A stretch of 64,000 nucleotides of DNA from Janthinobacterium sp. 64 (GTDB lineage: Bacteria; Pseudomonadota; Gammaproteobacteria; Burkholderiales; Burkholderiaceae_D), in contig NZ_PHUG01000001.1 in NCBI RefSeq assembly GCF_002813325.1, positions 2,356,001-2,420,000 on the forward strand, read 5' to 3'. This document shows positions 1 to 64,000 of the stretch, piece after piece. The first letter of the stretch is position 1; each line of letters begins with the position of its first letter. The notes under the pieces were generated by a model that searched no databases, had not been told where the DNA came from, and saw nothing but the letters and a program-made list of their open reading frames with translations. The translations under genes and the position numbers were made by a program.

Positions 1-1660
1 CTATCACCCGCCAGCACGCCGCCCAGGTTCAGCAAACCCGTGGCCGCATTCACGCTGCCGTCATAGCGGCGCGTGGCGCCACTGGCTGCCTGCACGCTGA
101 GCGCGCGCGGCGTCACCAACACCGTGCCGCTCGCCGTGGCGCCCGTCACCGTGTAGTTGCTGTTGCTCAAGGTCACGCCAGCGATGGTGCTGATGGCCTG
201 GCTGCCCGCATCCTTGCCCGCCAGGTTCATGCTGCCGCCCAGCACCAGGGTGTCGCCCGACACTACATTGCTCACCTCCAGCAAGCCGGCGCCGGCAGCG
301 ATGCTGCCGTCATATTCCTTCTGCGCACCGCTCACGGCCGCCAAGTTGACGGGCAAGGCCGTGACGGCCACGCTGCCGGCAGGCAGCACGCCATTCAAGG
401 TGTAATTGGCGTTGTCCAGACTCAAGGTGCCCAGGCCGCTGATGGCTTGCGTACCGACATTCTTGCTTGCCAGTACAGCATTGCCGCTCAGGCTGGCGCT
501 ATCGCCCGCCAGCACGCCGCCCAGGCTCAGCAAACCCGTGGCCGCATGCACGCTGCCGTCGTAGCGGCGCGTGGCACCACTGGCCGCATTCACGCTGAGC
601 GCGCGCGGTGTCACCAACACCGTGCCGCTCGCCGTGGCGCCCGTCACCGTGTAGTTGCTGTTGCTCAAGGTCACGTCGGCGATGGTGCTGATGGCCTGGC
701 TGCCCGCATCCTTGCCCGCCAGATTCATGCTGCCGCCCAGCACCAGGGTGTCGCCCGACACTACATTGCTCACCTCCAGCAAGCCGGCGCCGGCAGCGAT
801 GCTGCCGTCATATTCCTTCTGCGCACCGCTCACGGCCGCCAAGTTGACGGGCAAGGCCGTGACGGCCACGCTGCCGGCAGGCAGCACGCCATTCAAGGTG
901 TAATTGGCATTGTCCAGACTCAAGGTGCCCAGGCCGCTGATGGCTTGCGCACCGACATTTTTGCCTGCCAGGACAGCATTGCCGCTCAGGCTAGCGCTAT
1001 CGCCCGCCAGCACGCCGCCCAGGCTCAGCAAACCCGTGGCCGCATTCACGCTGCCGTCATAGCGGCGCGTGGCACCGCTGGCCGCCTGCACGCTGAGCGC
1101 GCGCGGCGTCACCAGCACCGTGCCGCTCGCCGTGGCACCAGTCACCGTGTAGTTGCTGTTGCTCAAGGTCACGCCGGCGATGGTGCTGATGGCCTGGCTG
1201 CCCGCATCCTTGCCCGCCAGGTTCATGCTGCCGCCCAGCACCAGGGTGTCGCCCGACACCACATTGCTCACCTCCAGCAAGCCGGCGCTGGCAGCCACGC
1301 TGCCGTCATATTCCTTCTGCGCACCGCTCACGGCCGCCAAGTTGACGGGCAAGGCTGTAATCGCCACGCTGCCGGCAGGCAGCACGCCATTCAAGGTGTA
1401 ATTGGCATTGTCCAGACTCAAGGTGCCCAGGCCGCTGATGGCTTGCGTACCGACATTCTTGCTTGCCAGTACAGCATTGCCGCTCAGGCTGGCGCTATCG
1501 CCCGCCAGCACGCCGCCCAGGCTCAGCAAACCCGTGGCCGCATGCACGCTGCCGTCGTAGCGGCGCGTGGCGCCACTGGCTGCCTGCACGCTGAGCGCGC
1601 GCGGCGTCACCAGTACATTGGCGCCCAGGCTGGCTGACGCGAACGTGTAGTTGCTGTTGT
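1..1660 (-). repeat. 498-bp tandem repeats encoding paired YDG domains
   Basis: Near-identical units recur every 498 bp. For example, the plus-strand text around 157, 655 and 1153 is almost the same, and the phase is exact. Each unit codes for 166 residues, made of two different halves of about 83 residues: one beginning KEYDGSIAAGAG, one beginning RRYDGSVNAATG. About three and a third units are inside the window and the array continues past the left edge. Degenerate YDG relatives follow at about 1660-2130 (REYDATDK, KTYDRTN). Confidence 0.92.
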
Positions 1661-4600
1661 CCAGCACCAGGTCCGCATAGCCGGTCAGCGCCTGTGTACC
1701 GGCATTACGCGACGCCAGCGTACCCGTGCCGCTCAGGTTGACGGTATCGCCACCGAGTACATTCGTGATCTGCAGCAAGTTAGCGTTGAGTTTGTCGGTC
1801 GCGTCGTACTCCCTGCCGCCCAGGCTGGCAAGATGCACTTCCAGCGCGCTGATGGTCGCCGCCAGGTTGACGGTCGGCGTGGACAGGATGTAATTGCTGG
1901 CCAGGCCCGCGTTGGCGCCGCTGCCGTCCCCCACCAGCAAGCTGGCCGCCACAGTGCGGGCGCCGGCGTTGACGCTGTCGAAGGTGCCGCTGGCCAACAG
2001 CGACAGGTTTTCGCCATTCACGAGGCCCACCAGGGTGCCGGCGTTGATGCTGGCCGCGTTCGTGCGGTCATACGTCTTGTTGGCGGCGCCGATGCCGGCA
2101 ATGGTCAGCACGGCCGGCGTGATCGACAGGGTACCCATGCTGTAGGTGATGTCATAATCGCTCAGCTTGCCATAGCCGGCGCCCAGGGTCGGCGCGAACA
2201 GGCTGGCGCCGTAATTGAGCGTGCCGACGGAGGTGGTGGGCAGCAGGGCCGCACTCCAGTCAACGCCGCTCACGCATGCCAGGTTGTTGTCGCAGCCGCT
2301 GACCGTCCAGCCGCCAGCTAGCAGCGGATTGGCCCCGCCATAGGTTTTCGTCAGGGCTGGATTGTTCAGCGTGATGGTGATCGGATCGGTATAACCAAAC
2401 GTGCGCAACACGGGATAGCCGTCATTGAGCGTGGCCTTGCGTCCCCATACCCCGCTGTGGAAGGTGAAATCCCAGCTGTTGGTGGTGAACAGATTGCTGT
2501 CTTGCATTTGCGCCGTGGTCTTGCCCGTGCCGTCGCCACTGCTGTTCTGACCGCTGGTCTGCGTATCCCAGAAACTGTTGCTGACGCCGCCGATGCTGAC
2601 ACCCATCAAGCCGCCTACCCCCACACCCGGGCTAGTCACCAGGCCGGTCGAATAACTCTTGTCGGCCGTGCCCAGATTGTTGCCGATCAGACCGCCCACG
2701 TAGTTGCCGGAGGTCGAGACGGCGCCACGGGCGTAGGTATTGACGACGTGGTTGCCAAAATTACGGCCGATCAAGCCGCCCACACTGTCGCCGGTAGCCG
2801 TCACTGCACCGCTCGCATAGCTGGTATTGATTTCATTGTCCGGCGTGGCAACGCCGCCCGAGGCGCTGCTCAGGCCGATCAAGCCGCCGACCGTGCTCGT
2901 GCCGGTGACGGCGCCGCTGGCGTAACTACCGCTGACCTTGCCGTTATTATTGTTACCGACCAGGCCGCCTGTATTCGTGGTGCCCGTCACCGTGGCGGTG
3001 GAATAGCTGCCGCTGACTATGCCGCTATTGTTATTGCCGACCACGCCGCCCGTGTCGCCCTTGCCATTGACGATGCCAGTGACATGGCTGTCGACGATGC
3101 GGCCGTAATCGTTTTGCCCGACCAGGCCGCCAGTCCAGACGCCGGTCGTGTTCGTCACCGTGACATTCGCATAGCTGTTGGCCAGGGTGATCTGGTAAGC
3201 CAGGTAACCGGTCAGTCCGCCGACATTATTGCCCTGCGAATTGACCGTGCCATCGAAGTGCAGGCGAGTGAGCGTGCCATCGAAGATCGCACCGATCAAG
3301 CCCCCCACATAGCCACCCGGCCCCGTCACGCTGCCTGCGGCGTAGCTGTTGTACACGCTGCCCATGTTCAATCCGATCAACGCCCCCACGCCCTGGTTGG
3401 CGCTGACCACCGCATTCGACATCGCCACGTTGCGCACCGTGCCGTTGTTGGTGCCGAACAGGCCCACATAGCTGCCGGCTGGCTGGTTGATGCGCAAGCC
3501 GCTGACGGTATGACCGAGGCCATCGAACATGCCGGAGAAGGCCAGGGGCGCGAAACCGGCGCCAGAGTTCCAGGCGCTGGTGGCGCTGGCGTCGATATTG
3601 CTGGCCAGCGCATAGCGGCCGCTACCGCCACCGTTGATGCCCTGCAAATCGAGGCTATTGGTGCTGTTGGCGCTGCCCAGCGCATTGATCAGGGTGTAGC
3701 CCGTGTTATTGATCGTCAGCAACCCCGTGCCGGCGCGGTCGACATCGATGCGGCCCTTGAAGACGCCGGCGTCATCGATACCCACCAGCACATTCTTGCT
3801 CGTGTTAAACGCCGGGCTGCCGGGATTGAAGTTGTAGCCCGTCTTCATGTCCAGGGTCGAGCTGCCGGTGGCGCTCATGACGGCGTTGACATTGATGTCG
3901 CCGTGCGCTTCCAGGGTCAGCTTGTTGGCGTTCCAGGCCAGCGCCGCGTTGACGTGGATATCGCCCGCTTCGCTGCCGGTCGCCTGGGTCTGGATCGTGA
4001 CATTGCCGGCGGCCAGCGCCGCTTGCAGGGTATCGACGCCGATGCCGCTCGCGCCTTGCGCGGCGCTGCCGCTGCCGATCGTGAAATCGATGGGGTCGAT
4101 CAGCCAGGAACCGCTGCGGCCCGCCGCCGCGCTGGTGTCGACGCGCGTGCCGTCAGCCACGCGCAGCACGGGGCCCGAGGTTTCGATGAAGCCGCCATTG
4201 CCGCCCTGCGGCGCGCTGGCGTCGAGCTTGCCGGCCACCTCGACGGCACCGCCCTCGCCCAGCAGGAAAATCCGGCCGGCCCGCTCGTTGATGGTGCGCG
4301 CGCGCACTTCACCGGTGTTGTTGACAACGGTATTGAGCAAGCCGTCGGCGCCTTTCGCCGTCAGCACCACCAGGCCACCATCGGCATGCACGGCATTGCC
4401 GTTGGCCACCAGCGCGGCCAGCGCCGCCTCGTCGACGGCCACGCCCACCAGCGCGCCGCCATCAAACGTCAGGCTGACCTTGTTGCCGGCCGCCAGCGCC
4501 ACCGTGCCCAGCCTGGCGCTGATCACGCCCTCATTGCGCACTTGCGCGCCCATCAGCACGACATAGCCGCCATCGTTGGCATTCAAACTGCCCAGATTGG

Positions 4601-5153
4601 TGACGGCGCCGCCCTTGCCGCTGAAGCTGGTCTTGCCAGCCATAAAATCGGCATCGCCGAGATTGAGCGTGCTGGCCACCAGGCCTGCCGTATCGACTCT
4701 GGCGCCCTTGCCGAACAGCACGCCGTTGGGATTCAAAATGAACACCTGGCCATTCGCCTTCAGCGCGCCGTCGATCACGGAGCCTTCATTGCCCTTGATC
4801 CTGTTGAGCGTGACGGAGGCGGCATTCGGCTGCACGAACGTGACCTTGGCATCCTTGCCGATCGAAAAATTGTTCCACTCGATGGCCGCCTTGCCCGTGG
4901 CTTGGGTCACGGTCATGGCCGCCCCGCTTTGTCCGACATGCGCCTGGCCGGCCGTCACCACGGCGCCAGTAGGCAAGGCCGCGGTGGCAAGGTCGGCCGC
5001 CTGCGCCACGCCTCCCAGCATGACGCCGGTCAAGACGCTGGCCAGCAGCGTGCCCGTGGTGCCGGAGCGCTTGCCCGCGCTGCCAGCATGTTCTGCCACG
5101 ACCATGACGGCGTTGCGGCGGCGGTTCCATACGGTACGATGAATGCGATTCAT
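1..5153 (-). CDS. TpsA-type filamentous haemagglutinin adhesin, partial
   Basis: Large secreted adhesin of the two-partner secretion type; more than 1,717 residues are visible and the C-terminus lies beyond the left edge. The ATG at 5151-5153 opens an ESPR-like signal peptide (MNRIHRTVWNRRRNA), followed by a hydrophobic stretch ending AQA near residue 52. Residues 60-170 are the haemagglutination activity domain (NPNGVLFGKGA). Residues about 600-850 hold GLUG repeats of the form VGGLIGxNxGxxVxNSYA. From about residue 1000 onward the protein is built of YDG-type domains (KEYDGS, RRYDGS). The same frame is open at both ends, checked at 59 and 5153. No TpsB transporter lies upstream; it would have to be off the left edge or elsewhere. 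The family secretes through an outer-membrane TpsB pore and acts in adhesion; the specific target is unknown. Confidence 0.9.
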   Translation of the reverse strand, partial: MNRIHRTVWNRRRNAVMVVAEHAGSAGKRSGTTGTLLASVLTGVMLGGVAQAADLATAALPTGAVVTAGQAHVGQSGAAMTVTQATGKAAIEWNNFSIGKDAKVTFVQPNAASVTLNRIKGNEGSVIDGALKANGQVFILNPNGVLFGKGARVDTAGLVASTLNLGDADFMAGKTSFSGKGGAVTNLGSLNANDGGYVVLMGAQVRNEGVISARLGTVALAAGNKVSLTFDGGALVGVAVDEAALAALVANGNAVHADGGLVVLTAKGADGLLNTVVNNTGEVRARTINERAGRIFLLGEGGAVEVAGKLDASAPQGGNGGFIETSGPVLRVADGTRVDTSAAAGRSGSWLIDPIDFTIGSGSAAQGASGIGVDTLQAALAAGNVTIQTQATGSEAGDIHVNAALAWNANKLTLEAHGDINVNAVMSATGSSTLDMKTGYNFNPGSPAFNTSKNVLVGIDDAGVFKGRIDVDRAGTGLLTINNTGYTLINALGSANSTNSLDLQGINGGGSGRYALASNIDASATSAWNSGAGFAPLAFSGMFDGLGHTVSGLRINQPAGSYVGLFGTNNGTVRNVAMSNAVVSANQGVGALIGLNMGSVYNSYAAGSVTGPGGYVGGLIGAIFDGTLTRLHFDGTVNSQGNNVGGLTGYLAYQITLANSYANVTVTNTTGVWTGGLVGQNDYGRIVDSHVTGIVNGKGDTGGVVGNNNSGIVSGSYSTATVTGTTNTGGLVGNNNNGKVSGSYASGAVTGTSTVGGLIGLSSASGGVATPDNEINTSYASGAVTATGDSVGGLIGRNFGNHVVNTYARGAVSTSGNYVGGLIGNNLGTADKSYSTGLVTSPGVGVGGLMGVSIGGVSNSFWDTQTSGQNSSGDGTGKTTAQMQDSNLFTTNSWDFTFHSGVWGRKATLNDGYPVLRTFGYTDPITITLNNPALTKTYGGANPLLAGGWTVSGCDNNLACVSGVDWSAALLPTTSVGTLNYGASLFAPTLGAGYGKLSDYDITYSMGTLSITPAVLTIAGIGAANKTYDRTNAASINAGTLVGLVNGENLSLLASGTFDSVNAGARTVAASLLVGDGSGANAGLASNYILSTPTVNLAATISALEVHLASLGGREYDATDKLNANLLQITNVLGGDTVNLSGTGTLASRNAGTQALTGYADLVLDNSNYTFASASLGANVLVTPRALSVQAASGATRRYDGSVHAATGLLSLGGVLAGDSASLSGNAVLASKNVGTQAISGLGTLSLDNANYTLNGVLPAGSVAITALPVNLAAVSGAQKEYDGSVAASAGLLEVSNVVSGDTLVLGGSMNLAGKDAGSQAISTIAGVTLSNSNYTVTGATASGTVLVTPRALSVQAASGATRRYDGSVNAATGLLSLGGVLAGDSASLSGNAVLAGKNVGAQAISGLGTLSLDNANYTLNGVLPAGSVAVTALPVNLAAVSGAQKEYDGSIAAGAGLLEVSNVVSGDTLVLGGSMNLAGKDAGSQAISTIADVTLSNSNYTVTGATASGTVLVTPRALSVNAASGATRRYDGSVHAATGLLSLGGVLAGDSASLSGNAVLASKNVGTQAISGLGTLSLDNANYTLNGVLPAGSVAVTALPVNLAAVSGAQKEYDGSIAAGAGLLEVSNVVSGDTLVLGGSMNLAGKDAGSQAISTIAGVTLSNSNYTVTGATASGTVLVTPRALSVQAASGATRRYDGSVNAATGLLNLGGVLAGD
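2600..3350 (-). repeat. GLUG-motif repeat region of the adhesin
   Basis: On the minus strand this stretch reads as a run of short repeats of the pattern VGGLIG-x-N-x-G, each followed by a VxNSYAxG-like segment. They recur every 30 or so codons with divergent DNA. GLUG motifs are known from bacterial surface adhesins and IgA-peptidase-like proteins. Unlike the 498-bp array, these copies are diverged at DNA level, so they are old. Confidence 0.75.
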
Positions 5154-5320
5154 GTGAGGTCCCCATCTGACGTGATGACACCATGGCTTGCCAGGAATTT
5201 TCAGCAAAAGCAGCTAACAGCATTATAAAATGCTGCAAGTAAGCAATTTCGACAAATTCTCCCCATCGGGCGTTAACACAACACGCATGCCAAACGACAG
5301 CGCCCGCAGCCGCTGCAGGC

Positions 5321-5352
5321 AAAAAAAAACCACCGGAACCGGTGGTTTTTTT
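5321..5352 (-). terminator. Rho-independent terminator after kdsA
   Basis: A perfect hairpin ACCACCGG-AA-CCGGTGGT at 5329-5346 lies between an A-run (5321-5329) and a T-run (5346-5352), so it can act in both directions. It sits 39 bases past the kdsA stop on the minus strand and separates kdsA from the adhesin promoter region (5154-5320). Confidence 0.88.
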
Positions 5353-5390
5353 GCTCACAGAACGCGCGAAAAACCGCGACTAGTGACTAG

Positions 5391-6248
<858 letters not shown>

Positions 6249-6415
6249 TTAGTTAATTGTTACTACTTGCTTGGAAGAGGCGCAGCCAGCGGCTGGCGCG
6301 ATAAGGCATCTTACTAGCTGGGGCGGCGCAGATCAAATTTGATCCAGCGCAAGGGCACGGCAAACGGCATGTCGCCAGGCCGCGACGGCCCCGCGAGGGC
6401 TGGCGCAAAGTACCT

Positions 6416-6421
6416 TATAAT
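6416..6421 (+). promoter_or_regulatory. Candidate -10 box for yggX
   Basis: A perfect TATAAT lies 35 bases upstream of the yggX start and just ahead of its ribosome-binding site. I see no good -35 hexamer at 17 +/- 1 bases, so the call rests on the -10 alone. Confidence 0.35.
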
Positions 6422-6455
6422 CACGCTTTATCTCTACACTGATTCAGGAGCACAG

Positions 6456-6728
6456 ATGGCCCGCACGATCCACTGCATCAAACTCAACAAGGAAGCCGAA
6501 GGACTGGATTTCCCGCCGTACCCGGGCGAACTGGGCAAGAAGATTTACGAATCCGTGTCGAAGGAAGCGTGGGCTGCCTGGCTCAAGCACCAGACCATGC
6601 TGGTCAACGAAAACCGCTTGAACCTGGCCGACGCGCGCGCCCGCAAATACCTGGCCACGCAAATGGAAAAGCATTTCTTCGGCGATGGCGCCGATGCGGC
6701 CATGGGTTACGTTCCCCCTACCGAGTAA
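6456..6728 (+). CDS. yggX: Fe(2+)-trafficking protein YggX
   Basis: Small cytoplasmic protein of 90 residues linked in the family to iron trafficking and protection of Fe-S clusters from oxidation. It begins [19 protein letters not shown], with the conserved single Cys at residue 7, and includes [13 protein letters not shown] and W-W-x2[12 protein letters not shown] blocks typical of YggX. The ATG at 6456 follows CAGGAG at 6445-6450, which decides against a longer upstream reading. In many bacteria it follows mutY; here it is on its own. Confidence 0.95.
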
Positions 6729-6894
6729 GTTTAAAACATGCCCGTGACCACGTCACGGGCAGTTTCACCTGCGTTTCACGCCCGCCCCCGCCGTTTCACG
6801 GCCATCCCTCCCCGTTTCGTCGCACCCCGCTCGCCGCCCGCGCCGCCCGCTGGCACAGTACGTCCATCGACAATCTCATTCCAAGGCGAACACC

Positions 6895-7419
6895 ATGTTG
6901 CAGCACATCTTCAGCCACACTCCCCTGTACGTCTGGGCCATCCTGGGATTTCTCGTGTACCGGGGCGTGCTGGCCAGCCGGGCGCGCGAAGTGAGCTTGC
7001 GCAAGCTGTGCATCATTCCCCTGGTCATGCTGGCCCTGTCGCTGAGCGGCGTGCATGGCAGTTTCGGCTTCGATGGCGTGGCGCCGCTCGCCTGGGCAAT
7101 CGGCGCCCTGGCCGGTGCGGCGCTGGCGTGGACGCTGACCGATGCGCGCAAGATCGTCGCCATTCCCGAACGGGCCAGCGTGCGGCGTCCCGGCAGCTGG
7201 CTACCATTGATCCTGATGATGAGTATTTTCTGCATGAAATATGCGGTGGCCGTCACCTTGGCCATTGCCCCGGCCTACGCCCGTGCGCCCGGCTTCATGG
7301 TGCCCGTCTGTCTCGCCTACGGTGGCTTCAGCGGCATCTTCCTCGGCGGCTTGCTGCGCACCGTGAGCGTGTACCGCCAGGCGCATATGACAAGCGGCCC
7401 GCAAGGGGCCGCCGTGTAA
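6895..7419 (+). CDS. Small integral membrane protein (DUF6622-like)
   Basis: A 174-residue protein with four to five hydrophobic segments (about 10-25, 38-52, 62-80, 100-125, 135-155). The opening FSHTPLYVWAILGFLVYRG and the following R-E-V-S-L-R-K-L pattern resemble the DUF6622 family as I recall it. No catalytic motif is visible. The function is unknown. A short perfect GC palindrome at 7433-7448 separates it from the convergent rpiA, without a clear T-run. Confidence 0.7.
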   Translation: MLQHIFSHTPLYVWAILGFLVYRGVLASRAREVSLRKLCIIPLVMLALSLSGVHGSFGFDGVAPLAWAIGALAGAALAWTLTDARKIVAIPERASVRRPGSWLPLILMMSIFCMKYAVAVTLAIAPAYARAPGFMVPVCLAYGGFSGIFLGGLLRTVSVYRQAHMTSGPQGAAV

Positions 7420-7455
7420 GACAGGTACCAACGCCGGCGAACGCCGGCTATCATC

Positions 7456-8133
7456 TTAGTAGGCCAGCGTCCGCACGCCTTCCGGCATGCCCAGCAGGCA
7501 AACATTGGCGCCGCGCACGGCGAACAGGCCGACGGCGATGACGCCGACGATCTGGTTGATCTGCTGTTCCAGCGCCACCGGATCGGCGATCTGCAAGCCC
7601 AGCACATCGATGATTTCGCCACCGTTGTCGGTAATGAAGGCTTCGGTGCTGCCCGCTTTCAGGCGCAAGCGGGGCGTGCCGCCCAGCGCGGCCAGCTGGC
7701 GCGAGACGGCGGCGCGTGCCATCGGCACCACTTCCACCGGCAGCGGGAAGGCGCCCAGGGTATCGACCAGCTTGGAGCCGTCGGCGATGCAGACGAACTG
7801 CTTCGAGACCGAGGCGACGATCTTTTCACGCGTCAACGCCGCGCCGCCACCCTTGATCATGGCGCCGCTGGCCGTGATTTCATCGGCGCCGTCGATGTAG
7901 ACGGCGATCGACTCGACATCGTTGAGGTCGAAGACGGCAATGCCATGGCCTGCCAGGCGCGCGGCCGTCGCTTCGGACGACGCGACCGTGCCTTTGATGC
8001 GGTGCTTGATCTTGGCCAGTTCATCGATGAAAAAATTGGCGGTGGAACCGGTGCCGACACCGATGATTTCACCGTCGACCACATAATCAATGGCGGCGCG
8101 GGCTACGGCTTGCTTCAATTCGTCTTGGGTCAT
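7456..8133 (-). CDS. rpiA: Ribose-5-phosphate isomerase A
   Basis: Interconverts ribose 5-phosphate and ribulose 5-phosphate in the pentose phosphate pathway; cytoplasmic. The 225 residues match the RpiA family in length. Seen motifs are [15 protein letters not shown] (phosphate-binding loop), YIDGADEI with the two catalytic-site aspartates, and [12 protein letters not shown] with the conserved Lys and Glu. The gene is convergent with the small membrane protein and divergent from the signalling operon at 8340. The other pentose phosphate genes of the window (zwf, tal) lie 28-32 kb away. Confidence 0.97.
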
Positions 8134-8339
8134 GACATTCAGGCTAAAGTGGGGAATGGCGCTATTTTAACGGATTGCCAGCCCGGCTTGCCGGCCATGA
8201 TGACCGACGCTGCGACGCGATACAACAGCTAAATGGGAAAACCTTGCCATAGGGCAATTCCGCACTCAATTACTCTCTATGGCCTTTAAAATATGCGAAA
8301 ATGGAATGATAGTCCGATATGACGTTTCAGGAATAGCAC

Positions 8340-8708
8340 ATGAATCACAGTAAACAGGTACTTGTTGTCGATGACAGCCGGGTTTCACGTTTGATGTCGC
8401 ATCAGTTCATCCTCAGCAAACATGCCGACTGGCAAGTGATTGAGGCGGCGACGGGTGAAGAAGCCCTGGAAAAAGTCAAGACAATCAGCCCTGTGCTGAT
8501 ATTACTGGATGTCAACATGCCCGGCATGGGCGGCGTGGCGGCAGCGGAACAATTGCGCGCGCTGTGTCCGCAAACGCACATCATTCTCGTCACGGCGAAT
8601 GTACAAAACGCCATCCGCAACCGCGCCAGCGAGCTCGGTGTCGGCTTCATGGAAAAACCGATCACGGAAACCCGCATCCATCAGCTGATCGAATCACTGG
8701 GACTGTGA
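8340..8708 (+). CDS. Single-domain CheY-like response regulator
   Basis: Stand-alone receiver of 122 residues. It has the acidic pair in VVDDSRVSR, the phospho-acceptor Asp in LILLDVNMPGMGG (near residue 60), the Thr in ILVTAN and the Lys in MEKPI, so it should be phosphorylatable. No output domain follows. It stops two bases before the start of the CheC-like gene and then the GGDEF gene, so the three are probably co-transcribed. The output is likely protein-protein, perhaps with the CheC-like phosphatase next door; that partner assignment is inference. Confidence 0.9.
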   Translation: MNHSKQVLVVDDSRVSRLMSHQFILSKHADWQVIEAATGEEALEKVKTISPVLILLDVNMPGMGGVAAAEQLRALCPQTHIILVTANVQNAIRNRASELGVGFMEKPITETRIHQLIESLGL

Positions 8709-8710
8709 GC

Positions 8711-9337
8711 ATGATCAATCTCTCCGAACTCGAAAACGATGCACTGGTAGAGATATTCAACATCGGGGTGGGCCATGCCGCCGCCGCGATGAGCGAGATC
8801 GTCAATGAAGAAGTGACCATGTCGGTGCCGTCGATCACGTTCCTGAACCGTGCCGACGCGGCCGCCCTGCTGGGCAGCAAGAAGGATGGCGAACGCATCT
8901 GCGGCGTCAGCCAGCATTACGATGGCGCCTTCGCCACCGAAGCCATCCTGATGTTCCCGGAAGACAAGAGCCTGGAAATCGTGCGCCTGATGGTGGGCGA
9001 CGCCATGCCGCTGCAGGAACTGACGGAGATGGAACAGGAGGCGATGAGCGAAATCGGCAACATCATCCTGAACTCCTGCGTGGGCACCCTGGCCAACCTG
9101 TTCGACAGCGAACTGCATGGCTCGCTGCCCCTGTACCACGTGGGCACCAGCGCGGAAATCCTGTCTTCGTTCGGCGGCCGCGATGACGAAGCCGTCGTGC
9201 TGATGCTGCATATCGACTTCGTGCTGTCCAAGCACCAGATCCACGGCTATGTCGCCTTCGTGCTCGACCTGTCCGCCTTGCACGACCTGAAACAGCAGGT
9301 CAGCCACTATCTGGCCAAGGTCCTGGGACAGGCGTGA
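8711..9337 (+). CDS. CheC-family phosphatase-like protein
   Basis: A protein of 208 residues with two CheC-type active-site helices: ALVEIFNIGVGHAAAAMSEI near residues 10-30 and EQEAMSEIGNIILNSCVG near residues 107-125. Each carries the E-x2-N pair used by CheC/CheX/FliY to remove phosphate from CheY-like receivers. The ATG at 8711 lies two bases past the upstream receiver stop; a longer frame from 8564 would overlap the receiver and is unlikely. The 3' end overlaps the next gene's GTG as GTGA. CheC without CheD is uncommon in betaproteobacteria. The receiver at 8340 is the natural substrate candidate. Confidence 0.85.
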   Translation: MINLSELENDALVEIFNIGVGHAAAAMSEIVNEEVTMSVPSITFLNRADAAALLGSKKDGERICGVSQHYDGAFATEAILMFPEDKSLEIVRLMVGDAMPLQELTEMEQEAMSEIGNIILNSCVGTLANLFDSELHGSLPLYHVGTSAEILSSFGGRDDEAVVLMLHIDFVLSKHQIHGYVAFVLDLSALHDLKQQVSHYLAKVLGQA

Positions 9338-10302
9338 CGATCATGCCGGATGCCTTACACCGACTCGCCCTGCTCGAAAGCATACTCGGCGCCGTGAACC
9401 TGGGCGCCATCGTGCTCGACGAGCAGCACCGCATCGTGCTGTGGAACCACTGGATGGCACGCCACTCGGCTTGCCGGGCCGACGCCGTGCTGGGCCAGGA
9501 CTTCTTCGCCGTCTATCCGGACCTGCGGCACAAGCGCATAGCCTCGGCCATCACCCAGGCCCTGCGCGACAATTTCCAGTCGCTATTGTCGCAAACGCTG
9601 CACAAGGCGCCGTTCGAGCTCTACACGCACGGCACCAGCGAAGGCCAGGAACGCATGCAGCAGGCGATCGCCGTCACGCCGATCAATCTGCCCGGTTCGC
9701 CGCGCCACTGCCTGATCCAGATCAACGACGTCACCATCGCCGTGGGCCGCGAAAAGCTGCTGCGCGAACAGACCATGGTCTTGCGCTCGCAAACGTTTTC
9801 CGACGGTTTGACGGGCATTGCCAACCGCCGCCACTTCGACGTGGCGATCGAGAAGGAAATGCGGCGCGCCATGCGCACGGGCAGCCCACTGTCGCTGCTG
9901 ATGATCGATATTGACCATTTCAAGGATTACAACGACCATTACGGGCACCAGCAGGGCGACGACTGCCTGATCCGCGTGGCAGCCGAACTGGCCGCCATGC
10001 TGCAGCGCCCCACCGACCTGCTGGCACGCTATGGCGGCGAGGAATTTGCCGCCATCTTGCCCGACACGGACGCGGCGCAGGCGCTGCGCATGGCCGAGGC
10101 GATCCGCGAACGGGCGGCCGGGCTGCGCATTCCGCATGCCAAGACGGACAATGAGGTCAAGCACATCACGGTCAGCATCGGCATCGCCACGCAGCAGCCG
10201 CAGCAGCAACTGGCCATCTCCGCCCTGATCGGCGCCGCCGACCGCGCCCTGTACCTGGCCAAGGGCGCCGGGCGCAACCGTGTGATGGTACAGCCATTGT
10301 AG
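9334..10302 (+). CDS. PAS-GGDEF diguanylate cyclase
   Basis: Makes cyclic di-GMP from two GTP. A PAS-like sensor covers about residues 15-130 (GAIVLDEQHRIVLWNHWMAR). The GGDEF domain covers about 155-320, with LTGIANRRHFD, DIDHFKDYNDHYGH and an intact GGEEF active site. The inhibitory I-site RPTD lies exactly five residues before GGEEF, so product inhibition is expected. The GTG at 9334 overlaps the upstream stop as GTGA; an ATG at 9343 is the alternative start. As the last gene of the trio it is the likely output, linking receiver/CheC activity to cyclic di-GMP. Confidence 0.92.
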   Translation: MTIMPDALHRLALLESILGAVNLGAIVLDEQHRIVLWNHWMARHSACRADAVLGQDFFAVYPDLRHKRIASAITQALRDNFQSLLSQTLHKAPFELYTHGTSEGQERMQQAIAVTPINLPGSPRHCLIQINDVTIAVGREKLLREQTMVLRSQTFSDGLTGIANRRHFDVAIEKEMRRAMRTGSPLSLLMIDIDHFKDYNDHYGHQQGDDCLIRVAAELAAMLQRPTDLLARYGGEEFAAILPDTDAAQALRMAEAIRERAAGLRIPHAKTDNEVKHITVSIGIATQQPQQQLAISALIGAADRALYLAKGAGRNRVMVQPL

Positions 10303-10452
10303 GAAATGCAACGCCAGGCGAAGGATTCCAGTAGACATCTTTACGGCGTGTGCGTAGACTCGTAACTGATTGCAGCAACAACAACAAAAATTTATCTTTG
10401 GTATCTATCCCTGCGCATGGCCGCCCCATGCGGGACATGGCCAGGAGCGCTT

Positions 10453-12120
10453 GTGAATCTCGATCCTCCCCTCAGATCCGGCTTGCCGGGTGCCGGCATG
10501 GATACGACCATGGTCAACGGCATGCGCCTGCTGCTGTCGAGCGCTACCTTGCTGACCCTGTTCATCGATCCCGAAAGCGCCGGCAAACTGAGCAAGATCA
10601 CCTGGCTGATCTTTTCCGCGTATACCCTGCACAGCCTGCTGCTGTATGTGCTGGCCGTCCTGGGCCTGAGCTTGCCGGAAGATATTCTGCTCTACTGGCT
10701 GGACGTGGCCTGGTATGCGCTGATCGTGTTTTCCACCAGCAGCCACAACAATCTGTTTTTCCTGTTTTTCTTCTTTGCCATCCTGACGTCGTCGTTCCAG
10801 CGCGGCTTCGAAGAAGGCGCGCGCGTCACCCTGGCTTCGGCCGGTCTGTTCGCCGCCACCGCCATGTTTGGCGAAACGGATGCGGAACTGTCGCGCCTGC
10901 TGCTGCGCACCACTTTCCTGCTGGCGCTCGGCTACATGATCGCCTACTGGGGCGGCTCGGCCATCACGCAGCGCAGCCACCTGGCGCTGCTGCGCGATGT
11001 CAGCCAGCTGTCCAATCCGCGCTTCGGCGTCGACCAGACCATCATCTCGGTGCTGGAAAAAACCCGCAGTTATTTCAACGGCCGCAGTTGCCTGCTGGTC
11101 ATGCAGGACAAGGGCACGCGCGTCTGGTCGCTGCGCAGCGTGCTGCATACGGCAACGGGCATCGTGCACACCAGCTCGCTCCTCAGCGACGACGCGGCCA
11201 GTCCCCTGCTCGCTTTCGCGCACGATAAAATCGCACTGTACAACCAGCCCGCCGGGCGCTGGCTGCCGTGGACAGGCGGCGCGCGCATGCTCGACCCCCA
11301 CAGCGGGCGCTGGCTGCGCCATGACGACGCGGCAGGCGCCCGCCTGGCCGAACTGCTCGAAGCGCACGCCTTCATCAGCGCGCCACTGCCCTTGCGCAAT
11401 GGCAAGGGCCGCATCTTTGTCGTCTCCGCCACCAGCATGAGCAAGACGGACGCCCTGTTTCTCAGCCATATCGGCGCGCAGGCGTTTCCCGTCATTGAAA
11501 ACATCGATCTGCTCGACCGCCTGGCATCGCAGGCGGCCTCGCGCGAGCGCGAAAAGATCGCGCGCGACCTGCACGACACGGCCGTGCAACCGTATATCGG
11601 CTTGCGCCACGGCCTGGCCGCGCTGCGCAATGAAGCCACGCCGGGCAACCCGCTGCTGCCCGAACTGGAAAAGCTGATCCTCATGTCCGGCCAGGTGATC
11701 ACCGACCTGCGCAGCTACGCGCGCACGTTCAAGAACGGCCAGGTGCAAAGCGAGCCGGAACTGCTGGTCGCGCTGCGCCGCCAGGCCATGCAGATCCGCG
11801 AATTCTATGGCATCGACATCGCCCTGCATATCGAAGGCGACCTGCACATCAACGACCGCCTGGCGGCCGAGGTGTTCCAGATCGTCAACGAGGGCATGAG
11901 CAATATCCGCAAGCACACGTCGGCGCGCCACGGCGCCGTCAAGCTCACTTGCGTGCAAGGCGCGCTGCACATCAGCATCGACAACGAGTGCGCCGCCGCG
12001 CACGTACCCGATTTCCTGCCCGACTCGCTGGCCGAGCGCGCCGCTGCCCTCGGTGGCACGGCACGCGTCACGCACAGCATGCTGGGCAACACCTCCGTGC
12101 AGATCGAGATCCCCATATGA
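10453..12120 (+). CDS. Membrane sensor histidine kinase (HisKA_3, NarX/LiaS type)
   Basis: 555 residues from the GTG at 10453, which follows AGGAG at 10443-10447; a longer reading from 10417 lacks such a site. About six hydrophobic segments fill residues 20-175 with almost no periplasmic loop. A GAF-like region follows (about 195-355). The HisKA_3 block REREKIARDLHDTAVQPY holds the phosphoacceptor His. The C-terminal ATPase includes NEGMSNIRKHT, but the usual D-N-G-x-G box is weak (SIDNECAAAH), so the ATP lid is atypical. The stop overlaps the regulator gene as ATGA, making the pair a two-component system. Its position next to the Tad locus suggests, but does not prove, control of pili. Confidence 0.9.
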   Translation: MNLDPPLRSGLPGAGMDTTMVNGMRLLLSSATLLTLFIDPESAGKLSKITWLIFSAYTLHSLLLYVLAVLGLSLPEDILLYWLDVAWYALIVFSTSSHNNLFFLFFFFAILTSSFQRGFEEGARVTLASAGLFAATAMFGETDAELSRLLLRTTFLLALGYMIAYWGGSAITQRSHLALLRDVSQLSNPRFGVDQTIISVLEKTRSYFNGRSCLLVMQDKGTRVWSLRSVLHTATGIVHTSSLLSDDAASPLLAFAHDKIALYNQPAGRWLPWTGGARMLDPHSGRWLRHDDAAGARLAELLEAHAFISAPLPLRNGKGRIFVVSATSMSKTDALFLSHIGAQAFPVIENIDLLDRLASQAASREREKIARDLHDTAVQPYIGLRHGLAALRNEATPGNPLLPELEKLILMSGQVITDLRSYARTFKNGQVQSEPELLVALRRQAMQIREFYGIDIALHIEGDLHINDRLAAEVFQIVNEGMSNIRKHTSARHGAVKLTCVQGALHISIDNECAAAHVPDFLPDSLAERAAALGGTARVTHSMLGNTSVQIEIPI

Positions 12121-12818
12121 ATGACTTACGCCCCATGCCACCGGCCAGCCATGTCATCAGCGTCATGCTGGTGGACGATCACAAAACGATGCTGTGGGGC
12201 CTGGAACGGCTGATCGGCGGCGAGCACTCGGGCATGCGCGTGGTCGCCACGGCGTCCGACAGCAGCGAGGCACTGGAGCAGGCGAAGGCGCTGCAACCGG
12301 ATGTGATCGTGCTGGACCTGGACCTGGGCGGCATCAGCTCGCTGGCCATCCTGCCCGCGCTGGCGCAGTGCGGCAGCACGCGCGTGCTGGTGCTGACGGC
12401 CAGCCACGACCAGGCCATCCTCGACCAGACGGTACTGAAAGGCGCGCGCGGCATCGTCAGCAAGGACGCGCCGGCGGAAGTCGTGCTCAAGGCCATCGAA
12501 AAGGTGTACCACGGCGAACTGTGGCTGGAACACGCGATACTGGGACGCATGCTGACGCAGCTGACCCAGCCCGGCGGCGGCTCGGCGCAAGCCATCGCCG
12601 TCGCCAGCCTGACCCTCAAGGAAAGAAAGATCATCGCCGCGCTGGTACACGGCAGCGGCACGCCGGCCAAGCTGCTGGCGGACCAGCTGTGCATCTCTGA
12701 GCACACCTTGCGCAATCACCTGACGTCGGTCTACCGCAAGCTGGGCGTGTACAACCGCCTGGAACTGTACGCCTACGCCACCAAGCACCAGCTGGGCGAA
12801 TTGCCGCCCGGTGCCTGA
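12117..12818 (+). CDS. LuxR/NarL-type response regulator
   Basis: Partner of the upstream kinase, with an ATGA overlap. 233 residues. The receiver has VMLVDDHKTMLWG and phospho-acceptor Asp in VIVLDLDLGG, with TAS and SKDAP for the switch Thr and Lys. The C-terminal helix-turn-helix at about 165-225 reads LTLKERKIIAAL and LCISEHTLRNHLTSVYRKLG, the usual LuxR-type fold. It is followed by 266 bases of non-coding DNA with a perfect palindrome, then the Tad genes on the same strand, which makes those genes a plausible target. Confidence 0.92.
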   Translation: MNDLRPMPPASHVISVMLVDDHKTMLWGLERLIGGEHSGMRVVATASDSSEALEQAKALQPDVIVLDLDLGGISSLAILPALAQCGSTRVLVLTASHDQAILDQTVLKGARGIVSKDAPAEVVLKAIEKVYHGELWLEHAILGRMLTQLTQPGGGSAQAIAVASLTLKERKIIAALVHGSGTPAKLLADQLCISEHTLRNHLTSVYRKLGVYNRLELYAYATKHQLGELPPGA

Positions 12819-12943
12819 CCCTGCCGCAGTACCACGTGGCGGCCATCTGGCCGCACACCTCCTCACACCCCCCTTCCTGCAAGCACGCCAGTGCGTCCAT
12901 TGGCCAGCCCGGCCATGCCCCTCCTGCGCATCAAACTCGACCA

Positions 12944-12955
12944 TGACAATTGTCA
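12944..12955. promoter_or_regulatory. Perfect 12-bp palindrome upstream of the Tad locus
   Basis: TGACAATTGTCA is a perfect inverted repeat in the 12819-13084 gap, 129 bases before the first small gene of the Tad region. Its place and symmetry fit an operator for a dimeric regulator. The binding protein cannot be named from sequence. Confidence 0.4.
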
Positions 12956-13084
12956 CGAAAAAAACGAGCAGTTCCTCCTCGCAATAAAAGGATGTTCTTC
13001 TGATGTAGATCAAGCTGCCGACTTCTATAGTGGTTTTACCGGAGTGCAAATCACCGCGCTGCCCACCACGACACGGAGCACAAC

Positions 13085-13231
13085 ATGCGCCTTGACAAGT
13101 TTCTTCCGACAGCCCTGATCACCTATTTGCAGGGCAAGGAAAAAGCTGCGTTCTACCGCTATGCACTGGTGGCGGCGCTCATGGCGGTGGTGTGCATCAT
13201 CGGACTGCTGGCACTGGGCGAAAGCCCATGA
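13085..13231 (+). CDS. Small single-pass membrane peptide upstream of flp
   Basis: A 48-residue frame, MRLDKFLPTALITYLQ..., with GGAG at about 13075 ahead of the ATG and one hydrophobic helix at residues 26-44 ending LALGESP. It has no pilin cleavage motif. The composition is like the neighbouring genes and the spacing fits the start of the Tad operon. I do not recognise the family. It could be a leader or accessory peptide; it could also be a chance frame. Confidence 0.5.
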   Translation: MRLDKFLPTALITYLQGKEKAAFYRYALVAALMAVVCIIGLLALGESP

Positions 13232-13314
13232 GAACGCCAGGTCGTAGCAGCAGGAAGCAACACTGTCATCCCGTTTTACCCACCGCCGTACCTTAACCAC
13301 CACCAGGAGTTGTC

Positions 13315-13488
13315 ATGAACATCATCAAAAACTTTATCCGCGAAGAAGATGGCGTCACTGCAATCGAGTACGGCCTGATCGCGGCCCTGATTGCCGTGGT
13401 GATCATCGCCGCCGTCACCATCGTCGGCACGCAGCTGAGAGCAACCTTCAACAGCATCGGCACCTCGCTCAAGACGGCAAACGCTTGA
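13315..13488 (+). CDS. flp: Flp-type pilin (major Tad pilin)
   Basis: A prepilin of 57 residues. The leader MNIIKNFIREEDG ends in the conserved Gly, and the mature part starts VTAIEYGLIAALIAVV, with the Glu at +5 and Tyr at +6 that define Flp pilins, then a single hydrophobic helix and a short polar tail. An AGGAG lies just before the ATG. It should be cut by the peptidase at 14820 and assembled by the TadA/B/C machinery downstream. Confidence 0.95.
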   Translation: MNIIKNFIREEDGVTAIEYGLIAALIAVVIIAAVTIVGTQLRATFNSIGTSLKTANA

Positions 13489-13582
13489 CCGCATGCAAAC
13501 CGGGCCGGCCCCAGCGCCAGCCCGGTGACAGCGCTTCAACTTTTCCACCAGGTTCACACTGCTTAAGTATTCCGAGGCCATC

Positions 13583-13756
13583 GTGAAATCTCTCTTCGCC
13601 CGTTTCTCCGACGAGTCGGCCGTCACAGCGATCGAATACGCGCTGCTGGCGGGCCTGATAGCGGCAGTGCTGGTGATCACGATCACCTTGCTCGGCGACC
13701 AGGTCCGGCTGCTGTTTGTCTACGTCAAGGACCAGGTGGTCCTGGCCCTGTCATGA
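13583..13756 (+). CDS. Second Flp-like pilin with Ala at the cleavage site
   Basis: 57 residues from a GTG at 13583. It mirrors the first pilin, with VTAIEYALLAGLIAAVL as the mature start including Glu +5 and Tyr +6. The residue before the cut is Ala (DESA/VTAIEY), not the usual Gly. The C-terminal tail is also more hydrophobic (LLFVYVKDQVVLALS). It could be a minor pilin processed less efficiently or a pseudopilin. The stop overlaps the next gene as ATGA. Confidence 0.85.
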   Translation: MKSLFARFSDESAVTAIEYALLAGLIAAVLVITITLLGDQVRLLFVYVKDQVVLALS

Positions 13757-14823
13757 ATACCCTGCGCGCCTCGCTGCGCACCCATCGCGCCCTGCTGCTG
13801 ATCGTGCTGCTGTACGCCGCCGCAGCCATGCTGCTGGCCGGCAGCCTGCCCAGCCCATCGGACATCGTCACCGTGCTGGCCGGTTTCCTCATGGCCATCC
13901 TCACGGGCCCCATCTTCATCCTGTGCGGCTACACCATCCACGTCATGGTGATGCAACGCCCGCACCGCCTGTGCCACTACCTGTACCACGATCTGCGCCG
14001 CTACCTGAGCAAGGAGCGCCTGCTGCACGCGCTGCCGGCCATGCTGCTGATCCCCGTCTTCGCCTGCAGCTTCACCGTCTTCAAGGCCGCCATCCCGCGC
14101 CTGCACCCCTACACCTGGGATACCACCCTGTCCGCCTGGGACACCGCGCTGCATGGCGACATGGCGCCATGGGAACGGCTGCAGCCGCTGCTGGGCCACC
14201 CGCTCGTCACGGGCCTGCTCAACTTCAGCTACCATTTCTGGTTCTTCCTGTTTTACGCCATCCTGTACTGGCTCATCCTCGACACGCGCCGCCCGCTGCT
14301 GCGCATGCAGTTCCTGCTCAGCTTTGCGCTGACCTGGATCGCCCTGGGCAGTGTCATGGCCGTGCTGTTTGCCTCGGTCGGCCCCTGCTACTACGGCCAC
14401 TTTCACGGCAGCGATCCGTATGCGCCGCTGATCGCCTACCTGCATGAGGCCAACGGGCACGTTCCCGTCTGGGCCTTGCAGGTGCAGGACATGCTGTGGC
14501 AAGGCTATCAAAGCAAGGGCGCGCACGGCGAACTGGGCATCTCCGCCATGCCCAGCATGCATGTGGCCACGGCCGTGCTGATGGCGATCATGGGCTGGAA
14601 AGTGAGCCGCGCCGCAGGCATCTCGCTGACCGCCTTCGCCGTGCTGATCCTGCTCGGCTCCATCCACCTGGGCTGGCACTATGCGCTCGACGGCTACGTC
14701 GGCGCGGCCGGCGCGGCGCTGGTATGGCGCCTGGTGGGACGGCTGCTGGGCCGCCAGGCCGCGGCCCCCAGCATGCACATGGCCACGGTGCCCTGCATCG
14801 GCAAGGAAGGACTGACATCATGA
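13753..14823 (+). CDS. PAP2-superfamily membrane phosphatase/transferase
   Basis: 356 residues with about eight hydrophobic segments. The PAP2-type active-site parts are visible: GISAMPSMHVATAV (near residue 265) and GSIHLGWHYALDGYVG (near 305), giving the His-x3-Asp pair. This pattern is closest to the inositolphosphotransferase (Aur1/Ipt1-like) branch, which transfers or removes phosphorylated lipid head groups. The gene is locked between the second pilin (ATGA overlap) and the prepilin peptidase (ATGA overlap), so it is translated with them. PAP2 enzymes are not core Tad parts. The substrate is unknown; an envelope lipid is the best guess. Confidence 0.85.
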   Translation: MNTLRASLRTHRALLLIVLLYAAAAMLLAGSLPSPSDIVTVLAGFLMAILTGPIFILCGYTIHVMVMQRPHRLCHYLYHDLRRYLSKERLLHALPAMLLIPVFACSFTVFKAAIPRLHPYTWDTTLSAWDTALHGDMAPWERLQPLLGHPLVTGLLNFSYHFWFFLFYAILYWLILDTRRPLLRMQFLLSFALTWIALGSVMAVLFASVGPCYYGHFHGSDPYAPLIAYLHEANGHVPVWALQVQDMLWQGYQSKGAHGELGISAMPSMHVATAVLMAIMGWKVSRAAGISLTAFAVLILLGSIHLGWHYALDGYVGAAGAALVWRLVGRLLGRQAAAPSMHMATVPCIGKEGLTS

Positions 14824-15407
14824 ACGCCCACCTGCCCATGCTGCTGTGCCTGGCCGTGCTGGCCACGCTGCTCGCCGCCGCGCTATGGCACGACCTGCGC
14901 ACGCGCCGCATCCCGAACCGGCTGGTGCTGTGGGGCACCCTGGCGGGACTGGTCCTCAACAGCGTCGTGCCATCGGGCGCCGGCCTGTTCGACACCGCCT
15001 TCGGCGGCCTGGGACTGCCGCAGGCGCTGGCCGGTGCCGCCGCCGGACTGGCCCTGCTGCTGCCCATGTATCTGCTGCGCGCCCTGGGCGCGGGCGACGT
15101 CAAGCTGATGGCCATGTGCGGCGCCTTCCTGGGCGCGGATGCCGTGCTCGAGGCGGTCCTGCTGACTTTCCTGTGCGGCGGCGTGCTGGCGCTGGCCGCC
15201 GCGCTGGCAGGGCGCCGCCTGCGCCTGGTGTTGCGCAATACCTGGCACATGATGCTGGGCGCGCTGCTGCACAGCCTTGCCGGCGGTGCCGCCACGATCG
15301 CCGAACCGCCACCGGCCACCGGCAAGCTGGCCTACGCCTTCGCCATCGCCAGCGGCACCGGCTTGCAAGTGTTCCTGCATTCCACCCACCTGTGGAGCCT
15401 GCGCTGA
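14820..15407 (+). CDS. cpaA: A24-family prepilin peptidase (TadV/CpaA)
   Basis: An inner-membrane aspartyl protease of 195 residues that removes the Flp leader. The two catalytic aspartates are in ALWHDLRTRRIPNRL (near residue 25) and LGAGDVKLMAM (near residue 92, the GxGD motif). About five to six hydrophobic segments are present. It lacks the N-terminal methyltransferase half of PilD, as is usual for TadV. ATG at 14820 overlaps the preceding stop. Confidence 0.93.
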   Translation: MNAHLPMLLCLAVLATLLAAALWHDLRTRRIPNRLVLWGTLAGLVLNSVVPSGAGLFDTAFGGLGLPQALAGAAAGLALLLPMYLLRALGAGDVKLMAMCGAFLGADAVLEAVLLTFLCGGVLALAAALAGRRLRLVLRNTWHMMLGALLHSLAGGAATIAEPPPATGKLAYAFAIASGTGLQVFLHSTHLWSLR

Positions 15408-15447
15408 AACGCGCCACGCCACCTGTCAGCCACCCTAGGACACGACC

Positions 15448-16068
15448 ATGGACACCATCGCCACGCTCTGCCACTCGCGCCACGCCAGCCTGCTCACCAG
15501 CATCACCATGGCCGGCCTGTGGGTATTCTTTGCCAGCGCGCACGTGGTCGGCTTCCTGCACAGCGGCGACTGGAGCTATCTGCTGTTCTGCGCCGCCGAA
15601 ACCCTGGCCGCCCTGTTCTTCATCGTGCGCTCGGCACCCGTCAGCGTCTCCACCGATGCGGGCGACTGGCTGCTGGCCATCGGCGCCACCTTTTCCCCGT
15701 TCCTCCTCTCGCCTGCCGACATGGCCATCTGGCCCGGCGCGCGCTACCTGCTGGCCATCGGCAGCCTGCTGCAGATCGCCGGCCTGCTGTCGCTGAACCG
15801 CAGCTTCGGCCTGGTGGCGGCGCAGCGCGAAATCAAGACGGGCGGCGCCTACCGCGTGATACGCCATCCGCTGTATGCCAGCTACCTGATTTCCATGAGC
15901 GGCTACCTGCTGTCCAACACCTCGCCCGCCAACGCCGTCATCTATGTCGCGACGATGAGCATGATGGTGATGCGCCTGCTGCGCGAAGAGCGCTTTCTGT
16001 CCACCGACGTGCGCTATCGCGTCTACATGCGGCAGGTGAAGTACCGCCTGCTGCCCTTCATCTTCTGA
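15448..16068 (+). CDS. Isoprenylcysteine carboxyl methyltransferase-like membrane protein
   Basis: 206 residues with four to five hydrophobic segments. The C-terminal half has the ICMT/PEMT pattern: GGAYRVIRHPLYASYLIS for S-adenosylmethionine binding, then LLREERFL and a Y-x3-Y...RLLPF tail. The family methylates carboxyl groups or phospholipid head groups at membranes. It lies between the prepilin peptidase and the ATPase inside the Tad locus. As the peptidase here lacks the methylating half of PilD, a role in pilin N-methylation is an attractive guess but unsupported; a lipid substrate is equally possible. Confidence 0.82.
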   Translation: MDTIATLCHSRHASLLTSITMAGLWVFFASAHVVGFLHSGDWSYLLFCAAETLAALFFIVRSAPVSVSTDAGDWLLAIGATFSPFLLSPADMAIWPGARYLLAIGSLLQIAGLLSLNRSFGLVAAQREIKTGGAYRVIRHPLYASYLISMSGYLLSNTSPANAVIYVATMSMMVMRLLREERFLSTDVRYRVYMRQVKYRLLPFIF

Positions 16069-16099
16069 CATCCGGCCACCCGAGCGAGGAGTACCCATC

Positions 16100-17446
16100 A
16101 TGCCTGACACCTATCCAGAACGCAGCGACGGCGGCGGCATCGAGCCGGCCGCCAGGCGCGCGCCACGCACGGTCGAGGAAACGGGATTGCCCTTCCTGTT
16201 CCTGGTCGAACTGCTGGTCAAGATACTCTTCCTGCGCGGCCAGATCGGCCTGCCCGCCCTGTCGACGCACGTCAAGCTGGGCGCCGGCGTGCTCGAACCG
16301 CTGCTCACTTTCATGCGCGCCGAAAAACTGTGCGAAGCGCGCCGCAACGGCGGCAGCGGCACCGATGCCGACCTGTATTACCTGCTGGGCGACCAGGGCC
16401 GCCTGCGCGCCGCCGAGTACATGCGCCGCAATGCCTACAGCGGTCCCGCCCCCGTCACCCTGGCCGACTACAGCAACCAGGTGCTGGCGCAAAGCGTGGC
16501 GGACATGCACGTCACGCGCGACGACGTGCAGCGCGAATTTCGCGACGTGGTGGCCAGTTCGGCCGTGCTCGACCAGCTGGGCGCGGCGATGAATTCCGGG
16601 CGCGCGCTGTTCTTCCACGGCCCCGCCGGCAGCGGCAAGAGCTACCTGGCCGAGCGCCTGAACGGCCTGCTCAGCGGCGCCATCGCCCTGCCCCATGCGG
16701 TGATGGTCGACGGCGAAGTGCTGCCCTTCCTCGACCCCATGCTGCACACCGTATCGCGCGGCGGTTCCGTGCCGCCCGACCCGCGCTGGGTGCGCGCCGA
16801 GCGCCCCGCCGTGCTGACGGGCGGCGAGCTGACGCTCGACATGCTGGACCTGCAATTCGACCAGGGCACCCGCTTGTACCAGGCGCCGCCGCACCTGAAG
16901 GCCAACAACGGCATCTTCATCATCGACGACCTGGGGCGCCAGCGCTGCTCGCCCGTGGAACTGATGAACCGCTGGATCGTGCCGATGGCGCGCCACATCG
17001 ATTACCTGTCGCTACACACGGGCTACAAGTTCCCCGTGCCCTTCGACGTCATCGTCGTGTTCTCGTCGAACCTGGCGCCGCAGCACCTGGCCGACGACTC
17101 CTTCCTGCGCCGCATCGGCTACAAGATCCACGTGGGTCCTTTGAGCGCCTACCACTACCTGGCCGTGTTCCGCAGCACCTGCGCGCAGCTGGGCATCAAT
17201 TTCGATGAAGCCTCGTACAGCTACCTGCTGCACCTGCACAGCCAGTACGGCCGGCCCCTGCTGGCCTGCTATCCGCGCGACATCCTGGCGCAGATCTGCG
17301 ACCAGGCGCGCTATGAAGACCACGCCGCGCAGCTGTCGCCGGAAGGGCTGCTGTGGGCATGGAAAAACTATTTCGGCAGCGATGACGACCTTGCAAGCAC
17401 ACACACCGGACCGGCAGCGGTCCAGCACAAAGGGGAAGCAAAATGA
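16100..17446 (+). CDS. AAA-type ATPase of the Tad locus
   Basis: 448 residues. The Walker A loop is HGPAGSGKSYLAERL (near residue 177) and the Walker B is GIFIIDDLGRQR (near 275), with an arginine-rich segment (SFLRRIGYKI) after it. The N-terminal 150 residues look like a winged-helix-type adaptor, rich in LxxPALSTHVKLGAGVLEPLL. No membrane segment. It overlaps cpaB as ATGA. This is not TadA, which is at 24024, and has no assigned role in Tad assembly. It may be a regulator or a remodelling ATPase. Confidence 0.8.
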   Translation: MPDTYPERSDGGGIEPAARRAPRTVEETGLPFLFLVELLVKILFLRGQIGLPALSTHVKLGAGVLEPLLTFMRAEKLCEARRNGGSGTDADLYYLLGDQGRLRAAEYMRRNAYSGPAPVTLADYSNQVLAQSVADMHVTRDDVQREFRDVVASSAVLDQLGAAMNSGRALFFHGPAGSGKSYLAERLNGLLSGAIALPHAVMVDGEVLPFLDPMLHTVSRGGSVPPDPRWVRAERPAVLTGGELTLDMLDLQFDQGTRLYQAPPHLKANNGIFIIDDLGRQRCSPVELMNRWIVPMARHIDYLSLHTGYKFPVPFDVIVVFSSNLAPQHLADDSFLRRIGYKIHVGPLSAYHYLAVFRSTCAQLGINFDEASYSYLLHLHSQYGRPLLACYPRDILAQICDQARYEDHAAQLSPEGLLWAWKNYFGSDDDLASTHTGPAAVQHKGEAK

Positions 17447-18291
17447 GAAACGCACGCGCTCTGACGATGATGGCCATTGCGGTCATCCTGGCGTTCGCCG
17501 CGGTCATCGTGGCCGCGCGCTGGATCAATGCCCAAGCCTCGGGCAACATCAACAAGGTGGCCGTGGCCCAGGTCGACATCAGCCTGGGCGCGCGCCTCAC
17601 GCCCGACATGGTGCGCATGGTGGACTGGCCATCGAACGCGCTGCCACCGGGCGCCATCAACGATCCGAAACTGCTGGACACGCGCGTCACGCGCACCAGC
17701 ATCCAGCACGGCGAACCGATCATGGAAGGCAAGCTGGCGCCTCCCGGCACGCAAGGCGGCCTGTCGGCCGTCGTCGCCGAAGGCAAGCGCGCCATGACCG
17801 TGCGCGTCAACGATGTGGTGGGCGTGGCCGGCTTCGCCCTGCCCGGCAACTTCGTCGACATCCTCGTCAATACCCAGGGCGAAGGGGCGCGCAAGACACC
17901 GGACCGCGATCCGAACATTTCCAAGATCGTGCTCGAACGCATCCTCGTGCTGGCCATCGCCCAGGAATCGAGCCGCGACGACACCAAGCCCAAGGTGGTC
18001 AACGCCGTGACCCTGGAGCTGACGCCGGAGCAGGCGGAAAAACTCGACCTGGCACGCAGCGTGGGCACCCTGTCGCTGGTGCTGCGCAACCAGGTCGAGG
18101 ACAAGCCCGTCAACACGGAAGGCGCCACCAAATCCAGTTTGCTCGATGAAAAAGTCGCCGTTGCCGCCCCCGCCGCCATGGTGCAAGCCAAGCCGCTGCC
18201 CCGCCGCCGTCCTGCCGCCGCACCGGCGCCACAGGCCGGCCCCCGCGTCGATGTCATCAAGGGGCTGGAACGCAGCTCCCAACAATTCTAA
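17443..18291 (+). CDS. cpaB: Flp pilus assembly protein CpaB/RcpC
   Basis: 282 residues. An N-terminal membrane anchor (LTMMAIAVILAFAAVIVAARW) leads into an SAF domain (VAVAQVDISLGARLTPDMV) and an RcpC domain (GKRAMTVRVNDVVGVAGF, PGNFVDILVNTQ). The tail is Pro/Ala/Arg rich. RcpC-type proteins are periplasmic and work with the secretin, which is the next gene. The start overlaps the ATPase stop by four bases. Confidence 0.93.
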   Translation: MRNARALTMMAIAVILAFAAVIVAARWINAQASGNINKVAVAQVDISLGARLTPDMVRMVDWPSNALPPGAINDPKLLDTRVTRTSIQHGEPIMEGKLAPPGTQGGLSAVVAEGKRAMTVRVNDVVGVAGFALPGNFVDILVNTQGEGARKTPDRDPNISKIVLERILVLAIAQESSRDDTKPKVVNAVTLELTPEQAEKLDLARSVGTLSLVLRNQVEDKPVNTEGATKSSLLDEKVAVAAPAAMVQAKPLPRRRPAAAPAPQAGPRVDVIKGLERSSQQF

Positions 18292-18313
18292 CCTGCACCA
18301 GAGGAGCCACGCC

Positions 18314-19882
18314 ATGAGTACATATCGCACAGCAAGCGGCATCCGGGGTCTGCACCTGGCGCTTGCCATCGCCGCCATCGGCGCCCTGGCGCCGCGGGCG
18401 CACGCCGAGCCAGCCGCCGCCGCCACCGCCGTTGCCGCCGACACGGGCGCGGCCCGCGGCAGCCGCGCCGCCACCCGTCCCAAGTCCACGCCGCCGCAAA
18501 GCGAATCGCGTGCCGGGCGCACCGAGATGGCGCCGCAAATGAGCCTGGCCGAAGGCAAGTCGACCCTGATGCGCCTGCCGTTTTCCGCCAGCCGCATGTC
18601 CGTCGGCGATCCGCGCATCGCCGACGTCATCCTGCTCAACCCCAGCGAGGTGTACCTGCTGGGGCGCTCCGTCGGCACCACCAACCTGATCCTGTGGAAC
18701 AAGAACAATGACGCCACCATCATCGACCTGGCCGTCGGCATCGACAGCAGCAGCCTGCAGGCCCGCATGGCCGAACTGCTGCCGAACGAAAAGATCCACG
18801 TCACGGTGGCGGGCGACACCCTGATCCTGTCGGGCATGGTCAGCGACGTCGTCAAGGCCGACCAGGCCCTGTCGCTGGCCAACGCCTACGTGCAGCGCAG
18901 CAGCCGCAGCGGCGGCGCCACCTCCGGCGCGGCACCAGCGGCCGGCGCCGCCGCGCCCGCCCCCGCCGCCACACCCGATGCATCCATGCCGCGCGTGATC
19001 AACCTGCTGTCGATCGCCGCGCCGCAGCAGGTGATGCTGGAAGTGAAGGTGGCCGAAGTGTCGAAGGTGCTGGTGGACCAGCTGGGCGCCAGCCTGGGCA
19101 TCAACAAGACCATCGGCAGCTGGTCGTATTCGCTGCTGTCCAGCCTGCTCAGCAACAATCCCAGCGGCTTGAGCGGCGCCAGCAAGAACAACTTCTTCAA
19201 CCTCGACGCGCAAAAACGCGATGGCCTGATCAAGGTGCTGGCCGAACCGAACATCATGGCCATCAGCGGCCAGGAGGCCAGCTTCCTGGCCGGCGGAAAA
19301 ATCTTCATCCCCGTCAGCCAGACCAATAATAACGGCGTGCCCACGATCACCCTGGAAGAGAAGGAATTCGGCGTGGCCGTGAAATTCACGCCCACCGTGC
19401 TCGAAGGGGGACGCATCAACCTGAAGGTGGCGCCGGAAGTGTCGGACCTGAACAAGGACGGCATCGGCATCACCGCCACCGGCATCTCGGCCACCGCCAT
19501 CCTGCCCTCGTTTACGACGCGGCGCGCCACCACCACGGTGCAGCTGTTCGACGGCCAGAGCTTCGCCATCGGCGGCTTGATCAAGAACAATGTGACCAGC
19601 AATATCAAGGCCTTGCCAGGCCTCGGTGAAGTGCCCGTGCTGGGCGCCCTGTTCCGCAGCACGGACTTCCAGACGGACCGCTCGGAACTGGTCTTCATCA
19701 TCACGCCGCACCTGGTCAAGCCGCTGCCGCCCGACTACAAGCTGCCCACCGACGGCTACATCCAGCCCACGCGCGGCGACATGTTCATGCAGGGAAAAAT
19801 GGAAGGTACTGCGCCCGCCGCCGCCCCCATGCAGCCGCAAGCAGCCGCGCCCCAGCCTGCCGCCGGCTTCGACCTCAAATAG
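18314..19882 (+). CDS. cpaC: Tad secretin CpaC/RcpA
   Basis: Outer-membrane channel for the Flp pilus; 522 residues. ATG at 18314 follows GAGGAG and opens a signal peptide (LALAIAAIGALAPRAHA). A pilus-assembly N-domain covers about 75-145, a BON-like region 145-195, a low-complexity Ala/Pro/Gly linker 195-225, and the secretin domain about 235-490 with VMLEVKVAEVSK, LAEPNIMAISGQEASFLAGG and VPVLGALFRS. The Ala-rich C-terminal tail is unstructured. Confidence 0.95.
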   Translation: MSTYRTASGIRGLHLALAIAAIGALAPRAHAEPAAAATAVAADTGAARGSRAATRPKSTPPQSESRAGRTEMAPQMSLAEGKSTLMRLPFSASRMSVGDPRIADVILLNPSEVYLLGRSVGTTNLILWNKNNDATIIDLAVGIDSSSLQARMAELLPNEKIHVTVAGDTLILSGMVSDVVKADQALSLANAYVQRSSRSGGATSGAAPAAGAAAPAPAATPDASMPRVINLLSIAAPQQVMLEVKVAEVSKVLVDQLGASLGINKTIGSWSYSLLSSLLSNNPSGLSGASKNNFFNLDAQKRDGLIKVLAEPNIMAISGQEASFLAGGKIFIPVSQTNNNGVPTITLEEKEFGVAVKFTPTVLEGGRINLKVAPEVSDLNKDGIGITATGISATAILPSFTTRRATTTVQLFDGQSFAIGGLIKNNVTSNIKALPGLGEVPVLGALFRSTDFQTDRSELVFIITPHLVKPLPPDYKLPTDGYIQPTRGDMFMQGKMEGTAPAAAPMQPQAAAPQPAAGFDLK

Positions 19883-19891
19883 GAGAACACC

Positions 19892-20170
19892 ATGAAAACC
19901 GCACATTGCCTGCCTTGCGCCGCCCTGATATGCCTGCTGGCCGGCTGCGCCGCCACCACCACGCCCGTGCTCGATTCGCACTTCGGCGAATCGGTGGCCC
20001 TGCTCAAGTCGCAGCAGATCATGTATCCGGACGCTTACCGCAACATGGACCCCGTCAGCGGCATCGATGGGAAGTCAGGGGCCAGCGCCTACCAGCGCTA
20101 CCAGAAATCGTTCGCGGCGCCGGAACCGCAACCGAATGTCTTCACCATCGGCGTGGGCGGGCGCCAGTAG
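19892..20170 (+). CDS. Small lipoprotein of the Tad locus
   Basis: 92 residues with a type II signal peptide and lipobox LLAGC (Cys near residue 19). The mature part has YRNMDPVSGIDGKSG and ends NVFTIGVGGRQ. It sits 9 bases after the secretin gene. No RcpB/CpaD gene is otherwise seen, so this may be the outer-membrane lipoprotein that helps the secretin; that is inference from position. TadD has a similar QPNIFTLS phrase. Confidence 0.7.
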   Translation: MKTAHCLPCAALICLLAGCAATTTPVLDSHFGESVALLKSQQIMYPDAYRNMDPVSGIDGKSGASAYQRYQKSFAAPEPQPNVFTIGVGGRQ

Positions 20171-20216
20171 GCGCCGGTCCCGCGATGCACTTCCCCCAGG
20201 CCACCAGGAGACGCCC

Positions 20217-21767
20217 ATGAACACCGCATTTCGCAGGCACGACAGGCAACACGGCGCGATCGCCATCGTGCTGGGACTGACCCTGGTGGTGCTGTTTGCC
20301 ATGGGCGGTCTGGTGCTGGACCTGGGCCACCTGTACATCGCCAAGACGGAACTGCAGAACGGCGCCGACAGCGCCGCCCTGGCAGGCGCCGTGGAACTGA
20401 ACCAAAGCGCCGCCGGCATCGACAACGCGCAGGCCAAGGCCATCGCCATCGCGCAAAAGAACCGCTACGACTTTTCCACCGCGCTGACCATCACGTCCGC
20501 CAACATCAGCTTCGGCCCCAGCCCGGACGGCCCCTGGTCATCCGGCGCCAGCGCCCGCACCAGCCCGGACGGACAGACCTTCATCCGCATCGACACGGGC
20601 AGCAAGACCTTCGCCACCTACCTGATGGGCATCGCCGGCATCGCCAGCACCAGCACCTCGGGCGTAGCCGTGGCGGGCCGCTTCGTCAACGACGTCACGC
20701 CGATCGGCGTGTGCGCCGTCGATCCGGCCAACAAGACGGCGCAATACACGTATCCGGCCGCGCCGGCCGGCAGCGGCCTGACGGAGCTGGTCGAATTCGG
20801 CTTTCGCCGCGGCGTCACCTACAATCTGTTCGGCCTCAATCCGCTGGGCGGACCGTCCGATCCCTATCTGATCAACCCTGTCGACGCCCCGCCCGGCAGC
20901 TGCAGCGCCTCGCATTCGAGCGCCGCCTCCACCGCGCCATTCATGTGCACGGGCAGCAGCGCCGTCATCACCAGCGGTACGGGCCAGGTCTACACGAACA
21001 CGGGCTTGACGGCGTCGCTGGCCGCCTCGCTCAATTCACGCTTCGACGATTACGGCGGGCCGTCCGTGTGCGATCCCGTGACGGCGCCGCCCGACACCAA
21101 CATCAAGGAATATCCGTGCGTGGGCGCCGCGTCGCCCTGCGCCGCCGCTGCCGCCAACTCGCCGCCCACCGGCTGGATGCAACCAGGCGCCAGCACCTTG
21201 CCCAGCCAGCAGTCGGTCAGCCTGGCCGGCAACAAGCCGAATTACCAGTTACCGTCGGCCGGCTCGGTGCCTGTGCCCTCGGCCACGTTCGCCCAGTTCG
21301 CCGGCTACGGCGTGCTGTGGTCTTACGGCCCCGCCTACCAAAGCAATGGCGCCAGCCCGGCCAAGGCGGGCGCGGCGTACAGCGTCGCAGACGGCAACGC
21401 CAACCCTCTGTACAGCACGGCCAAGGCGAATTACTTCGACGCGGCCAGCTACCCCGTCAGCGCTGGCGCCTCCTTCCCCGTCGGCACGCCGCCTGCGCCC
21501 TACAACCAGACCAGCGGCCCCACGTTCCAGGCGCCGTCGGTGGCCCATCCGGGCCAGCGCAACCGGCGCATCCTCAACGTGGTGCTGGTCGATTGCCGCA
21601 CGGCGCCCGTCGGGCCGGCCTCGTGCGGCACCATGAATGCGGTGGGCATCGGCAAATTCTTCATGACGATGAAGGCCGATTTCAGCGGCGGCACCAAGCG
21701 CCTCGACGTCGAGTTCGCGGGCCTGATCGAGCCCGTGCCGAATTCCGAAATCAAACTCTACAAGTGA
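20217..21767 (+). CDS. tadG: TadG-like pilus assembly protein
   Basis: 516 residues. ATG at 20217 follows AGGAG. N-terminal RHDRQHGAIAIVLGLTLVVLF is the TadE/TadG-type membrane anchor, followed by DLGHLYIAKTELQNGADSAALAGA, the classic putative Flp-assembly motif. The 300-residue middle part is Ser/Ala/Pro/Gly rich with several Cys pairs and should be periplasmic. Co-directional with two TadE-like genes. Confidence 0.88.
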   Translation: MNTAFRRHDRQHGAIAIVLGLTLVVLFAMGGLVLDLGHLYIAKTELQNGADSAALAGAVELNQSAAGIDNAQAKAIAIAQKNRYDFSTALTITSANISFGPSPDGPWSSGASARTSPDGQTFIRIDTGSKTFATYLMGIAGIASTSTSGVAVAGRFVNDVTPIGVCAVDPANKTAQYTYPAAPAGSGLTELVEFGFRRGVTYNLFGLNPLGGPSDPYLINPVDAPPGSCSASHSSAASTAPFMCTGSSAVITSGTGQVYTNTGLTASLAASLNSRFDDYGGPSVCDPVTAPPDTNIKEYPCVGAASPCAAAAANSPPTGWMQPGASTLPSQQSVSLAGNKPNYQLPSAGSVPVPSATFAQFAGYGVLWSYGPAYQSNGASPAKAGAAYSVADGNANPLYSTAKANYFDAASYPVSAGASFPVGTPPAPYNQTSGPTFQAPSVAHPGQRNRRILNVVLVDCRTAPVGPASCGTMNAVGIGKFFMTMKADFSGGTKRLDVEFAGLIEPVPNSEIKLYK

Positions 21768-21774
21768 GGCGGCC

Positions 21775-22242
21775 ATGCGCATCCACCATTCCTCCCTCAG
21801 CCAGCGCGGCGGCGCCGCCGTCGAATTCGGCATCGTGCTGGCCCTGCTGGTGACCCTGCTGGCCGGCATCTTCGGCTTCGGCCGCGCCTTCTGGTACTAC
21901 GATGCGCTGGCCAAGGCGACGCGCGACGCGGCGCGCAACATGTCCGTCAAGGCCAAGGCCGGCATCGCCTCGCAAGGCGTGCCGGCGGCCAGACAGACGG
22001 TGGTCGATGCGGCCACCAGCGCCGGCATCGGCGGCTTCACCACGGCCAACGTGACGGTCACCTGCCTGGACGCGGCGTTCAACGACAGCAGCTGCACCGA
22101 TGGCACGGCGCCGGGCGGCATCCGCGTCGAAGTCGTCAACTACACGCTGTCGGTGGGCCAGTACCTGCCCTTCGTGATCGGCGCGGCCAGCACCTATGCC
22201 ACGCCGCTCTCGCCGCGCACCACCATGCGCTACATGCTGTAA
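21775..22242 (+). CDS. tadE: TadE-like pseudopilin (first copy)
   Basis: 155 residues. SQRGGAAVEFGIVLALLVTLL is the TadE-type processing and anchor segment, with Gly-Ala/AVEF showing the Glu of pseudopilins. FGFGRAFWYYDALAKATRDAAR follows. Two Cys in the periplasmic part could pair. Seven bases separate it from tadG; RBS GAGG lies in the gap. Confidence 0.9.
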   Translation: MRIHHSSLSQRGGAAVEFGIVLALLVTLLAGIFGFGRAFWYYDALAKATRDAARNMSVKAKAGIASQGVPAARQTVVDAATSAGIGGFTTANVTVTCLDAAFNDSSCTDGTAPGGIRVEVVNYTLSVGQYLPFVIGAASTYATPLSPRTTMRYML

Positions 22243-22252
22243 GGAGAACGCC

Positions 22253-22771
22253 ATGCGCCACCGCCATCCACTTGCCCTCCGAACTGGCCGCCAGCGCGGC
22301 GCCGCCGCCGTCGAATTCGCCCTGGTGGCGCTGCTGTTTTTCACGCTGCTGTTCGGCATCCTCGAATTTGGCCGCATGCTGTACCTGTACAACACGGTGC
22401 AGGAAGTGAGCCGCCGCGCCGCGCGCGAAGCGGTGGTGCGCTGGATCGACCAGACCGACGCCGTCAAAACGCTGGCCCTGTTCGGCGGCACGGCCCTGCC
22501 GGCCGCGCCGGAACTGACGGCCGCCAACATCACCATCCGCTACCTGAACAAGAGCGGCGCCGAAGTGACCTTGCCGCCGACGGACCCGGGCGACAACCTG
22601 TCGGCCTGCGGCGACAACACGCGCACGGCCAGCTGCATCGACAGCGTGCGCGTGTCGATCGACAACGTCAGCTATGCGCCGATGGTCAGCCTGTTCGGTT
22701 TTCTCAATATCGCCGTGCCCGCCTCGGTGGTGGTCATGCACGCCGAAAGCCTGGGCTTCCAGATCAACTGA
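22253..22771 (+). CDS. TadE-like pseudopilin (second copy, TadF position)
   Basis: 172 residues from ATG 22253 after AAGGAG. QRGAAAVEFALVALLFFTLLFGI and LEFGRMLYLYNTVQEVSRRAAR are the TadE signature. It is paralogous to the gene just before it, with two Cys in the distal part. TadE, TadF and TadG act as minor pseudopilins in the Tad system. The gap behind it contains a 13-bp tandem duplication. Confidence 0.9.
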   Translation: MRHRHPLALRTGRQRGAAAVEFALVALLFFTLLFGILEFGRMLYLYNTVQEVSRRAAREAVVRWIDQTDAVKTLALFGGTALPAAPELTAANITIRYLNKSGAEVTLPPTDPGDNLSACGDNTRTASCIDSVRVSIDNVSYAPMVSLFGFLNIAVPASVVVMHAESLGFQIN

Positions 22772-22795
22772 ACGCCTTTACCGAACGCCTTTACC
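22770..22795 (+). repeat. 13-bp tandem duplication before cpaE
   Basis: GAACGCCTTTACC occurs twice head to tail at 22770-22782 and 22783-22795. The first copy contains part of the second tadE stop codon. It lengthens the spacer in front of the GTG start of cpaE. Confidence 0.85.
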
Positions 22796-22807
22796 AGGGA
22801 GTGCCAC

Positions 22808-23959
22808 GTGAACATCGTCATCGTCTCGAAGAATGAAGCCCAGCTCAAGCGGCTCACGCGCCTGCTGCGCGAACGCAGCGCGGCCGACCGCGTCGCGCTG
22901 CTGGCGAGCATACCCGATGTATTCGACAACGGCGTCACGCCGGACTTGCTGCTGCTGGAACAGGAGCAGACGGGCGAGGCGGAGCTGACACAGCTCGAGC
23001 TGCTGGGCGGACGCCATCCGAGCCTGGCCATCATCGTGCAATGTCCGCAGCAAAGTCCGCAATTCCTGCTGCGCTCGATGCGCGCCGGCGTGCGCGAAGT
23101 GCTGCAGCCGGACGATGATGCAGCGCTGTGCGCCGCCTTGCGCCGCATCGAGGACAAGCTGCAGAAACAGGTCACGCGCAAGGGCCAGGTGCTGGCCTTC
23201 GTCTCGTGCAAGGGCGGCAGCGGCGCCACCTTCATCGCCGCCAACCTCGGCTACGCGCTGGCCGCCGGCGAGCAGCGCAAGGTGGCGCTGTTCGACCTGA
23301 ACCTGCAGTTCGGCGACGCCGCCCTGTTCGTCTCGGACCACAAGCCGGCCGCCACCCTGTCGCAGCTGTCGCAGCAGATCGTGCGCCTCGACGCTTCGCT
23401 GCTGGCCGCCAGCATGATCCAGATCACGCCCGCCTACAGCGTGCTGGCCGCCGCCGACGATCCGGCCCATGCGGCCGACATCGAAGCCGAACATATCGAC
23501 CGTTTGCTGACCCTGGCGCGCAGCCAGTACGACTACATCCTGCTCGACGTGGGACGCGGCCTCGATCCCGTCAGCGTGCGCGCGCTGGACCGGGCCGACC
23601 TGATCTTCCCCGTGCTGCAGGCAACCTTGCCGTACGTGCGCGACGGCAAGCGCCTGCTCGACGTGTTCCGTGGCCTCGGCTACCGCGAAGACAAGATCCG
23701 CCTGATCCTGAACCGCTATGCCAGCAGCGACAGCATCCGCGTGGCCGACCTGGAAGCGGCGTATGGCAAGCGCGTCTACAAGTCCATCCCCAACCACTAC
23801 GAAGCGGTGGCGGCCTCCGTCAGCCAGGGCGTGCCCATCCTCAAGCTGGCGCCGCACAACCCCGTCTCGCGCGCGCTGCAGGAACTGGCCGCCAGCCTGG
23901 CCGGAGAAACCCCGCCCGCCGCGCAAGGCTGGGTTGCGCGGCTGCTGGCGCGCGCCTGA
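22808..23959 (+). CDS. cpaE: Pilus localisation ATPase CpaE/TadZ
   Basis: 383 residues from GTG 22808 (GGGAGTG upstream). The first 120 residues form a receiver-like domain lacking a clear phospho-acceptor, with DLLLLEQEQ in its place. The MinD/ParA-like part has the deviant Walker A SCKGGSGATFIAANL near residue 137 and DYILLDVGRGLDPVS as switch region. The family places the Tad machine at cell poles. The 3' end runs into the 19-bp triplicate repeat. Confidence 0.93.
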   Translation: MNIVIVSKNEAQLKRLTRLLRERSAADRVALLASIPDVFDNGVTPDLLLLEQEQTGEAELTQLELLGGRHPSLAIIVQCPQQSPQFLLRSMRAGVREVLQPDDDAALCAALRRIEDKLQKQVTRKGQVLAFVSCKGGSGATFIAANLGYALAAGEQRKVALFDLNLQFGDAALFVSDHKPAATLSQLSQQIVRLDASLLAASMIQITPAYSVLAAADDPAHAADIEAEHIDRLLTLARSQYDYILLDVGRGLDPVSVRALDRADLIFPVLQATLPYVRDGKRLLDVFRGLGYREDKIRLILNRYASSDSIRVADLEAAYGKRVYKSIPNHYEAVAASVSQGVPILKLAPHNPVSRALQELAASLAGETPPAAQGWVARLLARA

Positions 23960-24007
23960 TTCCCTACAGCGCGCCTGATTCCCTACAGCGCGCTTGATTC
24001 CCTACAT
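23949..24007 (+). repeat. Three 19-bp tandem repeats between cpaE and tadA
   Basis: CGCCTGATTCCCTACA starts at 23953, 23972 and, with one change (CGCTTG), 23991: an exact 19-base period. The first copy contains the cpaE stop codon TGA at 23957-23959. The array fills the whole gap to the tadA ribosome-binding site. Confidence 0.92.
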
Positions 24008-24023
24008 TGACCGGAGACCGACC

Positions 24024-25391
24024 ATGACTGCCGAAAAACTCACCCTGCGGGACCGCCTGGGCTACGCCCAGGATGACGCCAGCCTGAATGACGATGCCGC
24101 GCACCAGGGCGCAGCCAGCCAGAGCTACCAGCAACTCAAGCACCGCACCCACCAGGCGCTGCTCGACAGGGTCGACCTGGAAGGCATGCAGCGCCTGTCG
24201 CGCGAGCAGATCCGCGAAGAGCTGAAGATCCTCGTCAGCGACGTGCTCACGCAAGACAATGTGGTGATCAACGAGCTGGAACGGCGCTCGCTGATCCGCG
24301 ACATCCAGGACGAGGTACTGGGCTTCGGCCCGCTCGAACCGCTGCTGGCCGATCCCGGCGTGTCCGATATCCTCGTCAACACCTACCGCCAGGTGTATGT
24401 CGAGCGCCATGGCCGCCTGGAGCTGAGCGACGTCTGCTTCACCGACGACGCGCATTTGATGAAGATCATCGACAAGATCGTCTCGCGCGTGGGCCGGCGC
24501 ATCGATGAATCGAGCCCGATGGTCGATGCGCGCCTGCCCGACGGTTCGCGCGTCAACGCCATCATCCCGCCGCTGGCCATCGACGGCCCCGTGATGTCGA
24601 TCCGCCGCTTCTCGGCCCAGCCCCTGCGCTTGGCCGACCTGATGCTCAAGCACAGCCTGACGGAGGAAATGAGCACCACCCTGCAGGCGCTGGGCAAGGC
24701 CAAGGTCAACATCCTGATCTCGGGCGGCACGGGCAGCGGCAAGACCACCATGCTCAATGCGATTTCCGGCTTCATCAGCACGGCCGAACGCATCGTCACC
24801 ATCGAAGACGCGGCCGAACTGCAGATGCAGCAGCCGCACGTGGTGCGCCTGGAAACACGGCCCGCGAACATCGAGGGCAAGGGCGAAGTGACGCAAAGGG
24901 CGCTGGTGCGCAACGCGCTGCGCATGCGCCCCGACCGCATCATCCTGGGCGAAGTGCGCGGCGCCGAGGCGCTCGACATGCTGGGTGCCATGAACACGGG
25001 CCATGAAGGCTCGATGGCCACCATCCACGCGAACACCCCGCGCGACGCGCTGACGCGGCTGGAAAACATGATCAGCATGGCCTCGGCGGGCCTGCCCATG
25101 AAAGCCATGCGCCAGCAGATCAGTTCGGCCATCAGCGTGGTGGTGCAGGTGGCGCGCCTGACGGACGGCAAGCGCAAGATCATCTCGATCCAGGAAATCA
25201 CGGGCATGGAAGGCGAGATGATCACCATGCAGGAAATCTTCACCTTCCGCCAGACGGGCATCGGCGAGGATGGCACGGTGCAGGGGCATTTCCATGCCAG
25301 CGGCGTGCGGCCGCATTTCCTGGAACGCCTGCGCGCCTTCGGCATCAGCCTGCCGGAAACCCTGTTCGATCCCGCCCGCCAGTACCATTAA
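24024..25391 (+). CDS. cpaF: Tad secretion ATPase TadA/CpaF
   Basis: Hexameric motor for Flp pilus assembly; 455 residues. ATG at 24024 follows CCGGAGAC; an upstream frame start at 23994 falls inside the repeat and is unlikely. Seen are the Walker [17 protein letters not shown] near residue 235, Walker [17 protein letters not shown], and the His box [17 protein letters not shown]. The N-terminal portion ([12 protein letters not shown]) is the CpaF N-domain. Confidence 0.96.
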
Positions 25392-25401
25392 GGGGAGCAT
25401 C

Positions 25402-26376
25402 ATGGACTATCTCTATTACGTATTCGCCATCCTCACCTTCATCGCCGTGGTGCTGCTGATCGAGGGTCTGTACCTGGCGTGGAACACCTCGCGCGGGCCG
25501 GAAGCGGAAAGGGTGGCGCGCCGCCTGCGCATCATGTCGGCCGGCGCGCATGGCGACGCGGGCAGTTCGATGATCAAGAAGCGCCTGCTGAGCGACACCC
25601 CGGCCCTGCAGCGCGTGCTGCTCAGCGTGCCCCGCGTGCATGCGCTCGACCGCCTGCTGGAACAGTCGGGCCTGAGCTGGAGCGTGGCCAGCTTCGCCGG
25701 CGTGATGCTGGCCTCGGCTGGCGCCGCGTTTTTGCTGCTGAGCTACTTCAGCGTGCCGTGGCTGCTGCGCCTGCCGCTGGTGGCCGGCGCGGCCCTGCTG
25801 CCGCTGCTGCTGGTCTTGCGCGCCAAGGCCAAGCGCCTGCAGCGCATCGAACAGCAATTGCCCGATGCGCTCGACCTGATGGCGCGCGCCCTGCGCGCCG
25901 GCCACGCCTTCCCCACCGCCCTGAAAATGGTCGGCGATGAAATGAATGCGCCGCTGGCCGTGGAGTTTCGCGTCACCTTCGACGAAGTCAATTTCGGCAT
26001 CGCCATGCCCGACGCCCTGATGAACCTGGCCACGCGCGTGCCCAGCACGGACTTGCGCTACTTCGTCATCGCCGTGCTGATCCAGCGTGAAACGGGCGGC
26101 AACCTGGCCGAACTGCTCGACAGCATCAGCCGCATCATCCGCGAGCGCATCAAGCTGCTGGGACAGGTGCGCGTGCTGTCGGCCGAAGGCCGGCTGTCGG
26201 CCTGGATCCTGTCGCTGCTGCCCTTCGGCGCGGCAGCCATGATCCACCTGACCAACCCGCAATTCCTGGAAATGCTGTTCGTCGACCCGGGCGGACGCAA
26301 GATGCTCGTCGGCGCCCTGGTGATGATGGTGTTCGGCGTCCTGGTCATGCGCAGCATCATCCGCATCCGCGTCTGA
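25402..26376 (+). CDS. tadB: Tad inner-membrane platform protein TadB
   Basis: 324 residues with hydrophobic segments near 5-25, 95-135 and two at 265-320. The GspF/T2SF domain includes QQLPDALDLMARALRAGHAFPTAL and FVIAVLIQRETGGNLAELLD. It pairs with TadC as the platform on which TadA acts. It starts 10 bases after tadA with AGGGGAG upstream. Confidence 0.95.
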   Translation: MDYLYYVFAILTFIAVVLLIEGLYLAWNTSRGPEAERVARRLRIMSAGAHGDAGSSMIKKRLLSDTPALQRVLLSVPRVHALDRLLEQSGLSWSVASFAGVMLASAGAAFLLLSYFSVPWLLRLPLVAGAALLPLLLVLRAKAKRLQRIEQQLPDALDLMARALRAGHAFPTALKMVGDEMNAPLAVEFRVTFDEVNFGIAMPDALMNLATRVPSTDLRYFVIAVLIQRETGGNLAELLDSISRIIRERIKLLGQVRVLSAEGRLSAWILSLLPFGAAAMIHLTNPQFLEMLFVDPGGRKMLVGALVMMVFGVLVMRSIIRIRV

Positions 26377-26395
26377 GCCCGCAAGGAGAACCCTC

Positions 26396-27346
26396 ATGAA
26401 TCCCGTCCATTACGCTTTTCTCGCCCTGCTCTTCATCGCCGTCTTCGGCACCGTGCTGGTGGCCATGCGCAGCTTCGCCCCCGACCCCTTGCGCCAGCGC
26501 ATGGACAACGCCACCGGCAAGAGCGCGGCAGCGCCTGACACCGCCTCCGCGCCCAGCCCCTGGCTGGCGCGCGTGGTGCGCCTGAGCGGCCCGCTGGCCA
26601 AACTGTCGCTGCCCGACCAAGGCTGGGAAGGCTCCGTGATGCGCCGGCGCTTCATGAATGCCGGCCTGCGCCAGGCGTCGGCGCCCATCCTGTTCTTTTC
26701 CGCCAAGACCATGCTGGCCATCGGCCTGCCCCTGCTGCTGTTCCTGGGACTGAGCGCCTCGGGCAGCCAGATGGCGGGCAAGGCTCTCCTGTTCTGGCTG
26801 CTGATCGTGGCCGCCATCGGCTACTACCTGCCCAATATCGTGCTGGCGCAAATGATCAAGCGGCGCCAGCGCGACATCTTCGAGAGCTTTCCCGATGCGC
26901 TGGACTTGATGACGGTGTGCGTGGAAGCGGGCCTGGCCATGGATGCGGCGCTGGCCAGGGTGGCGGCCGAGATCGCCCTGAAAAGCACCGTGCTGGCCGA
27001 GGAATTGCACCTGGTGATGCTGGAACTGCGCGCCGGCAACACCAAGGAGCGGGCCCTGCGCAACCTGGCCCTGCGCACAGGGGTCGAGGATGTCGATGCG
27101 CTGGTGGCCATGCTGATCCAGGCCGAGCGCTTCGGCACCAGCATCGCCGCCTCGCTGCGCGTGCAGTCGGATCAGCTGCGCACCAAGCGCCGCCAGCTGG
27201 CCGAGGAAGAGGCGGCGAAGATCGCCCTCAAGCTGCTGTTCCCGCTGATCTTTTTCATCTTCCCTTCGCTGCTGGTCGTCCTGATGGGACCAGCCTTCCT
27301 GCAAATCTACCGCGTGCTCCTGCCCAGCATGGGCGGCGGCAACTGA
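26396..27346 (+). CDS. tadC: Tad inner-membrane platform protein TadC
   Basis: 316 residues; second T2SF-domain protein. FPDALDLMTVCVEAGLAMDAAL and LIQAERFGTSIAASLRVQSDQLR are the conserved blocks, with membrane segments near 5-22, 100-150 and 285-308. RBS AAGGAGA precedes it. Co-translated with tadB and tadD. Confidence 0.95.
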   Translation: MNPVHYAFLALLFIAVFGTVLVAMRSFAPDPLRQRMDNATGKSAAAPDTASAPSPWLARVVRLSGPLAKLSLPDQGWEGSVMRRRFMNAGLRQASAPILFFSAKTMLAIGLPLLLFLGLSASGSQMAGKALLFWLLIVAAIGYYLPNIVLAQMIKRRQRDIFESFPDALDLMTVCVEAGLAMDAALARVAAEIALKSTVLAEELHLVMLELRAGNTKERALRNLALRTGVEDVDALVAMLIQAERFGTSIAASLRVQSDQLRTKRRQLAEEEAAKIALKLLFPLIFFIFPSLLVVLMGPAFLQIYRVLLPSMGGGN

Positions 27347-27359
27347 CCGGAGAAGCGCC

Positions 27360-28388
27360 ATGTCACAGCACACCACCCTGATGTTCATGCTCGCCTGCGC
27401 CGGCCTGCTGCCCGCCTGCGGCCACCTGCCCGGCCCGGCCAGCCAGGGCAGCCAAGGCAACCATGTTGCGCCGCCCCAGGCGCGCATCGATGACAGCCCC
27501 GCCACCCGCAGCGCCGCGTACTGCAAGCTGGGCAAGCGCCTGCAGGAAGTGGGCGACCCGCGCGCGGCGCTGGCGGCCTATCGCGAAGCGCTGCTATTGA
27601 CGCCCGACTCGACCGATGCGCGCAATGGCGCCGCCGTGCTGCACGCGCAGCTGGGCCAGCTGGAAACAGCGCGCGCCATGCTGCAGGCGCTGGCGCAAGA
27701 GGCGCCGACGGCCAGGACCTACAACAATCTCGGCTACGTGCTGTACCTGCAGGGAGACCATGCCCAGGCGGCGGCCGTGCTGCGCCAGTCGCTGCAGCTC
27801 GACAACGGCCAGCAGCCGGCGCGCGCCAACCTGGATCTCGCCATCGCGGCGCTGGCACGCAGCATCAGCACGGTCGATGCGGCCGATGCCAGCGCGGACG
27901 CCATCGCGCCCGACCTGGCACCAGCGTCCGCGCCTGCCAGCCGCCTGCAGCTGACGCAGTCGCAGCCGAATATCTTCACGCTGAGCTGGCGCGATGCGCC
28001 CGTGATCGCGCGCACAGCCTTGCCGGCCCCGGCAAAACCGGCAGCGAAGGCGGCACCGCTGCCACGGCTGGAAGTCATCAACGGCAATGGCGAAACGGGG
28101 ATGGCGGCGCGCATGCGCGGCATGCTGGGCGGCATGGGCATCAGCGTGCTGCGGCTGGGCAACCAGCGGCCGTACGGCGCCCAGGCCAGCAGTATCGTCT
28201 ACCGCCCCGGCCACGCCGAGGCGGCCGCCGCCTTGGCACTGGCACTGGGCGGCATGCCGCAAGTACAGGCGTCGGACGACAGCGGCATCGGCACCGGGGC
28301 CGACCTGCGCTTATTGCTGGGCAAGGATGCGGCGGCCAGCCTGACGGCGTCAGCGCGGCAGCAATTGACGGTCGCCGGGATTGAGTAG
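27360..28388 (+). CDS. tadD: TPR lipoprotein TadD with LytR-type C-terminal domain
   Basis: 342 residues. Signal peptide with lipobox GLLPACG (Cys near residue 20). TPR repeats cover about 50-165 (AALAAYREALLLTPDSTDARN, TYNNLGYVLYLQGDHAQAAAVL split over two repeats). The C-terminal 100 residues (LEVINGNGETGMAARMRGML, YRPGHAEAAAALA, LLLGKDA) match the LytR C-terminal fold. TadD is thought to help the secretin reach the outer membrane. The last 39 bases overlap the convergent gene at 28350. Confidence 0.9.
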   Translation: MSQHTTLMFMLACAGLLPACGHLPGPASQGSQGNHVAPPQARIDDSPATRSAAYCKLGKRLQEVGDPRAALAAYREALLLTPDSTDARNGAAVLHAQLGQLETARAMLQALAQEAPTARTYNNLGYVLYLQGDHAQAAAVLRQSLQLDNGQQPARANLDLAIAALARSISTVDAADASADAIAPDLAPASAPASRLQLTQSQPNIFTLSWRDAPVIARTALPAPAKPAAKAAPLPRLEVINGNGETGMAARMRGMLGGMGISVLRLGNQRPYGAQASSIVYRPGHAEAAAALALALGGMPQVQASDDSGIGTGADLRLLLGKDAAASLTASARQQLTVAGIE

Positions 28389-28871
28389 AAAACCCTGCAG
28401 GATGTCCTGCAGCTTCGGCAGTTGCGCCACGTAGGCGGGAATGCCCAGCTGGCGCGCGCCGAAGTAGTGGGCGATGATGTCGCCCTGCTGCTCCATGTTG
28501 AAGTCGGACAGGACGCCGCCCGCCTGCGCATCGTAACGGTAGGCGCGCTGCCCGATGTAGCCGCCGCACAGCGCCAGCAGCACGCCATGCAGCAGCACGC
28601 TGTAGCCGAGCTGGTACTGCCACACGTGCACCATTTCGTGGATGAAGAACAGCTTGCCGCCATTGCCTTCGCGCGAAAAATCGTCGCGGTACTGGGCCGG
28701 CATGAAGTGCAGGCTGCCGCGCGGCGTCATCGCCGTGTTCTGGTCCTGCAAGCCGAATGGTAAAAAGGAGCCCCGCACGACGCGCACGCGCGCATAGTCG
28801 ATGGCGCCCTGGAAGACGCTGCGGGCCATGGCGGTTTCGCCGATGGTGAGGGGGCGGCGCAAGACGCGCAT
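28350..28871 (-). CDS. HExxH-type metallopeptidase-like protein
   Basis: 173 residues. FFIHEMVHVWQYQLGY (near residue 77) has the HExxH zinc-binding pattern plus a Trp-Gln block seen in proteins sometimes labelled Rhs- or Vgr-related. NMEQQGDIIAHYFGARQLG may supply a third ligand. There is no signal peptide; one hydrophobic stretch (VLLHGVLLALCGGYIG) follows the motif. The 3' end overlaps tadD by 39 bases tail to tail. The substrate is unknown. An ATG 14 codons further in is an alternative start. Confidence 0.7.
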   Translation of the reverse strand: MRVLRRPLTIGETAMARSVFQGAIDYARVRVVRGSFLPFGLQDQNTAMTPRGSLHFMPAQYRDDFSREGNGGKLFFIHEMVHVWQYQLGYSVLLHGVLLALCGGYIGQRAYRYDAQAGGVLSDFNMEQQGDIIAHYFGARQLGIPAYVAQLPKLQDILQGFLLNPGDRQLLPR

Positions 28872-28932
28872 GGCACTCCGTCAGAAGAAAGAAGCGGCAA
28901 GCATGAGAGCTTGCCGAGTACTATAACTGCAA

Positions 28933-29050
28933 GTACCTGACAGAAGCGTAGCGAGCGGCAGCGATTTGTGACTAAGAAGCGCAACCGTACTCCAGTACGG
29001 TGAGCATCGCAGGCCGCAAAGCGCGACGCGCAGTAGCTTATGTCAGGTAC
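28933..29050. repeat. MITE/REP-like structured intergenic element
   Basis: Ends are inverted: GTACCTGACA at 28933-28942 and TGTCAGGTAC at 29041-29050, extending to 15 bases with two mismatches. Inside lies the hairpin ACCGTACT-CC-AGTACGGT at 28984-29001. The 118-base unit fills almost the whole gap between the metallopeptidase-like gene and eda and codes for nothing. It may also act as a terminator or an mRNA-stabilising structure for the eda message. Confidence 0.6.
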
Positions 29051-29052
29051 GA

Positions 29053-29682
29053 CTAGGCGGAACGCAGGCCGCTGGCAGCTTTCGCGATTTCCGTGATGCG
29101 GTCCCAGTTGCCGGCCACGATCGCGTCTTTCGGCGTCAGCCACGAACCGCCCACGCAGGCGACGTTTTTCAGCGCCAGAAACTGCGACGCCGTCTCTTGC
29201 GAGATGCCGCCCGTCGGGCAGAAGGTGATGTCCGGCAGCGGGCCGTAAATCGCGTTGAGCATGCCGATGCCGCCGGCCGGCACGGCCGGGAACAGTTTCA
29301 GCTGCTGGAAGCCGTTTTCACGCGCCGCCATCACTTCGCCTGGCGTCATCACGCCTGGCAGCAGGGGCAAGCCGCTGCTTTTCGCCGCCGCCACCAGGGC
29401 GGACGTCAATCCTGGCGAGACGCCGAAGACGGCGCCCGCGTCGCGCGCCTGCGCAAATTCTTCGGGACGGGTCAGGGTGCCGACGCCGACGATGGCGCCC
29501 GGTACTTCCGACATGGCGCGGATCGCTTCGAGGCCGTGCTTGGTGCGCAGGGTTACTTCCAGCACGCGGATGCCGCCCGCCACCAGCGCGCGCGCCAGCG
29601 GTACGGCATGTTCAGGATCGTCGATCGCAATCACGGGGATCACGCTCGATGTGCGCATAATTTCCAGTAGTGTCATGGTCAT
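29053..29682 (-). CDS. eda: KDPG aldolase
   Basis: Cleaves 2-keto-3-deoxy-6-phosphogluconate to pyruvate and glyceraldehyde 3-phosphate, the last Entner-Doudoroff step. 209 residues. The Schiff-base Lys is in FQQLKLFPA, the catalytic Glu in LEVTLRT, and GVGTLT and CPTGGIS complete the phosphate site. It starts 3 bases after the edd stop, so edd-eda is one operon read from the 31.6-kb promoter. Confidence 0.97.
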   Translation of the reverse strand: MTMTLLEIMRTSSVIPVIAIDDPEHAVPLARALVAGGIRVLEVTLRTKHGLEAIRAMSEVPGAIVGVGTLTRPEEFAQARDAGAVFGVSPGLTSALVAAAKSSGLPLLPGVMTPGEVMAARENGFQQLKLFPAVPAGGIGMLNAIYGPLPDITFCPTGGISQETASQFLALKNVACVGGSWLTPKDAIVAGNWDRITEIAKAASGLRSA

Positions 29683-29685
29683 CTC

Positions 29686-31599
29686 TTATTTCCTAGCCAA
29701 AAAGTCTTCATCGGAACCCGGTACGGTATCACCGACATTGTCGGCGTCGTGCAAGGCGACGGTGGTGGGAATCGGCGACGGCAGGCCGAAGGTGGTGGCA
29801 CCTTCTTCCGCCGCGCTGACGGTGGAACGGAACATGGAAAACAGCTCGCGGCCCATGCCGATGTGGTTCGGCGACAGGTCGGCCGTGACCAGCGAGCGGG
29901 CGTGCCAGACGTCGGCCGGCACCAGCGCTTCGAGCACGCCGGTAAACGCGTCGAGACGGATGATATCGCCGTCGCGCACGAGACCCAGCGGGCCGCCGGC
30001 GAGGATTTCAGGCGACACGTGGATGGCGGCAGGCACCTTGCCCGACGCGCCCGACATGCGGCCATCGGTGACCAGCGCCACGTGGCGGCCCGCATCCTGC
30101 AGATTGGCCAGCGCCGGCGTCAGCGCATGCAATTCCGGCATGCCGTTGGCGCGCGGGCCCTGGAAGCGCAGCACGGCGACGAAGTCGCGGTCCAGCGTGC
30201 CCGCCTTGTAGGCGGCCATGAATTCTTCCTGCGAATTGAATACCAGGGCAGGCGCTTCGACCGTGCGGTGCTGCGGCTTGACGGCCGACACTTTCATCAC
30301 GGCGCGGCCCAGGTTACCGGCGACGAGCACCATGCCGCCGTCCGGCGCAAACGGGTTCGACGCGGGGCGCAGCACGTTGTCGTCGGCGCTGGCGGCCGGT
30401 GCATCTTTCCAGAAGACCTTGCCGTCTTCGCCGAGGAACGGTTCCATGCAGTGCGCGCGCAAGCCGTGACCCAGGATGGTGTTGACGTCTTCGTGCAGCA
30501 AGCCCGCGTCCAGCAGTTCGCGGATCAAGTAACCGGTGCCGCCGGCCGCGTGGAAATGGTTCACGTCGGCGTCGCCGTTCGGGTAGATGCGCGTGAGCAT
30601 GGGCACGATGGCCGACAGTTCATTGAAATCGTTCCAGTCGATGACGATGCCGGCCGCCTTGGCGATCGCCACCAGGTGCAAGGTGTGGTTGGTCGAACCG
30701 CCCGTGGCCAGCAAGCCCACGACGGCGTTGACGATACATTTCTCGTCGACAATATGACCAACTGGCAAGTAATTGGCGCTTTGCGCCGTGATGCCGGCGG
30801 CGCGCTGGGCGGCGGCTCTTGTGAGCGCATCGCGCAGCGGCGTGTTTGGCGTGATGAAGGCGGCGCCCGGCAAGTGCAGACCCATCACTTCCATCAGCAT
30901 CTGGTTGCTGTTCGCGGTACCATAAAAAGTACAGGTACCGGCGCCGTGGTAGGCTTTCGATTCGCCTTCGAGCAAGTCTTCGCGCGTGGCTTTGCCTTGC
31001 GCATACAACTGGCGCACCTTGGCTTTTTCCTGGTTCGACAGGCCCGACGTCATCGGACCGGCCGGCACGAAGACGGCCGGCAAGTGGCCGAAGTGCAGCG
31101 CGCCGATCAACAGGCCCGGTACGATCTTGTCGCACACGCCCAGGTACAGGGCCGAGTCGAACATATTGTGCGACAGCGCCACGGCCGTCGACATGGCGAT
31201 GGTGTCCCGCGAGAACAGCGATAATTCCATGCCGGGCTGGCCTTGCGTCACGCCATCGCACATGGCGGGCACGCCGCCGGCGAACTGGGCGACGGCGCCC
31301 ACTTCGCGCACGGCTTGCTTGATGATCTGCGGGAAGCCTTCAAACGGCTGATGCGCCGACAGCATGTCGTTGTACGAGGACACGATGGCCACGGACGGCT
31401 TCTTGTATTCTTTCAGCGACAATTTGTCGTTGACGGGAAAGGCGGCAAAGCCGTGTGCCAGGTTGGTGCACGACAGCGCGCCGCGCTGCACACCCTGGAT
31501 GCGGGCCGCATCCAGATGCGCCAGGTAGGCGCCGCGCGATGGCCGGCTGCGCGCGATGATGCGCGCTGTTACGGATTCGACTACTGGATGCAGCGCCAT
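29686..31599 (-). CDS. edd: 6-phosphogluconate dehydratase
   Basis: Makes KDPG from 6-phosphogluconate with a [4Fe-4S] cluster; cytoplasmic. 637 residues, slightly longer than E. coli Edd. The ATG at 31597-31599 follows AGGAAAT on the minus strand; an in-frame start 84 bases upstream has no such site and would overlap the HexR operator. Cluster-type Cys appear in [19 protein letters not shown] and [20 protein letters not shown] and [13 protein letters not shown] are family marks. Upstream of eda with a 3-base gap. Confidence 0.97.
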
Positions 31600-31627
31600 A
31601 TGGATTTCCTTAAAAATGAATATTTCG

Positions 31628-31642
31628 TGAAATTTTACTACA
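31628..31642 (-). promoter_or_regulatory. HexR-like operator in front of edd
   Basis: Read on the minus strand: TGTAGTAAAATTTCA, 29 bases before the edd start. It fits the TGTAnT-N3-AnTACA-type palindrome described for HexR with one mismatch in the right arm. Position overlapping the 5' untranslated region fits repression. HexR is encoded at 37645. Confidence 0.7.
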
Positions 31643-31818
31643 AAACGGTGAAGAAGAAGCATTCTTGCATGCGCCAACAACACAAATAAGCGACGGATTG
31701 CGGCGTATCAAAGCCAACCCCGGCAATATCGCGTATCCGCAGCTGCCAACAGATCACTTATATACGGCTGCTGCAGTCGCTAAAAAAAACACAACAAAAT
31801 CGGCTTCGCGTCACAAAC

Positions 31819-31833
31819 TGTAGTGAAATTACG
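31819..31833 (+). promoter_or_regulatory. HexR-like operator in front of pgi
   Basis: TGTAGTGAAATTACG lies 52 bases before the pgi start in the divergent edd-pgi gap (31600-31884). Only the last base departs from the HexR-type palindrome. Relief by KDPG binding to HexR is established for the family. Confidence 0.72.
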
Positions 31834-31884
31834 TTTTTCTGATGTATTATTCTCATACCAACGCCGGATCCGCTGTTCTCCACG

Positions 31885-33600
31885 ATGAACGCGCCGCGCT
31901 CCCTTCAACCGAGACAAGCACCCAAGCCGACCGCCATGCGCCAGCCAGCACCTACTCCTGCCATCACCGCCACCGCCAGTTTCCAGTCCCTGCAAGCGCA
32001 CAGCGCCAGCCTGCGCGAAGTGCATCTGCGCGAGCTGTTCGCGCTGGATTCCGCACGTTTCTCGACGATGACGGTCGATGCGGCCGGCCTGCTGCTCGAT
32101 TACTCGAAGAACCGGGTCGACGCCACCGCCATGCGCCTGCTGATGGACCTGGCGCGCGAACGCGGCGTGGAAGCGCAGCGCGAAGCCATGTTCACTGGCG
32201 AGAAAATCAATCTTACCGAACATCGGGCCGTTCTGCATACGGCTTTGCGCGCGCCACGCGGCACCAGGCTGGTCGTCGATGGCCAGGATATCGATGCCGA
32301 CGTGCAAGATGTGCTGCAGCGCGTGAAAGCGTTTACGGACAAGGTCCGCAATGGCAGCTGGCTCGGCTACACGGGCAAGCCGATTTGCGACATCGTCAAC
32401 ATCGGCATCGGCGGCTCGGACCTGGGCCCGAAAATGGCGTGCCTGGCCCTGCGCTCCTACGCCAACCCGGGCCTGGAAATGCACTTTGTGTCCAACGTCG
32501 ACGGGCACGACATGGAAGCGACCCTGTCGAAAGTCGATCCGGAAACAACGCTCTTCATCGTGGCATCGAAAACTTTTGTGACAGCCGAAACCATGCTCAA
32601 CGCCAACACGGCGCGCGCCTGGTTTTTACTGGAAGGCGAAGAAAAGGACCTGGCGCAGCACTTCGTGGCCGTCTCGACCAACACGCAAGCCATCGTCGAC
32701 TTCGGTATTTCGCCGGACAATATGTTCCCGTTCTGGGACTGGGTCGGCGGCCGTTACTCCGTCTGGTCGTCGATCGGCCTGGCCGTGGCGCTGTCCGTCG
32801 GTTTTGAATACTTCAGCGATTTCCTCGCCGGCGCGCATGCGATGGACCAGCATTTCCGCCAGGCCCCATTGGAACAAAACATGCCCGTCGTGCTGGCCAT
32901 GGTCGGCTTCTGGAACCGCCAGTTCCTCGACTGCGGCTCCGTTTCCATCGCACCGTACCACCAGGACTTGAGCCGCTTTGCCGCCTACTTGCAACAGCTG
33001 GACATGGAAAGCAACGGCAAGCGCGTCACCAAGGACGGCGTGCCCGTCGATGTGCCGACCGGCCCCGTCATCTGGGGCGATTGCGGCACGAATGCGCAGC
33101 ATGCGTATTTCCAGCTGCTGCACCAGGGTACCGACATTACCCCCATCGACTTCATCGCCGCCCTGCGCGCCACGCACGATTTGCCGGGCCACCACGACGC
33201 CCTGCTGGCGAACTGCTTCGCCCAGTCGGAAGCCTTCATGACGGGCAAGACGGGCGAGGAAGTGCGCCTTGATTTACAGGCGCAAGGCTTGCCGGAAAGC
33301 GAGATCGAAGCGCTGGTGCCGCACAAGACCTTCCCCGGCAACCGCCCCAGCAACACCATTTTGATGGACCAGCTGACCCCGACCACCCTGGGCGCCCTGA
33401 TCGCGCTGTACGAACACAAGACCTTCGTGCAGGGCGTCTTGTGGAACGTCAACAGTTTTGATCAGTGGGGCGTGGAACTGGGCAAGGTACTGGCCAAGAA
33501 AATCCAGGCCGAACTGACGGGCGAAGCCCGTCCCGACCACCACGACAGCTCGACCAATGGCTTGATTGCCCTGGCGAAAGCAGCAAAAGCCGCATATTAA
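31885..33600 (+). CDS. pgi: Glucose-6-phosphate isomerase
   Basis: Interconverts glucose 6-phosphate and fructose 6-phosphate. 571 residues from ATG 31885; an ATG at 31936 is another candidate and no strong RBS settles it, but the first 17 residues are low in conservation value. Signatures seen: NIGIGGSDLGPKMACLAL, VASKTFVTAETM, WDWVGGRYSVWSSIG, NSFDQWGVELGK, and the active-site region GNRPSNTI. Divergent from edd-eda and followed after 11 bases by the SMP-30 gene, so likely one unit under HexR. Confidence 0.96.
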   Translation: MNAPRSLQPRQAPKPTAMRQPAPTPAITATASFQSLQAHSASLREVHLRELFALDSARFSTMTVDAAGLLLDYSKNRVDATAMRLLMDLARERGVEAQREAMFTGEKINLTEHRAVLHTALRAPRGTRLVVDGQDIDADVQDVLQRVKAFTDKVRNGSWLGYTGKPICDIVNIGIGGSDLGPKMACLALRSYANPGLEMHFVSNVDGHDMEATLSKVDPETTLFIVASKTFVTAETMLNANTARAWFLLEGEEKDLAQHFVAVSTNTQAIVDFGISPDNMFPFWDWVGGRYSVWSSIGLAVALSVGFEYFSDFLAGAHAMDQHFRQAPLEQNMPVVLAMVGFWNRQFLDCGSVSIAPYHQDLSRFAAYLQQLDMESNGKRVTKDGVPVDVPTGPVIWGDCGTNAQHAYFQLLHQGTDITPIDFIAALRATHDLPGHHDALLANCFAQSEAFMTGKTGEEVRLDLQAQGLPESEIEALVPHKTFPGNRPSNTILMDQLTPTTLGALIALYEHKTFVQGVLWNVNSFDQWGVELGKVLAKKIQAELTGEARPDHHDSSTNGLIALAKAAKAAY

Positions 33601-33611
33601 AAAAGAGATAG

Positions 33612-34508
33612 ATGAATATTTACGAAATCAAAGTAGTGAGCGACAAGCCCATGCAAGTGGGCGAATGCCCGCTATGGCATGGCAAGGAAGCGGCCCTGTA
33701 CTGGGTCGACATCGATGGCCGCGCCGTGCACCGTTTGCACCCGGCCAGCGGCAAGCATGAACAATGGAGCATGCCGACGGAACCGTCGGCGCTGGCCATC
33801 AATGCGGATGGCGGCCTGATCGTCGCCTTGCGCAGCGGCTTTGCCCACCTCGACACGAAGACGGGCAGCCTGGCGGACATCGCCCCGGCGCCGTTCGACA
33901 TGGCGACCACGCGCTTCAACGATGGCAAGGTCGACCCGGCAGGCCGCTTCTGGGTCGGTACGATTTTCGAGCCGCGCAACGCCGATGCGGCGGAAATGTT
34001 CGTGCTGGAAAAGGGACAAGTACGCAAGGTCTGGTCGGGCGGCATGACCGTGTCGAACGGCCTGGGCTTCAGCCCGGACAAGCGCACCATGTACCACGCA
34101 GATACCACCACGCACCGCATCGACCGCTACGATTTCGATGCGGCCACGGGTGCCATTTCCGCGCCGCAACCATTCCAGCGTTTTTCCACGGACAAGAAAG
34201 CGTTTGATTACGGCGGGCGCCCCGATGGCGCAGCCGTCGACAGCGAAGGCAATTACTGGTCGGCCATGTTTGAAGGCGGCAAGATTTTACGCTTCGCCCC
34301 CGATGGCCATCTGCTCGGTGAAATTACCGTGCCCGTGCGCTGCCCCACCATGGTGACGTTTGGCGGCCCCGACCTGCGCACCCTGTACATCACCAGCGCC
34401 AGCCACAACCGTTCCGCAGCCGAACTCGCCGACTACCCGTTGACGGGCCACGTGCTGTCCGTGCGCGTGGATGTGGCGGGCCAGGCGGAAACGCCGTATC
34501 AAGCGTAA
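33612..34508 (+). CDS. SMP-30/gluconolactonase-family lactonase
   Basis: 298 residues of six-bladed propeller type. Metal-binding blocks are seen: GECPLWHGKEAALYWVD with the N-terminal Glu, RFNDGKVDPAGRFWVGT with the Asn, MTVSNGLGFSPD with the Asn and RPDGAAVDSEGNYW with the Asp. The family opens sugar lactones. No other 6-phosphogluconolactonase is visible beside zwf, so this enzyme may serve the zwf-edd step; that is inference from place in the pgi operon. The 3' side carries a REP-like palindrome. Confidence 0.9.
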   Translation: MNIYEIKVVSDKPMQVGECPLWHGKEAALYWVDIDGRAVHRLHPASGKHEQWSMPTEPSALAINADGGLIVALRSGFAHLDTKTGSLADIAPAPFDMATTRFNDGKVDPAGRFWVGTIFEPRNADAAEMFVLEKGQVRKVWSGGMTVSNGLGFSPDKRTMYHADTTTHRIDRYDFDAATGAISAPQPFQRFSTDKKAFDYGGRPDGAAVDSEGNYWSAMFEGGKILRFAPDGHLLGEITVPVRCPTMVTFGGPDLRTLYITSASHNRSAAELADYPLTGHVLSVRVDVAGQAETPYQA

Positions 34509-34515
34509 TAGTTCC

Positions 34516-34579
34516 GGGGTCAGACCCTCAATGCCGCTAACTCAGAGGCTTGTGCTGCCGCCCCCGGGGGTCTGACCCC
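34516..34579. repeat. REP-like inverted repeat GGGGTCAGACCC/GGGTCTGACCCC
   Basis: A 12-base arm at 34516-34527 is matched by its complement at 34568-34579, with 40 bases between. It lies between the convergent 3' ends of the SMP-30 gene and cheV. The same arm forms the palindrome at 54492-54522 next to the RAYT transposase, so both belong to one repeat family. It can serve as a terminator in both directions. Confidence 0.8.
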
Positions 34580-34602
34580 AGCTTTTCGACCTTGGGTTGA
34601 AA

Positions 34603-35556
34603 TTACCGCGCCAGCACTTTGCGGATGGTGTCAGCCAGTTCCGCGGCCACAAACTTGGCCACATAACCATCGGCGCCCACGCCCTTGACGTGGTCTTCGT
34701 TGGTCGAGCCCGTCAGCGACGAGTGGATCACCACGGGGATGTTGGAGAAGCGGCCATCATTCTTGATGTTGCGCGTCAGGGTAAAGCCATCCATTTCCGG
34801 CATTTCCAGGTCGGTCAGCACCAGCGCGACCTTGTCTTTCGCCGTCTTGCCTTCGGTCGCCGCCTGGGCCGAGATCGCCTGCAGGCGTTCCCATGCTTCC
34901 TTGCCCGTTTTAGTCATGATGAAGGGCACGCCCATCGCTTCGAGACCCTTTTCGATCAGCGAGCGGGCCAGCGAGGAATCGTCGGCCGCGAGGATCACGG
35001 CGCCGGCAGGCAAGCGCACTTGCGGGCCGATGCTGTTCTTGTCCACGTCCGGGTCGCCCGACGGCAGCACGTCGCGCAGGATTTGCTCCACGTCGAGCAC
35101 TTGCGCCAGGCGCGTCTTGTCCGTGTCGCCATCGAGGCGCGCGATGCTGGTGACGAGGCCGCCACCGACGCTCGATTCGGCCGACAGCACCTGATTCCAT
35201 TCCAGGCGCACGATTTCATCGACCTCTTCCACGGCAAACGCCTGTGTCGAGCGGGCAAATTCGGTCACCATCAGGATCTTCAAGCCGCTGCTCTTGCAAC
35301 CGACCGCCATCGGCAAGTCGATCACGGGCACGATCTGGCCACGGATATTGACCACGCCCAGCATGTGCGGGTGCGACCCGGCCACCGCCGTAATGGCCGG
35401 CATCTCCATGATTTCACGTACCTTGAACACATTGATGCCGAACAGTTCGCGGCTGGTCGAGTGATCGCTGGTGCCCAGCTTGAACAGGAACAGTTCGAAT
35501 TTGTTATTGCCTGTCAGGCTGGTGCGTTCATCGACATCTTGTTGCATTGAATTCAT
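34603..35556 (-). CDS. cheV: Chemotaxis coupling protein CheV
   Basis: 317 residues: a CheW domain at about 15-165 (FKVREIMEMPAITAV, VVNIRGQIVPVIDL) fused to a receiver at about 185-315. The receiver has the acidic pair in ILAADDSSLARS, the phospho-acceptor in LVLTDLEMPEMDGF, the Ser of VIHSSLTG and the Lys of YVAKF. It links chemoreceptors to CheA with phosphorylation-dependent adaptation. It is alone here, without other che genes nearby; the receptor at 42623 is a possible partner. Confidence 0.95.
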   Translation of the reverse strand: MNSMQQDVDERTSLTGNNKFELFLFKLGTSDHSTSRELFGINVFKVREIMEMPAITAVAGSHPHMLGVVNIRGQIVPVIDLPMAVGCKSSGLKILMVTEFARSTQAFAVEEVDEIVRLEWNQVLSAESSVGGGLVTSIARLDGDTDKTRLAQVLDVEQILRDVLPSGDPDVDKNSIGPQVRLPAGAVILAADDSSLARSLIEKGLEAMGVPFIMTKTGKEAWERLQAISAQAATEGKTAKDKVALVLTDLEMPEMDGFTLTRNIKNDGRFSNIPVVIHSSLTGSTNEDHVKGVGADGYVAKFVAAELADTIRKVLAR

Positions 35557-35950
35557 TGTGTCCCCTTAAGCCGTCTTGTAAAGTTAAGTCTGCCTACCCG
35601 TGATGCTGCGAACAGTGCGGACTGCACGTCGCACAGACGTCGGATGGCGGGTTCGGGGCATGGCCGGCGCTAACGGTGCAGTGCAGTACAACCAATAGTT
35701 GCTATTGATTTCAGCTTGAATTATACGTTTTTTTACTTTCCTTAAAGCTACTTTACGCTGCTATCGGCGATCCTGACAGTATTTCTTGATTTGCTTGTTG
35801 CTACAGCGCAAATGATGACGGAGAGAACCGAAAATTTCCCTGGCAACCATGGTGGCTTTGAAAATCCCTGCGCCAGCGAACGGCATATAATGGTCTTGCC
35901 AGCGCCGCCTGCCAGCATACCGGGCAAAATGGCGACGGCAGCGGATGGAA

Positions 35951-35965
35951 TGTAGTAAAATTTCT
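35951..35965 (+). promoter_or_regulatory. HexR-like operator 1 upstream of zwf
   Basis: TGTAGTAAAATTTCT is identical over 14 bases to the edd operator read on the minus strand. It lies 120 bases ahead of the zwf start. Confidence 0.65.
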
Positions 35966-35982
35966 TGCAATTGCCTGTTCTA

Positions 35983-35997
35983 CGTAGTAAATTTACA
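35983..35997 (+). promoter_or_regulatory. HexR-like operator 2 upstream of zwf
   Basis: CGTAGTAAATTTACA, with both half-sites close to the HexR pattern, 32 bases after the start of operator 1 and 88 bases before zwf. Centre-to-centre spacing of 32 bases (three helical turns) would let two dimers bind on one face. Confidence 0.65.
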
Positions 35998-36084
35998 CCA
36001 TCGATTATAGTAGCGACAGACTGGCACTTCCGGTCGGCTTTCTCCCCCGCTCCGGCCCTTTTACTTTTGCGACGACACTCACTT

Positions 36085-37557
36085 ATGGCACTTACCGATT
36101 TTGACCTGGTCCTGTTTGGCGGCAGCGGCGATTTAGCAATGCGCAAGTTGTTGCCTGCAATGTATGCGCGCGACGTCGCGAACGATTTGCCGCCGACGGC
36201 GCGCATCATCTGTGTGGGCCGCCAGGACAGCGGCCAGGATGCCTTCCTGAAAATGGTAGAGACCAACTCGCGTCCCCATATCAAGGCCAGCACCCTGAAT
36301 GCCGCCACCTGGAGCAAATTTTGCGCGCGCATCGTGTATGTGTCGCTCAACGCCAGCGATGCGGCCACGTACGCGCCGCTGGTCGAAGCGCTGCGCGGCG
36401 ATGCCGAACTGACGCGCGTGTACTACCTGGCCACGCCGCCGCATCTGTTCGCGCTGATCTGCGACAACCTGGAAGACAACGGCCTGGTGACGCCGAACTC
36501 GCGCGTGGTGCTGGAAAAGCCGCTGGGCCGCGACCTGGCCAGCGCCAAACAGATCAACGCCGAAGTGGGCAAGGTTTTCCAGGAATCGCAGATCTACCGT
36601 ATCGACCATTACCTGGGCAAGGAAACCGTACAGAACTTGCTGGCCCTGCGCTTCGGCAACATCCTGTTCGAACCGCTGTGGCGCCGCGAATGGATTTCCG
36701 ACGTGCAGATCACCATCGCCGAAAAGCTGGGCGTGGGCAACCGCATGGGTTACTACGACACTTCGGGCGCGCTGCGCGACATGCTGCAAAACCACTTGTT
36801 GCAACTGCTGTGCATCGTCGCCATGGAACCGCCGACCTCGATCGCGCCGGACGCCGTGCGTGATGAAAAGCTGCAAGTGTTGCGCTCGCTGAAAAAATTC
36901 ACGCCCACCACGCTGGCGCAAAACATCGTGCGCGGCCAGTACCGCGCGGGCCACGTCGATGGCGCCACCGTGCCGAGCTACCGCGACGAGCCGGATGCAC
37001 CGGAACATTCGCGCACCGAGACCTTCGTTGCGCTGAAGGCGGAAATCGACACCTGGCGCTGGGCCGGCGTGCCGTTCTACCTGCGCACGGGCAAGCGCAT
37101 GGCCGACAGCCTGGCCGAAATCGTCGTGCGCTTCAAGCAGATCCCGCACTCGATCTTCAACCAGCCCACGTCGAGCTTCCAGCCGAACTGCCTGGTGATC
37201 CGCTTGCAGCCGGACGAAGGCTTGCGCATGAACCTGATGGCGAAAACCCCGGGCGACGGCATGCGCTTGAAACCGGCGGAGCTGGAACTCGATTTCCGCG
37301 AATCGTTCAAGACGCCGCGCATGGACGCCTACGAGCGCCTGCTGCTCGACGTCCTGCGCGGCCAGCTGACCCTGTTCATGCGCGGCGACGAACTGGAAGC
37401 GGCCTGGGAATGGGTCGAGCCGATTCTCGACAACTGGGAACAGAACGACAGCGCGCCGATTCCGTATACGGCCGGCACCTGGGGCCCCGCGGCCGCCAGC
37501 GCCCTGATCGGCCGCGATGGCTTGCAGTGGCGTGAAGAAGCCTTACCTGAGGATTAA
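36085..37557 (+). CDS. zwf: Glucose-6-phosphate 1-dehydrogenase
   Basis: Oxidises glucose 6-phosphate to 6-phosphogluconolactone. 490 residues from ATG 36085 (MALTDFDLVLFGGSGDLAMR); an upstream extension to 35965 would run through a HexR site and is discarded. LFGGSGDLA is the nucleotide-binding loop, RIDHYLGKE the active-site signature and VLEKPLGRD a conserved block. Next downstream is hexR after a strong terminator. Confidence 0.97.
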   Translation: MALTDFDLVLFGGSGDLAMRKLLPAMYARDVANDLPPTARIICVGRQDSGQDAFLKMVETNSRPHIKASTLNAATWSKFCARIVYVSLNASDAATYAPLVEALRGDAELTRVYYLATPPHLFALICDNLEDNGLVTPNSRVVLEKPLGRDLASAKQINAEVGKVFQESQIYRIDHYLGKETVQNLLALRFGNILFEPLWRREWISDVQITIAEKLGVGNRMGYYDTSGALRDMLQNHLLQLLCIVAMEPPTSIAPDAVRDEKLQVLRSLKKFTPTTLAQNIVRGQYRAGHVDGATVPSYRDEPDAPEHSRTETFVALKAEIDTWRWAGVPFYLRTGKRMADSLAEIVVRFKQIPHSIFNQPTSSFQPNCLVIRLQPDEGLRMNLMAKTPGDGMRLKPAELELDFRESFKTPRMDAYERLLLDVLRGQLTLFMRGDELEAAWEWVEPILDNWEQNDSAPIPYTAGTWGPAAASALIGRDGLQWREEALPED

Positions 37558-37570
37558 CAGGCAAGACAAG

Positions 37571-37598
37571 GGCCTGCCCGCAGATGGGCAGGCCTTTT
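37571..37598 (+). terminator. Terminator after zwf
   Basis: GGCCTGCCC-GCAGAT-GGGCAGGCC followed by TTTT: a 9-bp perfect stem 13 bases past the zwf stop. hexR begins 46 bases later, so it probably has its own promoter or is read through weakly. Confidence 0.85.
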
Positions 37599-37644
37599 AC
37601 CTATTATCCCCACACTCCTGAACACCTACCAGAAGACTACCCTG

Positions 37645-38499
37645 ATGCTGCTTGACTCCATCCGCACCCAGCTCGATTCGCTCTCCAAGTCGGAGAAAAA
37701 GGTCGCGCTGGCCGTGCTTGACCAGCCGAACCAGACGGTCAGCCAGAACATCACGGCGCTGGCGAAAAGCGCGCAGGTGTCGGAACCGACCGTGGTGCGC
37801 TTTTGCCGCACGCTGGGCTATGACGGCTGGCATGAATTCAAGCTGAAACTGGCGCAGGGCCTGGCCCTGGCCATGCCGGGCGCGAACGAGCAGCCGGCGC
37901 AGGACGACCTGGCGGCCGACCTGGTGAATAAAATCTGCAGCCGCTCGATCAATACCCTGCTCGACCTGCGCAACAACCTGAACCCGGAAGCGATCCAGCG
38001 CGCGCTCGACATCCTGTCGCGCGCCAGCAAGATCGAATTCTATGGCCAGGGCACGTCGGGCATCGTGGCAGCCGACGCGCAGCACAAGTTCTTCCGCTCG
38101 GGCGTGCCGACGGTGGCCTACAGCGATCCGAACATCCACAGCATCGCCGCGGCCCTGCTGCGCGGCGGCGACTGCCTGGTGGCCATCTCGCAGCGCGGCA
38201 ACAGCCCTGCCCTGGTGCGCTCCGTAAAACTGGCGCGCCGCGGTGGCGCCGACGTCGTCGTGCTGGCCCCATCGGGCACGCCGCTGGCCGACCTGGCCAC
38301 CGTGCTGATCCCGATTGACCTGGTCTTCAACACCGACCCCTACACGCCGATTTCCGCGCGCCTGGCCTACCTGGTCGTGATCGACGTGCTGGCCGTGGGC
38401 CTGGCCCTGCAGCGCGGGCCTGAATTCCGCAAGAAGATGCAGAATGCACAGAAGGCCTTGCAGGAATTCGACATGCAGTTCGACTCCTTCATCGGTTGA
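37645..38499 (+). CDS. hexR: HexR-type RpiR-family transcriptional regulator
   Basis: 284 residues. The N-terminal RpiR helix-turn-helix covers 1-75 (LTALAKSAQVSEPTVVRFCRTLGY-type, within ITALAKSAQVSEPTVVRF). The SIS domain covers about 115-250 with FYGQGTSGIVAADAQHKFF and AISQRGNSPALV. HexR represses zwf, edd-eda and related genes and lets go when it binds KDPG. The neighbouring zwf and the four matching operators in this window support the name over a generic RpiR label. Confidence 0.93.
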   Translation: MLLDSIRTQLDSLSKSEKKVALAVLDQPNQTVSQNITALAKSAQVSEPTVVRFCRTLGYDGWHEFKLKLAQGLALAMPGANEQPAQDDLAADLVNKICSRSINTLLDLRNNLNPEAIQRALDILSRASKIEFYGQGTSGIVAADAQHKFFRSGVPTVAYSDPNIHSIAAALLRGGDCLVAISQRGNSPALVRSVKLARRGGADVVVLAPSGTPLADLATVLIPIDLVFNTDPYTPISARLAYLVVIDVLAVGLALQRGPEFRKKMQNAQKALQEFDMQFDSFIG

Positions 38500-38550
38500 T
38501 CCCCCATCGGCGCCAGCCTCGCTGAGCGGCGCAGTCGCCTTGCCCATGCG

Positions 38551-39213
38551 TCATTCCAGATGCGGCTTGCGGGGGATGCCATAGAAAGGATTCTCAATTT
38601 CTTGCCGGCAGAACTGTCCCTGGGGAAGGCGCGTGGCATGCGATTTCACCTCGGCTGCAGCAAGCGGCGTATCCGTCTTGAATGTTCCCAGCCGTGCCTG
38701 CACCGTGCCATCGGCAAGAAAGTGCAAGAGCACGATGTGCGGGCGGTCGGGACCTGTCGCGGGAAGAATGTCGACCATGGCCTGGCACCAGCGGCTGCCG
38801 GGAGCACTGCTCCGTGACGTGCGTTCATCATAAGACAGACTCGATTTTCCATCGTGGTAGCTCGTGTCAAATACCACGCTCCACACCACCCGCACCCTCA
38901 GCGGCTTGTCGAGCGGCCGGTCCCAGCTTAAACAGCAATTGCCAATGCTGACGGCAACTTTTTCACCATTATCCAGTGTCCTCTCGCTGGCGTCGCGAAA
39001 AAAAATGGAGCCGCCGCTGGGCGCGTCATCGATATTGAAGGGCAGCGAGACTTCCTTGTAGGCAATGGAATACAGGTCGTACGGCGTGTAGTTATAGGAA
39101 GTGGTCGTAAAAGTTTGCTCACTTAACTCTTTTTGCAATCGCTCCTCCTTCTCCCTGGCATTGCAGGCAGCCAGCATGGACAGGGACAACAGGATGAGGA
39201 TAAATTTTTTCAT
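38551..39213 (-). CDS. DUF3304-like lipoprotein
   Basis: 220 residues. MKKFILILLSLSMLAAC is a lipoprotein signal with Cys at 17; an earlier start at 39276 is less likely. VAVSIGNCCLSWDRPLDKPLRVRVVW matches the GxCC-W-x-P core of DUF3304 proteins (given here only in part: GNCCLSW). Function unknown; family members often sit near type VI secretion genes, which are absent here. It is lower in GC at the 5' end than its neighbours. Convergent with hexR. Confidence 0.72.
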   Translation of the reverse strand: MKKFILILLSLSMLAACNAREKEERLQKELSEQTFTTTSYNYTPYDLYSIAYKEVSLPFNIDDAPSGGSIFFRDASERTLDNGEKVAVSIGNCCLSWDRPLDKPLRVRVVWSVVFDTSYHDGKSSLSYDERTSRSSAPGSRWCQAMVDILPATGPDRPHIVLLHFLADGTVQARLGTFKTDTPLAAAEVKSHATRLPQGQFCRQEIENPFYGIPRKPHLE

Positions 39214-39382
39214 GATCAGAAAAATGTACAAAACAGACAAGTCCGGGCAATTATGCGCGCATTCCCAAAAAAGCAAGATTCAATTAGGCAAGTAGTGCCA
39301 GGGAGAAGACAATAGTGGATCCCACATGCGATGGATTCGGTACAATAGTCCGGCAAGCCCATTCACTCTTTCCCGTGCAGCC

Positions 39383-40318
39383 ATGAACCAACTCGAACAA
39401 CTGAAGCAATTTACTACCGTGGTGGCCGACACCGGCGACTTCCAATCGATCCAGGCCTACACGCCGCGCGATGCGACGACGAATCCGTCGCTGATCCTGA
39501 AGGCCGTGCAGAAGGATGAATACAAGCCGCTGCTGGAAAAGGCCGTGCGCGACCATCCGAACGCTTCCAACGGCGAAATCATCGACCGCCTGCTGATCGC
39601 GTTTGGCGAGGAAATCCTGCAAACCATCCCCGGCCGCGTCTCCACCGAAGTCGATGCGCGCCTGTCATTCGACACGGAAGGCACGGTGGCCAAGGGCCGC
39701 GACCTGATCGCCCTGTATTCGAACGCCGGCATTGCCCGCGAGCGCGTGCTGATCAAGATCGCCTCCACCTGGGAAGGCATCCGCGCCGCCGCCATCCTGG
39801 AAAAGGAAGGCATCCGCTGCAACATGACCCTGCTGTTCTCGCTGGCACAGGCCATCGCCTGCGCCGAAGCAGGCGCGCAGCTGATTTCACCCTTCGTCGG
39901 CCGCATCTACGACTGGTACAAGAAATCGACGGGCATCGATTACATGGGCGCGGAAGACCCGGGCGTGCAGTCGGTCCGCCGCATCTACAACTACTACCGC
40001 AAGTTTGGCTACAAGACCGAGGTGATGGGCGCGAGCTTCCGCAACACCTCGCAAATCCTCGAACTGGCCGGCTGCGACCTGCTCACCATCAGCCCCGACC
40101 TGCTGCAAAAGCTGGCCGACAGCGATGCCCCAGTGGAGCGCAAGCTGAGCGCCGAAGCGGCGCCATCGACCAACATCGTGCACATGTCGCTCAACGAAGA
40201 AGCCTTCCGTTTCATGATGAATGAAGACGCGATGGCGACGGAGAAGCTGGCCGAAGGCATCCGCGCCTTCTGCGTCGATTCCGGCAAGCTGAAACAGATG
40301 ATCGCGGCGCTGCGTTAA
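39383..40318 (+). CDS. tal: Transaldolase
   Basis: Moves a three-carbon unit between sedoheptulose 7-phosphate and glyceraldehyde 3-phosphate. 311 residues from ATG 39383. [12 protein letters not shown] near residue 30, the Schiff-base Lys region [13 protein letters not shown] and [12 protein letters not shown] are intact. Same strand as zwf and hexR, but apart from them by the lipoprotein on the other strand. I see no HexR site in its 168-base upstream gap. Confidence 0.97.
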
Positions 40319-40331
40319 TCGCCTCGTGCGT

Positions 40332-40371
40332 AAAAAAGCGGCGTCCGTGCATTGCACGGCGCCGCTTTTTT
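40332..40371. terminator. Strong bidirectional terminator after tal
   Basis: Six A, GCGGCG, an inner stem CCGTGC-ATT-GCACGG, CGCCGC and six T give a long hairpin with one bulge. It serves tal on the plus strand and the lipoprotein gene ending at 40385 on the minus strand. Confidence 0.92.
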
Positions 40372-40384
40372 CATGCCTGCGCGA

Positions 40385-41242
40385 TCAAGAACAGCGGAAG
40401 GTGGCCACGCCCTGGTAATTGGCGCCATTCGCCATGACCACCTTGTAGCCGCCCGTGACGAGGTAGCTTCCCGTGCCGCCGTCGCCCAGCGCCAGCAGCA
40501 TGCCCGAACTGCCGCCCAGGAAGCCGCCGCTGATGACCGTCATGTCCGGCGTCTTGATCGTGCCGCTGCCGCTGGCCTTGCCGGTGCTGCCGCCGGCAGT
40601 GGCATCGACCGTCATGGCCAGCGTGGCGCCTGCGGCGCCAAAGGACAAGGTGGCGCTGCCGCTTGCCGTGCCGAAATAGCCGTCCTGCTGCACGCTGGCG
40701 CCGCCCGTATAGCTGGGCGCCGTGAACTTGCCCGCATCGCATTGGAAGGCGCCGGCGAATGGCAAGGCCGCCACCGTGTTGTAGACGCTGTAATGGGCGC
40801 TGGCATTGTTGCCGCTCATGACCGTGCTACCGCTGCTGCGCGTGAGGGTGCCGGTGAACCACCGTCCCTGCGCAAATGCCGCGTCGCCGACAATGTCGCG
40901 CGTGATGGCGGGCGTGCCGCTGAAGCTGACGCCAGAGATCTCGCTCAGGGCGCCGGAGCTGCCTTGCGCCACGCTGCCCAAGGTGCCGTAAGCCTGGCTG
41001 GCAACGGCCAGCAGCAGGTAGCGCGGGCTCGGCCCCTTCGCAAACGGCGCGCTGACGCTGCCCGTGTCGCTGCCGGCGGGCGGCGGAGTGACCTGCGTCA
41101 CAGGGGGGACTGGATTGACGGGCTGGGCCGGATTCGCGGCAACCAGGGCATCGGAGGAGGAAGAGCCGCCGCCGCAGGCACTGAGGGTAGCAGCGAGCAA
41201 GACTGGCAGAACAAGGTTGAAGGCACAGGTGGGTTTTTTCAT
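40385..41242 (-). CDS. Hypothetical lipoprotein
   Basis: 285 residues from the ATG at 41240-41242. MKKPTCAFNLVLPVLLAATLSACGGG gives a lipobox (LSAC); the mature protein begins with a Gly/Ser run and a Pro-rich linker (VNPVPPVTQVTPPPAG). The rest is Gly/Ser/Thr/Ala rich and looks like beta structure, with a paired Cys at FQCDAGKF and the C-terminal FRCS. I do not recognise the family. Convergent with tal. Confidence 0.75.
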   Translation of the reverse strand: MKKPTCAFNLVLPVLLAATLSACGGGSSSSDALVAANPAQPVNPVPPVTQVTPPPAGSDTGSVSAPFAKGPSPRYLLLAVASQAYGTLGSVAQGSSGALSEISGVSFSGTPAITRDIVGDAAFAQGRWFTGTLTRSSGSTVMSGNNASAHYSVYNTVAALPFAGAFQCDAGKFTAPSYTGGASVQQDGYFGTASGSATLSFGAAGATLAMTVDATAGGSTGKASGSGTIKTPDMTVISGGFLGGSSGMLLALGDGGTGSYLVTGGYKVVMANGANYQGVATFRCS

Positions 41243-41409
41243 GTATCTCTTATCAATCAAAAAAGGCAAGGACGGTACGCTTGCAATGCAATTTAGTTTC
41301 CAGATAATATTGCTTTTTCCTCTCAACTGTCGCACGCCTGCCACCGCCCTTTGGCACGGCATGACGCTACAATCGCTACAATAAGTAATCGCCACCAGCC
41401 GCCACGCGC

Positions 41410-42501
41410 ATGTCCTTCACCCTGCCTGCTTCGTCCGCCATCACCATCCGCCTGGGCCGCCGCGCCCGCGCCCGCATTGCCGAAAACGGCTTGCGCGCCA
41501 GCGACATCGCCATCGTGCCTGCCGCCGCGGGTGGGCCGAAAGGCTTGATCCTGCACCAGCTCGATTGCTGGCTGTTCGGTGATTTTCTGGCGCAGGCGCC
41601 GCGCCCGCGCCACTTCGTCGGCGCCTCGATAGGCGCCTGGCGCATGGCCGCCGCCGTGTTCCCCGACCCGGTGGCCGCGCAGCGCCGCCTGGTGCGCGAA
41701 TACGTGGGCCAGCGTTATCCCGACAAGCCCGAGGCGGCGCACGTCAGCCGCACCTGCCGCGCCCTGCTCGACGCCGTCCTCGATGGACAGGATGCGCAGC
41801 TGCTGCAGCACGAGCGCCACAGCCTGTCGGTGCTGGCCGTGCGCGGCGTCGGCGCGCTGGCGCAGCCGGGAAAATGGCGCGACCGGTGCGGCTTCCTGCT
41901 GGCGGCCGCCGGCAACGCCGTGGCGCGCGCGCGTCTGGCCGCCTCGCTGGAACGCGCTGTGTTCCATGCCGGGCCGGACGGCGCCAGCTGGCTGCGCTCG
42001 CGCTTCGACGCCTTTCATTCCCACTTCGTGCCGCTGGCGCAAAAGAACCTGCGCGACGCGCTGCTCGCTTCCGGCTCCATCCCGCTGGTGCTCGATGCCG
42101 TGACGGACATCGCCGGCGCGCCGCCCGGGCGCTACTGGGACGGCGGCCTGGTCGACTACCATCTGCACCTGCCTTACCAGCGCGAACCGGACCTGGTGCT
42201 GTACCCGCATTTTGCCGACCATATCGTGCCGGGCTGGCTGGACAAGGCCATGCCCTGGCGCCGCGCGCGCAGCGGCGATAGCGCACTCGACAACATGATC
42301 CTCGTCTCGCCCTCGCCCGCCTTCGTGGCCAGCCTGCCGAACGGCAAACTGCCGGACCGGCGCGACTTCCCCCATTACGGGCAAGACCACGCGGCGCGCA
42401 TGCGCGACTGGCGCCGCGCCATCGCGGAAAGCGAACGCATGGCAGCCGCCTTCGCCCGCTGGGCCGAGTTGCCGGACCTGCGCCAGACGCTCGACCTGTA
42501 G
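41410..42501 (+). CDS. Patatin-like phospholipase
   Basis: 363 residues. The serine hydrolase box GASIGAW (near residue 79) fits G-x-S-x-G, an oxyanion-type PAAAGGPKGL lies upstream, and WDGGLVDYH holds the Asp of the Ser-Asp dyad. No signal peptide, so likely cytoplasmic or injected. The family cleaves acyl chains from lipids; the substrate here is unknown. Confidence 0.88.
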   Translation: MSFTLPASSAITIRLGRRARARIAENGLRASDIAIVPAAAGGPKGLILHQLDCWLFGDFLAQAPRPRHFVGASIGAWRMAAAVFPDPVAAQRRLVREYVGQRYPDKPEAAHVSRTCRALLDAVLDGQDAQLLQHERHSLSVLAVRGVGALAQPGKWRDRCGFLLAAAGNAVARARLAASLERAVFHAGPDGASWLRSRFDAFHSHFVPLAQKNLRDALLASGSIPLVLDAVTDIAGAPPGRYWDGGLVDYHLHLPYQREPDLVLYPHFADHIVPGWLDKAMPWRRARSGDSALDNMILVSPSPAFVASLPNGKLPDRRDFPHYGQDHAARMRDWRRAIAESERMAAAFARWAELPDLRQTLDL

Positions 42502-42622
42502 CACGGGCGAGACTGCAACAGGCACCAAAACAAGCGCGCTTTTCCCTCGCCTATTGGTCACTTATCAGTGCATACTATGTCGCACAGGCAATTAAATCCC
42601 CTCTGCGACAGGAGCTCCAACC

Positions 42623-44344
42623 ATGCATGCCCTCTCCCACCTTCGTATCGGCACGCGCCTGGCGGCAGGCTTCGCGCTGGTACTGCTGCTGTCCGTGATT
42701 TCCACCTCGTATGCGCTGTACAGCGCGCGCGTGAATGCCGAAGCGACGCGGCAAATGATGGAAAAACCGCTGGCCAAGGAACGTCTGGTATCGGACTGGT
42801 ATGTACTGATTTACTCGGCCATCGCGCGCACCTCGATGATCGCCAAAAGCACGGATGAAACCCTGTCCAGCGTGTTTGCCGACACCATCGCCGACAGCAC
42901 CAAACAGGGCAGCGAACTGCTGAAGAAAATCGAGGCGCTGCTCGACAGCGATGAAGAAAAAGCCATCTTCAAATCGTCCATCGCCGAGCGCGTCAAATAC
43001 CAGGATGCCAAGACCCTGGTGATGAATGCGCGCAAGGCCGGCAACGCGGCGCAGGCGGAAAGCACCTACCGCGACAGCTTCGCCCCGGCCGCCGCCAAAT
43101 ACCAGAACAACGTCAAGGCCTTGCTGGCGCAGCAGCGCCAGGCCATCGACGCGACGGCGCACGCCATCGAGGCAGCCAACGGGCGCAGCTTCACCCTGCT
43201 GCTGACCTTGTGCGCACTGGTGGTGGCGCTGGGCAGCGTCTGCGCCTGGCTGATCACGCGTTCGATCACCGCGCCCCTGCAGGCGGCCGTCAAGGTGGCA
43301 GAAACGGTCGCCGCGGGCGATTTGCGCACGCATTTCGGCACGGCGGCCAGCGATGAAATCGGCGACCTGATGCGCGCGCTGCACGGCATGAACGAGGCGC
43401 TGCGCAAGGTGGTGTCGGAAGTGCAGACGGGTACCAACGCGATTGCCACGGCATCGGGCGAAATCGCCGCCGGCAACCAGGATCTGTCGGCGCGCACGGA
43501 GCAGCAGGCCAGTTCGCTGGAAGAGACGGCGTCGTCGATGGAAGAACTGACCAGCACCGTGAAGCAGAATGCGGACAATGCGCGCCAGGCCAACCAGATG
43601 GCGGTCGCCGCGTCCAGCGTGGCCGAACGGGGCGGCAGCATCGTCAGCCAGGTGGTCGATACCATGGGCGCCATCGACACGGCATCGACGAAAATCGTCG
43701 ACATCATCGGCGTCATCGACGGCATCGCCTTCCAGACGAATATCCTGGCATTGAACGCGGCCGTCGAAGCGGCGCGTGCCGGCGAGCAGGGGCGCGGCTT
43801 TGCCGTCGTGGCCACGGAAGTGCGCAGCCTGGCGCAGCGCTCGGCCGCCGCGGCGCGCGAAATCAAGACCCTGATCGGCGACTCGGTGGAACAGGTCAAC
43901 AACGGCACCCGGCTGGTGCAGCAGGCCGGCAGCACCATGAGCGAAGTGGTCGACAGCGTGCGACGCGTCACCGACATCATGGCCGAGATCACCGCCGCCA
44001 GCGCCGAGCAAAGCATGGGCATCGACCAGGTCAATCAGGCCATCGCGCAAATGGACCAGGTAACGCAGCAAAATGCGGCCCTGGTGGAGGAAGCGGCGGC
44101 GGCGGCCGAGAGCATGCAGGATCAGGCGGCGCGCCTGGCGCAGGTGGCGGCCGGCTTCCAGCTCGAACACGTGACGCAGGCAGTGGCGCCGGTACGCGCC
44201 GCGCGGCCGGCGCCCACCCAGCTGGCCAAGCCGGCGGCCAGGAGCGCCACCGCCAGGCAGCCCAGCATCGCTGCCAGGAGCGCGCCTGCTGCGCGCAAGC
44301 CCCAGGTGCAGGTGGCTGGCGAGCAGGATTGGGAAGAGTTTTAA
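42623..44344 (+). CDS. Methyl-accepting chemotaxis protein
   Basis: 573 residues. Membrane helices at about 12-32 and 188-210 enclose a four-helix-bundle-type sensor. HAMP follows (about 211-265), then the signalling domain with the hairpin tip [22 protein letters not shown] sequence at about 365-395. The protein ends DWEEF after a Pro/Ala/Arg linker, similar to the NWETF tail that binds CheR in enteric receptors, so it may be a high-abundance type receptor. Ligand unknown. RBS GACAGGAG lies upstream. Confidence 0.94.
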
Positions 44345-44474
44345 GGCTGACGGCGGCGCCGATTGAAAGGGTTTGACAGCGCCGTGGCGCGCGAGGATAC
44401 TTGTTTCAGGTGGCAGGGCGCTCCACCGGCAGCAATACGTGTTGCGCCTGACATCGTTCTGCGGGAGCACGAAC

Positions 44475-45653
44475 ATGAAACGTATCAGCGAACAGCTGCG
44501 CCTGGCCTTCCTGTCCCCCTTGCTGCTGTGCGCATTCCTTGCCGGCTGCGCCACGGCGCCCGCCACGCCGCCGCCACCCGACCTGTTCAACGATGCCAGC
44601 TTTGCCGCGCCGGCCGTGCCGGTCGACCCGCAGCAGGCGTTTGCCATGAGCGAGGCCATGCGGCTTTACGTGCGTGTCGATATCGCGCGCGAGGCGCGCA
44701 GCAAGAATCCCCGCCGCGCGCTGGCCGATGCCCTGCGCAACCGGGCCGGGCTGCAGCTGGAATATGATGCCGCCATGACACGCACGGCGGCGCAGGCGTT
44801 CGATGCGCGCAGCGGCAATTGCCTGTCGCTGGTGCTGATGACGGCGGCACTGGCCAAGGAGATGGGGCTGGAAGTACGTTACCAGGTGGTCCTGGGAGAC
44901 GAGAGCTGGAGCCGCAGCGGCGGCATGTATTTCGTCGCCGGCCACGTCAATCTCGCGCTGGAACGCCGTCCCCTCAGCAATGCGGTCGGCTACGATTCCG
45001 ATGCCACCCTGCTCATCGACTTCCTGCCTGGCGAAGACCTCGTCGGCCAGCGCACGCAGGAAGTGCGCGAGGCAACCATCGTGGCCATGTACCTCAACAA
45101 TCGCGCCGCCGAAGCCATGGCCAGCGGCGAGCTCGATCAAGCCTACTGGTATGCCCGCGCCGCCATCCTGCAAGACCCCACGTTTGCGGGTTCCTTCAAT
45201 ACCCTGGGCATCATCCAGCTGCGCCACGGCGATACCGAACCGGCGCGGCGCACGCTCGCTTACGCACTGGAACGCTCGCCCTCGAATACCGTGCTGCTGT
45301 CCAACCTGGCGCAGGCGCTCGACGGCCTGGGACGCGCGGACGAAGCCCAGCTGCTGCGGCGCAAATTGCTGGCCCTGCAGCCAGAGCCGCCGTTCCACTT
45401 TTTCAACCAGGGCCAGCGCGCCATGGAAACGGCCGACTACCAGGAAGCGGCGCGCCTGTTCAAGCGCGAGATCGCGCGCGACCCCTACTACCATGAATTC
45501 CACTTCTGGCTGGCGCAGGCGTATGCGCGCATGGGACAGCTGGCGCAGGCCGGACGCCAGCTGGAACTGGCGATGGACAACAGCACCACGCGCAGCGAGC
45601 ACGGACTATACGCGGCCAAGCTGCAGCGCCTGCGCACCCTCACCACGCATTAA
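44475..45653 (+). CDS. TPR lipoprotein with transglutaminase-like N-terminal part
   Basis: 392 residues. ATG 44475 opens a lipoprotein signal, LLLCAFLAGC. FDARSGNCLSLVLMTAALAKEMGL (Cys in SGNCLS) with AGHVNLAL downstream gives the Cys-His pattern of transglutaminase-like domains. TPR repeats fill about 220-390 (FNTLGIIQLRHGDTEPARRTL). Probably periplasmic and bound to the outer membrane. Function unknown. It overlaps hemW tail to tail by 4 bases. Confidence 0.8.
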   Translation: MKRISEQLRLAFLSPLLLCAFLAGCATAPATPPPPDLFNDASFAAPAVPVDPQQAFAMSEAMRLYVRVDIAREARSKNPRRALADALRNRAGLQLEYDAAMTRTAAQAFDARSGNCLSLVLMTAALAKEMGLEVRYQVVLGDESWSRSGGMYFVAGHVNLALERRPLSNAVGYDSDATLLIDFLPGEDLVGQRTQEVREATIVAMYLNNRAAEAMASGELDQAYWYARAAILQDPTFAGSFNTLGIIQLRHGDTEPARRTLAYALERSPSNTVLLSNLAQALDGLGRADEAQLLRRKLLALQPEPPFHFFNQGQRAMETADYQEAARLFKREIARDPYYHEFHFWLAQAYARMGQLAQAGRQLELAMDNSTTRSEHGLYAAKLQRLRTLTTH

Positions 45654-46924
45654 TCTTCCAGGAACATCTGCTGCAGGTCGTTCAGGAAGCACAATCCCCG
45701 TTCCGTCGGGCGGATGAGCTGATGGTCGCGGTACAGCAAGCCTTTCGCTTCGGCCGCATTGAGCGGCCGCTCGATGGCGTTGATGGCCAGGCCCGTGCGC
45801 TCGGCGAACAGGTTGGGCGCAAAGCCCTGCGTCAGGCGCAGGGTATTGAGCATGAATTCAAAACCCATTTCCTCGCGCGCCAGCTCGCGCTCTTCCTGCA
45901 CGGGGTTACCGGCCAATACCGCGTCCATGTAGGCGCGCGGCTGCTTGTAGCGGGCCTGGCGCAGCACGCGGTGCGGGAACGAAATCTTCGAATGCGCGCC
46001 CGCGCCGATGCCCAGATAATCGCCGAATTCCCAGTAATTGCGGTTGTGTTTAGCCTGGCGGCCCGGCTGCGCATACGCCGACACTTCGTAGCGGCCATAG
46101 CCCGCCTGCGCCGCGCGCTCAGCCACCATGTCGGCGATGTCGGCGCTTGCGTCATCGTCCGGCAGCGCAGGCGGATACTTGGCGAACAGGGTATTGGGTT
46201 CGAGCGTCAGGTGGTACAGCGACAAATGCGGCGGCGCGAACGACAGCGCCGTTTCCAGGTCCTGCCGCGCCTCGTCCAGCGTTTGCGTGGGCAGCGCGTA
46301 CATCAGGTCGAGGTTGAAATTGTCGAAATTGGCGTGCGCGATCTCCACCGCGCGGCGCGCCTCGTTGTCGTCATGGATGCGGCCCAGCGCCTGCAAATGG
46401 CGGCCATTGAAGCTCTGGATGCCGATCGACAAACGGTTGATGCCGCTGGCCCGGTAGGACTTGAATTTTTCCGCTTCGAAGGTGCCCGGATTGGCTTCCA
46501 TGGTGATTTCGCAATCGGGCTCCAGTGGCAGCAGGGTGCGCACGTCCGACATCAGCCGGTCCAGCCCCGCCGCCGACATCAGGCTGGGCGTGCCACCGCC
46601 GATGAAAATCGTGTGGATCTTGCGGCCCCAGATCAGCGGCAGCGCCATTTCCAGGTCCAGACGCAGGGCCGCCAGGTATTCGGCTTCCGGCAAGTCGCCG
46701 CGCACCTCGTGCGAATTGAAGTCGCAATACGGGCATTTTTTCACGCACCACGGAAAGTGAATGTACAGCGACAGCGGCGGCAGGGCCGTCAGGTTCAGCG
46801 CGCCAGGCTGCAGGTATTTCAGGGCCGCTCCGGCCGCGCCGGAAATGCCTTCCTGCGGCGCGGGCGACGCTCCGGGCTTGGCTGCCGACCTGGCAACGGC
46901 GCCCACCAGTTTGATCGGAATCAT
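45650..46924 (-). CDS. hemW: Heme chaperone HemW (radical SAM)
   Basis: 424 residues. The radical SAM Cys triad is in CVKKCPYCDF near residue 60, followed by GGGTPSLM and TMEANPGTFE. The HemW-specific HNRNYWEFGDYLGIGAGAHS-type block (seen as KHNRNYWEFGDYLG) is present. Older databases call this an oxygen-independent coproporphyrinogen oxidase, but HemW lacks the extra Cys of HemN and hands heme to proteins. It overlaps rdgB by 4 bases (ATGA) and has a 40-residue N-terminal extension. Confidence 0.93.
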   Translation of the reverse strand: MIPIKLVGAVARSAAKPGASPAPQEGISGAAGAALKYLQPGALNLTALPPLSLYIHFPWCVKKCPYCDFNSHEVRGDLPEAEYLAALRLDLEMALPLIWGRKIHTIFIGGGTPSLMSAAGLDRLMSDVRTLLPLEPDCEITMEANPGTFEAEKFKSYRASGINRLSIGIQSFNGRHLQALGRIHDDNEARRAVEIAHANFDNFNLDLMYALPTQTLDEARQDLETALSFAPPHLSLYHLTLEPNTLFAKYPPALPDDDASADIADMVAERAAQAGYGRYEVSAYAQPGRQAKHNRNYWEFGDYLGIGAGAHSKISFPHRVLRQARYKQPRAYMDAVLAGNPVQEERELAREEMGFEFMLNTLRLTQGFAPNLFAERTGLAINAIERPLNAAEAKGLLYRDHQLIRPTERGLCFLNDLQQMFLED

Positions 46925-47505
46925 CGCAGCTTTTCCACCAGCGCGCGCAGGGCCTGGCCGCGGTGCGACAGCGCGTTCTTTTCATCGGACGTCAGTTCGG
47001 CCGCGCACTTGCCCAGCGCAGGAAGGAAGAAATGCGGGTCGTAGCCGAAGCCGCCGTTGCCGCGCGCAGTGGCGATCATCTCGCCATTCCAGCGGCCGTC
47101 GGCGATCACCGGTTGCGGGTCGTCCGCATGGCGCACGTACACCAGCACGCAATAGTAATAGGCGGACTTGTCGGCATGCACTTCGAGGTCGGCGATCAGT
47201 TTGGCGCTGTTGGCCGCGTCCGATTTCGGCTCGCCCGCATAGCGGGCCGAATACACGCCCGGCGCGCCGCCGAGCGCATTGACGCACACGCCGGAATCGT
47301 CGGCCAGCGCCGGCAAGCCCGTCAGGCGCGATGCGTGGCGCGCCTTTTGCAGCGCGTTTTCAACGAAGGTGTGGAACGGCTCGTCGCTTTCCGGCACGTC
47401 ATACTCGCCCTGGGCGTGGACGGAAAAACCGATGGTCGAGAGCAGCTCGTTGAATTCCTTGAGCTTGCCGGCGTTGTTGGAGGCGAGGATGAGGCGTTGG
47501 GTCAT
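46921..47505 (-). CDS. rdgB: dITP/XTP pyrophosphatase
   Basis: Removes non-canonical purine nucleotides such as dITP and XTP. 194 residues from the ATG at 47503-47505; the longer frame to 47589 is not needed. LASNNAGKLKEF is the N-terminal signature, LADDSGVCVNALGGAPGVYSAR the central one (in part: ADDSGVCV), and GGFGYDPHF the C-terminal one. It forms an operon with hemW; rph, its usual upstream neighbour, is now 1.2 kb away across an insertion element. Confidence 0.95.
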   Translation of the reverse strand: MTQRLILASNNAGKLKEFNELLSTIGFSVHAQGEYDVPESDEPFHTFVENALQKARHASRLTGLPALADDSGVCVNALGGAPGVYSARYAGEPKSDAANSAKLIADLEVHADKSAYYYCVLVYVRHADDPQPVIADGRWNGEMIATARGNGGFGYDPHFFLPALGKCAAELTSDEKNALSHRGQALRALVEKLR

Positions 47506-47646
47506 GTCAGTAGTCCGGTTGAAGTGCCGACATTGTAAACCTTTTGCGCTCCCCTCACCTTGGCCCGCCGCCACGCTCAACGGCGGCAAAAGCGGGCCTG
47601 TTGCCCGGCGCGGCGGGCGGCAATGTGTAAATCTGTGTAAAGATTA

Positions 47647-48700
47647 GGCTCTGTCATCGAAAGCGGTGGGAACGCGCCACAGTTGCTGAGGTCTAACTGG
47701 ATCAGGTATTTCCTTTCAAGGAGCCGATCATGGACGCCGCCCAGTGGCAGACCTTCGCCAGCCAATTCCCGCAACTGTCGCGCCGCCAGCGTCTTGCCAG
47801 CAGCGAATTATTGCGCACCAGCGCGCCACAGGCTGCGGCCGTCGTCCTGATCGAGCAAACAGCGCTGGCGCAACTGCATTGTCCCAGCTGTCGATCGACA
47901 CATTTCCACCGTCACGGCCAGGCCCACGGTCTGCAGCGCTATCGCTGCGTGCCTTGCCGCAAAACCTTCAACGCCTTGAGCGGCACGCCGCTGGCGCATC
48001 TGCACCACAAGGAACGCTGGCTGGCCTATGCCGATTGCCTGCTCAACTCGTTTTCGGTACGCAAGGCGGCCAGCAAGGTGCATATCCATCGCAACACCAG
48101 CTTTCGCTGGCGCCACCGTTTCCTCGCGCTGGCCAAGACCGACCGACCGCGCTGCCTGCATGGCATTACCGAAGCCGACGAGATGTATGTGCTCGAGTCG
48201 CAGAAAGGTTCAAAACACATGACGCGTCCGGCGCGCAAGCGCGGAGGCCGCGCCAGCCAGCGTGGCATTTCCAATGAGCAGGTGTGCGTGCTGGTGGCGC
48301 GCGACCGCACCGGCCAAACCGTCGACTTCATTGCCGGCATGGGCCAGCTGAGCAAGGCCAAACTGCACGCCTGCCTGCCAGCGGTGATCGACCGTGACAT
48401 CTTGTTGGTGAGCGATGGCCATCCGGCCTATCCCGTGTTTGCCAGGGAGATCGGCATCGGGCATGCGGCCGTTAACTTGCGGGCCGGCGTTCGCGTGCGC
48501 GGCACGGTGCATGTGCAGAACGTCAATGCGTATCACAGCAGGTTGCTCGGCTGGCTGCGTGCGTTTCATGGCGTGGCCACGCGCTACCTGCCCAACTACC
48601 TGGGCTGGCGCTGGATACTCGACGCACGGAGAATATTGTCCCCCGAAAGCTTGCTCAGAGCCACTTTGGGGACATTCCCACATCTGACGGTGACATAGCC
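47647..48700 (+). mobile_element. IS1595-family insertion sequence
   Basis: 1,054-base element. Ends match as inverted repeats: GGCTCTGTCATC at 47647 and, on the other strand, GGCTATGTCACC from 48700. Both sides carry the perfect 8-base target duplication AAAGATTA (47639-47646 and 48701-48708). One intact transposase gene fills it. 8-base duplications are usual for IS1595 elements. Intact ends, duplications and gene point to a recent insertion. Confidence 0.93.
47730..48698 (+). CDS. IS1595-family transposase
   Basis: 322 residues. N-terminal zinc ribbon CPSC...CVPC (residues 51-54 and about 70-73), then a helix-turn-helix-like segment (VRKAASKVHIHRNTSFRW) and a DDE nuclease domain starting EADEMYVLES; VSDGHPAY carries the second Asp and NVNAYHSRLLGWLR the region of the last acidic/His group. 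The stop is 2 bases from the right end of the element. It faces opposite to rph and rdgB. Confidence 0.92.
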   Translation: MDAAQWQTFASQFPQLSRRQRLASSELLRTSAPQAAAVVLIEQTALAQLHCPSCRSTHFHRHGQAHGLQRYRCVPCRKTFNALSGTPLAHLHHKERWLAYADCLLNSFSVRKAASKVHIHRNTSFRWRHRFLALAKTDRPRCLHGITEADEMYVLESQKGSKHMTRPARKRGGRASQRGISNEQVCVLVARDRTGQTVDFIAGMGQLSKAKLHACLPAVIDRDILLVSDGHPAYPVFAREIGIGHAAVNLRAGVRVRGTVHVQNVNAYHSRLLGWLRAFHGVATRYLPNYLGWRWILDARRILSPESLLRATLGTFPHLTVT

Positions 48701-48705
48701 AAAGA

Positions 48706-49434
48706 TTACATGCCGAGGGCTTGCTTCTGCATGGCGATCAGGTCGGCGATGCCGCCTTGCGCCAGGTCCAGCAAGCGGTTCATGCCGGCGCGGTCGAAGG
48801 CGGCGCCTTCGGCCGTGCCCTGCACTTCGATGAAGTGGCCCGCTTCCGTCATCACCACGTTCATGTCCGTGTCGCAGCCCGAGTCTTCCACATAGTCCAG
48901 GTCCAGCACCGGCATGCCCTGGTAGACGCCCACCGAGATGGCGGCGACAAAGCTTTTCACGGGGATGGCGGCGATCGCGCCGCGCGCCTGCAGCTGGGAA
49001 AACGCGTCATACGCGGCCACCATGGCACCCGTGATCGAGGCCGTGCGCGTGCCGCCATCGGCCTGGATGACGTCGCAATCGAGGTGCAAAGTGCGTTCGC
49101 CGAACGCCTGCAGATCGAAGGCGGCGCGCAGCGAGCGGCCGATCAGGCGCTGGATTTCCTGCGTGCGGCCGGACTGCTTGCCGCGCGCCGCTTCGCGGTC
49201 CATGCGCGTGTGCGTCGAGCGCGGCAGCATGCCGTACTCGGCCGTCAACCAGCCCTGGCCCTTGCCCTTCAGGAAACCCGGCACCTTGTCTTCGATGCTG
49301 GCGGTGCAGATGACCTTGGTGTCGCCGCACTCGATCAGCACCGAACCTTCGGCATGCTTGGTGTACTGGCGGGTGATGCGGATGGCGCGCAGCGCATCGA
49401 CGGCGCGGCCGCTCGGGCGGGATTCAAATGTCAT
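48706..49434 (-). CDS. rph: Ribonuclease PH
   Basis: Trims the 3' ends of tRNA precursors with phosphate. 242 residues of standard length. [11 protein letters not shown] at the start, [29 protein letters not shown] and [23 protein letters not shown] blocks (part: [13 protein letters not shown]) are intact. The stop codon lies inside the IS target duplication, so the gene is unharmed while the genes that would follow it are cut off. Confidence 0.96.
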
Positions 49435-49696
49435 GGGGTGTCCTGTGTGATTGGGGTTGCGGCCGCGATTTTACCACCGCGGCGCCATGCCACGGCGCAG
49501 GGCGGCCCGCGCACAAGATCCCTACAATCCTGCCCCGCCAAACACAATTTTCTTTACAATGCCGTAAAACGCACACTATTCAGCAATTTTCAGGCCATCG
49601 CGCACTTCAGTCCTGTTTTGCAGCGCGGGCGGTATTGCCTGCGCTGGCTGATTAAGTGTATAAGTGACTGTATACAAGACCAAATCGGGGAATCCT

Positions 49697-50602
49697 TTGA
49701 GCATTTCAAGCATGACAGGCTACGCGGTTGCCACCAGCGAAGGTGCTGCAGGCACACTGACAATTGAAATCAAGAGCGTCAACTCGCGCTTTCTCGACCT
49801 GCAATTCCGGATCAACGACGATCTGCGGGCGCTGGAGCCTGACCTGCGCGCCGCCGTCATGTCCGCCATCACGCGCGGCAAAGTCGAGGTACGCCTGAGC
49901 TTTGGCCGCAAGGCCGCCACCGCCGGCACGCAGGCGCTGAACCTGCCCCTGCTGGCCGAACTGGCGCGCCTGCAAAACGAAGTAGGCCAGCATTTTGTCT
50001 CCGCCCCCGTCATGACGGTGGCAGAACTGCTGCGCTGGCCGGGCGTCATCGAAGAAGCGCAAGTGGGGCAAGAGTCCTTGCAGGCGGACGTGGGCGCGCT
50101 GACCCGCCGCACCGTGGCGGCCTTCGTCGACAGCCGCAAGCGCGAAGGCGCGGCGCTCGAAGCGGTGCTGGTGTCGCGCATCGAAGCGATGGAAGCCATC
50201 GTCAAGCGCATCACGCCATTGATACCGCAAGTGGTGGCGGCCTTCCAGCAAAAAGCCATCGAGCGCATGCAGGATGCGCTGGGCCTGGCCAGCCAGGGCT
50301 CGAATTCGGCCCTGTCGCGCCAGGACGCCATGGAGCGCATCCGCCAGGAAGTCATTTTGTACGGCATCCGCATCGACGTGTCGGAAGAACTGGCGCGCCT
50401 GTCGGCCCACCTGGGCGAAACGCGCCACATCCTCACCAAGGGCGGGCAAGTGGGCAAGCGCCTCGACTTCATGATGCAGGAACTGAACCGCGAAGCCAAC
50501 ACCTTGGGTGCCAAGGCGTCCGTCAAGGAACTGGCCGACGCCTCGATGGACTTGAAGCTGCTGATCGAGCAGATGCGCGAACAGGTGCAGAACCTGGAAT
50601 AG
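49697..50602 (+). CDS. yicC: YicC-family endoribonuclease
   Basis: 301 residues if begun at the TTG at 49697, which follows CGGGGA and gives MSISSMTGYA, the normal YicC beginning. A GTG at 49664 would add 11 residues without support. EIKSVNSRFLD, LRWPGVIEE and the C-terminal DUF1732 with RLDFMMQELNREANTLGAKA are family marks. E. coli YicC acts as an endoribonuclease on some transcripts. In many genomes it precedes gmk, as here, though a doxX gene lies between on the other strand. Confidence 0.93.
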   Translation: MSISSMTGYAVATSEGAAGTLTIEIKSVNSRFLDLQFRINDDLRALEPDLRAAVMSAITRGKVEVRLSFGRKAATAGTQALNLPLLAELARLQNEVGQHFVSAPVMTVAELLRWPGVIEEAQVGQESLQADVGALTRRTVAAFVDSRKREGAALEAVLVSRIEAMEAIVKRITPLIPQVVAAFQQKAIERMQDALGLASQGSNSALSRQDAMERIRQEVILYGIRIDVSEELARLSAHLGETRHILTKGGQVGKRLDFMMQELNREANTLGAKASVKELADASMDLKLLIEQMREQVQNLE

Positions 50603-50606
50603 TCCT

Positions 50607-51017
50607 TCAGGCCAGGCGCGTTGCGGCGCGCCCCCTGTCGCTGGCGGCGATGACGACGCAGGCGACAAACAGCACGATGCTGTATTCCACGCCGCCGGCG
50701 CCATGTTCGCCCACGAACCAGCCCTTGGCCGCATGCACGATGGCGATGCCGCCGACGCAGATCACCATCAGCCCGGCCGCCGCCCAGCGCGTGTATTTGC
50801 CGGCGATGAGCAGGCTGCCGCAAACGATCTCGACGATGGTAATCGCCCACACCACGGCCAGGCCGTAGATAAATCCCTTGTCTTCCAGAAAACCGGCAAA
50901 GCGGGGGATGGTGCCATTGGCGATGCGCACGATGGCGTGGGCCATGAACATCACGGCGATGGCCACGCGCAGCAGCAACATGGCCTGGGCAACACTGAGA
51001 AACGGGAAATTTTTCAT
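50607..51017 (-). CDS. DoxX-family membrane protein
   Basis: 136 residues with four membrane helices (about 10-28, 50-68, 75-95, 110-125). LLLRVAIAVMFMAHAIVRI and GLAVVWAITIVEIVCGSLLI are the DoxX pattern (each quoted in part). Role unknown; relatives act in redox or sulfur stress. It lies tail to tail with yicC, 4 bases apart, breaking the usual yicC-gmk line. Confidence 0.88.
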   Translation of the reverse strand: MKNFPFLSVAQAMLLLRVAIAVMFMAHAIVRIANGTIPRFAGFLEDKGFIYGLAVVWAITIVEIVCGSLLIAGKYTRWAAAGLMVICVGGIAIVHAAKGWFVGEHGAGGVEYSIVLFVACVVIAASDRGRAATRLA

Positions 51018-51228
51018 GCGTGCATCCTGTCGGTAGAATAGTTATCAAGAAAAAACCATTCGAAATTAGATAACTATTTTCCCAAGATAACAAGCAAAAT
51101 ATGGGTAGCTGCGGCGGCAAGGCGCATCGGGGGACTGGCTGGTCGCCTTGCCTCTTGGTAAAATACTGAATTGGGCGGCGCCCATGCAAGCGCAGGCGCC
51201 GTCATCACACGCATATGGAAAGATCCGC

Positions 51229-51867
51229 ATGAGCCACCCTACCGCCTTCTCCGGCAGCCTGTTCGTGGTCGCCGCACCATCGGGCGCCGGCAAATCGACA
51301 CTGGTCAATGCATTGCTGGCGCAAGAGCCCGGCATCAAGCTGTCGATTTCGACCACCACGCGCGCGCCCCGTCCGGGCGAGCAGCATGGCCGCGAGTATT
51401 ACTTCACGACGGCGGAAGACTTTGTCGCGCGCGCCGACCAGGGCGAGTTCCTGGAATGGGCGGAAGTGCATGGCAATTACTATGGTACCTCGCGCATCAT
51501 GGTGGAGCAGCAAATGGCCGCCGGCACCGACATCCTGCTGGAAATCGACTGGCAAGGCGCGCGCCAGGTGCGCAAGCAATTCCCCCGCGCGGCCGGCATT
51601 TTCATCCTGCCGCCATCGATCGATGCGCTGGAAGAGCGCTTGAACAAGCGCGGCCAGGACGAGCCGCACGTGATCACGCGCCGCCTGCTGGCGGCCGGCG
51701 GCGAAATCGCACACGCTCCCGAGTTCGAGTATGTTATTATCAATGAAGAGTTTACGGTCGCTTTGTCCGAACTGAGCGCGATCGTGAGAGCGGCCCGTTG
51801 CCGGTTTGCGCAACAAGCGGCCCGCAACGCATCGCTATTCGCCCAGCTGGGCCTGCACGCAGAGTAA
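51229..51867 (+). CDS. gmk: Guanylate kinase
   Basis: Phosphorylates GMP to GDP. 212 residues from ATG 51229. P-loop [17 protein letters not shown]-binding [19 protein letters not shown] (part), [16 protein letters not shown] and [10 protein letters not shown] are all present. First gene of the gmk-rpoZ-spoT run; it supplies substrate for (p)ppGpp chemistry. Confidence 0.97.
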
Positions 51868-51920
51868 TTCGTCTGCACGCCAGTTCACACAGCACCACGC
51901 ACACAAATTTAGGAGTTACT

Positions 51921-52124
51921 ATGGCCCGTATCACAATCGAAGATTGCCTGAAGCAGATCCCTAACCGTTTCCAGCTGACCCTGGCTGCGACCTATCGCGC
52001 ACGTCAGTTGTTGCAAGGCCACACCCCAAAGGTGGAAGCCAAGGACAAGCCTACCGTTGTCGCACTGCGTGAAATCGCTGCCGGTAAAGTCGGCATCGAA
52101 ATGCTGAAAAAGGTCCCGATGTAA
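51921..52124 (+). CDS. rpoZ: RNA polymerase omega subunit
   Basis: 67 residues from ATG 51921 after [24 protein letters not shown] and [11 protein letters not shown] are the omega signature. The usual C-terminal tail is short. Omega helps form one of the ppGpp sites on RNA polymerase, which fits the adjacent spoT. Confidence 0.97.
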
Positions 52125-52206
52125 TTGGGAAGCCGCGTGCCGGAACAGTGCTGACCCCTGCTTCTACCGTATCGTTTATTCACACTGTAAAGCAACGCGA
52201 CGTTTT

Positions 52207-54489
52207 ATGAGTCTGACCCCAGCCGACACGACTTCTGCAGCACTGCCGCCCCTGGCCTCGCGCCAGGCGGCAAAATCACAGGGCGCTTCCGCGCCCGGCG
52301 CCGGCACGTCCGGCAGCAACACCCCCGCAGCACCGCCAGCGCCCGCCCTCGGCGTGGCCTCCGTCAGCCACCTGGCCGACAAGCTGGCCGAATACCTGTC
52401 CCCCGCCGACCTGAAAAAAGTCAAGGAAGCCTACCGCTTCTCCGACGAAATGCACCTGGGCCAGATGCGCCGCTCGGGCGAGCCGTATATCTCGCACCCG
52501 ATCGCCGTCGCCGAAATCTGCGCCGACTGGAAGCTCGACGCGCAAGCCATCATGGCCGCCCTGCTGCACGACGTCATGGAAGACCAGGACGTCAAGAAGG
52601 ATGAATTGATCGAGCGCTTCGGCGCGCCGGTGGCGCACCTGGTCGATGGCCTGTCGAAGCTGGAAAAGATCGAATTTCAGAGCCAGATCGAAGCGCAGGC
52701 GGAAAACTTCCGCAAGATGCTGCTGGCCATGGCCTCCGACGTGCGCGTGATCCTGATCAAACTGGCCGACCGCCTGCACAATATGCGCACCCTGGACTTC
52801 ATGACGGCGGCAAAAAAACGCCGCATCGCCAGCGAGACCATGGAAGTGTACGTGCCGATCGCGCACCGCCTCGGCCTGAACAACATCTACCACGAGCTGC
52901 AGGACCTGTCGTTCTCGCACCTGTACCCGATGCGCTACCGCACCCTGGCGAAAGCCGTCAAGGCGGCGCGCGGCAACCGGCGCGAAGTGGTCAACAAGAT
53001 CATGGAAGCGGTGAAAAGCACCTTGTCCATGGCCGAACTCGAAGCCGACGTCACGGGCCGCGAAAAGACCCTGTACGACATCTATAAAAAGATGCGCAGC
53101 AAGCATTTGTCGTTCTCGCAAGTGCTGGACGTGTACGGCTTCCGCGTGGTGGTGAGCAGCTTTGCCGATTGTTACGTGACCCTGGGCACCCTGCACAGCC
53201 TGTACAAGCCGATGCCGGGCAAGTTCAAGGATTACATCGCGATCCGCAAGCTGAACGGCTACCAGTCGCTGCACACGACCGTCATCGGCCCCTACGGCAC
53301 GCCCGTCGAATTTCAGATCCGCACGCAGGAAATGCACCGCACGGCCGAGTCCGGCGTGGCGGCGCACTGGCTGTACAAGAGCGGCGAATCGAACCCGTCC
53401 GACCTGCAGCAGCGCACGCATGCGTGGCTGCAATCCTTGCTCGACATCCAGCAGCAGACGGGCGACTCGGCCGAATTCCTCGAACACGTCAAGGTCGACC
53501 TGTTCCCCGATTCCGTCTACGTGTTTACGCCGAAGTCGAAGATCATCGCCCTGCCGCGCGGCGCCACGGCCATCGACTTCGCCTACTCGATCCACACGGG
53601 CATCGGCGACCAGACCGTGGCCGTCAAGATCAACAACGAAACCTCGCCGCTGCGCACCGAGCTGCACAATGGCGACATCGTCGAAATCATCACCGATTCC
53701 TCGTCGCGCCCCAGCCCGACCTGGCTGTCGTTCGTGCGCACCGGCAAAGCCCGTTCGGCCATCCGCCACCATTTGCGCACGATTAACCTGCCCGAATCGA
53801 TCGCCCTGGGCCAGCAATTGCTGTCGCAGGCACTGCAGACTCTGAACATCGACGCCGACCTGCAAGCGCCATTGGTGGAACGCCTGCTCAACGAATCGAG
53901 CGCCAATTCCATGGACGAGCTGTACGCGGACATCGGCATCGGCAAGCGCATGGCCACCCTGGTGGCGCGCCACATCTTCGGCTTGATTGGCGGCGAAGCG
54001 GCCAGCATGCCGGTGGAACACAATAGCGGCAGCGAACTCGACCCGGTCACCATCTGCGGCAGCGAAGGCGTCTCGGTCCAGCTGGCGCCATGCTGCCTGC
54101 CGATCCCGGGCGACCAGATCATCGGCCAGCTGCGCCGCGACCAGGGGCTGCTGGTGCACACCAGCGACTGCTCGCAGGCAAAACGCCAGCGCGCCAAGGA
54201 ACCGGACCGCTGGATCGCCGTGCGCTGGGGCACCGAACTGAACCGCCGCTTCGACTGCCGCATCAAGGTGCTGATCAACAGCGAACGGGGCATCCTCGCC
54301 AGAGTAGCCGCCGAAATCGGCGAATCCGACGCCAACATCATCTATGTGGGCATGGACGAAGACAAGGACAACGTCCTCGACCAGCTGCGCTTCACCGTGC
54401 AAGTCAAGGACCGCGTCCACCTGGCCGCCCTGCTGCGCAACGTGCGCAGAGTGGCCGGCGTGAACCGCATCCTGCGCGAACGCAATTAA
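52207..54489 (+). CDS. spoT: Bifunctional (p)ppGpp synthetase/hydrolase SpoT
   Basis: 760 residues. The hydrolase HD domain is intact (SHPIAVAEI, ALLHDVMED) at about 95-200. The synthetase at about 290-400 has KFKDYIAIRKLNGYQSLHT (part), with a basic RxKD-like motif of bifunctional enzymes, not the acidic one of RelA. TGS at about 435-500 (VFTPKSKIIALPRGATAIDF in part), then a conserved-Cys region (CCLPIPGD) and ACT at the end. The first 45 residues are Ala/Pro/Ser rich; their DNA (GTCTGACCCCAG at 52211) matches one arm of the local REP family. Gene order gmk-rpoZ-spoT supports the name. Confidence 0.95.
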   Translation: MSLTPADTTSAALPPLASRQAAKSQGASAPGAGTSGSNTPAAPPAPALGVASVSHLADKLAEYLSPADLKKVKEAYRFSDEMHLGQMRRSGEPYISHPIAVAEICADWKLDAQAIMAALLHDVMEDQDVKKDELIERFGAPVAHLVDGLSKLEKIEFQSQIEAQAENFRKMLLAMASDVRVILIKLADRLHNMRTLDFMTAAKKRRIASETMEVYVPIAHRLGLNNIYHELQDLSFSHLYPMRYRTLAKAVKAARGNRREVVNKIMEAVKSTLSMAELEADVTGREKTLYDIYKKMRSKHLSFSQVLDVYGFRVVVSSFADCYVTLGTLHSLYKPMPGKFKDYIAIRKLNGYQSLHTTVIGPYGTPVEFQIRTQEMHRTAESGVAAHWLYKSGESNPSDLQQRTHAWLQSLLDIQQQTGDSAEFLEHVKVDLFPDSVYVFTPKSKIIALPRGATAIDFAYSIHTGIGDQTVAVKINNETSPLRTELHNGDIVEIITDSSSRPSPTWLSFVRTGKARSAIRHHLRTINLPESIALGQQLLSQALQTLNIDADLQAPLVERLLNESSANSMDELYADIGIGKRMATLVARHIFGLIGGEAASMPVEHNSGSELDPVTICGSEGVSVQLAPCCLPIPGDQIIGQLRRDQGLLVHTSDCSQAKRQRAKEPDRWIAVRWGTELNRRFDCRIKVLINSERGILARVAAEIGESDANIIYVGMDEDKDNVLDQLRFTVQVKDRVHLAALLRNVRRVAGVNRILRERN

Positions 54490-54491
54490 TG

Positions 54492-54522
54492 CTGGGGTCA
54501 GACCCGCCGGGTCTGACCCCAG
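54492..54522. repeat. REP-like palindrome between spoT and the RAYT gene
   Basis: CTGGGGTCAGACCC-GCC-GGGTCTGACCCCAG: two perfect 14-base arms with a 3-base loop. It begins 3 bases after the spoT stop and ends 9 bases before the stop of the convergent RAYT gene. The same arms occur at 34516-34579. It can fold as a terminator, although no T-run follows. Confidence 0.9.
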
Positions 54523-54530
54523 GCTTACGC

Positions 54531-55181
54531 TTACGGCTGATCTCCACGTTCTGCAATATGCCGCAAAAAATCCTGATCCCCAAGTGCAAACTCGGCATTG
54601 ATACTGGTGCGCAACTGACTTAACTCTTTCATCGACCAAGCCCGTTGAAAAAGTTCGCGATACGCCACACGTGCCTCAGCAGGACTCGTCCCCAGACGCC
54701 AGTACAGCGGATGAGCAGTTACCAAGCTATCATGCTCGCCACGCGCGTTGCAGCGATAGCTGGACCAACGATATTCACCTGGAAAATCAACCATGCCAGC
54801 GCGAACCGGATTGAGCTCGATATAACGCTGACAAACCAGTAGGTAAATCTCATCTTGCACCAGACACGACTTGTAACGACCATCCCAGATACTTCCCGTC
54901 CGTCCATAGCGCCAATTGAAATATTGCGCGTAACGTTGCGCCAGCGATTTCATCAAACCAGAGACGGTGGCGGGCGTATCCGCTGACAACAGCAAATGCA
55001 CATGATTAGTCATGTGCACATACGCATGTATTCTGCATGGGTTCGCTTGCAACGCCAGACTCAAATAAGACAGGTATCGCAGGTGATCATTAGCATCAAG
55101 AAAGCATGCTTGCCTGTCCGCCCCACGCTGCACCACATGCAAAGGCATGCCAGGCATAAACAAACGCTGGGCGCGGGCCAT
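54531..55181 (-). CDS. REP-associated tyrosine transposase (RAYT, Y1 family)
   Basis: 216 residues of the IS200/IS605-like TnpA_REP branch. MPGMPLHVVQRGADRQACF is the N-terminal strand, HMTNHVHLLL holds the HUH metal pair, and SLAQRYAQYFNWRYGRTGSIWDGRYK (in part: SLAQRYAQYFNWRYGR) the catalytic Tyr region. RYIELNPVRAGMV is a RAYT mark. Such genes are single-copy, have no IS ends of their own, and act on REP palindromes; one lies right at its 3' end. The gene is lower in GC than its neighbours. Confidence 0.9.
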   Translation of the reverse strand: MARAQRLFMPGMPLHVVQRGADRQACFLDANDHLRYLSYLSLALQANPCRIHAYVHMTNHVHLLLSADTPATVSGLMKSLAQRYAQYFNWRYGRTGSIWDGRYKSCLVQDEIYLLVCQRYIELNPVRAGMVDFPGEYRWSSYRCNARGEHDSLVTAHPLYWRLGTSPAEARVAYRELFQRAWSMKELSQLRTSINAEFALGDQDFLRHIAERGDQP

Positions 55182-55250
55182 GGTCGCTCTCCTGTAAAGG
55201 AAAGTCCCAGCGTGACAGGCCTACCAAGACTAACCCTGCGTCAGCGCAAA

Positions 55251-55817
55251 CTACCCCTCCCCCGGCGCCGGATATGTCACTTCCAGCAACTCCAGCTCCT
55301 GCTCGCCCTGCGGCGTGTTGAGGGTGATCACATCGCCTTCGCGCGCCTTGGTGATGGTGCGCGCCATCGGCGAGATCCAGCTGATCTTGCCGTTCAGCGG
55401 GTCGAATTCATCGATGCCGACGATGGTGATCGTGTGCGTTGCGCCGTCGCTGGTGCGATAGGTTACCGTGGCGCCGAAAAACACCTGGTCGTTGCCATGA
55501 TGCACGCTGGGGTCGACGATGGCGGCCAGGTCCATGCGCTTGGTGAGGAAGCGGATGCGGCGGTCGATTTCGCGCAGCCGGCGCTTGCCATAGATATAGT
55601 CGCCATTTTCCGACCGGTCGCCATTCGACGCCGCCCAATGCACGATGCGCACCACTTCCGGACGGTCGACGTCGATCAGCTGCAGCAGCTCTTCCTTGAT
55701 GCGCTGGTAACCGGCCGGCGTGATGTAGTTCTTGGCGCCGGCGGGAATGGCCAGCGCCAGCGCGGCCGCTTCTTCATCGTCGTCGTTGTCGGATTCTTTT
55801 ACAAAGGCTTTATTCAT
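55251..55817 (-). CDS. greB: Transcription elongation factor GreB
   Basis: 188 residues from the ATG at 55815-55817. An acidic N-terminal tail (ESDNDDDEEAAA) precedes the coiled coil with NGDRSENGDYIYGKRRLREI, the GreB tip region (quoted in part), and the FKBP-like C-terminal domain (ISPMARTITKAREGDVI). Helps backtracked RNA polymerase cut its transcript. About 30 residues longer than E. coli GreB owing to the acidic tail. Divergent from the membrane protein at 55933. Confidence 0.93.
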   Translation of the reverse strand: MNKAFVKESDNDDDEEAAALALAIPAGAKNYITPAGYQRIKEELLQLIDVDRPEVVRIVHWAASNGDRSENGDYIYGKRRLREIDRRIRFLTKRMDLAAIVDPSVHHGNDQVFFGATVTYRTSDGATHTITIVGIDEFDPLNGKISWISPMARTITKAREGDVITLNTPQGEQELELLEVTYPAPGEG

Positions 55818-55932
55818 CCGTCTATTGTAGCTCCGCCAGAGAGCCACAGGCACACGCGATGCGGGGGCGGCCGGGCTTTTTTGACGTATCATCGTGGCAA
55901 TCGCGGCAAACCTGCGCCGCACACGGAGTCGG

Positions 55933-56520
55933 ATGAAAAAATTCTACAGAGTCAGGCGCTGGCTGTTCGCGCCGCTGGTTTACCTGGCCGCCATCTGTCT
56001 GCTGATCGAGGAATGGCTGTGGGCGACGGGCGCGCGCATCATGCAGGTGGTGGCGCAGTTTCCACCCCTGCATGCGCTCGAAGCGTGGATCAAGCGCCTG
56101 CCGCCATACTGGGCGCTGGCCATCTTCGTGCTGCCGGCCGTGCTGCTGTTTCCCGTCAAGCTGCTGGCCCTGCTGGCGATCGCGCGCGGCCATGCGTTTT
56201 CCGGCATCGGCGTGATCGTCATTGCCAAGCTGGGCGGCGCAGCCGCCGTGGCGCGCCTGTACAAGCTGACGCGCCCTACCCTGCTCAGTTTGCCGTGGTT
56301 TGCCCGTTGGCACGGTGTATTTATGGAAACCAAGGACCGCTGGATCGCCCGCCTGCGCGCCACGCGTCCGTGGCGCAGAGTCAGCCGCCTGTCGGCCGCG
56401 CTGAGCCGCGCCCGCCGCGCCTGGTGGCAGCGCTTGCGCAAGGGTACGCCAGGGCGTCATAATTCCCGCCCGGCCAGAGTGCTGCGCCGCTTCGCCGCCT
56501 TTTGGCGCGCCCGCCGCTGA
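55933..56520 (+). CDS. Hypothetical inner-membrane protein with basic tail
   Basis: 195 residues from ATG 55933. Two to three hydrophobic segments (about 11-28, 60-85, 92-105) are followed by a very Arg-rich tail (RRFAAFWRARR). No known motif is seen; ALAIFVLPAVLLFPVKLLAL is the most conserved-looking stretch. It overlaps the upstream alternative ATG of the kinase gene, so the two may be co-transcribed. Function unknown. Confidence 0.75.
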   Translation: MKKFYRVRRWLFAPLVYLAAICLLIEEWLWATGARIMQVVAQFPPLHALEAWIKRLPPYWALAIFVLPAVLLFPVKLLALLAIARGHAFSGIGVIVIAKLGGAAAVARLYKLTRPTLLSLPWFARWHGVFMETKDRWIARLRATRPWRRVSRLSAALSRARRAWWQRLRKGTPGRHNSRPARVLRRFAAFWRARR

Positions 56521-56537
56521 TGAAGAAAGGCCATCCC

Positions 56538-58040
56538 ATGCACGATACTCCCCGGCTCGCCCCCGCCCTGCGCGCGGCGGCGCCGGAAATTTACCTGTAC
56601 GACGCGGCCAGCTTGCAATTGCTGGATGCCAACGATGCCGCCTGTGACAACTTGCAGTACGCGCGCAAGCAATTGCTGGCGATGACGCCCTTCACCCTGG
56701 CGCCGCAGCTCGACGCGCAGCAGCTGGCCGCCGTGCTGGCGACCCTGGACGACAGCATCGGCGCGCAAGCCCGGCTGCATGTGCAGCAGCGCCGCCGCGA
56801 TGGCAGCCTGTATTCGCTCAGCCTGCACCTGTCGCGCGCCAGCCGCCAGGGCCGCGCCTTGCTGCTGGCCGAGGGCGAAGACTTGTGCACGCCGCAGGCG
56901 ACGGCCGCCGCCCTGGCGCAGGTGCAGTCGCGCTTCAACGCCATCGTCTCGAATACGCCGGGCCTGGTGTACCAGTTCTGCCTGCACGCGGATGGGCGCG
57001 CCGCCTTCCCCTACCTGAGCGATGGCTGCCAGGCCTTGCTGGGCCTGGAGCCGGCACAGCTGCACGCGCGCCCGGAACTGTTCTACCAGTTGATCCTGGC
57101 CGACGACCGTACCTCGTATCTGGAGTCGATGCAGGCGTCAAAAAACGCCTTGTGGAGCTGGAACTGGGAAGGCCGCATCTGGATCGATGCCTGGAAGGAC
57201 GTCAAATGGATCAACCTGCGCTCCACGCCGCGCGCGCTGGCCGACGGCACGGTGCAGTGGGAAGGCATCATGACGAATATCACGGAAAGCCGGCTCGAAC
57301 AGATCGAAGTGCGCCAGTCGCGCGCACGCCTGGCCGAGCTGACTGCGCACATCGACAAGGTCAAGGAACACGAACGCACGCGCCTGGCGCGCGAACTGCA
57401 CGATGACCTGGGCGGCAATTTGACGGCGATCAAGATGGCGCTGGCCATGCTGGCGCGCCGCCTGCCGCCGGACGACCCGCTGCTGCAGGACAAGGCCGAG
57501 TATGTCGATGCCCTGGTCGACCGCAGCATCGACGCCGTGCACCGCATTTCGCTGGACTTGCGCCCCTCGATGCTGGACCTGGGCCTGGTTGCCGCGCTGG
57601 ACTGGCAGGTGAAGGAATTCGCGCGCCAGGCCGGCATCGAATGCCAGTTCATTTGCAACCGCCAGCATATCGAACTGGAACTGGACCAGGCGACCAGCCT
57701 GTTCCGCATCGCCCAGGAGGCGCTGACGAATATCGCCAAGCATGCGCAGGCGAACAAGGTCAGCGTGCGCCTGGCCCGGCAGCGCCAGCATCTGAGCCTG
57801 TCGATCGCCGACAATGGCGTCGGCATGCGCCTGTCCGACCGCGCCAAGCCGCAGTCGTTCGGCATCCGCGGCATGGCCGAACGCGCCAGCGCGCTGGGCG
57901 GCACCCTGAGCCTGGTGGACGGGCCGGACGGCGGCACCCTCCTGAGCATAAAAATCCGGCTGACCACGGCGCGAGAGGCGATAATAGCGGCTGCAGCCAG
58001 TGCGCCTGCGCACAGCGGGCCGTCGCCAGACGCGGCCTAG
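56538..58040 (+). CDS. PAS-domain sensor histidine kinase (HisKA_3)
   Basis: 500 residues, soluble. ATG 56538 lies 7 bases after AAGAAAGG; an in-frame ATG at 56520 overlaps the previous stop and is possible. Two PAS-like domains cover about 15-120 and 130-260 (FPYLSDGCQALLGLEP). The HisKA_3 box EHERTRLARELHDDLGGNL carries the His, and the ATPase has QEALTNIAKHAQANKV and IADNGVGM. With the regulator at 58071 it is a NarX/NarL-type pair. The signal is unknown; no heme or cofactor motif stands out. Confidence 0.92.
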   Translation: MHDTPRLAPALRAAAPEIYLYDAASLQLLDANDAACDNLQYARKQLLAMTPFTLAPQLDAQQLAAVLATLDDSIGAQARLHVQQRRRDGSLYSLSLHLSRASRQGRALLLAEGEDLCTPQATAAALAQVQSRFNAIVSNTPGLVYQFCLHADGRAAFPYLSDGCQALLGLEPAQLHARPELFYQLILADDRTSYLESMQASKNALWSWNWEGRIWIDAWKDVKWINLRSTPRALADGTVQWEGIMTNITESRLEQIEVRQSRARLAELTAHIDKVKEHERTRLARELHDDLGGNLTAIKMALAMLARRLPPDDPLLQDKAEYVDALVDRSIDAVHRISLDLRPSMLDLGLVAALDWQVKEFARQAGIECQFICNRQHIELELDQATSLFRIAQEALTNIAKHAQANKVSVRLARQRQHLSLSIADNGVGMRLSDRAKPQSFGIRGMAERASALGGTLSLVDGPDGGTLLSIKIRLTTAREAIIAAAASAPAHSGPSPDAA

Positions 58041-58070
58041 TGGGTGAATTAGATAGGAAACAATGCAGTC

Positions 58071-58718
58071 ATGAAAGAAAAAGCCACCATCCGGGTATTC
58101 ATCGCCGACGATCATGCGATCGTGCGCGAAGGCTTGAAGCAAATCCTCGCCGACACGAAGGACATCATCGTGGCCGGCGAAGCTGAAAATGGCCACGACG
58201 CCATCAAACTGTTCCGCGGCTCGAAGTGCCAGGTCATGCTGCTCGACATCTCCCTGCCCGACCGCAGCGGCATCGAGGTGCTCAAGCAGATCAAGAAGGA
58301 AAAGCCGGAACTGGCCGTGCTGATGCTGTCCATGCACCGCGAGGACCAGTACGCCATCCGTTCGCTCAAGGCGGGCGCGGCCGGCTACCTGACGAAACAG
58401 AGTGCGCCGCGTGAACTGGTCACGGCCATCCGCCAGGTGGCGCAAGGCTTGAAATACATCAGTGCCTCGCTGGCGCAGGAACTGGCCAACACGGTGGGCG
58501 AAGACCACGAAACGGCCTTGCACGACACCTTGTCGGACCGCGAGTACCAGACCCTGGTCATGATCGCCTCGGGCAAGGCGGTGGGCGCCATTGCCGAAGA
58601 ACTCAAATTGTCCGTGAAAACCGTCAGCGAATACCGCGCCCGCTTGCTGGTCAAGATGAAACTCAAGAATAGCGCTGAACTGACGCATTACGCCATCCGC
58701 AACCAGCTGGTGGATTGA
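58071..58718 (+). CDS. NarL/FixJ-type response regulator
   Basis: 215 residues. Receiver with VFIADDHAIVREGLK, phospho-acceptor in VMLLDISLPDRSG, and Lys in YLTKQSAP. The LuxR-type helix-turn-helix at about 148-205 reads LSDREYQTLVMIASGK and LKLSVKTVSEYRARLLVKM. It begins 30 bases after the kinase stop. Targets are unknown; the diguanylate cyclase gene follows on the same strand after 129 bases. Confidence 0.94.
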   Translation: MKEKATIRVFIADDHAIVREGLKQILADTKDIIVAGEAENGHDAIKLFRGSKCQVMLLDISLPDRSGIEVLKQIKKEKPELAVLMLSMHREDQYAIRSLKAGAAGYLTKQSAPRELVTAIRQVAQGLKYISASLAQELANTVGEDHETALHDTLSDREYQTLVMIASGKAVGAIAEELKLSVKTVSEYRARLLVKMKLKNSAELTHYAIRNQLVD

Positions 58719-58847
58719 CGCCAAAGCGGCATGCCCGCTGGCATCGGGCGAATTGACAGGACTTCTCCTTGCTTCTCGCACAATAAGTTCTTTGCCAACT
58801 CGCCTATCATGGGGATAATGAGAAATATCTGAAAAGGCTGCGTCTAC

Positions 58848-60485
58848 ATGTCCAGTAAATTGCCATCTTCACCAGCAAGCGCTCCCGCTGGCGCCACGCA
58901 TACCGCCGCCGCGATGAATCCGGCCGATATCGCCCGCGAAGCGTTTCGCCGCCTGGCCACGCGCCGCATCGCTCCTACGCCCGGCGCCTACCGCGATATC
59001 TACAATGAGATCGCCGGCATCAGCGAACCGGCCGATACGCCTGCCGCCCCGGCAGCCGTGCTGGCCGCCAGTGCACCCACGGAAAGCGGCGCGGAAAACG
59101 TCCTGACGCAGTTTGCCGCCAGAATGAGCGAATCGGCGGGCGAACTGGGCGACTTTGGCCGCCGTTTTCAACGGGCACTGAAGGCGCGCGACTGGGACAG
59201 CTATGCGCGCACCCTGGCGCAGCTGGCGGAAAAACAGGTCAAGAAAGGCGGCGGCATCGAATTGCCACCCCTGCCGGACGGCGAGCAGACGCGCACCCTG
59301 CGTGAATTGCTCAGCCGCACCCTGGGTTTTGCCGTCGCCACCTTGCTCACGGGCACGCCCGCGCTGGTGGAAGAAGCCGAATCGCTGGGCACTGCCATCA
59401 AGCTGGCGCACACGGAAGAGGCGCTGAACGAAGCGGCGCTGCGCCTGAAGCAGCTGTGCTACCAGATCGAACTGAAAAGCGGCGATACGGCCGAGCAGCA
59501 GGAATTGCTGCTGCGCCTGTTCAAGTTGCTGCTGGACAACGTCAGCCAATTGCTCGACGACGACAGCTGGCTGCGCGGCCAGGTCGATGCCGTGCAAAAC
59601 CTGATCGCCGGCCCGCTCGACCAGCGCGCGCTGGAAGACGCCACGCGCAGCCTGAAGGAAGTCATCTACAAGCAAAGCCAGCTCAAGCACAGCCTGTCCG
59701 ATGTCAAACTGACGGTCAAGAACATGATGATGACCTTCATCGACCGCCTGGGGCAAGTGGCGGCCAGCACGGGCGACTTCCATGAAAAGATCGGCGGCTA
59801 TTCGGAAAAGATCAGCCAGGCGGAAAATATCAGCGAATTGAACAGTGTTCTCGACGAAGTCTTGCGCGAAACGCGCATGGTGCAGAACGAAGCCCTGCGC
59901 GCACGCGACAAGATGGTGCTGGCGCGCCAGGAAGTGCAGGATGCGGAACAGCGCATCCACACCCTGGAAGCGAAGCTCCAGCATATGAGCGAACTGGTGC
60001 GGGAAGACCAGCTGACGGGCAGCCTGAACCGCCGTGGCCTGGACGATGTGTTCGAGCGCGAGACGGCCCGCTCCGACCGCCGTGGCACGCCGCTGTGCAT
60101 CGCCATGCTGGACCTGGACGATTTCAAGCGCCTGAACGACACTTACGGCCACCTGGCCGGCGATGCGGCGCTGAAACACCTGGTCAAAATCGTCAAGGAA
60201 ACCCTGCGCTCGATGGACGTCATCGCCCGTTTCGGCGGCGAGGAATTCCTCATCCTGCTGCCGGAAACCACGGTCGAAGCGGCTTCGTCGACGATGACGC
60301 GCCTGCAGCGCGAGCTGACCCGGCACTTCTTCCTGCACGACAACGAAAAAGTCTTGATCACCTTTTCCGCCGGCGTGGCCCTGCGCCAGCCCAACGAAGA
60401 CCAGGCCGAGCTGGTCAAGCGCGCCGACCGCGCCATGTACCAGGCCAAGCAGACGGGCAAGAACCGCGTGGTGGTGGCCGACTAA
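58848..60485 (+). CDS. GGDEF diguanylate cyclase with long helical N-terminus
   Basis: 545 residues. About 370 residues of mostly helical sequence without membrane segments precede the GGDEF domain; residues 325-385 (EALRARDKMVLARQEVQDAE) look like a coiled coil. The catalytic part has LTGSLNRRGLDDVFERE, DLDDFKRLNDTYGHLAGD and an intact GGEEF. The I-site RSMD lies five residues upstream of it. The N-terminal region resembles other betaproteobacterial cyclases of this form, but I know no ligand. Ends before a strong terminator. Confidence 0.92.
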   Translation: MSSKLPSSPASAPAGATHTAAAMNPADIAREAFRRLATRRIAPTPGAYRDIYNEIAGISEPADTPAAPAAVLAASAPTESGAENVLTQFAARMSESAGELGDFGRRFQRALKARDWDSYARTLAQLAEKQVKKGGGIELPPLPDGEQTRTLRELLSRTLGFAVATLLTGTPALVEEAESLGTAIKLAHTEEALNEAALRLKQLCYQIELKSGDTAEQQELLLRLFKLLLDNVSQLLDDDSWLRGQVDAVQNLIAGPLDQRALEDATRSLKEVIYKQSQLKHSLSDVKLTVKNMMMTFIDRLGQVAASTGDFHEKIGGYSEKISQAENISELNSVLDEVLRETRMVQNEALRARDKMVLARQEVQDAEQRIHTLEAKLQHMSELVREDQLTGSLNRRGLDDVFERETARSDRRGTPLCIAMLDLDDFKRLNDTYGHLAGDAALKHLVKIVKETLRSMDVIARFGGEEFLILLPETTVEAASSTMTRLQRELTRHFFLHDNEKVLITFSAGVALRQPNEDQAELVKRADRAMYQAKQTGKNRVVVAD

Positions 60486-60515
60486 ACGGCAACTTGCAGG
60501 CTGTCACGCACCATG

Positions 60516-60540
60516 CCCACCCAACGGTGGGTTTTTTTTT
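60516..60540 (+). terminator. Terminator after the diguanylate cyclase
   Basis: CCCACC-CAAC-GGTGGG followed by nine T, 31 bases past the stop. It isolates the flagellin gene downstream. Confidence 0.9.
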
Positions 60541-60651
60541 GGCTGTGCCCGGCACGGGCGCACGGCGGCGCGCCAGCGGCCGGCATGCCCCCCCCCTGTG
60601 ACAATCAAAAGATACTGAACATTATTTCTTATATTTAATTATTTGCAACCC

Positions 60652-60678
60652 TAAAGTTTAGCCAAAGCCTGCCGTCTA
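60652..60678 (+). promoter_or_regulatory. Sigma-28-like promoter 1 for flagellin
   Basis: TAAAGTTT is a perfect -35 box for the flagellar sigma factor FliA; after exactly 11 bases comes GCCGTCTA, which matches the GCCGATAA -10 at five of eight positions. About 180 bases before the flagellin start. Confidence 0.65.
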
Positions 60679-60738
60679 CGCGTCTTCGCCCATGGCAACT
60701 TGAGGGGCAAAACAAAAAATATACTCGCTTTATTTCCC

Positions 60739-60765
60739 TAAACTTTCCATGGCCCACTCCGTTAA
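60739..60765 (+). promoter_or_regulatory. Sigma-28-like promoter 2 for flagellin
   Basis: TAAACTTT, 11 bases, TCCGTTAA: seven of eight and six of eight matches to the FliA consensus, with the right spacing. It is nearer the gene (91 bases before the ATG) and has the better -10. Confidence 0.65.
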
Positions 60766-60855
60766 TGAATATAACTGCGGTGTGAGTGTCCCGGAAGGCA
60801 GGGGCAGACCAAGGTACAAGGCACATAGCCAAAACATATAGCAAGGAGCTTCAAA

Positions 60856-62310
60856 ATGGCCTCAGTCATCAATACCAATACCTCGTCACTGAATGCGCAA
60901 CGCAACCTGAGCACATCGCAGTCCGCCCTGTCCACGTCATTGCAACGCCTGTCTTCGGGTTTGCGCATCAATAGCGCAAAAGACGATGCTGCTGGCCTGG
61001 CGATTTCCGAGCGCTTCACCTCGCAAATCCGCGGTCTCGATCAAGCCAAGCGCAACGCCAACGACGGTGTGTCGCTGCTGCAAACGGCCGAGGGCTCGCT
61101 GGCTTCGACGGGTAACATCCTGCAACGCGTCCGCGAACTGTCGGTACAATCGTCGAATGCCACCAACTCGGCAGGCGACCGCAAGGCAATCCAGGCTGAG
61201 GTAGGCCAGTTGCTGTCGGAAGCCGACCGCATCTCGCAAACGTCGGAATTCAACGGCTTGAAACTGCTCGACGGCTCGTTCGGCACGGCATCGTTCCAGG
61301 TTGGCGCCAACGCTGGCCAGACCATCCAGGCCACGACCGCCAACTTCCGTACCAGCAACTACGGCAATAACGAGGCAACCAGCGCAGCACCGACCACGGT
61401 CACCACCGGCACCGCCTACAGCGGCGGCACCTTCGACATTCAAGGCCTGCAATCGGCAACGATTACGGCCAAGGTGGGCGATACCGCACAATCGCTGGCG
61501 GCAACCATCAATGGTTCGACCGACAAGACGGGCGTGACGGCAACGGCCAAGACCGAAGAGTCGGCCAAGTTTGTTGCGAACAAAGTGTATACGCTGGCGG
61601 TCACCTCCGACAACAGTACCGCCGCCAACGTCACCTTCACGGTCGGCGCAGCACTGAATGCATCGGGCCTGGCCTCGGCAGTGAGCGCCTTCAATGACGT
61701 GTCGTCCACCACCGGCGTCACCGCCAAGTTGAACGACACCAACGATGGCCTGGTGCTGACCAACACTTCCGGCAATAACGTCACGCTGAAAAACAACAGC
61801 ACTGATGCCGCCTCGCTGGTGACCGCGGCGTCCATCGGCTCGACCGGAACGGTAGGCACCACGGCGTCGATCGGCACTGGCGAGACCGCAACGACGATGG
61901 GCTATATTTCGATGAACTCCGACAAGGGTTTTTCGATCGGCAATGATTCGGCCCCAGGCAAGAATGGTGTTGTCGCCGGCGCCGCCAGCCTCAAATCGGT
62001 GGCCAGCATCGACGTGTCGACCGTCAAGGGTGCCAACGATGCGCTGAAGATTCTCGATTCGGCTTTGTCGAGCGTCAACAGCCAGCGCGCTTCCTTCGGT
62101 GCCTTGCAGTCGCGTTTTGAAACGGCCGTGAGCAACCTGGAATCGACCTCGGAAAATCTGTCGGCTTCGCGTAGCCGCATCCAGGATACCGACTTCGCGG
62201 CGGAAACGGCCAAGCTGACGCGCGGCCAGATCCTGCAACAGGCTGGTACCGCGATGCTGGCCCAGGCCAACTCGCTGCCTAACGGCGTGCTGTCGCTGCT
62301 GCGCGGTTAA
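60856..62310 (+). CDS. fliC: Flagellin
   Basis: Filament subunit, 484 residues. The D0/D1 N-terminus is classic ([39 protein letters not shown]) and the C-terminus ends [18 protein letters not shown]. Residues about 175-385 form the variable surface part, Thr/Ala/Gly rich and less GC-biased in codon choice. AAGGAGCTTCAAA precedes the ATG. No signal peptide, since it is exported by the flagellar type III path. One copy is seen in this window. Confidence 0.97.
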
Positions 62311-62340
62311 TCACCACCAGGCAGTAACGTAGCTTAGCCC

Positions 62341-62385
62341 TCCCCGGCCGGTCAGATGACGCATCTTGATCTGCCGGGGATTTTT
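62341..62385 (+). terminator. Terminator after flagellin
   Basis: TCCCCGGC at 62341-62348 pairs with GCCGGGGA at 62373-62380, followed by five T. The loop is 24 bases. flaG starts 17 bases later, so it is either read through or has its own start within this region. Confidence 0.75.
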
Positions 62386-62402
62386 GTTTAGAGGACAACA
62401 TC

Positions 62403-62780
62403 ATGGATATCCAGGCAACAGGCGGCGTCCCAGCCGCACTGCAGCAGCGTACCGCGGTCACGTCAGGCGGCGCCACTGCCGCCAAGCCTGCGGCGCCTGC
62501 GGCCACGGACAGCAATCCCACCGGCAAGGCTGCCAGCAAGGAAGACGCGCAGTCCGAGCTGAAAGAGGTCAAGCAGGTCGTCAGCGACATCAACAAGGCC
62601 ATGCAGTTCATGTCGCGCGAACTGGAGTTTTCGGTCGACACCGACAGCGAGCGCACCGTCGTCAAGGTGATCGACCAGCAAACGCGCGAAGTCATCCGCC
62701 AGATGCCCACCAAGGAAGCATTAGAAATCGGCAAGGCGCTGGAAAAAGTGCAAGGCTTGCTGATCCGGCAAACGGCCTGA
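62403..62780 (+). CDS. flaG: FlaG-family flagellar protein
   Basis: 125 residues. The C-terminal part has LEFSVDTDSERTVVKVIDQQ and REVIRQMPTKEALEIGKAL, which is the FlaG pattern. The first 50 residues are Ala/Thr rich and disordered. FlaG influences filament length in several genera. It lies between fliC and fliD, the usual place. Confidence 0.92.
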   Translation: MDIQATGGVPAALQQRTAVTSGGATAAKPAAPAATDSNPTGKAASKEDAQSELKEVKQVVSDINKAMQFMSRELEFSVDTDSERTVVKVIDQQTREVIRQMPTKEALEIGKALEKVQGLLIRQTA

Positions 62781-62897
62781 GCCGCCGCCATGCCACCGCC
62801 TTGGGCATAGGATAAACAGGCGGCCAAATACCCCTCTAAAGTATGGATGAAACATGCCGTTAACCAGTTATATTCATGCATTCTCTAGGAGGTCATT

Positions 62898-64000
62898 GTG
62901 GCTGTTGCATCCCTCAGTACTGGTGGCGTCCTCGACGTAAATAGCCTGGTCAGTCAACTGATGACCGTGGAAAGCCGCCCCTTTGTCGCCATGCAGAACA
63001 AAGAAAAGGCCATCACCACCCAATTATCCGCCTATGGCACCCTGAGCGGCGCCGTCGGCGCATTCCAGGGCACCGTCACCGCCCTGGCCGACGCCTCGAA
63101 ATACAAGGTGGCCAACGCCACCTCCTCGGACGACAAGGTGCTCACTGCAACCGCCGGCAAGGATACCGTCAAGGGTAACTACAGTGTCAATGTGGGCCAA
63201 CTGGCGCAGGCGCAAACCGTCAGCGCCGCCGGACAGCTCAGCACCAGCGCGCTGATCGGTTCTGGCGCCAGCACCGTGCTCACTTTTGACTTCGGCAGCG
63301 TCACGGGCGGCACCTTGGCCGACGGCAAGTATACGGGGGCCACTTTCGATCTCGATGCGACCCGCACGGCCCGCACCGTCACCATCGACGGCAGCAACAA
63401 CTCGCTGCAAGGCATCCGCGACGCCATCAACAAGGCTGGCGTCGGCGTGACCGCCAGCATTATTTCCGACGGTAGCAGCACGCCGAACCGCCTGGTACTG
63501 ACCTCGGACAAGAGCGGCGAAACGTCGAGCATGCGCGTTTCCGTCGCCGGCGACCAGGACTTGAGCAATTTATTGTCCTACGCGCCGAACGGCACGCAGA
63601 ACATGAAGCAAAGCAATGCTGGCCAAAATGCCAAACTGACCGTCAATGGCGTGGCTATCACCAGTCCGACCAATAACGTCGACAACGCCGTGCCTGGCGT
63701 GACGATGTCGGTACTGAAGATCGGCGTCAGCAATGTCGGCGTCAGCATGGACACCTCCGGCATCAAGACGGCCCTGAGCAACTTCGTCAAGGCCTACAAC
63801 GAGCTGAACACGACCATCACCGGCCTGACGGCAGTCACGCCGGACCAGAAGCAGGGTGCGGCGCGCACGGGCGGTCCGCTGGTGGGCGACTCGACTACGC
63901 TGAGTTTGCAGGCGAGCTTGCGCAAGATGTTTTCCAGCAACGTGCCCGGCTTGTCGGGTAGCGTGACGAGCCTGAGCCAGCTGGGCGTCGCCTTCCAAAA
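62898..64000 (+). CDS. fliD: Flagellar filament cap protein FliD, partial
   Basis: At least 367 residues, open at the right edge. GTG at 62898 follows AGGAGG at 62887-62892. The start LSTGGVLDVNSLVSQLMTVE is the FliD N-terminal helix region, followed by KEKAITTQLSAYGTLSGAV; later VNVGQLAQAQTVSA and LTVNGVAITSPTNNVDNAV are hook-associated protein 2 marks. FliD caps the growing filament and helps flagellin fold in. Confidence 0.93.
   Translation, partial: MAVASLSTGGVLDVNSLVSQLMTVESRPFVAMQNKEKAITTQLSAYGTLSGAVGAFQGTVTALADASKYKVANATSSDDKVLTATAGKDTVKGNYSVNVGQLAQAQTVSAAGQLSTSALIGSGASTVLTFDFGSVTGGTLADGKYTGATFDLDATRTARTVTIDGSNNSLQGIRDAINKAGVGVTASIISDGSSTPNRLVLTSDKSGETSSMRVSVAGDQDLSNLLSYAPNGTQNMKQSNAGQNAKLTVNGVAITSPTNNVDNAVPGVTMSVLKIGVSNVGVSMDTSGIKTALSNFVKAYNELNTTITGLTAVTPDQKQGAARTGGPLVGDSTTLSLQASLRKMFSSNVPGLSGSVTSLSQLGVAFQ

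Follow-up and report, generated by a model that had tools for sequence, protein, structure and literature searches.

A complete Tad pilus operon of Janthinobacterium sp. 64 with layered accessory genes and an ICMT/PEMT-like membrane methyltransferase

Organisation of the Tad operon

The stretch of DNA analysed here (the window; 64,000 nucleotides) from Janthinobacterium sp. 64 carries a complete operon for a Tad (type IVc) pilus at positions 13085–28388 (Table 1), in which the core genes are accompanied by accessory genes of different histories. Relatives of one of these, a gene for an ICMT/PEMT-like membrane methyltransferase, are recurrently linked to Tad genes across several phyla. The reading preferred here, to which we give a probability of roughly 40%, is that the operon is complete, its accessory genes are layered, and the methyltransferase acts on the Tad system by N-methylating the mature pilin.

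Flp, TadV, TadA, TadB with TadC, TadE/F, TadG, CpaB/RcpC, the secretin and TadZ are encoded together, which places the operon among Tad/type IVc systems, and none of the named genes has an internal stop. Matches to Pfam and TIGR profiles bear out the preliminary description, which had listed all core Tad genes as present. As in the Tad systems of Aggregatibacter (tad), Pseudomonas (flp-tad-rcp) and Caulobacter (cpa), all core genes lie in one operon and TadV lacks a methylase domain. The window operon differs from these three in the addition of an AAA+ ATPase, an ICMT-like methyltransferase, a PAP2_3 enzyme and a second Flp.

Table 1. Genes of the Tad operon in the window and the matches on which their assignment is based.
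Gene or product	Position	Strand	Matches and features
Small membrane ORF, 48 aa, possible degenerate mini-pilin	13085..13231	+	PF04964 15.7 bits (cut-off 32.2)
flp1, major Flp pilin	13315..13488	+	PF04964 2.7e-19, 69.2 bits (cut-off 32.2); EEDG/VTAIEY
flp2, second Flp	13583..13756	+	PF04964 7.6e-12, 45.3 bits; DESA/VTAIEY; tail VKDQVVLALS; GTG start
PAP2_3 family membrane phosphatase/phosphotransferase, 356 aa	13753..14823	+	PF14378 6.4e-25
tadV, prepilin peptidase without methylase domain	14820..15407	+	PF01478 8.2e-22, no other domain
ICMT/PEMT-like membrane methyltransferase, 206 aa	15448..16068	+	PF04191
AAA+ ATPase, N-terminal winged-helix-like part, 448 aa	16100..17446	+	AAA+ matches; model pLDDT 88.6
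cpaB/rcpC	17443..18291	+	PF16976 1e-31
cpaC/rcpA secretin	18314..19882	+	PF00263 3.2e-44; PF13629
Small lipoprotein-like gene, 92 aa	19892..20170	+	no Pfam match; own-profile matches at same place
tadG	20217..21767	+	PF13400 6.1e-13
tadE-like minor pilin 1	21775..22242	+	PF07811 7.2e-12
tadE/F-like minor pilin 2	22253..22771	+	PF07811 1.4e-16
cpaE/tadZ	22808..23959	+	TIGR03815 3.5e-20 (below its cut-off); PF13614
tadA/cpaF motor ATPase	24024..25391	+	TIGR03819 4.6e-105 (slightly below its cut-off); PF00437
tadB	25402..26376	+	PF00482 9e-19
tadC	26396..27346	+	PF00482 6.2e-16
tadD, TPR protein with C-terminal LytR_C domain	27360..28388	+	TPR families; PF13399 4e-12

The 92-aa lipoprotein-like gene follows cpaC in many related Tad loci, and small ORFs similar to the 48-aa ORF lie upstream of flp1 in seven loci (L019, L023, L025, L027, L028, L030 and L067). 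A plasmid origin was rejected, as the segment 13085–17450 gave no megablast match in the plasmid collection; in viral contigs 37 pattern matches were obtained, and tblastn identified no relatives among them.

Accessory genes of three histories

The PAP2 protein scores 88.5 bits against PF14378 (cut-off 27) and hence belongs to the PAP2_3 family of lipid phosphatases and phosphotransferases. The PSMH and HxxxD residues of the family are retained, and H270, H309, D313, K111 and R184 are invariant in 20 sequences. The gene differs from others of the family in that it overlaps flp2 inside a Tad operon. No match to the protein was found among PDB sequences.

The AAA+ ATPase has an AAA+ fold with Walker A and Walker B motifs and is, as described previously, distinct from TadA. 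Its matches among PDB sequences are generic P-loop/AAA proteins only, and no function can be assigned from its structural neighbours (archaeal 8P49, Lon and sigma-54 activators). Each of the 21 copies in 60 genomes of the window's family is located no more than 1.3 kb from a cpaB match, and 21 of the 52 cpaB matches have the ATPase gene alongside. The AAA+ ATPase is part of a widespread Tad subtype and is not special to the window locus.

Four-base overlaps (gap −4) join flp2 to the PAP2 gene, the PAP2 gene to tadV, and the ATPase gene to cpaB, while the gaps are +40 between tadV and the methyltransferase gene and +31 between the latter and the ATPase gene. The ATGA overlaps of the PAP2 gene with the second pilin and the peptidase, and that of the ATPase gene with cpaB, are thus as first described. 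Among 30 loci with PAP2, the window included, the flp2/PAP2 overlap is kept in all 29 with a readable flp2 (L038 is cut by a contig end) and the PAP2/tadV overlap in 27. The AAA/cpaB overlap occurs in 19 of 41 adjacent pairs, counting loci without the methyltransferase, and tadV and the methyltransferase gene overlap by four bases in 15 of 37 adjacent pairs. The conservation of the first three overlaps in relatives exceeds chance, and the coupling described earlier is real and conserved.

Among the related loci examined, PAP2 was found only in those of Oxalobacteraceae, where it is tied to the second Flp; no PAP2 of the PF14378 type was present in Tad-linked loci of Nitrosomonadaceae, Methylococcaceae, Myxococcota or Burkholderiaceae. 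The flp2-PAP2 pair with its conserved overlap is an addition found in Oxalobacteraceae. In several lineages the ICMT-like gene accompanies Tad genes while PAP2 is missing. The preliminary description had treated the PAP2, ICMT-like and AAA genes as one built-in set, which was rejected because the three are distributed differently: the accessory genes come in layers, with separate histories for AAA, the ICMT-like gene and flp2-PAP2.

Identity of the ICMT-like protein

The ICMT-like protein passes the PF04191 (PEMT) profile with 34.2 bits (cut-off 25) and falls slightly below that of PF04140 (ICMT), with 21.5 bits against 24, which a Myxococcales relative passes with 33.2 bits. Its fold match to solved ICMT is clearly over background, and it shares the fold and the RHPxY and EE motifs with ICMT (Ma-ICMT, 4A2N; eukaryotic, 5VG9/5V7P) and PEMT. 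Thus, it is an ICMT/PEMT-fold membrane protein with the conserved motifs of the family. It differs from ICMT in a score of only 32.8 bits against NF040696 (isoprenylcysteine methyltransferase; cut-off 160) and in that the window operon holds no prenyl-Cys candidate, none of the 18 operon proteins, to which this examination was confined, having Cys in its last six residues. A literal isoprenylcysteine methyltransferase is therefore disfavoured.

Linkage of the methyltransferase gene to Tad loci

Relatives of the methyltransferase were found using two short patterns, and the best 80 of 154 were examined. Linkage was scored where at least two kinds of core Tad gene were present within the locus, up to 10 kb on each side. 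The home-made profiles derive from stop-to-stop ORFs, and those for TadV and TadB also match shadow ORFs. Tad genes accompany the methyltransferase gene in 55 of these 80 loci, from Oxalobacteraceae, Nitrosomonadaceae, Methylococcaceae, Burkholderiaceae, Myxococcota, Acidobacteriota and Omnitrophota. The 25 unlinked loci include Methylococcaceae copies, one of which adjoins an encapsulin gene; short contigs may hide linkage, and the count includes L032, with tadD only, and L054, where Tad lies 12.4 kb away on what is, judged by its equal length, apparently the same contig (L132, L146). In a tree of 78 loci and the window (79 rows; L031 and L067, with broken frames, excluded), the gene occupies several different slots in Tad clusters on separate branches. 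Hence, recurrent linkage of the methyltransferase to Tad genes holds well beyond close relatives of the window.

The gene is sparsely distributed. Strong matches numbered five in the 60 family genomes, and in the order sample three of 120 genomes had an ICMT-like match at an E-value of 1e-12, including a weak one. No ICMT-like gene was found in 36 Tad loci of the order sample from outside the Janthinobacterium genome itself (36 of 37 such RcpC matches; G039 omitted), nor at the three other RcpC loci of that genome, which has one copy. Because these loci lack the gene, Tad assembly does not require the enzyme, which is optional for the Tad pilus.

This patchy spread would fit a generic methyltransferase gene carried passively with a mobile Tad island and having no role in the pilus, as would the 12.4-kb distance from tadD in G139 and the broken copies in L031 and L067, possibly assembly errors. 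Such passive carriage is improbable, given the separate branches, the different slots and the overlaps with tadV. Furthermore, none of 10 distant ICMT-like genes of the family sample was Tad-linked (two, L142 and L143, on short stretches; 10 of 11 weak matches, G137:C150 omitted). The enzyme is most likely a Tad-dedicated membrane methyltransferase.

TadV and the Flp pilins

TadV of the window has no CxxC..CxxC motif and is not a PilD-type bifunctional peptidase. The motif was absent from all 56 TadV ORFs inspected, 45 from loci with the enzyme and 11 from loci without it (stop-to-stop ORFs; TadV-profile matches lacking a GxGDxK-type motif were dropped). Since the methylase is missing from TadV with and without the enzyme gene, its absence does not discriminate between them, and a test of mutual exclusion between the enzyme and a bifunctional peptidase was uninformative because no TadV ORF had the motif. 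The earlier observation that the peptidase lacks the methylating half of PilD stands, but it loses its value as a clue, as this is typical of type IVc pili according to PMC10191384. One PF06750 gene is located elsewhere in the genome (C1:4738528).

Residue −1 of Flp2 is Ala in 25 of 29 loci, including the window, and Gly in four. Ala at this position is a trait of Flp2 and of two Anaeromyxobacter Flp, and occurs in none of 24 Flp from 18 loci without the enzyme. Residue +1 in these 24 is V (17), A (6) or I (1), as compared with V (67), A (6), P (2) or M (1) in 76 Flp from linked loci; a distinct +1 residue in enzyme-bearing loci was thus not evident.

Proposed role of the methyltransferase

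Enzymes of the ICMT/PEMT type bind S-adenosylmethionine and methylate membrane-bound substrates at the membrane-cytoplasm interface. Cleavage of the prepilin by TadV on the cytoplasmic side would create a new N-terminal amine at this interface, and the enzyme, presumed to work on the Tad system itself, may methylate the amine of mature Flp1, and perhaps of Flp2 or the TadE-type minor pilins. It would thereby supply the step that is performed by the second domain of PilD and is absent from TadV. The proposed activity resembles that of PilD, whose target is the N-terminus of the mature pilin on the cytoplasmic side of the membrane. In PilD, peptidase and methylase (PF06750, with a CxxC zinc motif) are domains of one protein, whereas here the candidate is separate and of ICMT/PEMT fold. 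Among the candidate roles, N-methylation of mature pilins fits best, although it is tentative and less likely than not. The N-termini of Flp with and without the gene are not clearly different, and the cases with Pro at +1, from Anaeromyxobacter, fit poorly. It is conceivable, if doubtful, that stand-alone pilin N-methyltransferases of this fold, acting directly after TadV and unrelated to the PilD zinc domain, are a second invention of pilin N-methylation in the Tad pili of several phyla, and that flp2-PAP2 is an additional modification module, specific to its family, in which Flp2 is partner or substrate.

Several observations speak against a pilin substrate. ICMT/PEMT enzymes also methylate lipids, a PAP2 enzyme is encoded two genes away, and most Tad loci lack the gene, which is itself unlinked in 25 of 80 loci. 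The substrate of the enzyme might instead be a phospholipid or a molecule attached to a lipid; together with PAP2, the enzyme would then tune the membrane round the pilus machine, leaving the pilin unmodified. The best Pfam match is indeed PEMT, a phospholipid methyltransferase, the catalytic-type residues of a lipid-enzyme family are kept in PAP2, and the Tad copy is the sole PF04191 match in six of seven Oxalobacteraceae genomes and therefore could be the only such enzyme of the cell. However, the absence of PAP2 from Tad-linked loci outside Oxalobacteraceae means that the two enzymes do not form one obligatory pathway, and a general lipid enzyme needs no Tad neighbourhood in so many arrangements. 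A lipid substrate is thus rather unlikely. As for PAP2 itself, we can only guess that, with Flp2, it may modify lipids, or a group attached to a lipid, where the pilus is assembled.

Methylation of another Tad component, at the N-terminus of TadE or TadG, a side chain or a C-terminus, is less probable again. TadE-type pilins are reportedly also substrates of TadV, and the gene adjoins tadG in L060, L063, L068, L075, L076, L079 and L082. Its position beside flp or tadV in L041, L047, L048, L061 and L062 (divergent from flp) favours Flp.

In a search of titles and the beginnings of abstracts, with preprints and most subscription journals outside its range, no paper joining Tad pili to an ICMT-like methyltransferase was found, nor one combining prepilin and isoprenylcysteine. 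In PMC10224339 the partner of an ICMT-like gene is a collagen-like adhesin rather than Tad, and a paper on hemp rhizospheres (PMC11172691) mentions isoprenylcysteine as well as flp and pilus assembly.

The AAA+ ATPase joins the parts list of its Tad subtype. Linkage of the methyltransferase to Tad genes in several unrelated groups suggests an extra, optional step in the making of the pilus. With N-methylation as the preferred role, a separately encoded enzyme, variably present even within one genome, would allow methylation to be removed or added with the peptidase left untouched.

Organisation of the Tad operon

The window (C1:2356001-2420000, in a genome of 6.30 Mb) carries at 13085-28388 a Tad operon, in which all genes lie on the + strand in the order flp1, flp2, PAP2, tadV, ICMT-like methyltransferase gene, AAA, cpaB, cpaC, a small lipoprotein-like gene, tadG, two tadE-like genes, cpaE, tadA, tadB, tadC and tadD. 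The closest named protein matches are from Janthinobacterium. The Tad operon with extra genes reported in the preliminary description was confirmed, and the overlaps noted there at flp2/PAP2, PAP2/tadV and AAA/cpaB are exact, with 4 bases each.

Features of the Tad locus and its upstream region (window positions)
Feature	Position	Observation
Histidine kinase	10417-12120	Upstream of the operon
LuxR-type response regulator ORF	11949-12818	Upstream of the operon
48-aa membrane ORF	13085-13231	5' of flp1; resembles a pilin shortened to its N-terminal helix
flp2	13583-13756	Second Flp pilin
PAP2	13753-14823	PF14378 protein; catalytic-type residues conserved
ICMT-like gene	15448-16068	206 aa
AAA	16100-17446
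Small lipoprotein-like gene	19892-20170	Without Pfam match
tadD	27360-28388	TPR repeats, then C-terminal LytR_C domain (PF13399, 4e-12)

Several relatives have a comparable ORF ahead of flp1, and in some of these ORFs Gly occupies the position preceding the expected cut. Many related Tad loci likewise have the small lipoprotein-like gene behind cpaC; its product could be a pilotin or secretin partner.

Linkage of the methyltransferase to Tad genes

Genome contigs were scanned with an alignment of Oxalobacteraceae-like methyltransferase sequences, and the loci were annotated using profiles built on genes of the window together with related sequences. Among the best 80 of 154 relatives, 55 loci include two or more kinds of core Tad gene within the stretch covered (up to 10 kb each side). 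Linkage was found in all loci from Oxalobacteraceae (36/36), Nitrosomonadaceae (8/8), Myxococcota (4/4), Acidobacteriota (1/1) and Omnitrophota (1/1), in some from Burkholderiaceae (3/6) and Methylococcales (2/7), and in none from Mesorhizobium (0/6), Actinomycetota (0/4), Planctomycetota (0/3) and four others (0/4). Chance alone would place about 1% of genes this close to a Tad locus, by a rough estimate that takes a 35 kb target and a genome size of a few Mb. In a quick tree of 79 methyltransferase proteins, which has several long branches and SH-aLRT support only, the linked label requires 7 changes as compared with a shuffled mean of 21.5, and 0 of 500 shuffles were as low, near-copies adding to this clustering.

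Position of the methyltransferase gene in related loci
Arrangement	Loci
tadV-ICMT-AAA	Most Oxalobacteraceae, L043
tadV-ICMT	L040, L045, L056
Divergent from flp	L041, L047, L048, L061, L062
After cpaE	L042, L059
Between tadD and tadG	L060
After tadG	L063, L068, L075, L076, L079, L082
After tadC	L066
After tadC-AAA	L070

Two loci have a disrupted methyltransferase frame, L031 (Janthinobacterium sp. UMAB-56) and L067 (Massilia sp. H-1); in the latter, assembly errors are likely since many genes at the locus are broken. In four Methylococcaceae loci (L050, L051, L053, L055), the gene is divergent from a gene pair, which in L051 encodes a type 2A encapsulin shell protein and a class-V aminotransferase; the ORFs in the other three match this pair in size and layout, by which alone they were compared.

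In 60 family genomes, the A3 profile matched 5 methyltransferase genes strongly, at 265-311 bits, and 11 further sequences weakly, at 45-61 bits. Four of the strong genes lie inside Tad operons; the fifth, in genome G139, shares its contig with a Tad locus, whose tadD lies 12.4 kb away. No Tad core genes were found near the weak matches (0/10; 10 of 11 fetched), weak profile matches to TadA (~1e-10; L140, L141) and CpaE (6e-7; L136) not being counted. Tad linkage therefore marks a subfamily and not ICMT-like proteins generally. PF04191 was also searched in 16 genomes to which related loci belong. Seven of them are Oxalobacteraceae, and in six of these (G120-G124 and G135, not G134) the only match is the one at the Tad locus.

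A general need of Tad systems for the methyltransferase is contradicted by its absence from the 36 fetched order-sample Tad loci (0/36) and by the window's own genome, which carries four RcpC loci and a single copy of the gene. The three further RcpC/CpaB loci there (G000:C1:1836234, 4018763 and 5647208) include neither ICMT nor PAP2; AAA is present in two.

PAP2 and Flp2

Of 60 family genomes, 3 encode a close PAP2 relative, and these 3 belong to the window's genus. PAP2 is present in 29 of the 80 methyltransferase-relative loci (best 80 of 154; 30 counting the window), all 29 named Oxalobacteraceae (Janthinobacterium, Massilia, Duganella, Pseudoduganella and Rugamonas). PAP2 itself may be spread more widely, as a protein search returned 1,320 relatives.

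A second Flp lies directly 5' of PAP2 with a 4-base overlap in all 29 readable PAP2 loci. The residue before its predicted cut is Ala (25/29) or Gly (4/29), and most of these Flp copies end in a tail similar to VKDQVVLALS. Flp2 is absent from the Oxalobacteraceae loci without PAP2 (L025, L030, L034, L052 and L067); the two Flp copies in L034 are both ordinary. No Flp was found in the stretch covered of L079 and L082. Since Flp2 and PAP2 are present together and absent together across loci, they look like a single inherited module. One guess is that PAP2 is a lipid phosphatase or phosphotransferase kept at the pilus by its pilin-like partner.

Proposed role of the methyltransferase

The substrates of ICMT/PEMT enzymes are bound in the membrane and are modified at its cytoplasmic interface. 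Cleavage of Flp and TadE-type pilins by TadV would leave a free N-terminus at this interface, making it a candidate target of the ICMT-like enzyme. This role fits because the gene adjoins tadV, with a 4-base overlap in 15 of 37 adjacent pairs, or flp. According to a review (PMC10191384), type IVc pilus peptidases have no methylation domain, and N-methylation is frequently, though not invariably, part of pilin processing, its purpose being given as unknown. In the available parts of papers on the Caulobacter Tad pilus structure (PMC11067988) and the Kil pilus (PMC12075869), methylation is named in reference titles only.

Against a pilin target, the gene is absent from most sampled Tad loci, and Flp N-termini show no clear difference, the +1 residue being V (67), A (6), P (2) or M (1) in 76 Flp with the gene and V (17), A (6) or I (1) in 24 without it. 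A lipid is a possible substrate instead of the pilin N-terminus.

The PAP2, methyltransferase and AAA genes, previously described as a three-gene variant, do not hold together as one unit and split into AAA, which is a widespread component, the apparent Flp2-PAP2 module, and the methyltransferase, which is optional. Conservation beyond close relatives was borne out for the methyltransferase, which is linked to Tad in several phyla; PAP2 was seen in Oxalobacteraceae loci. The methyltransferase is the part of the locus worth testing.
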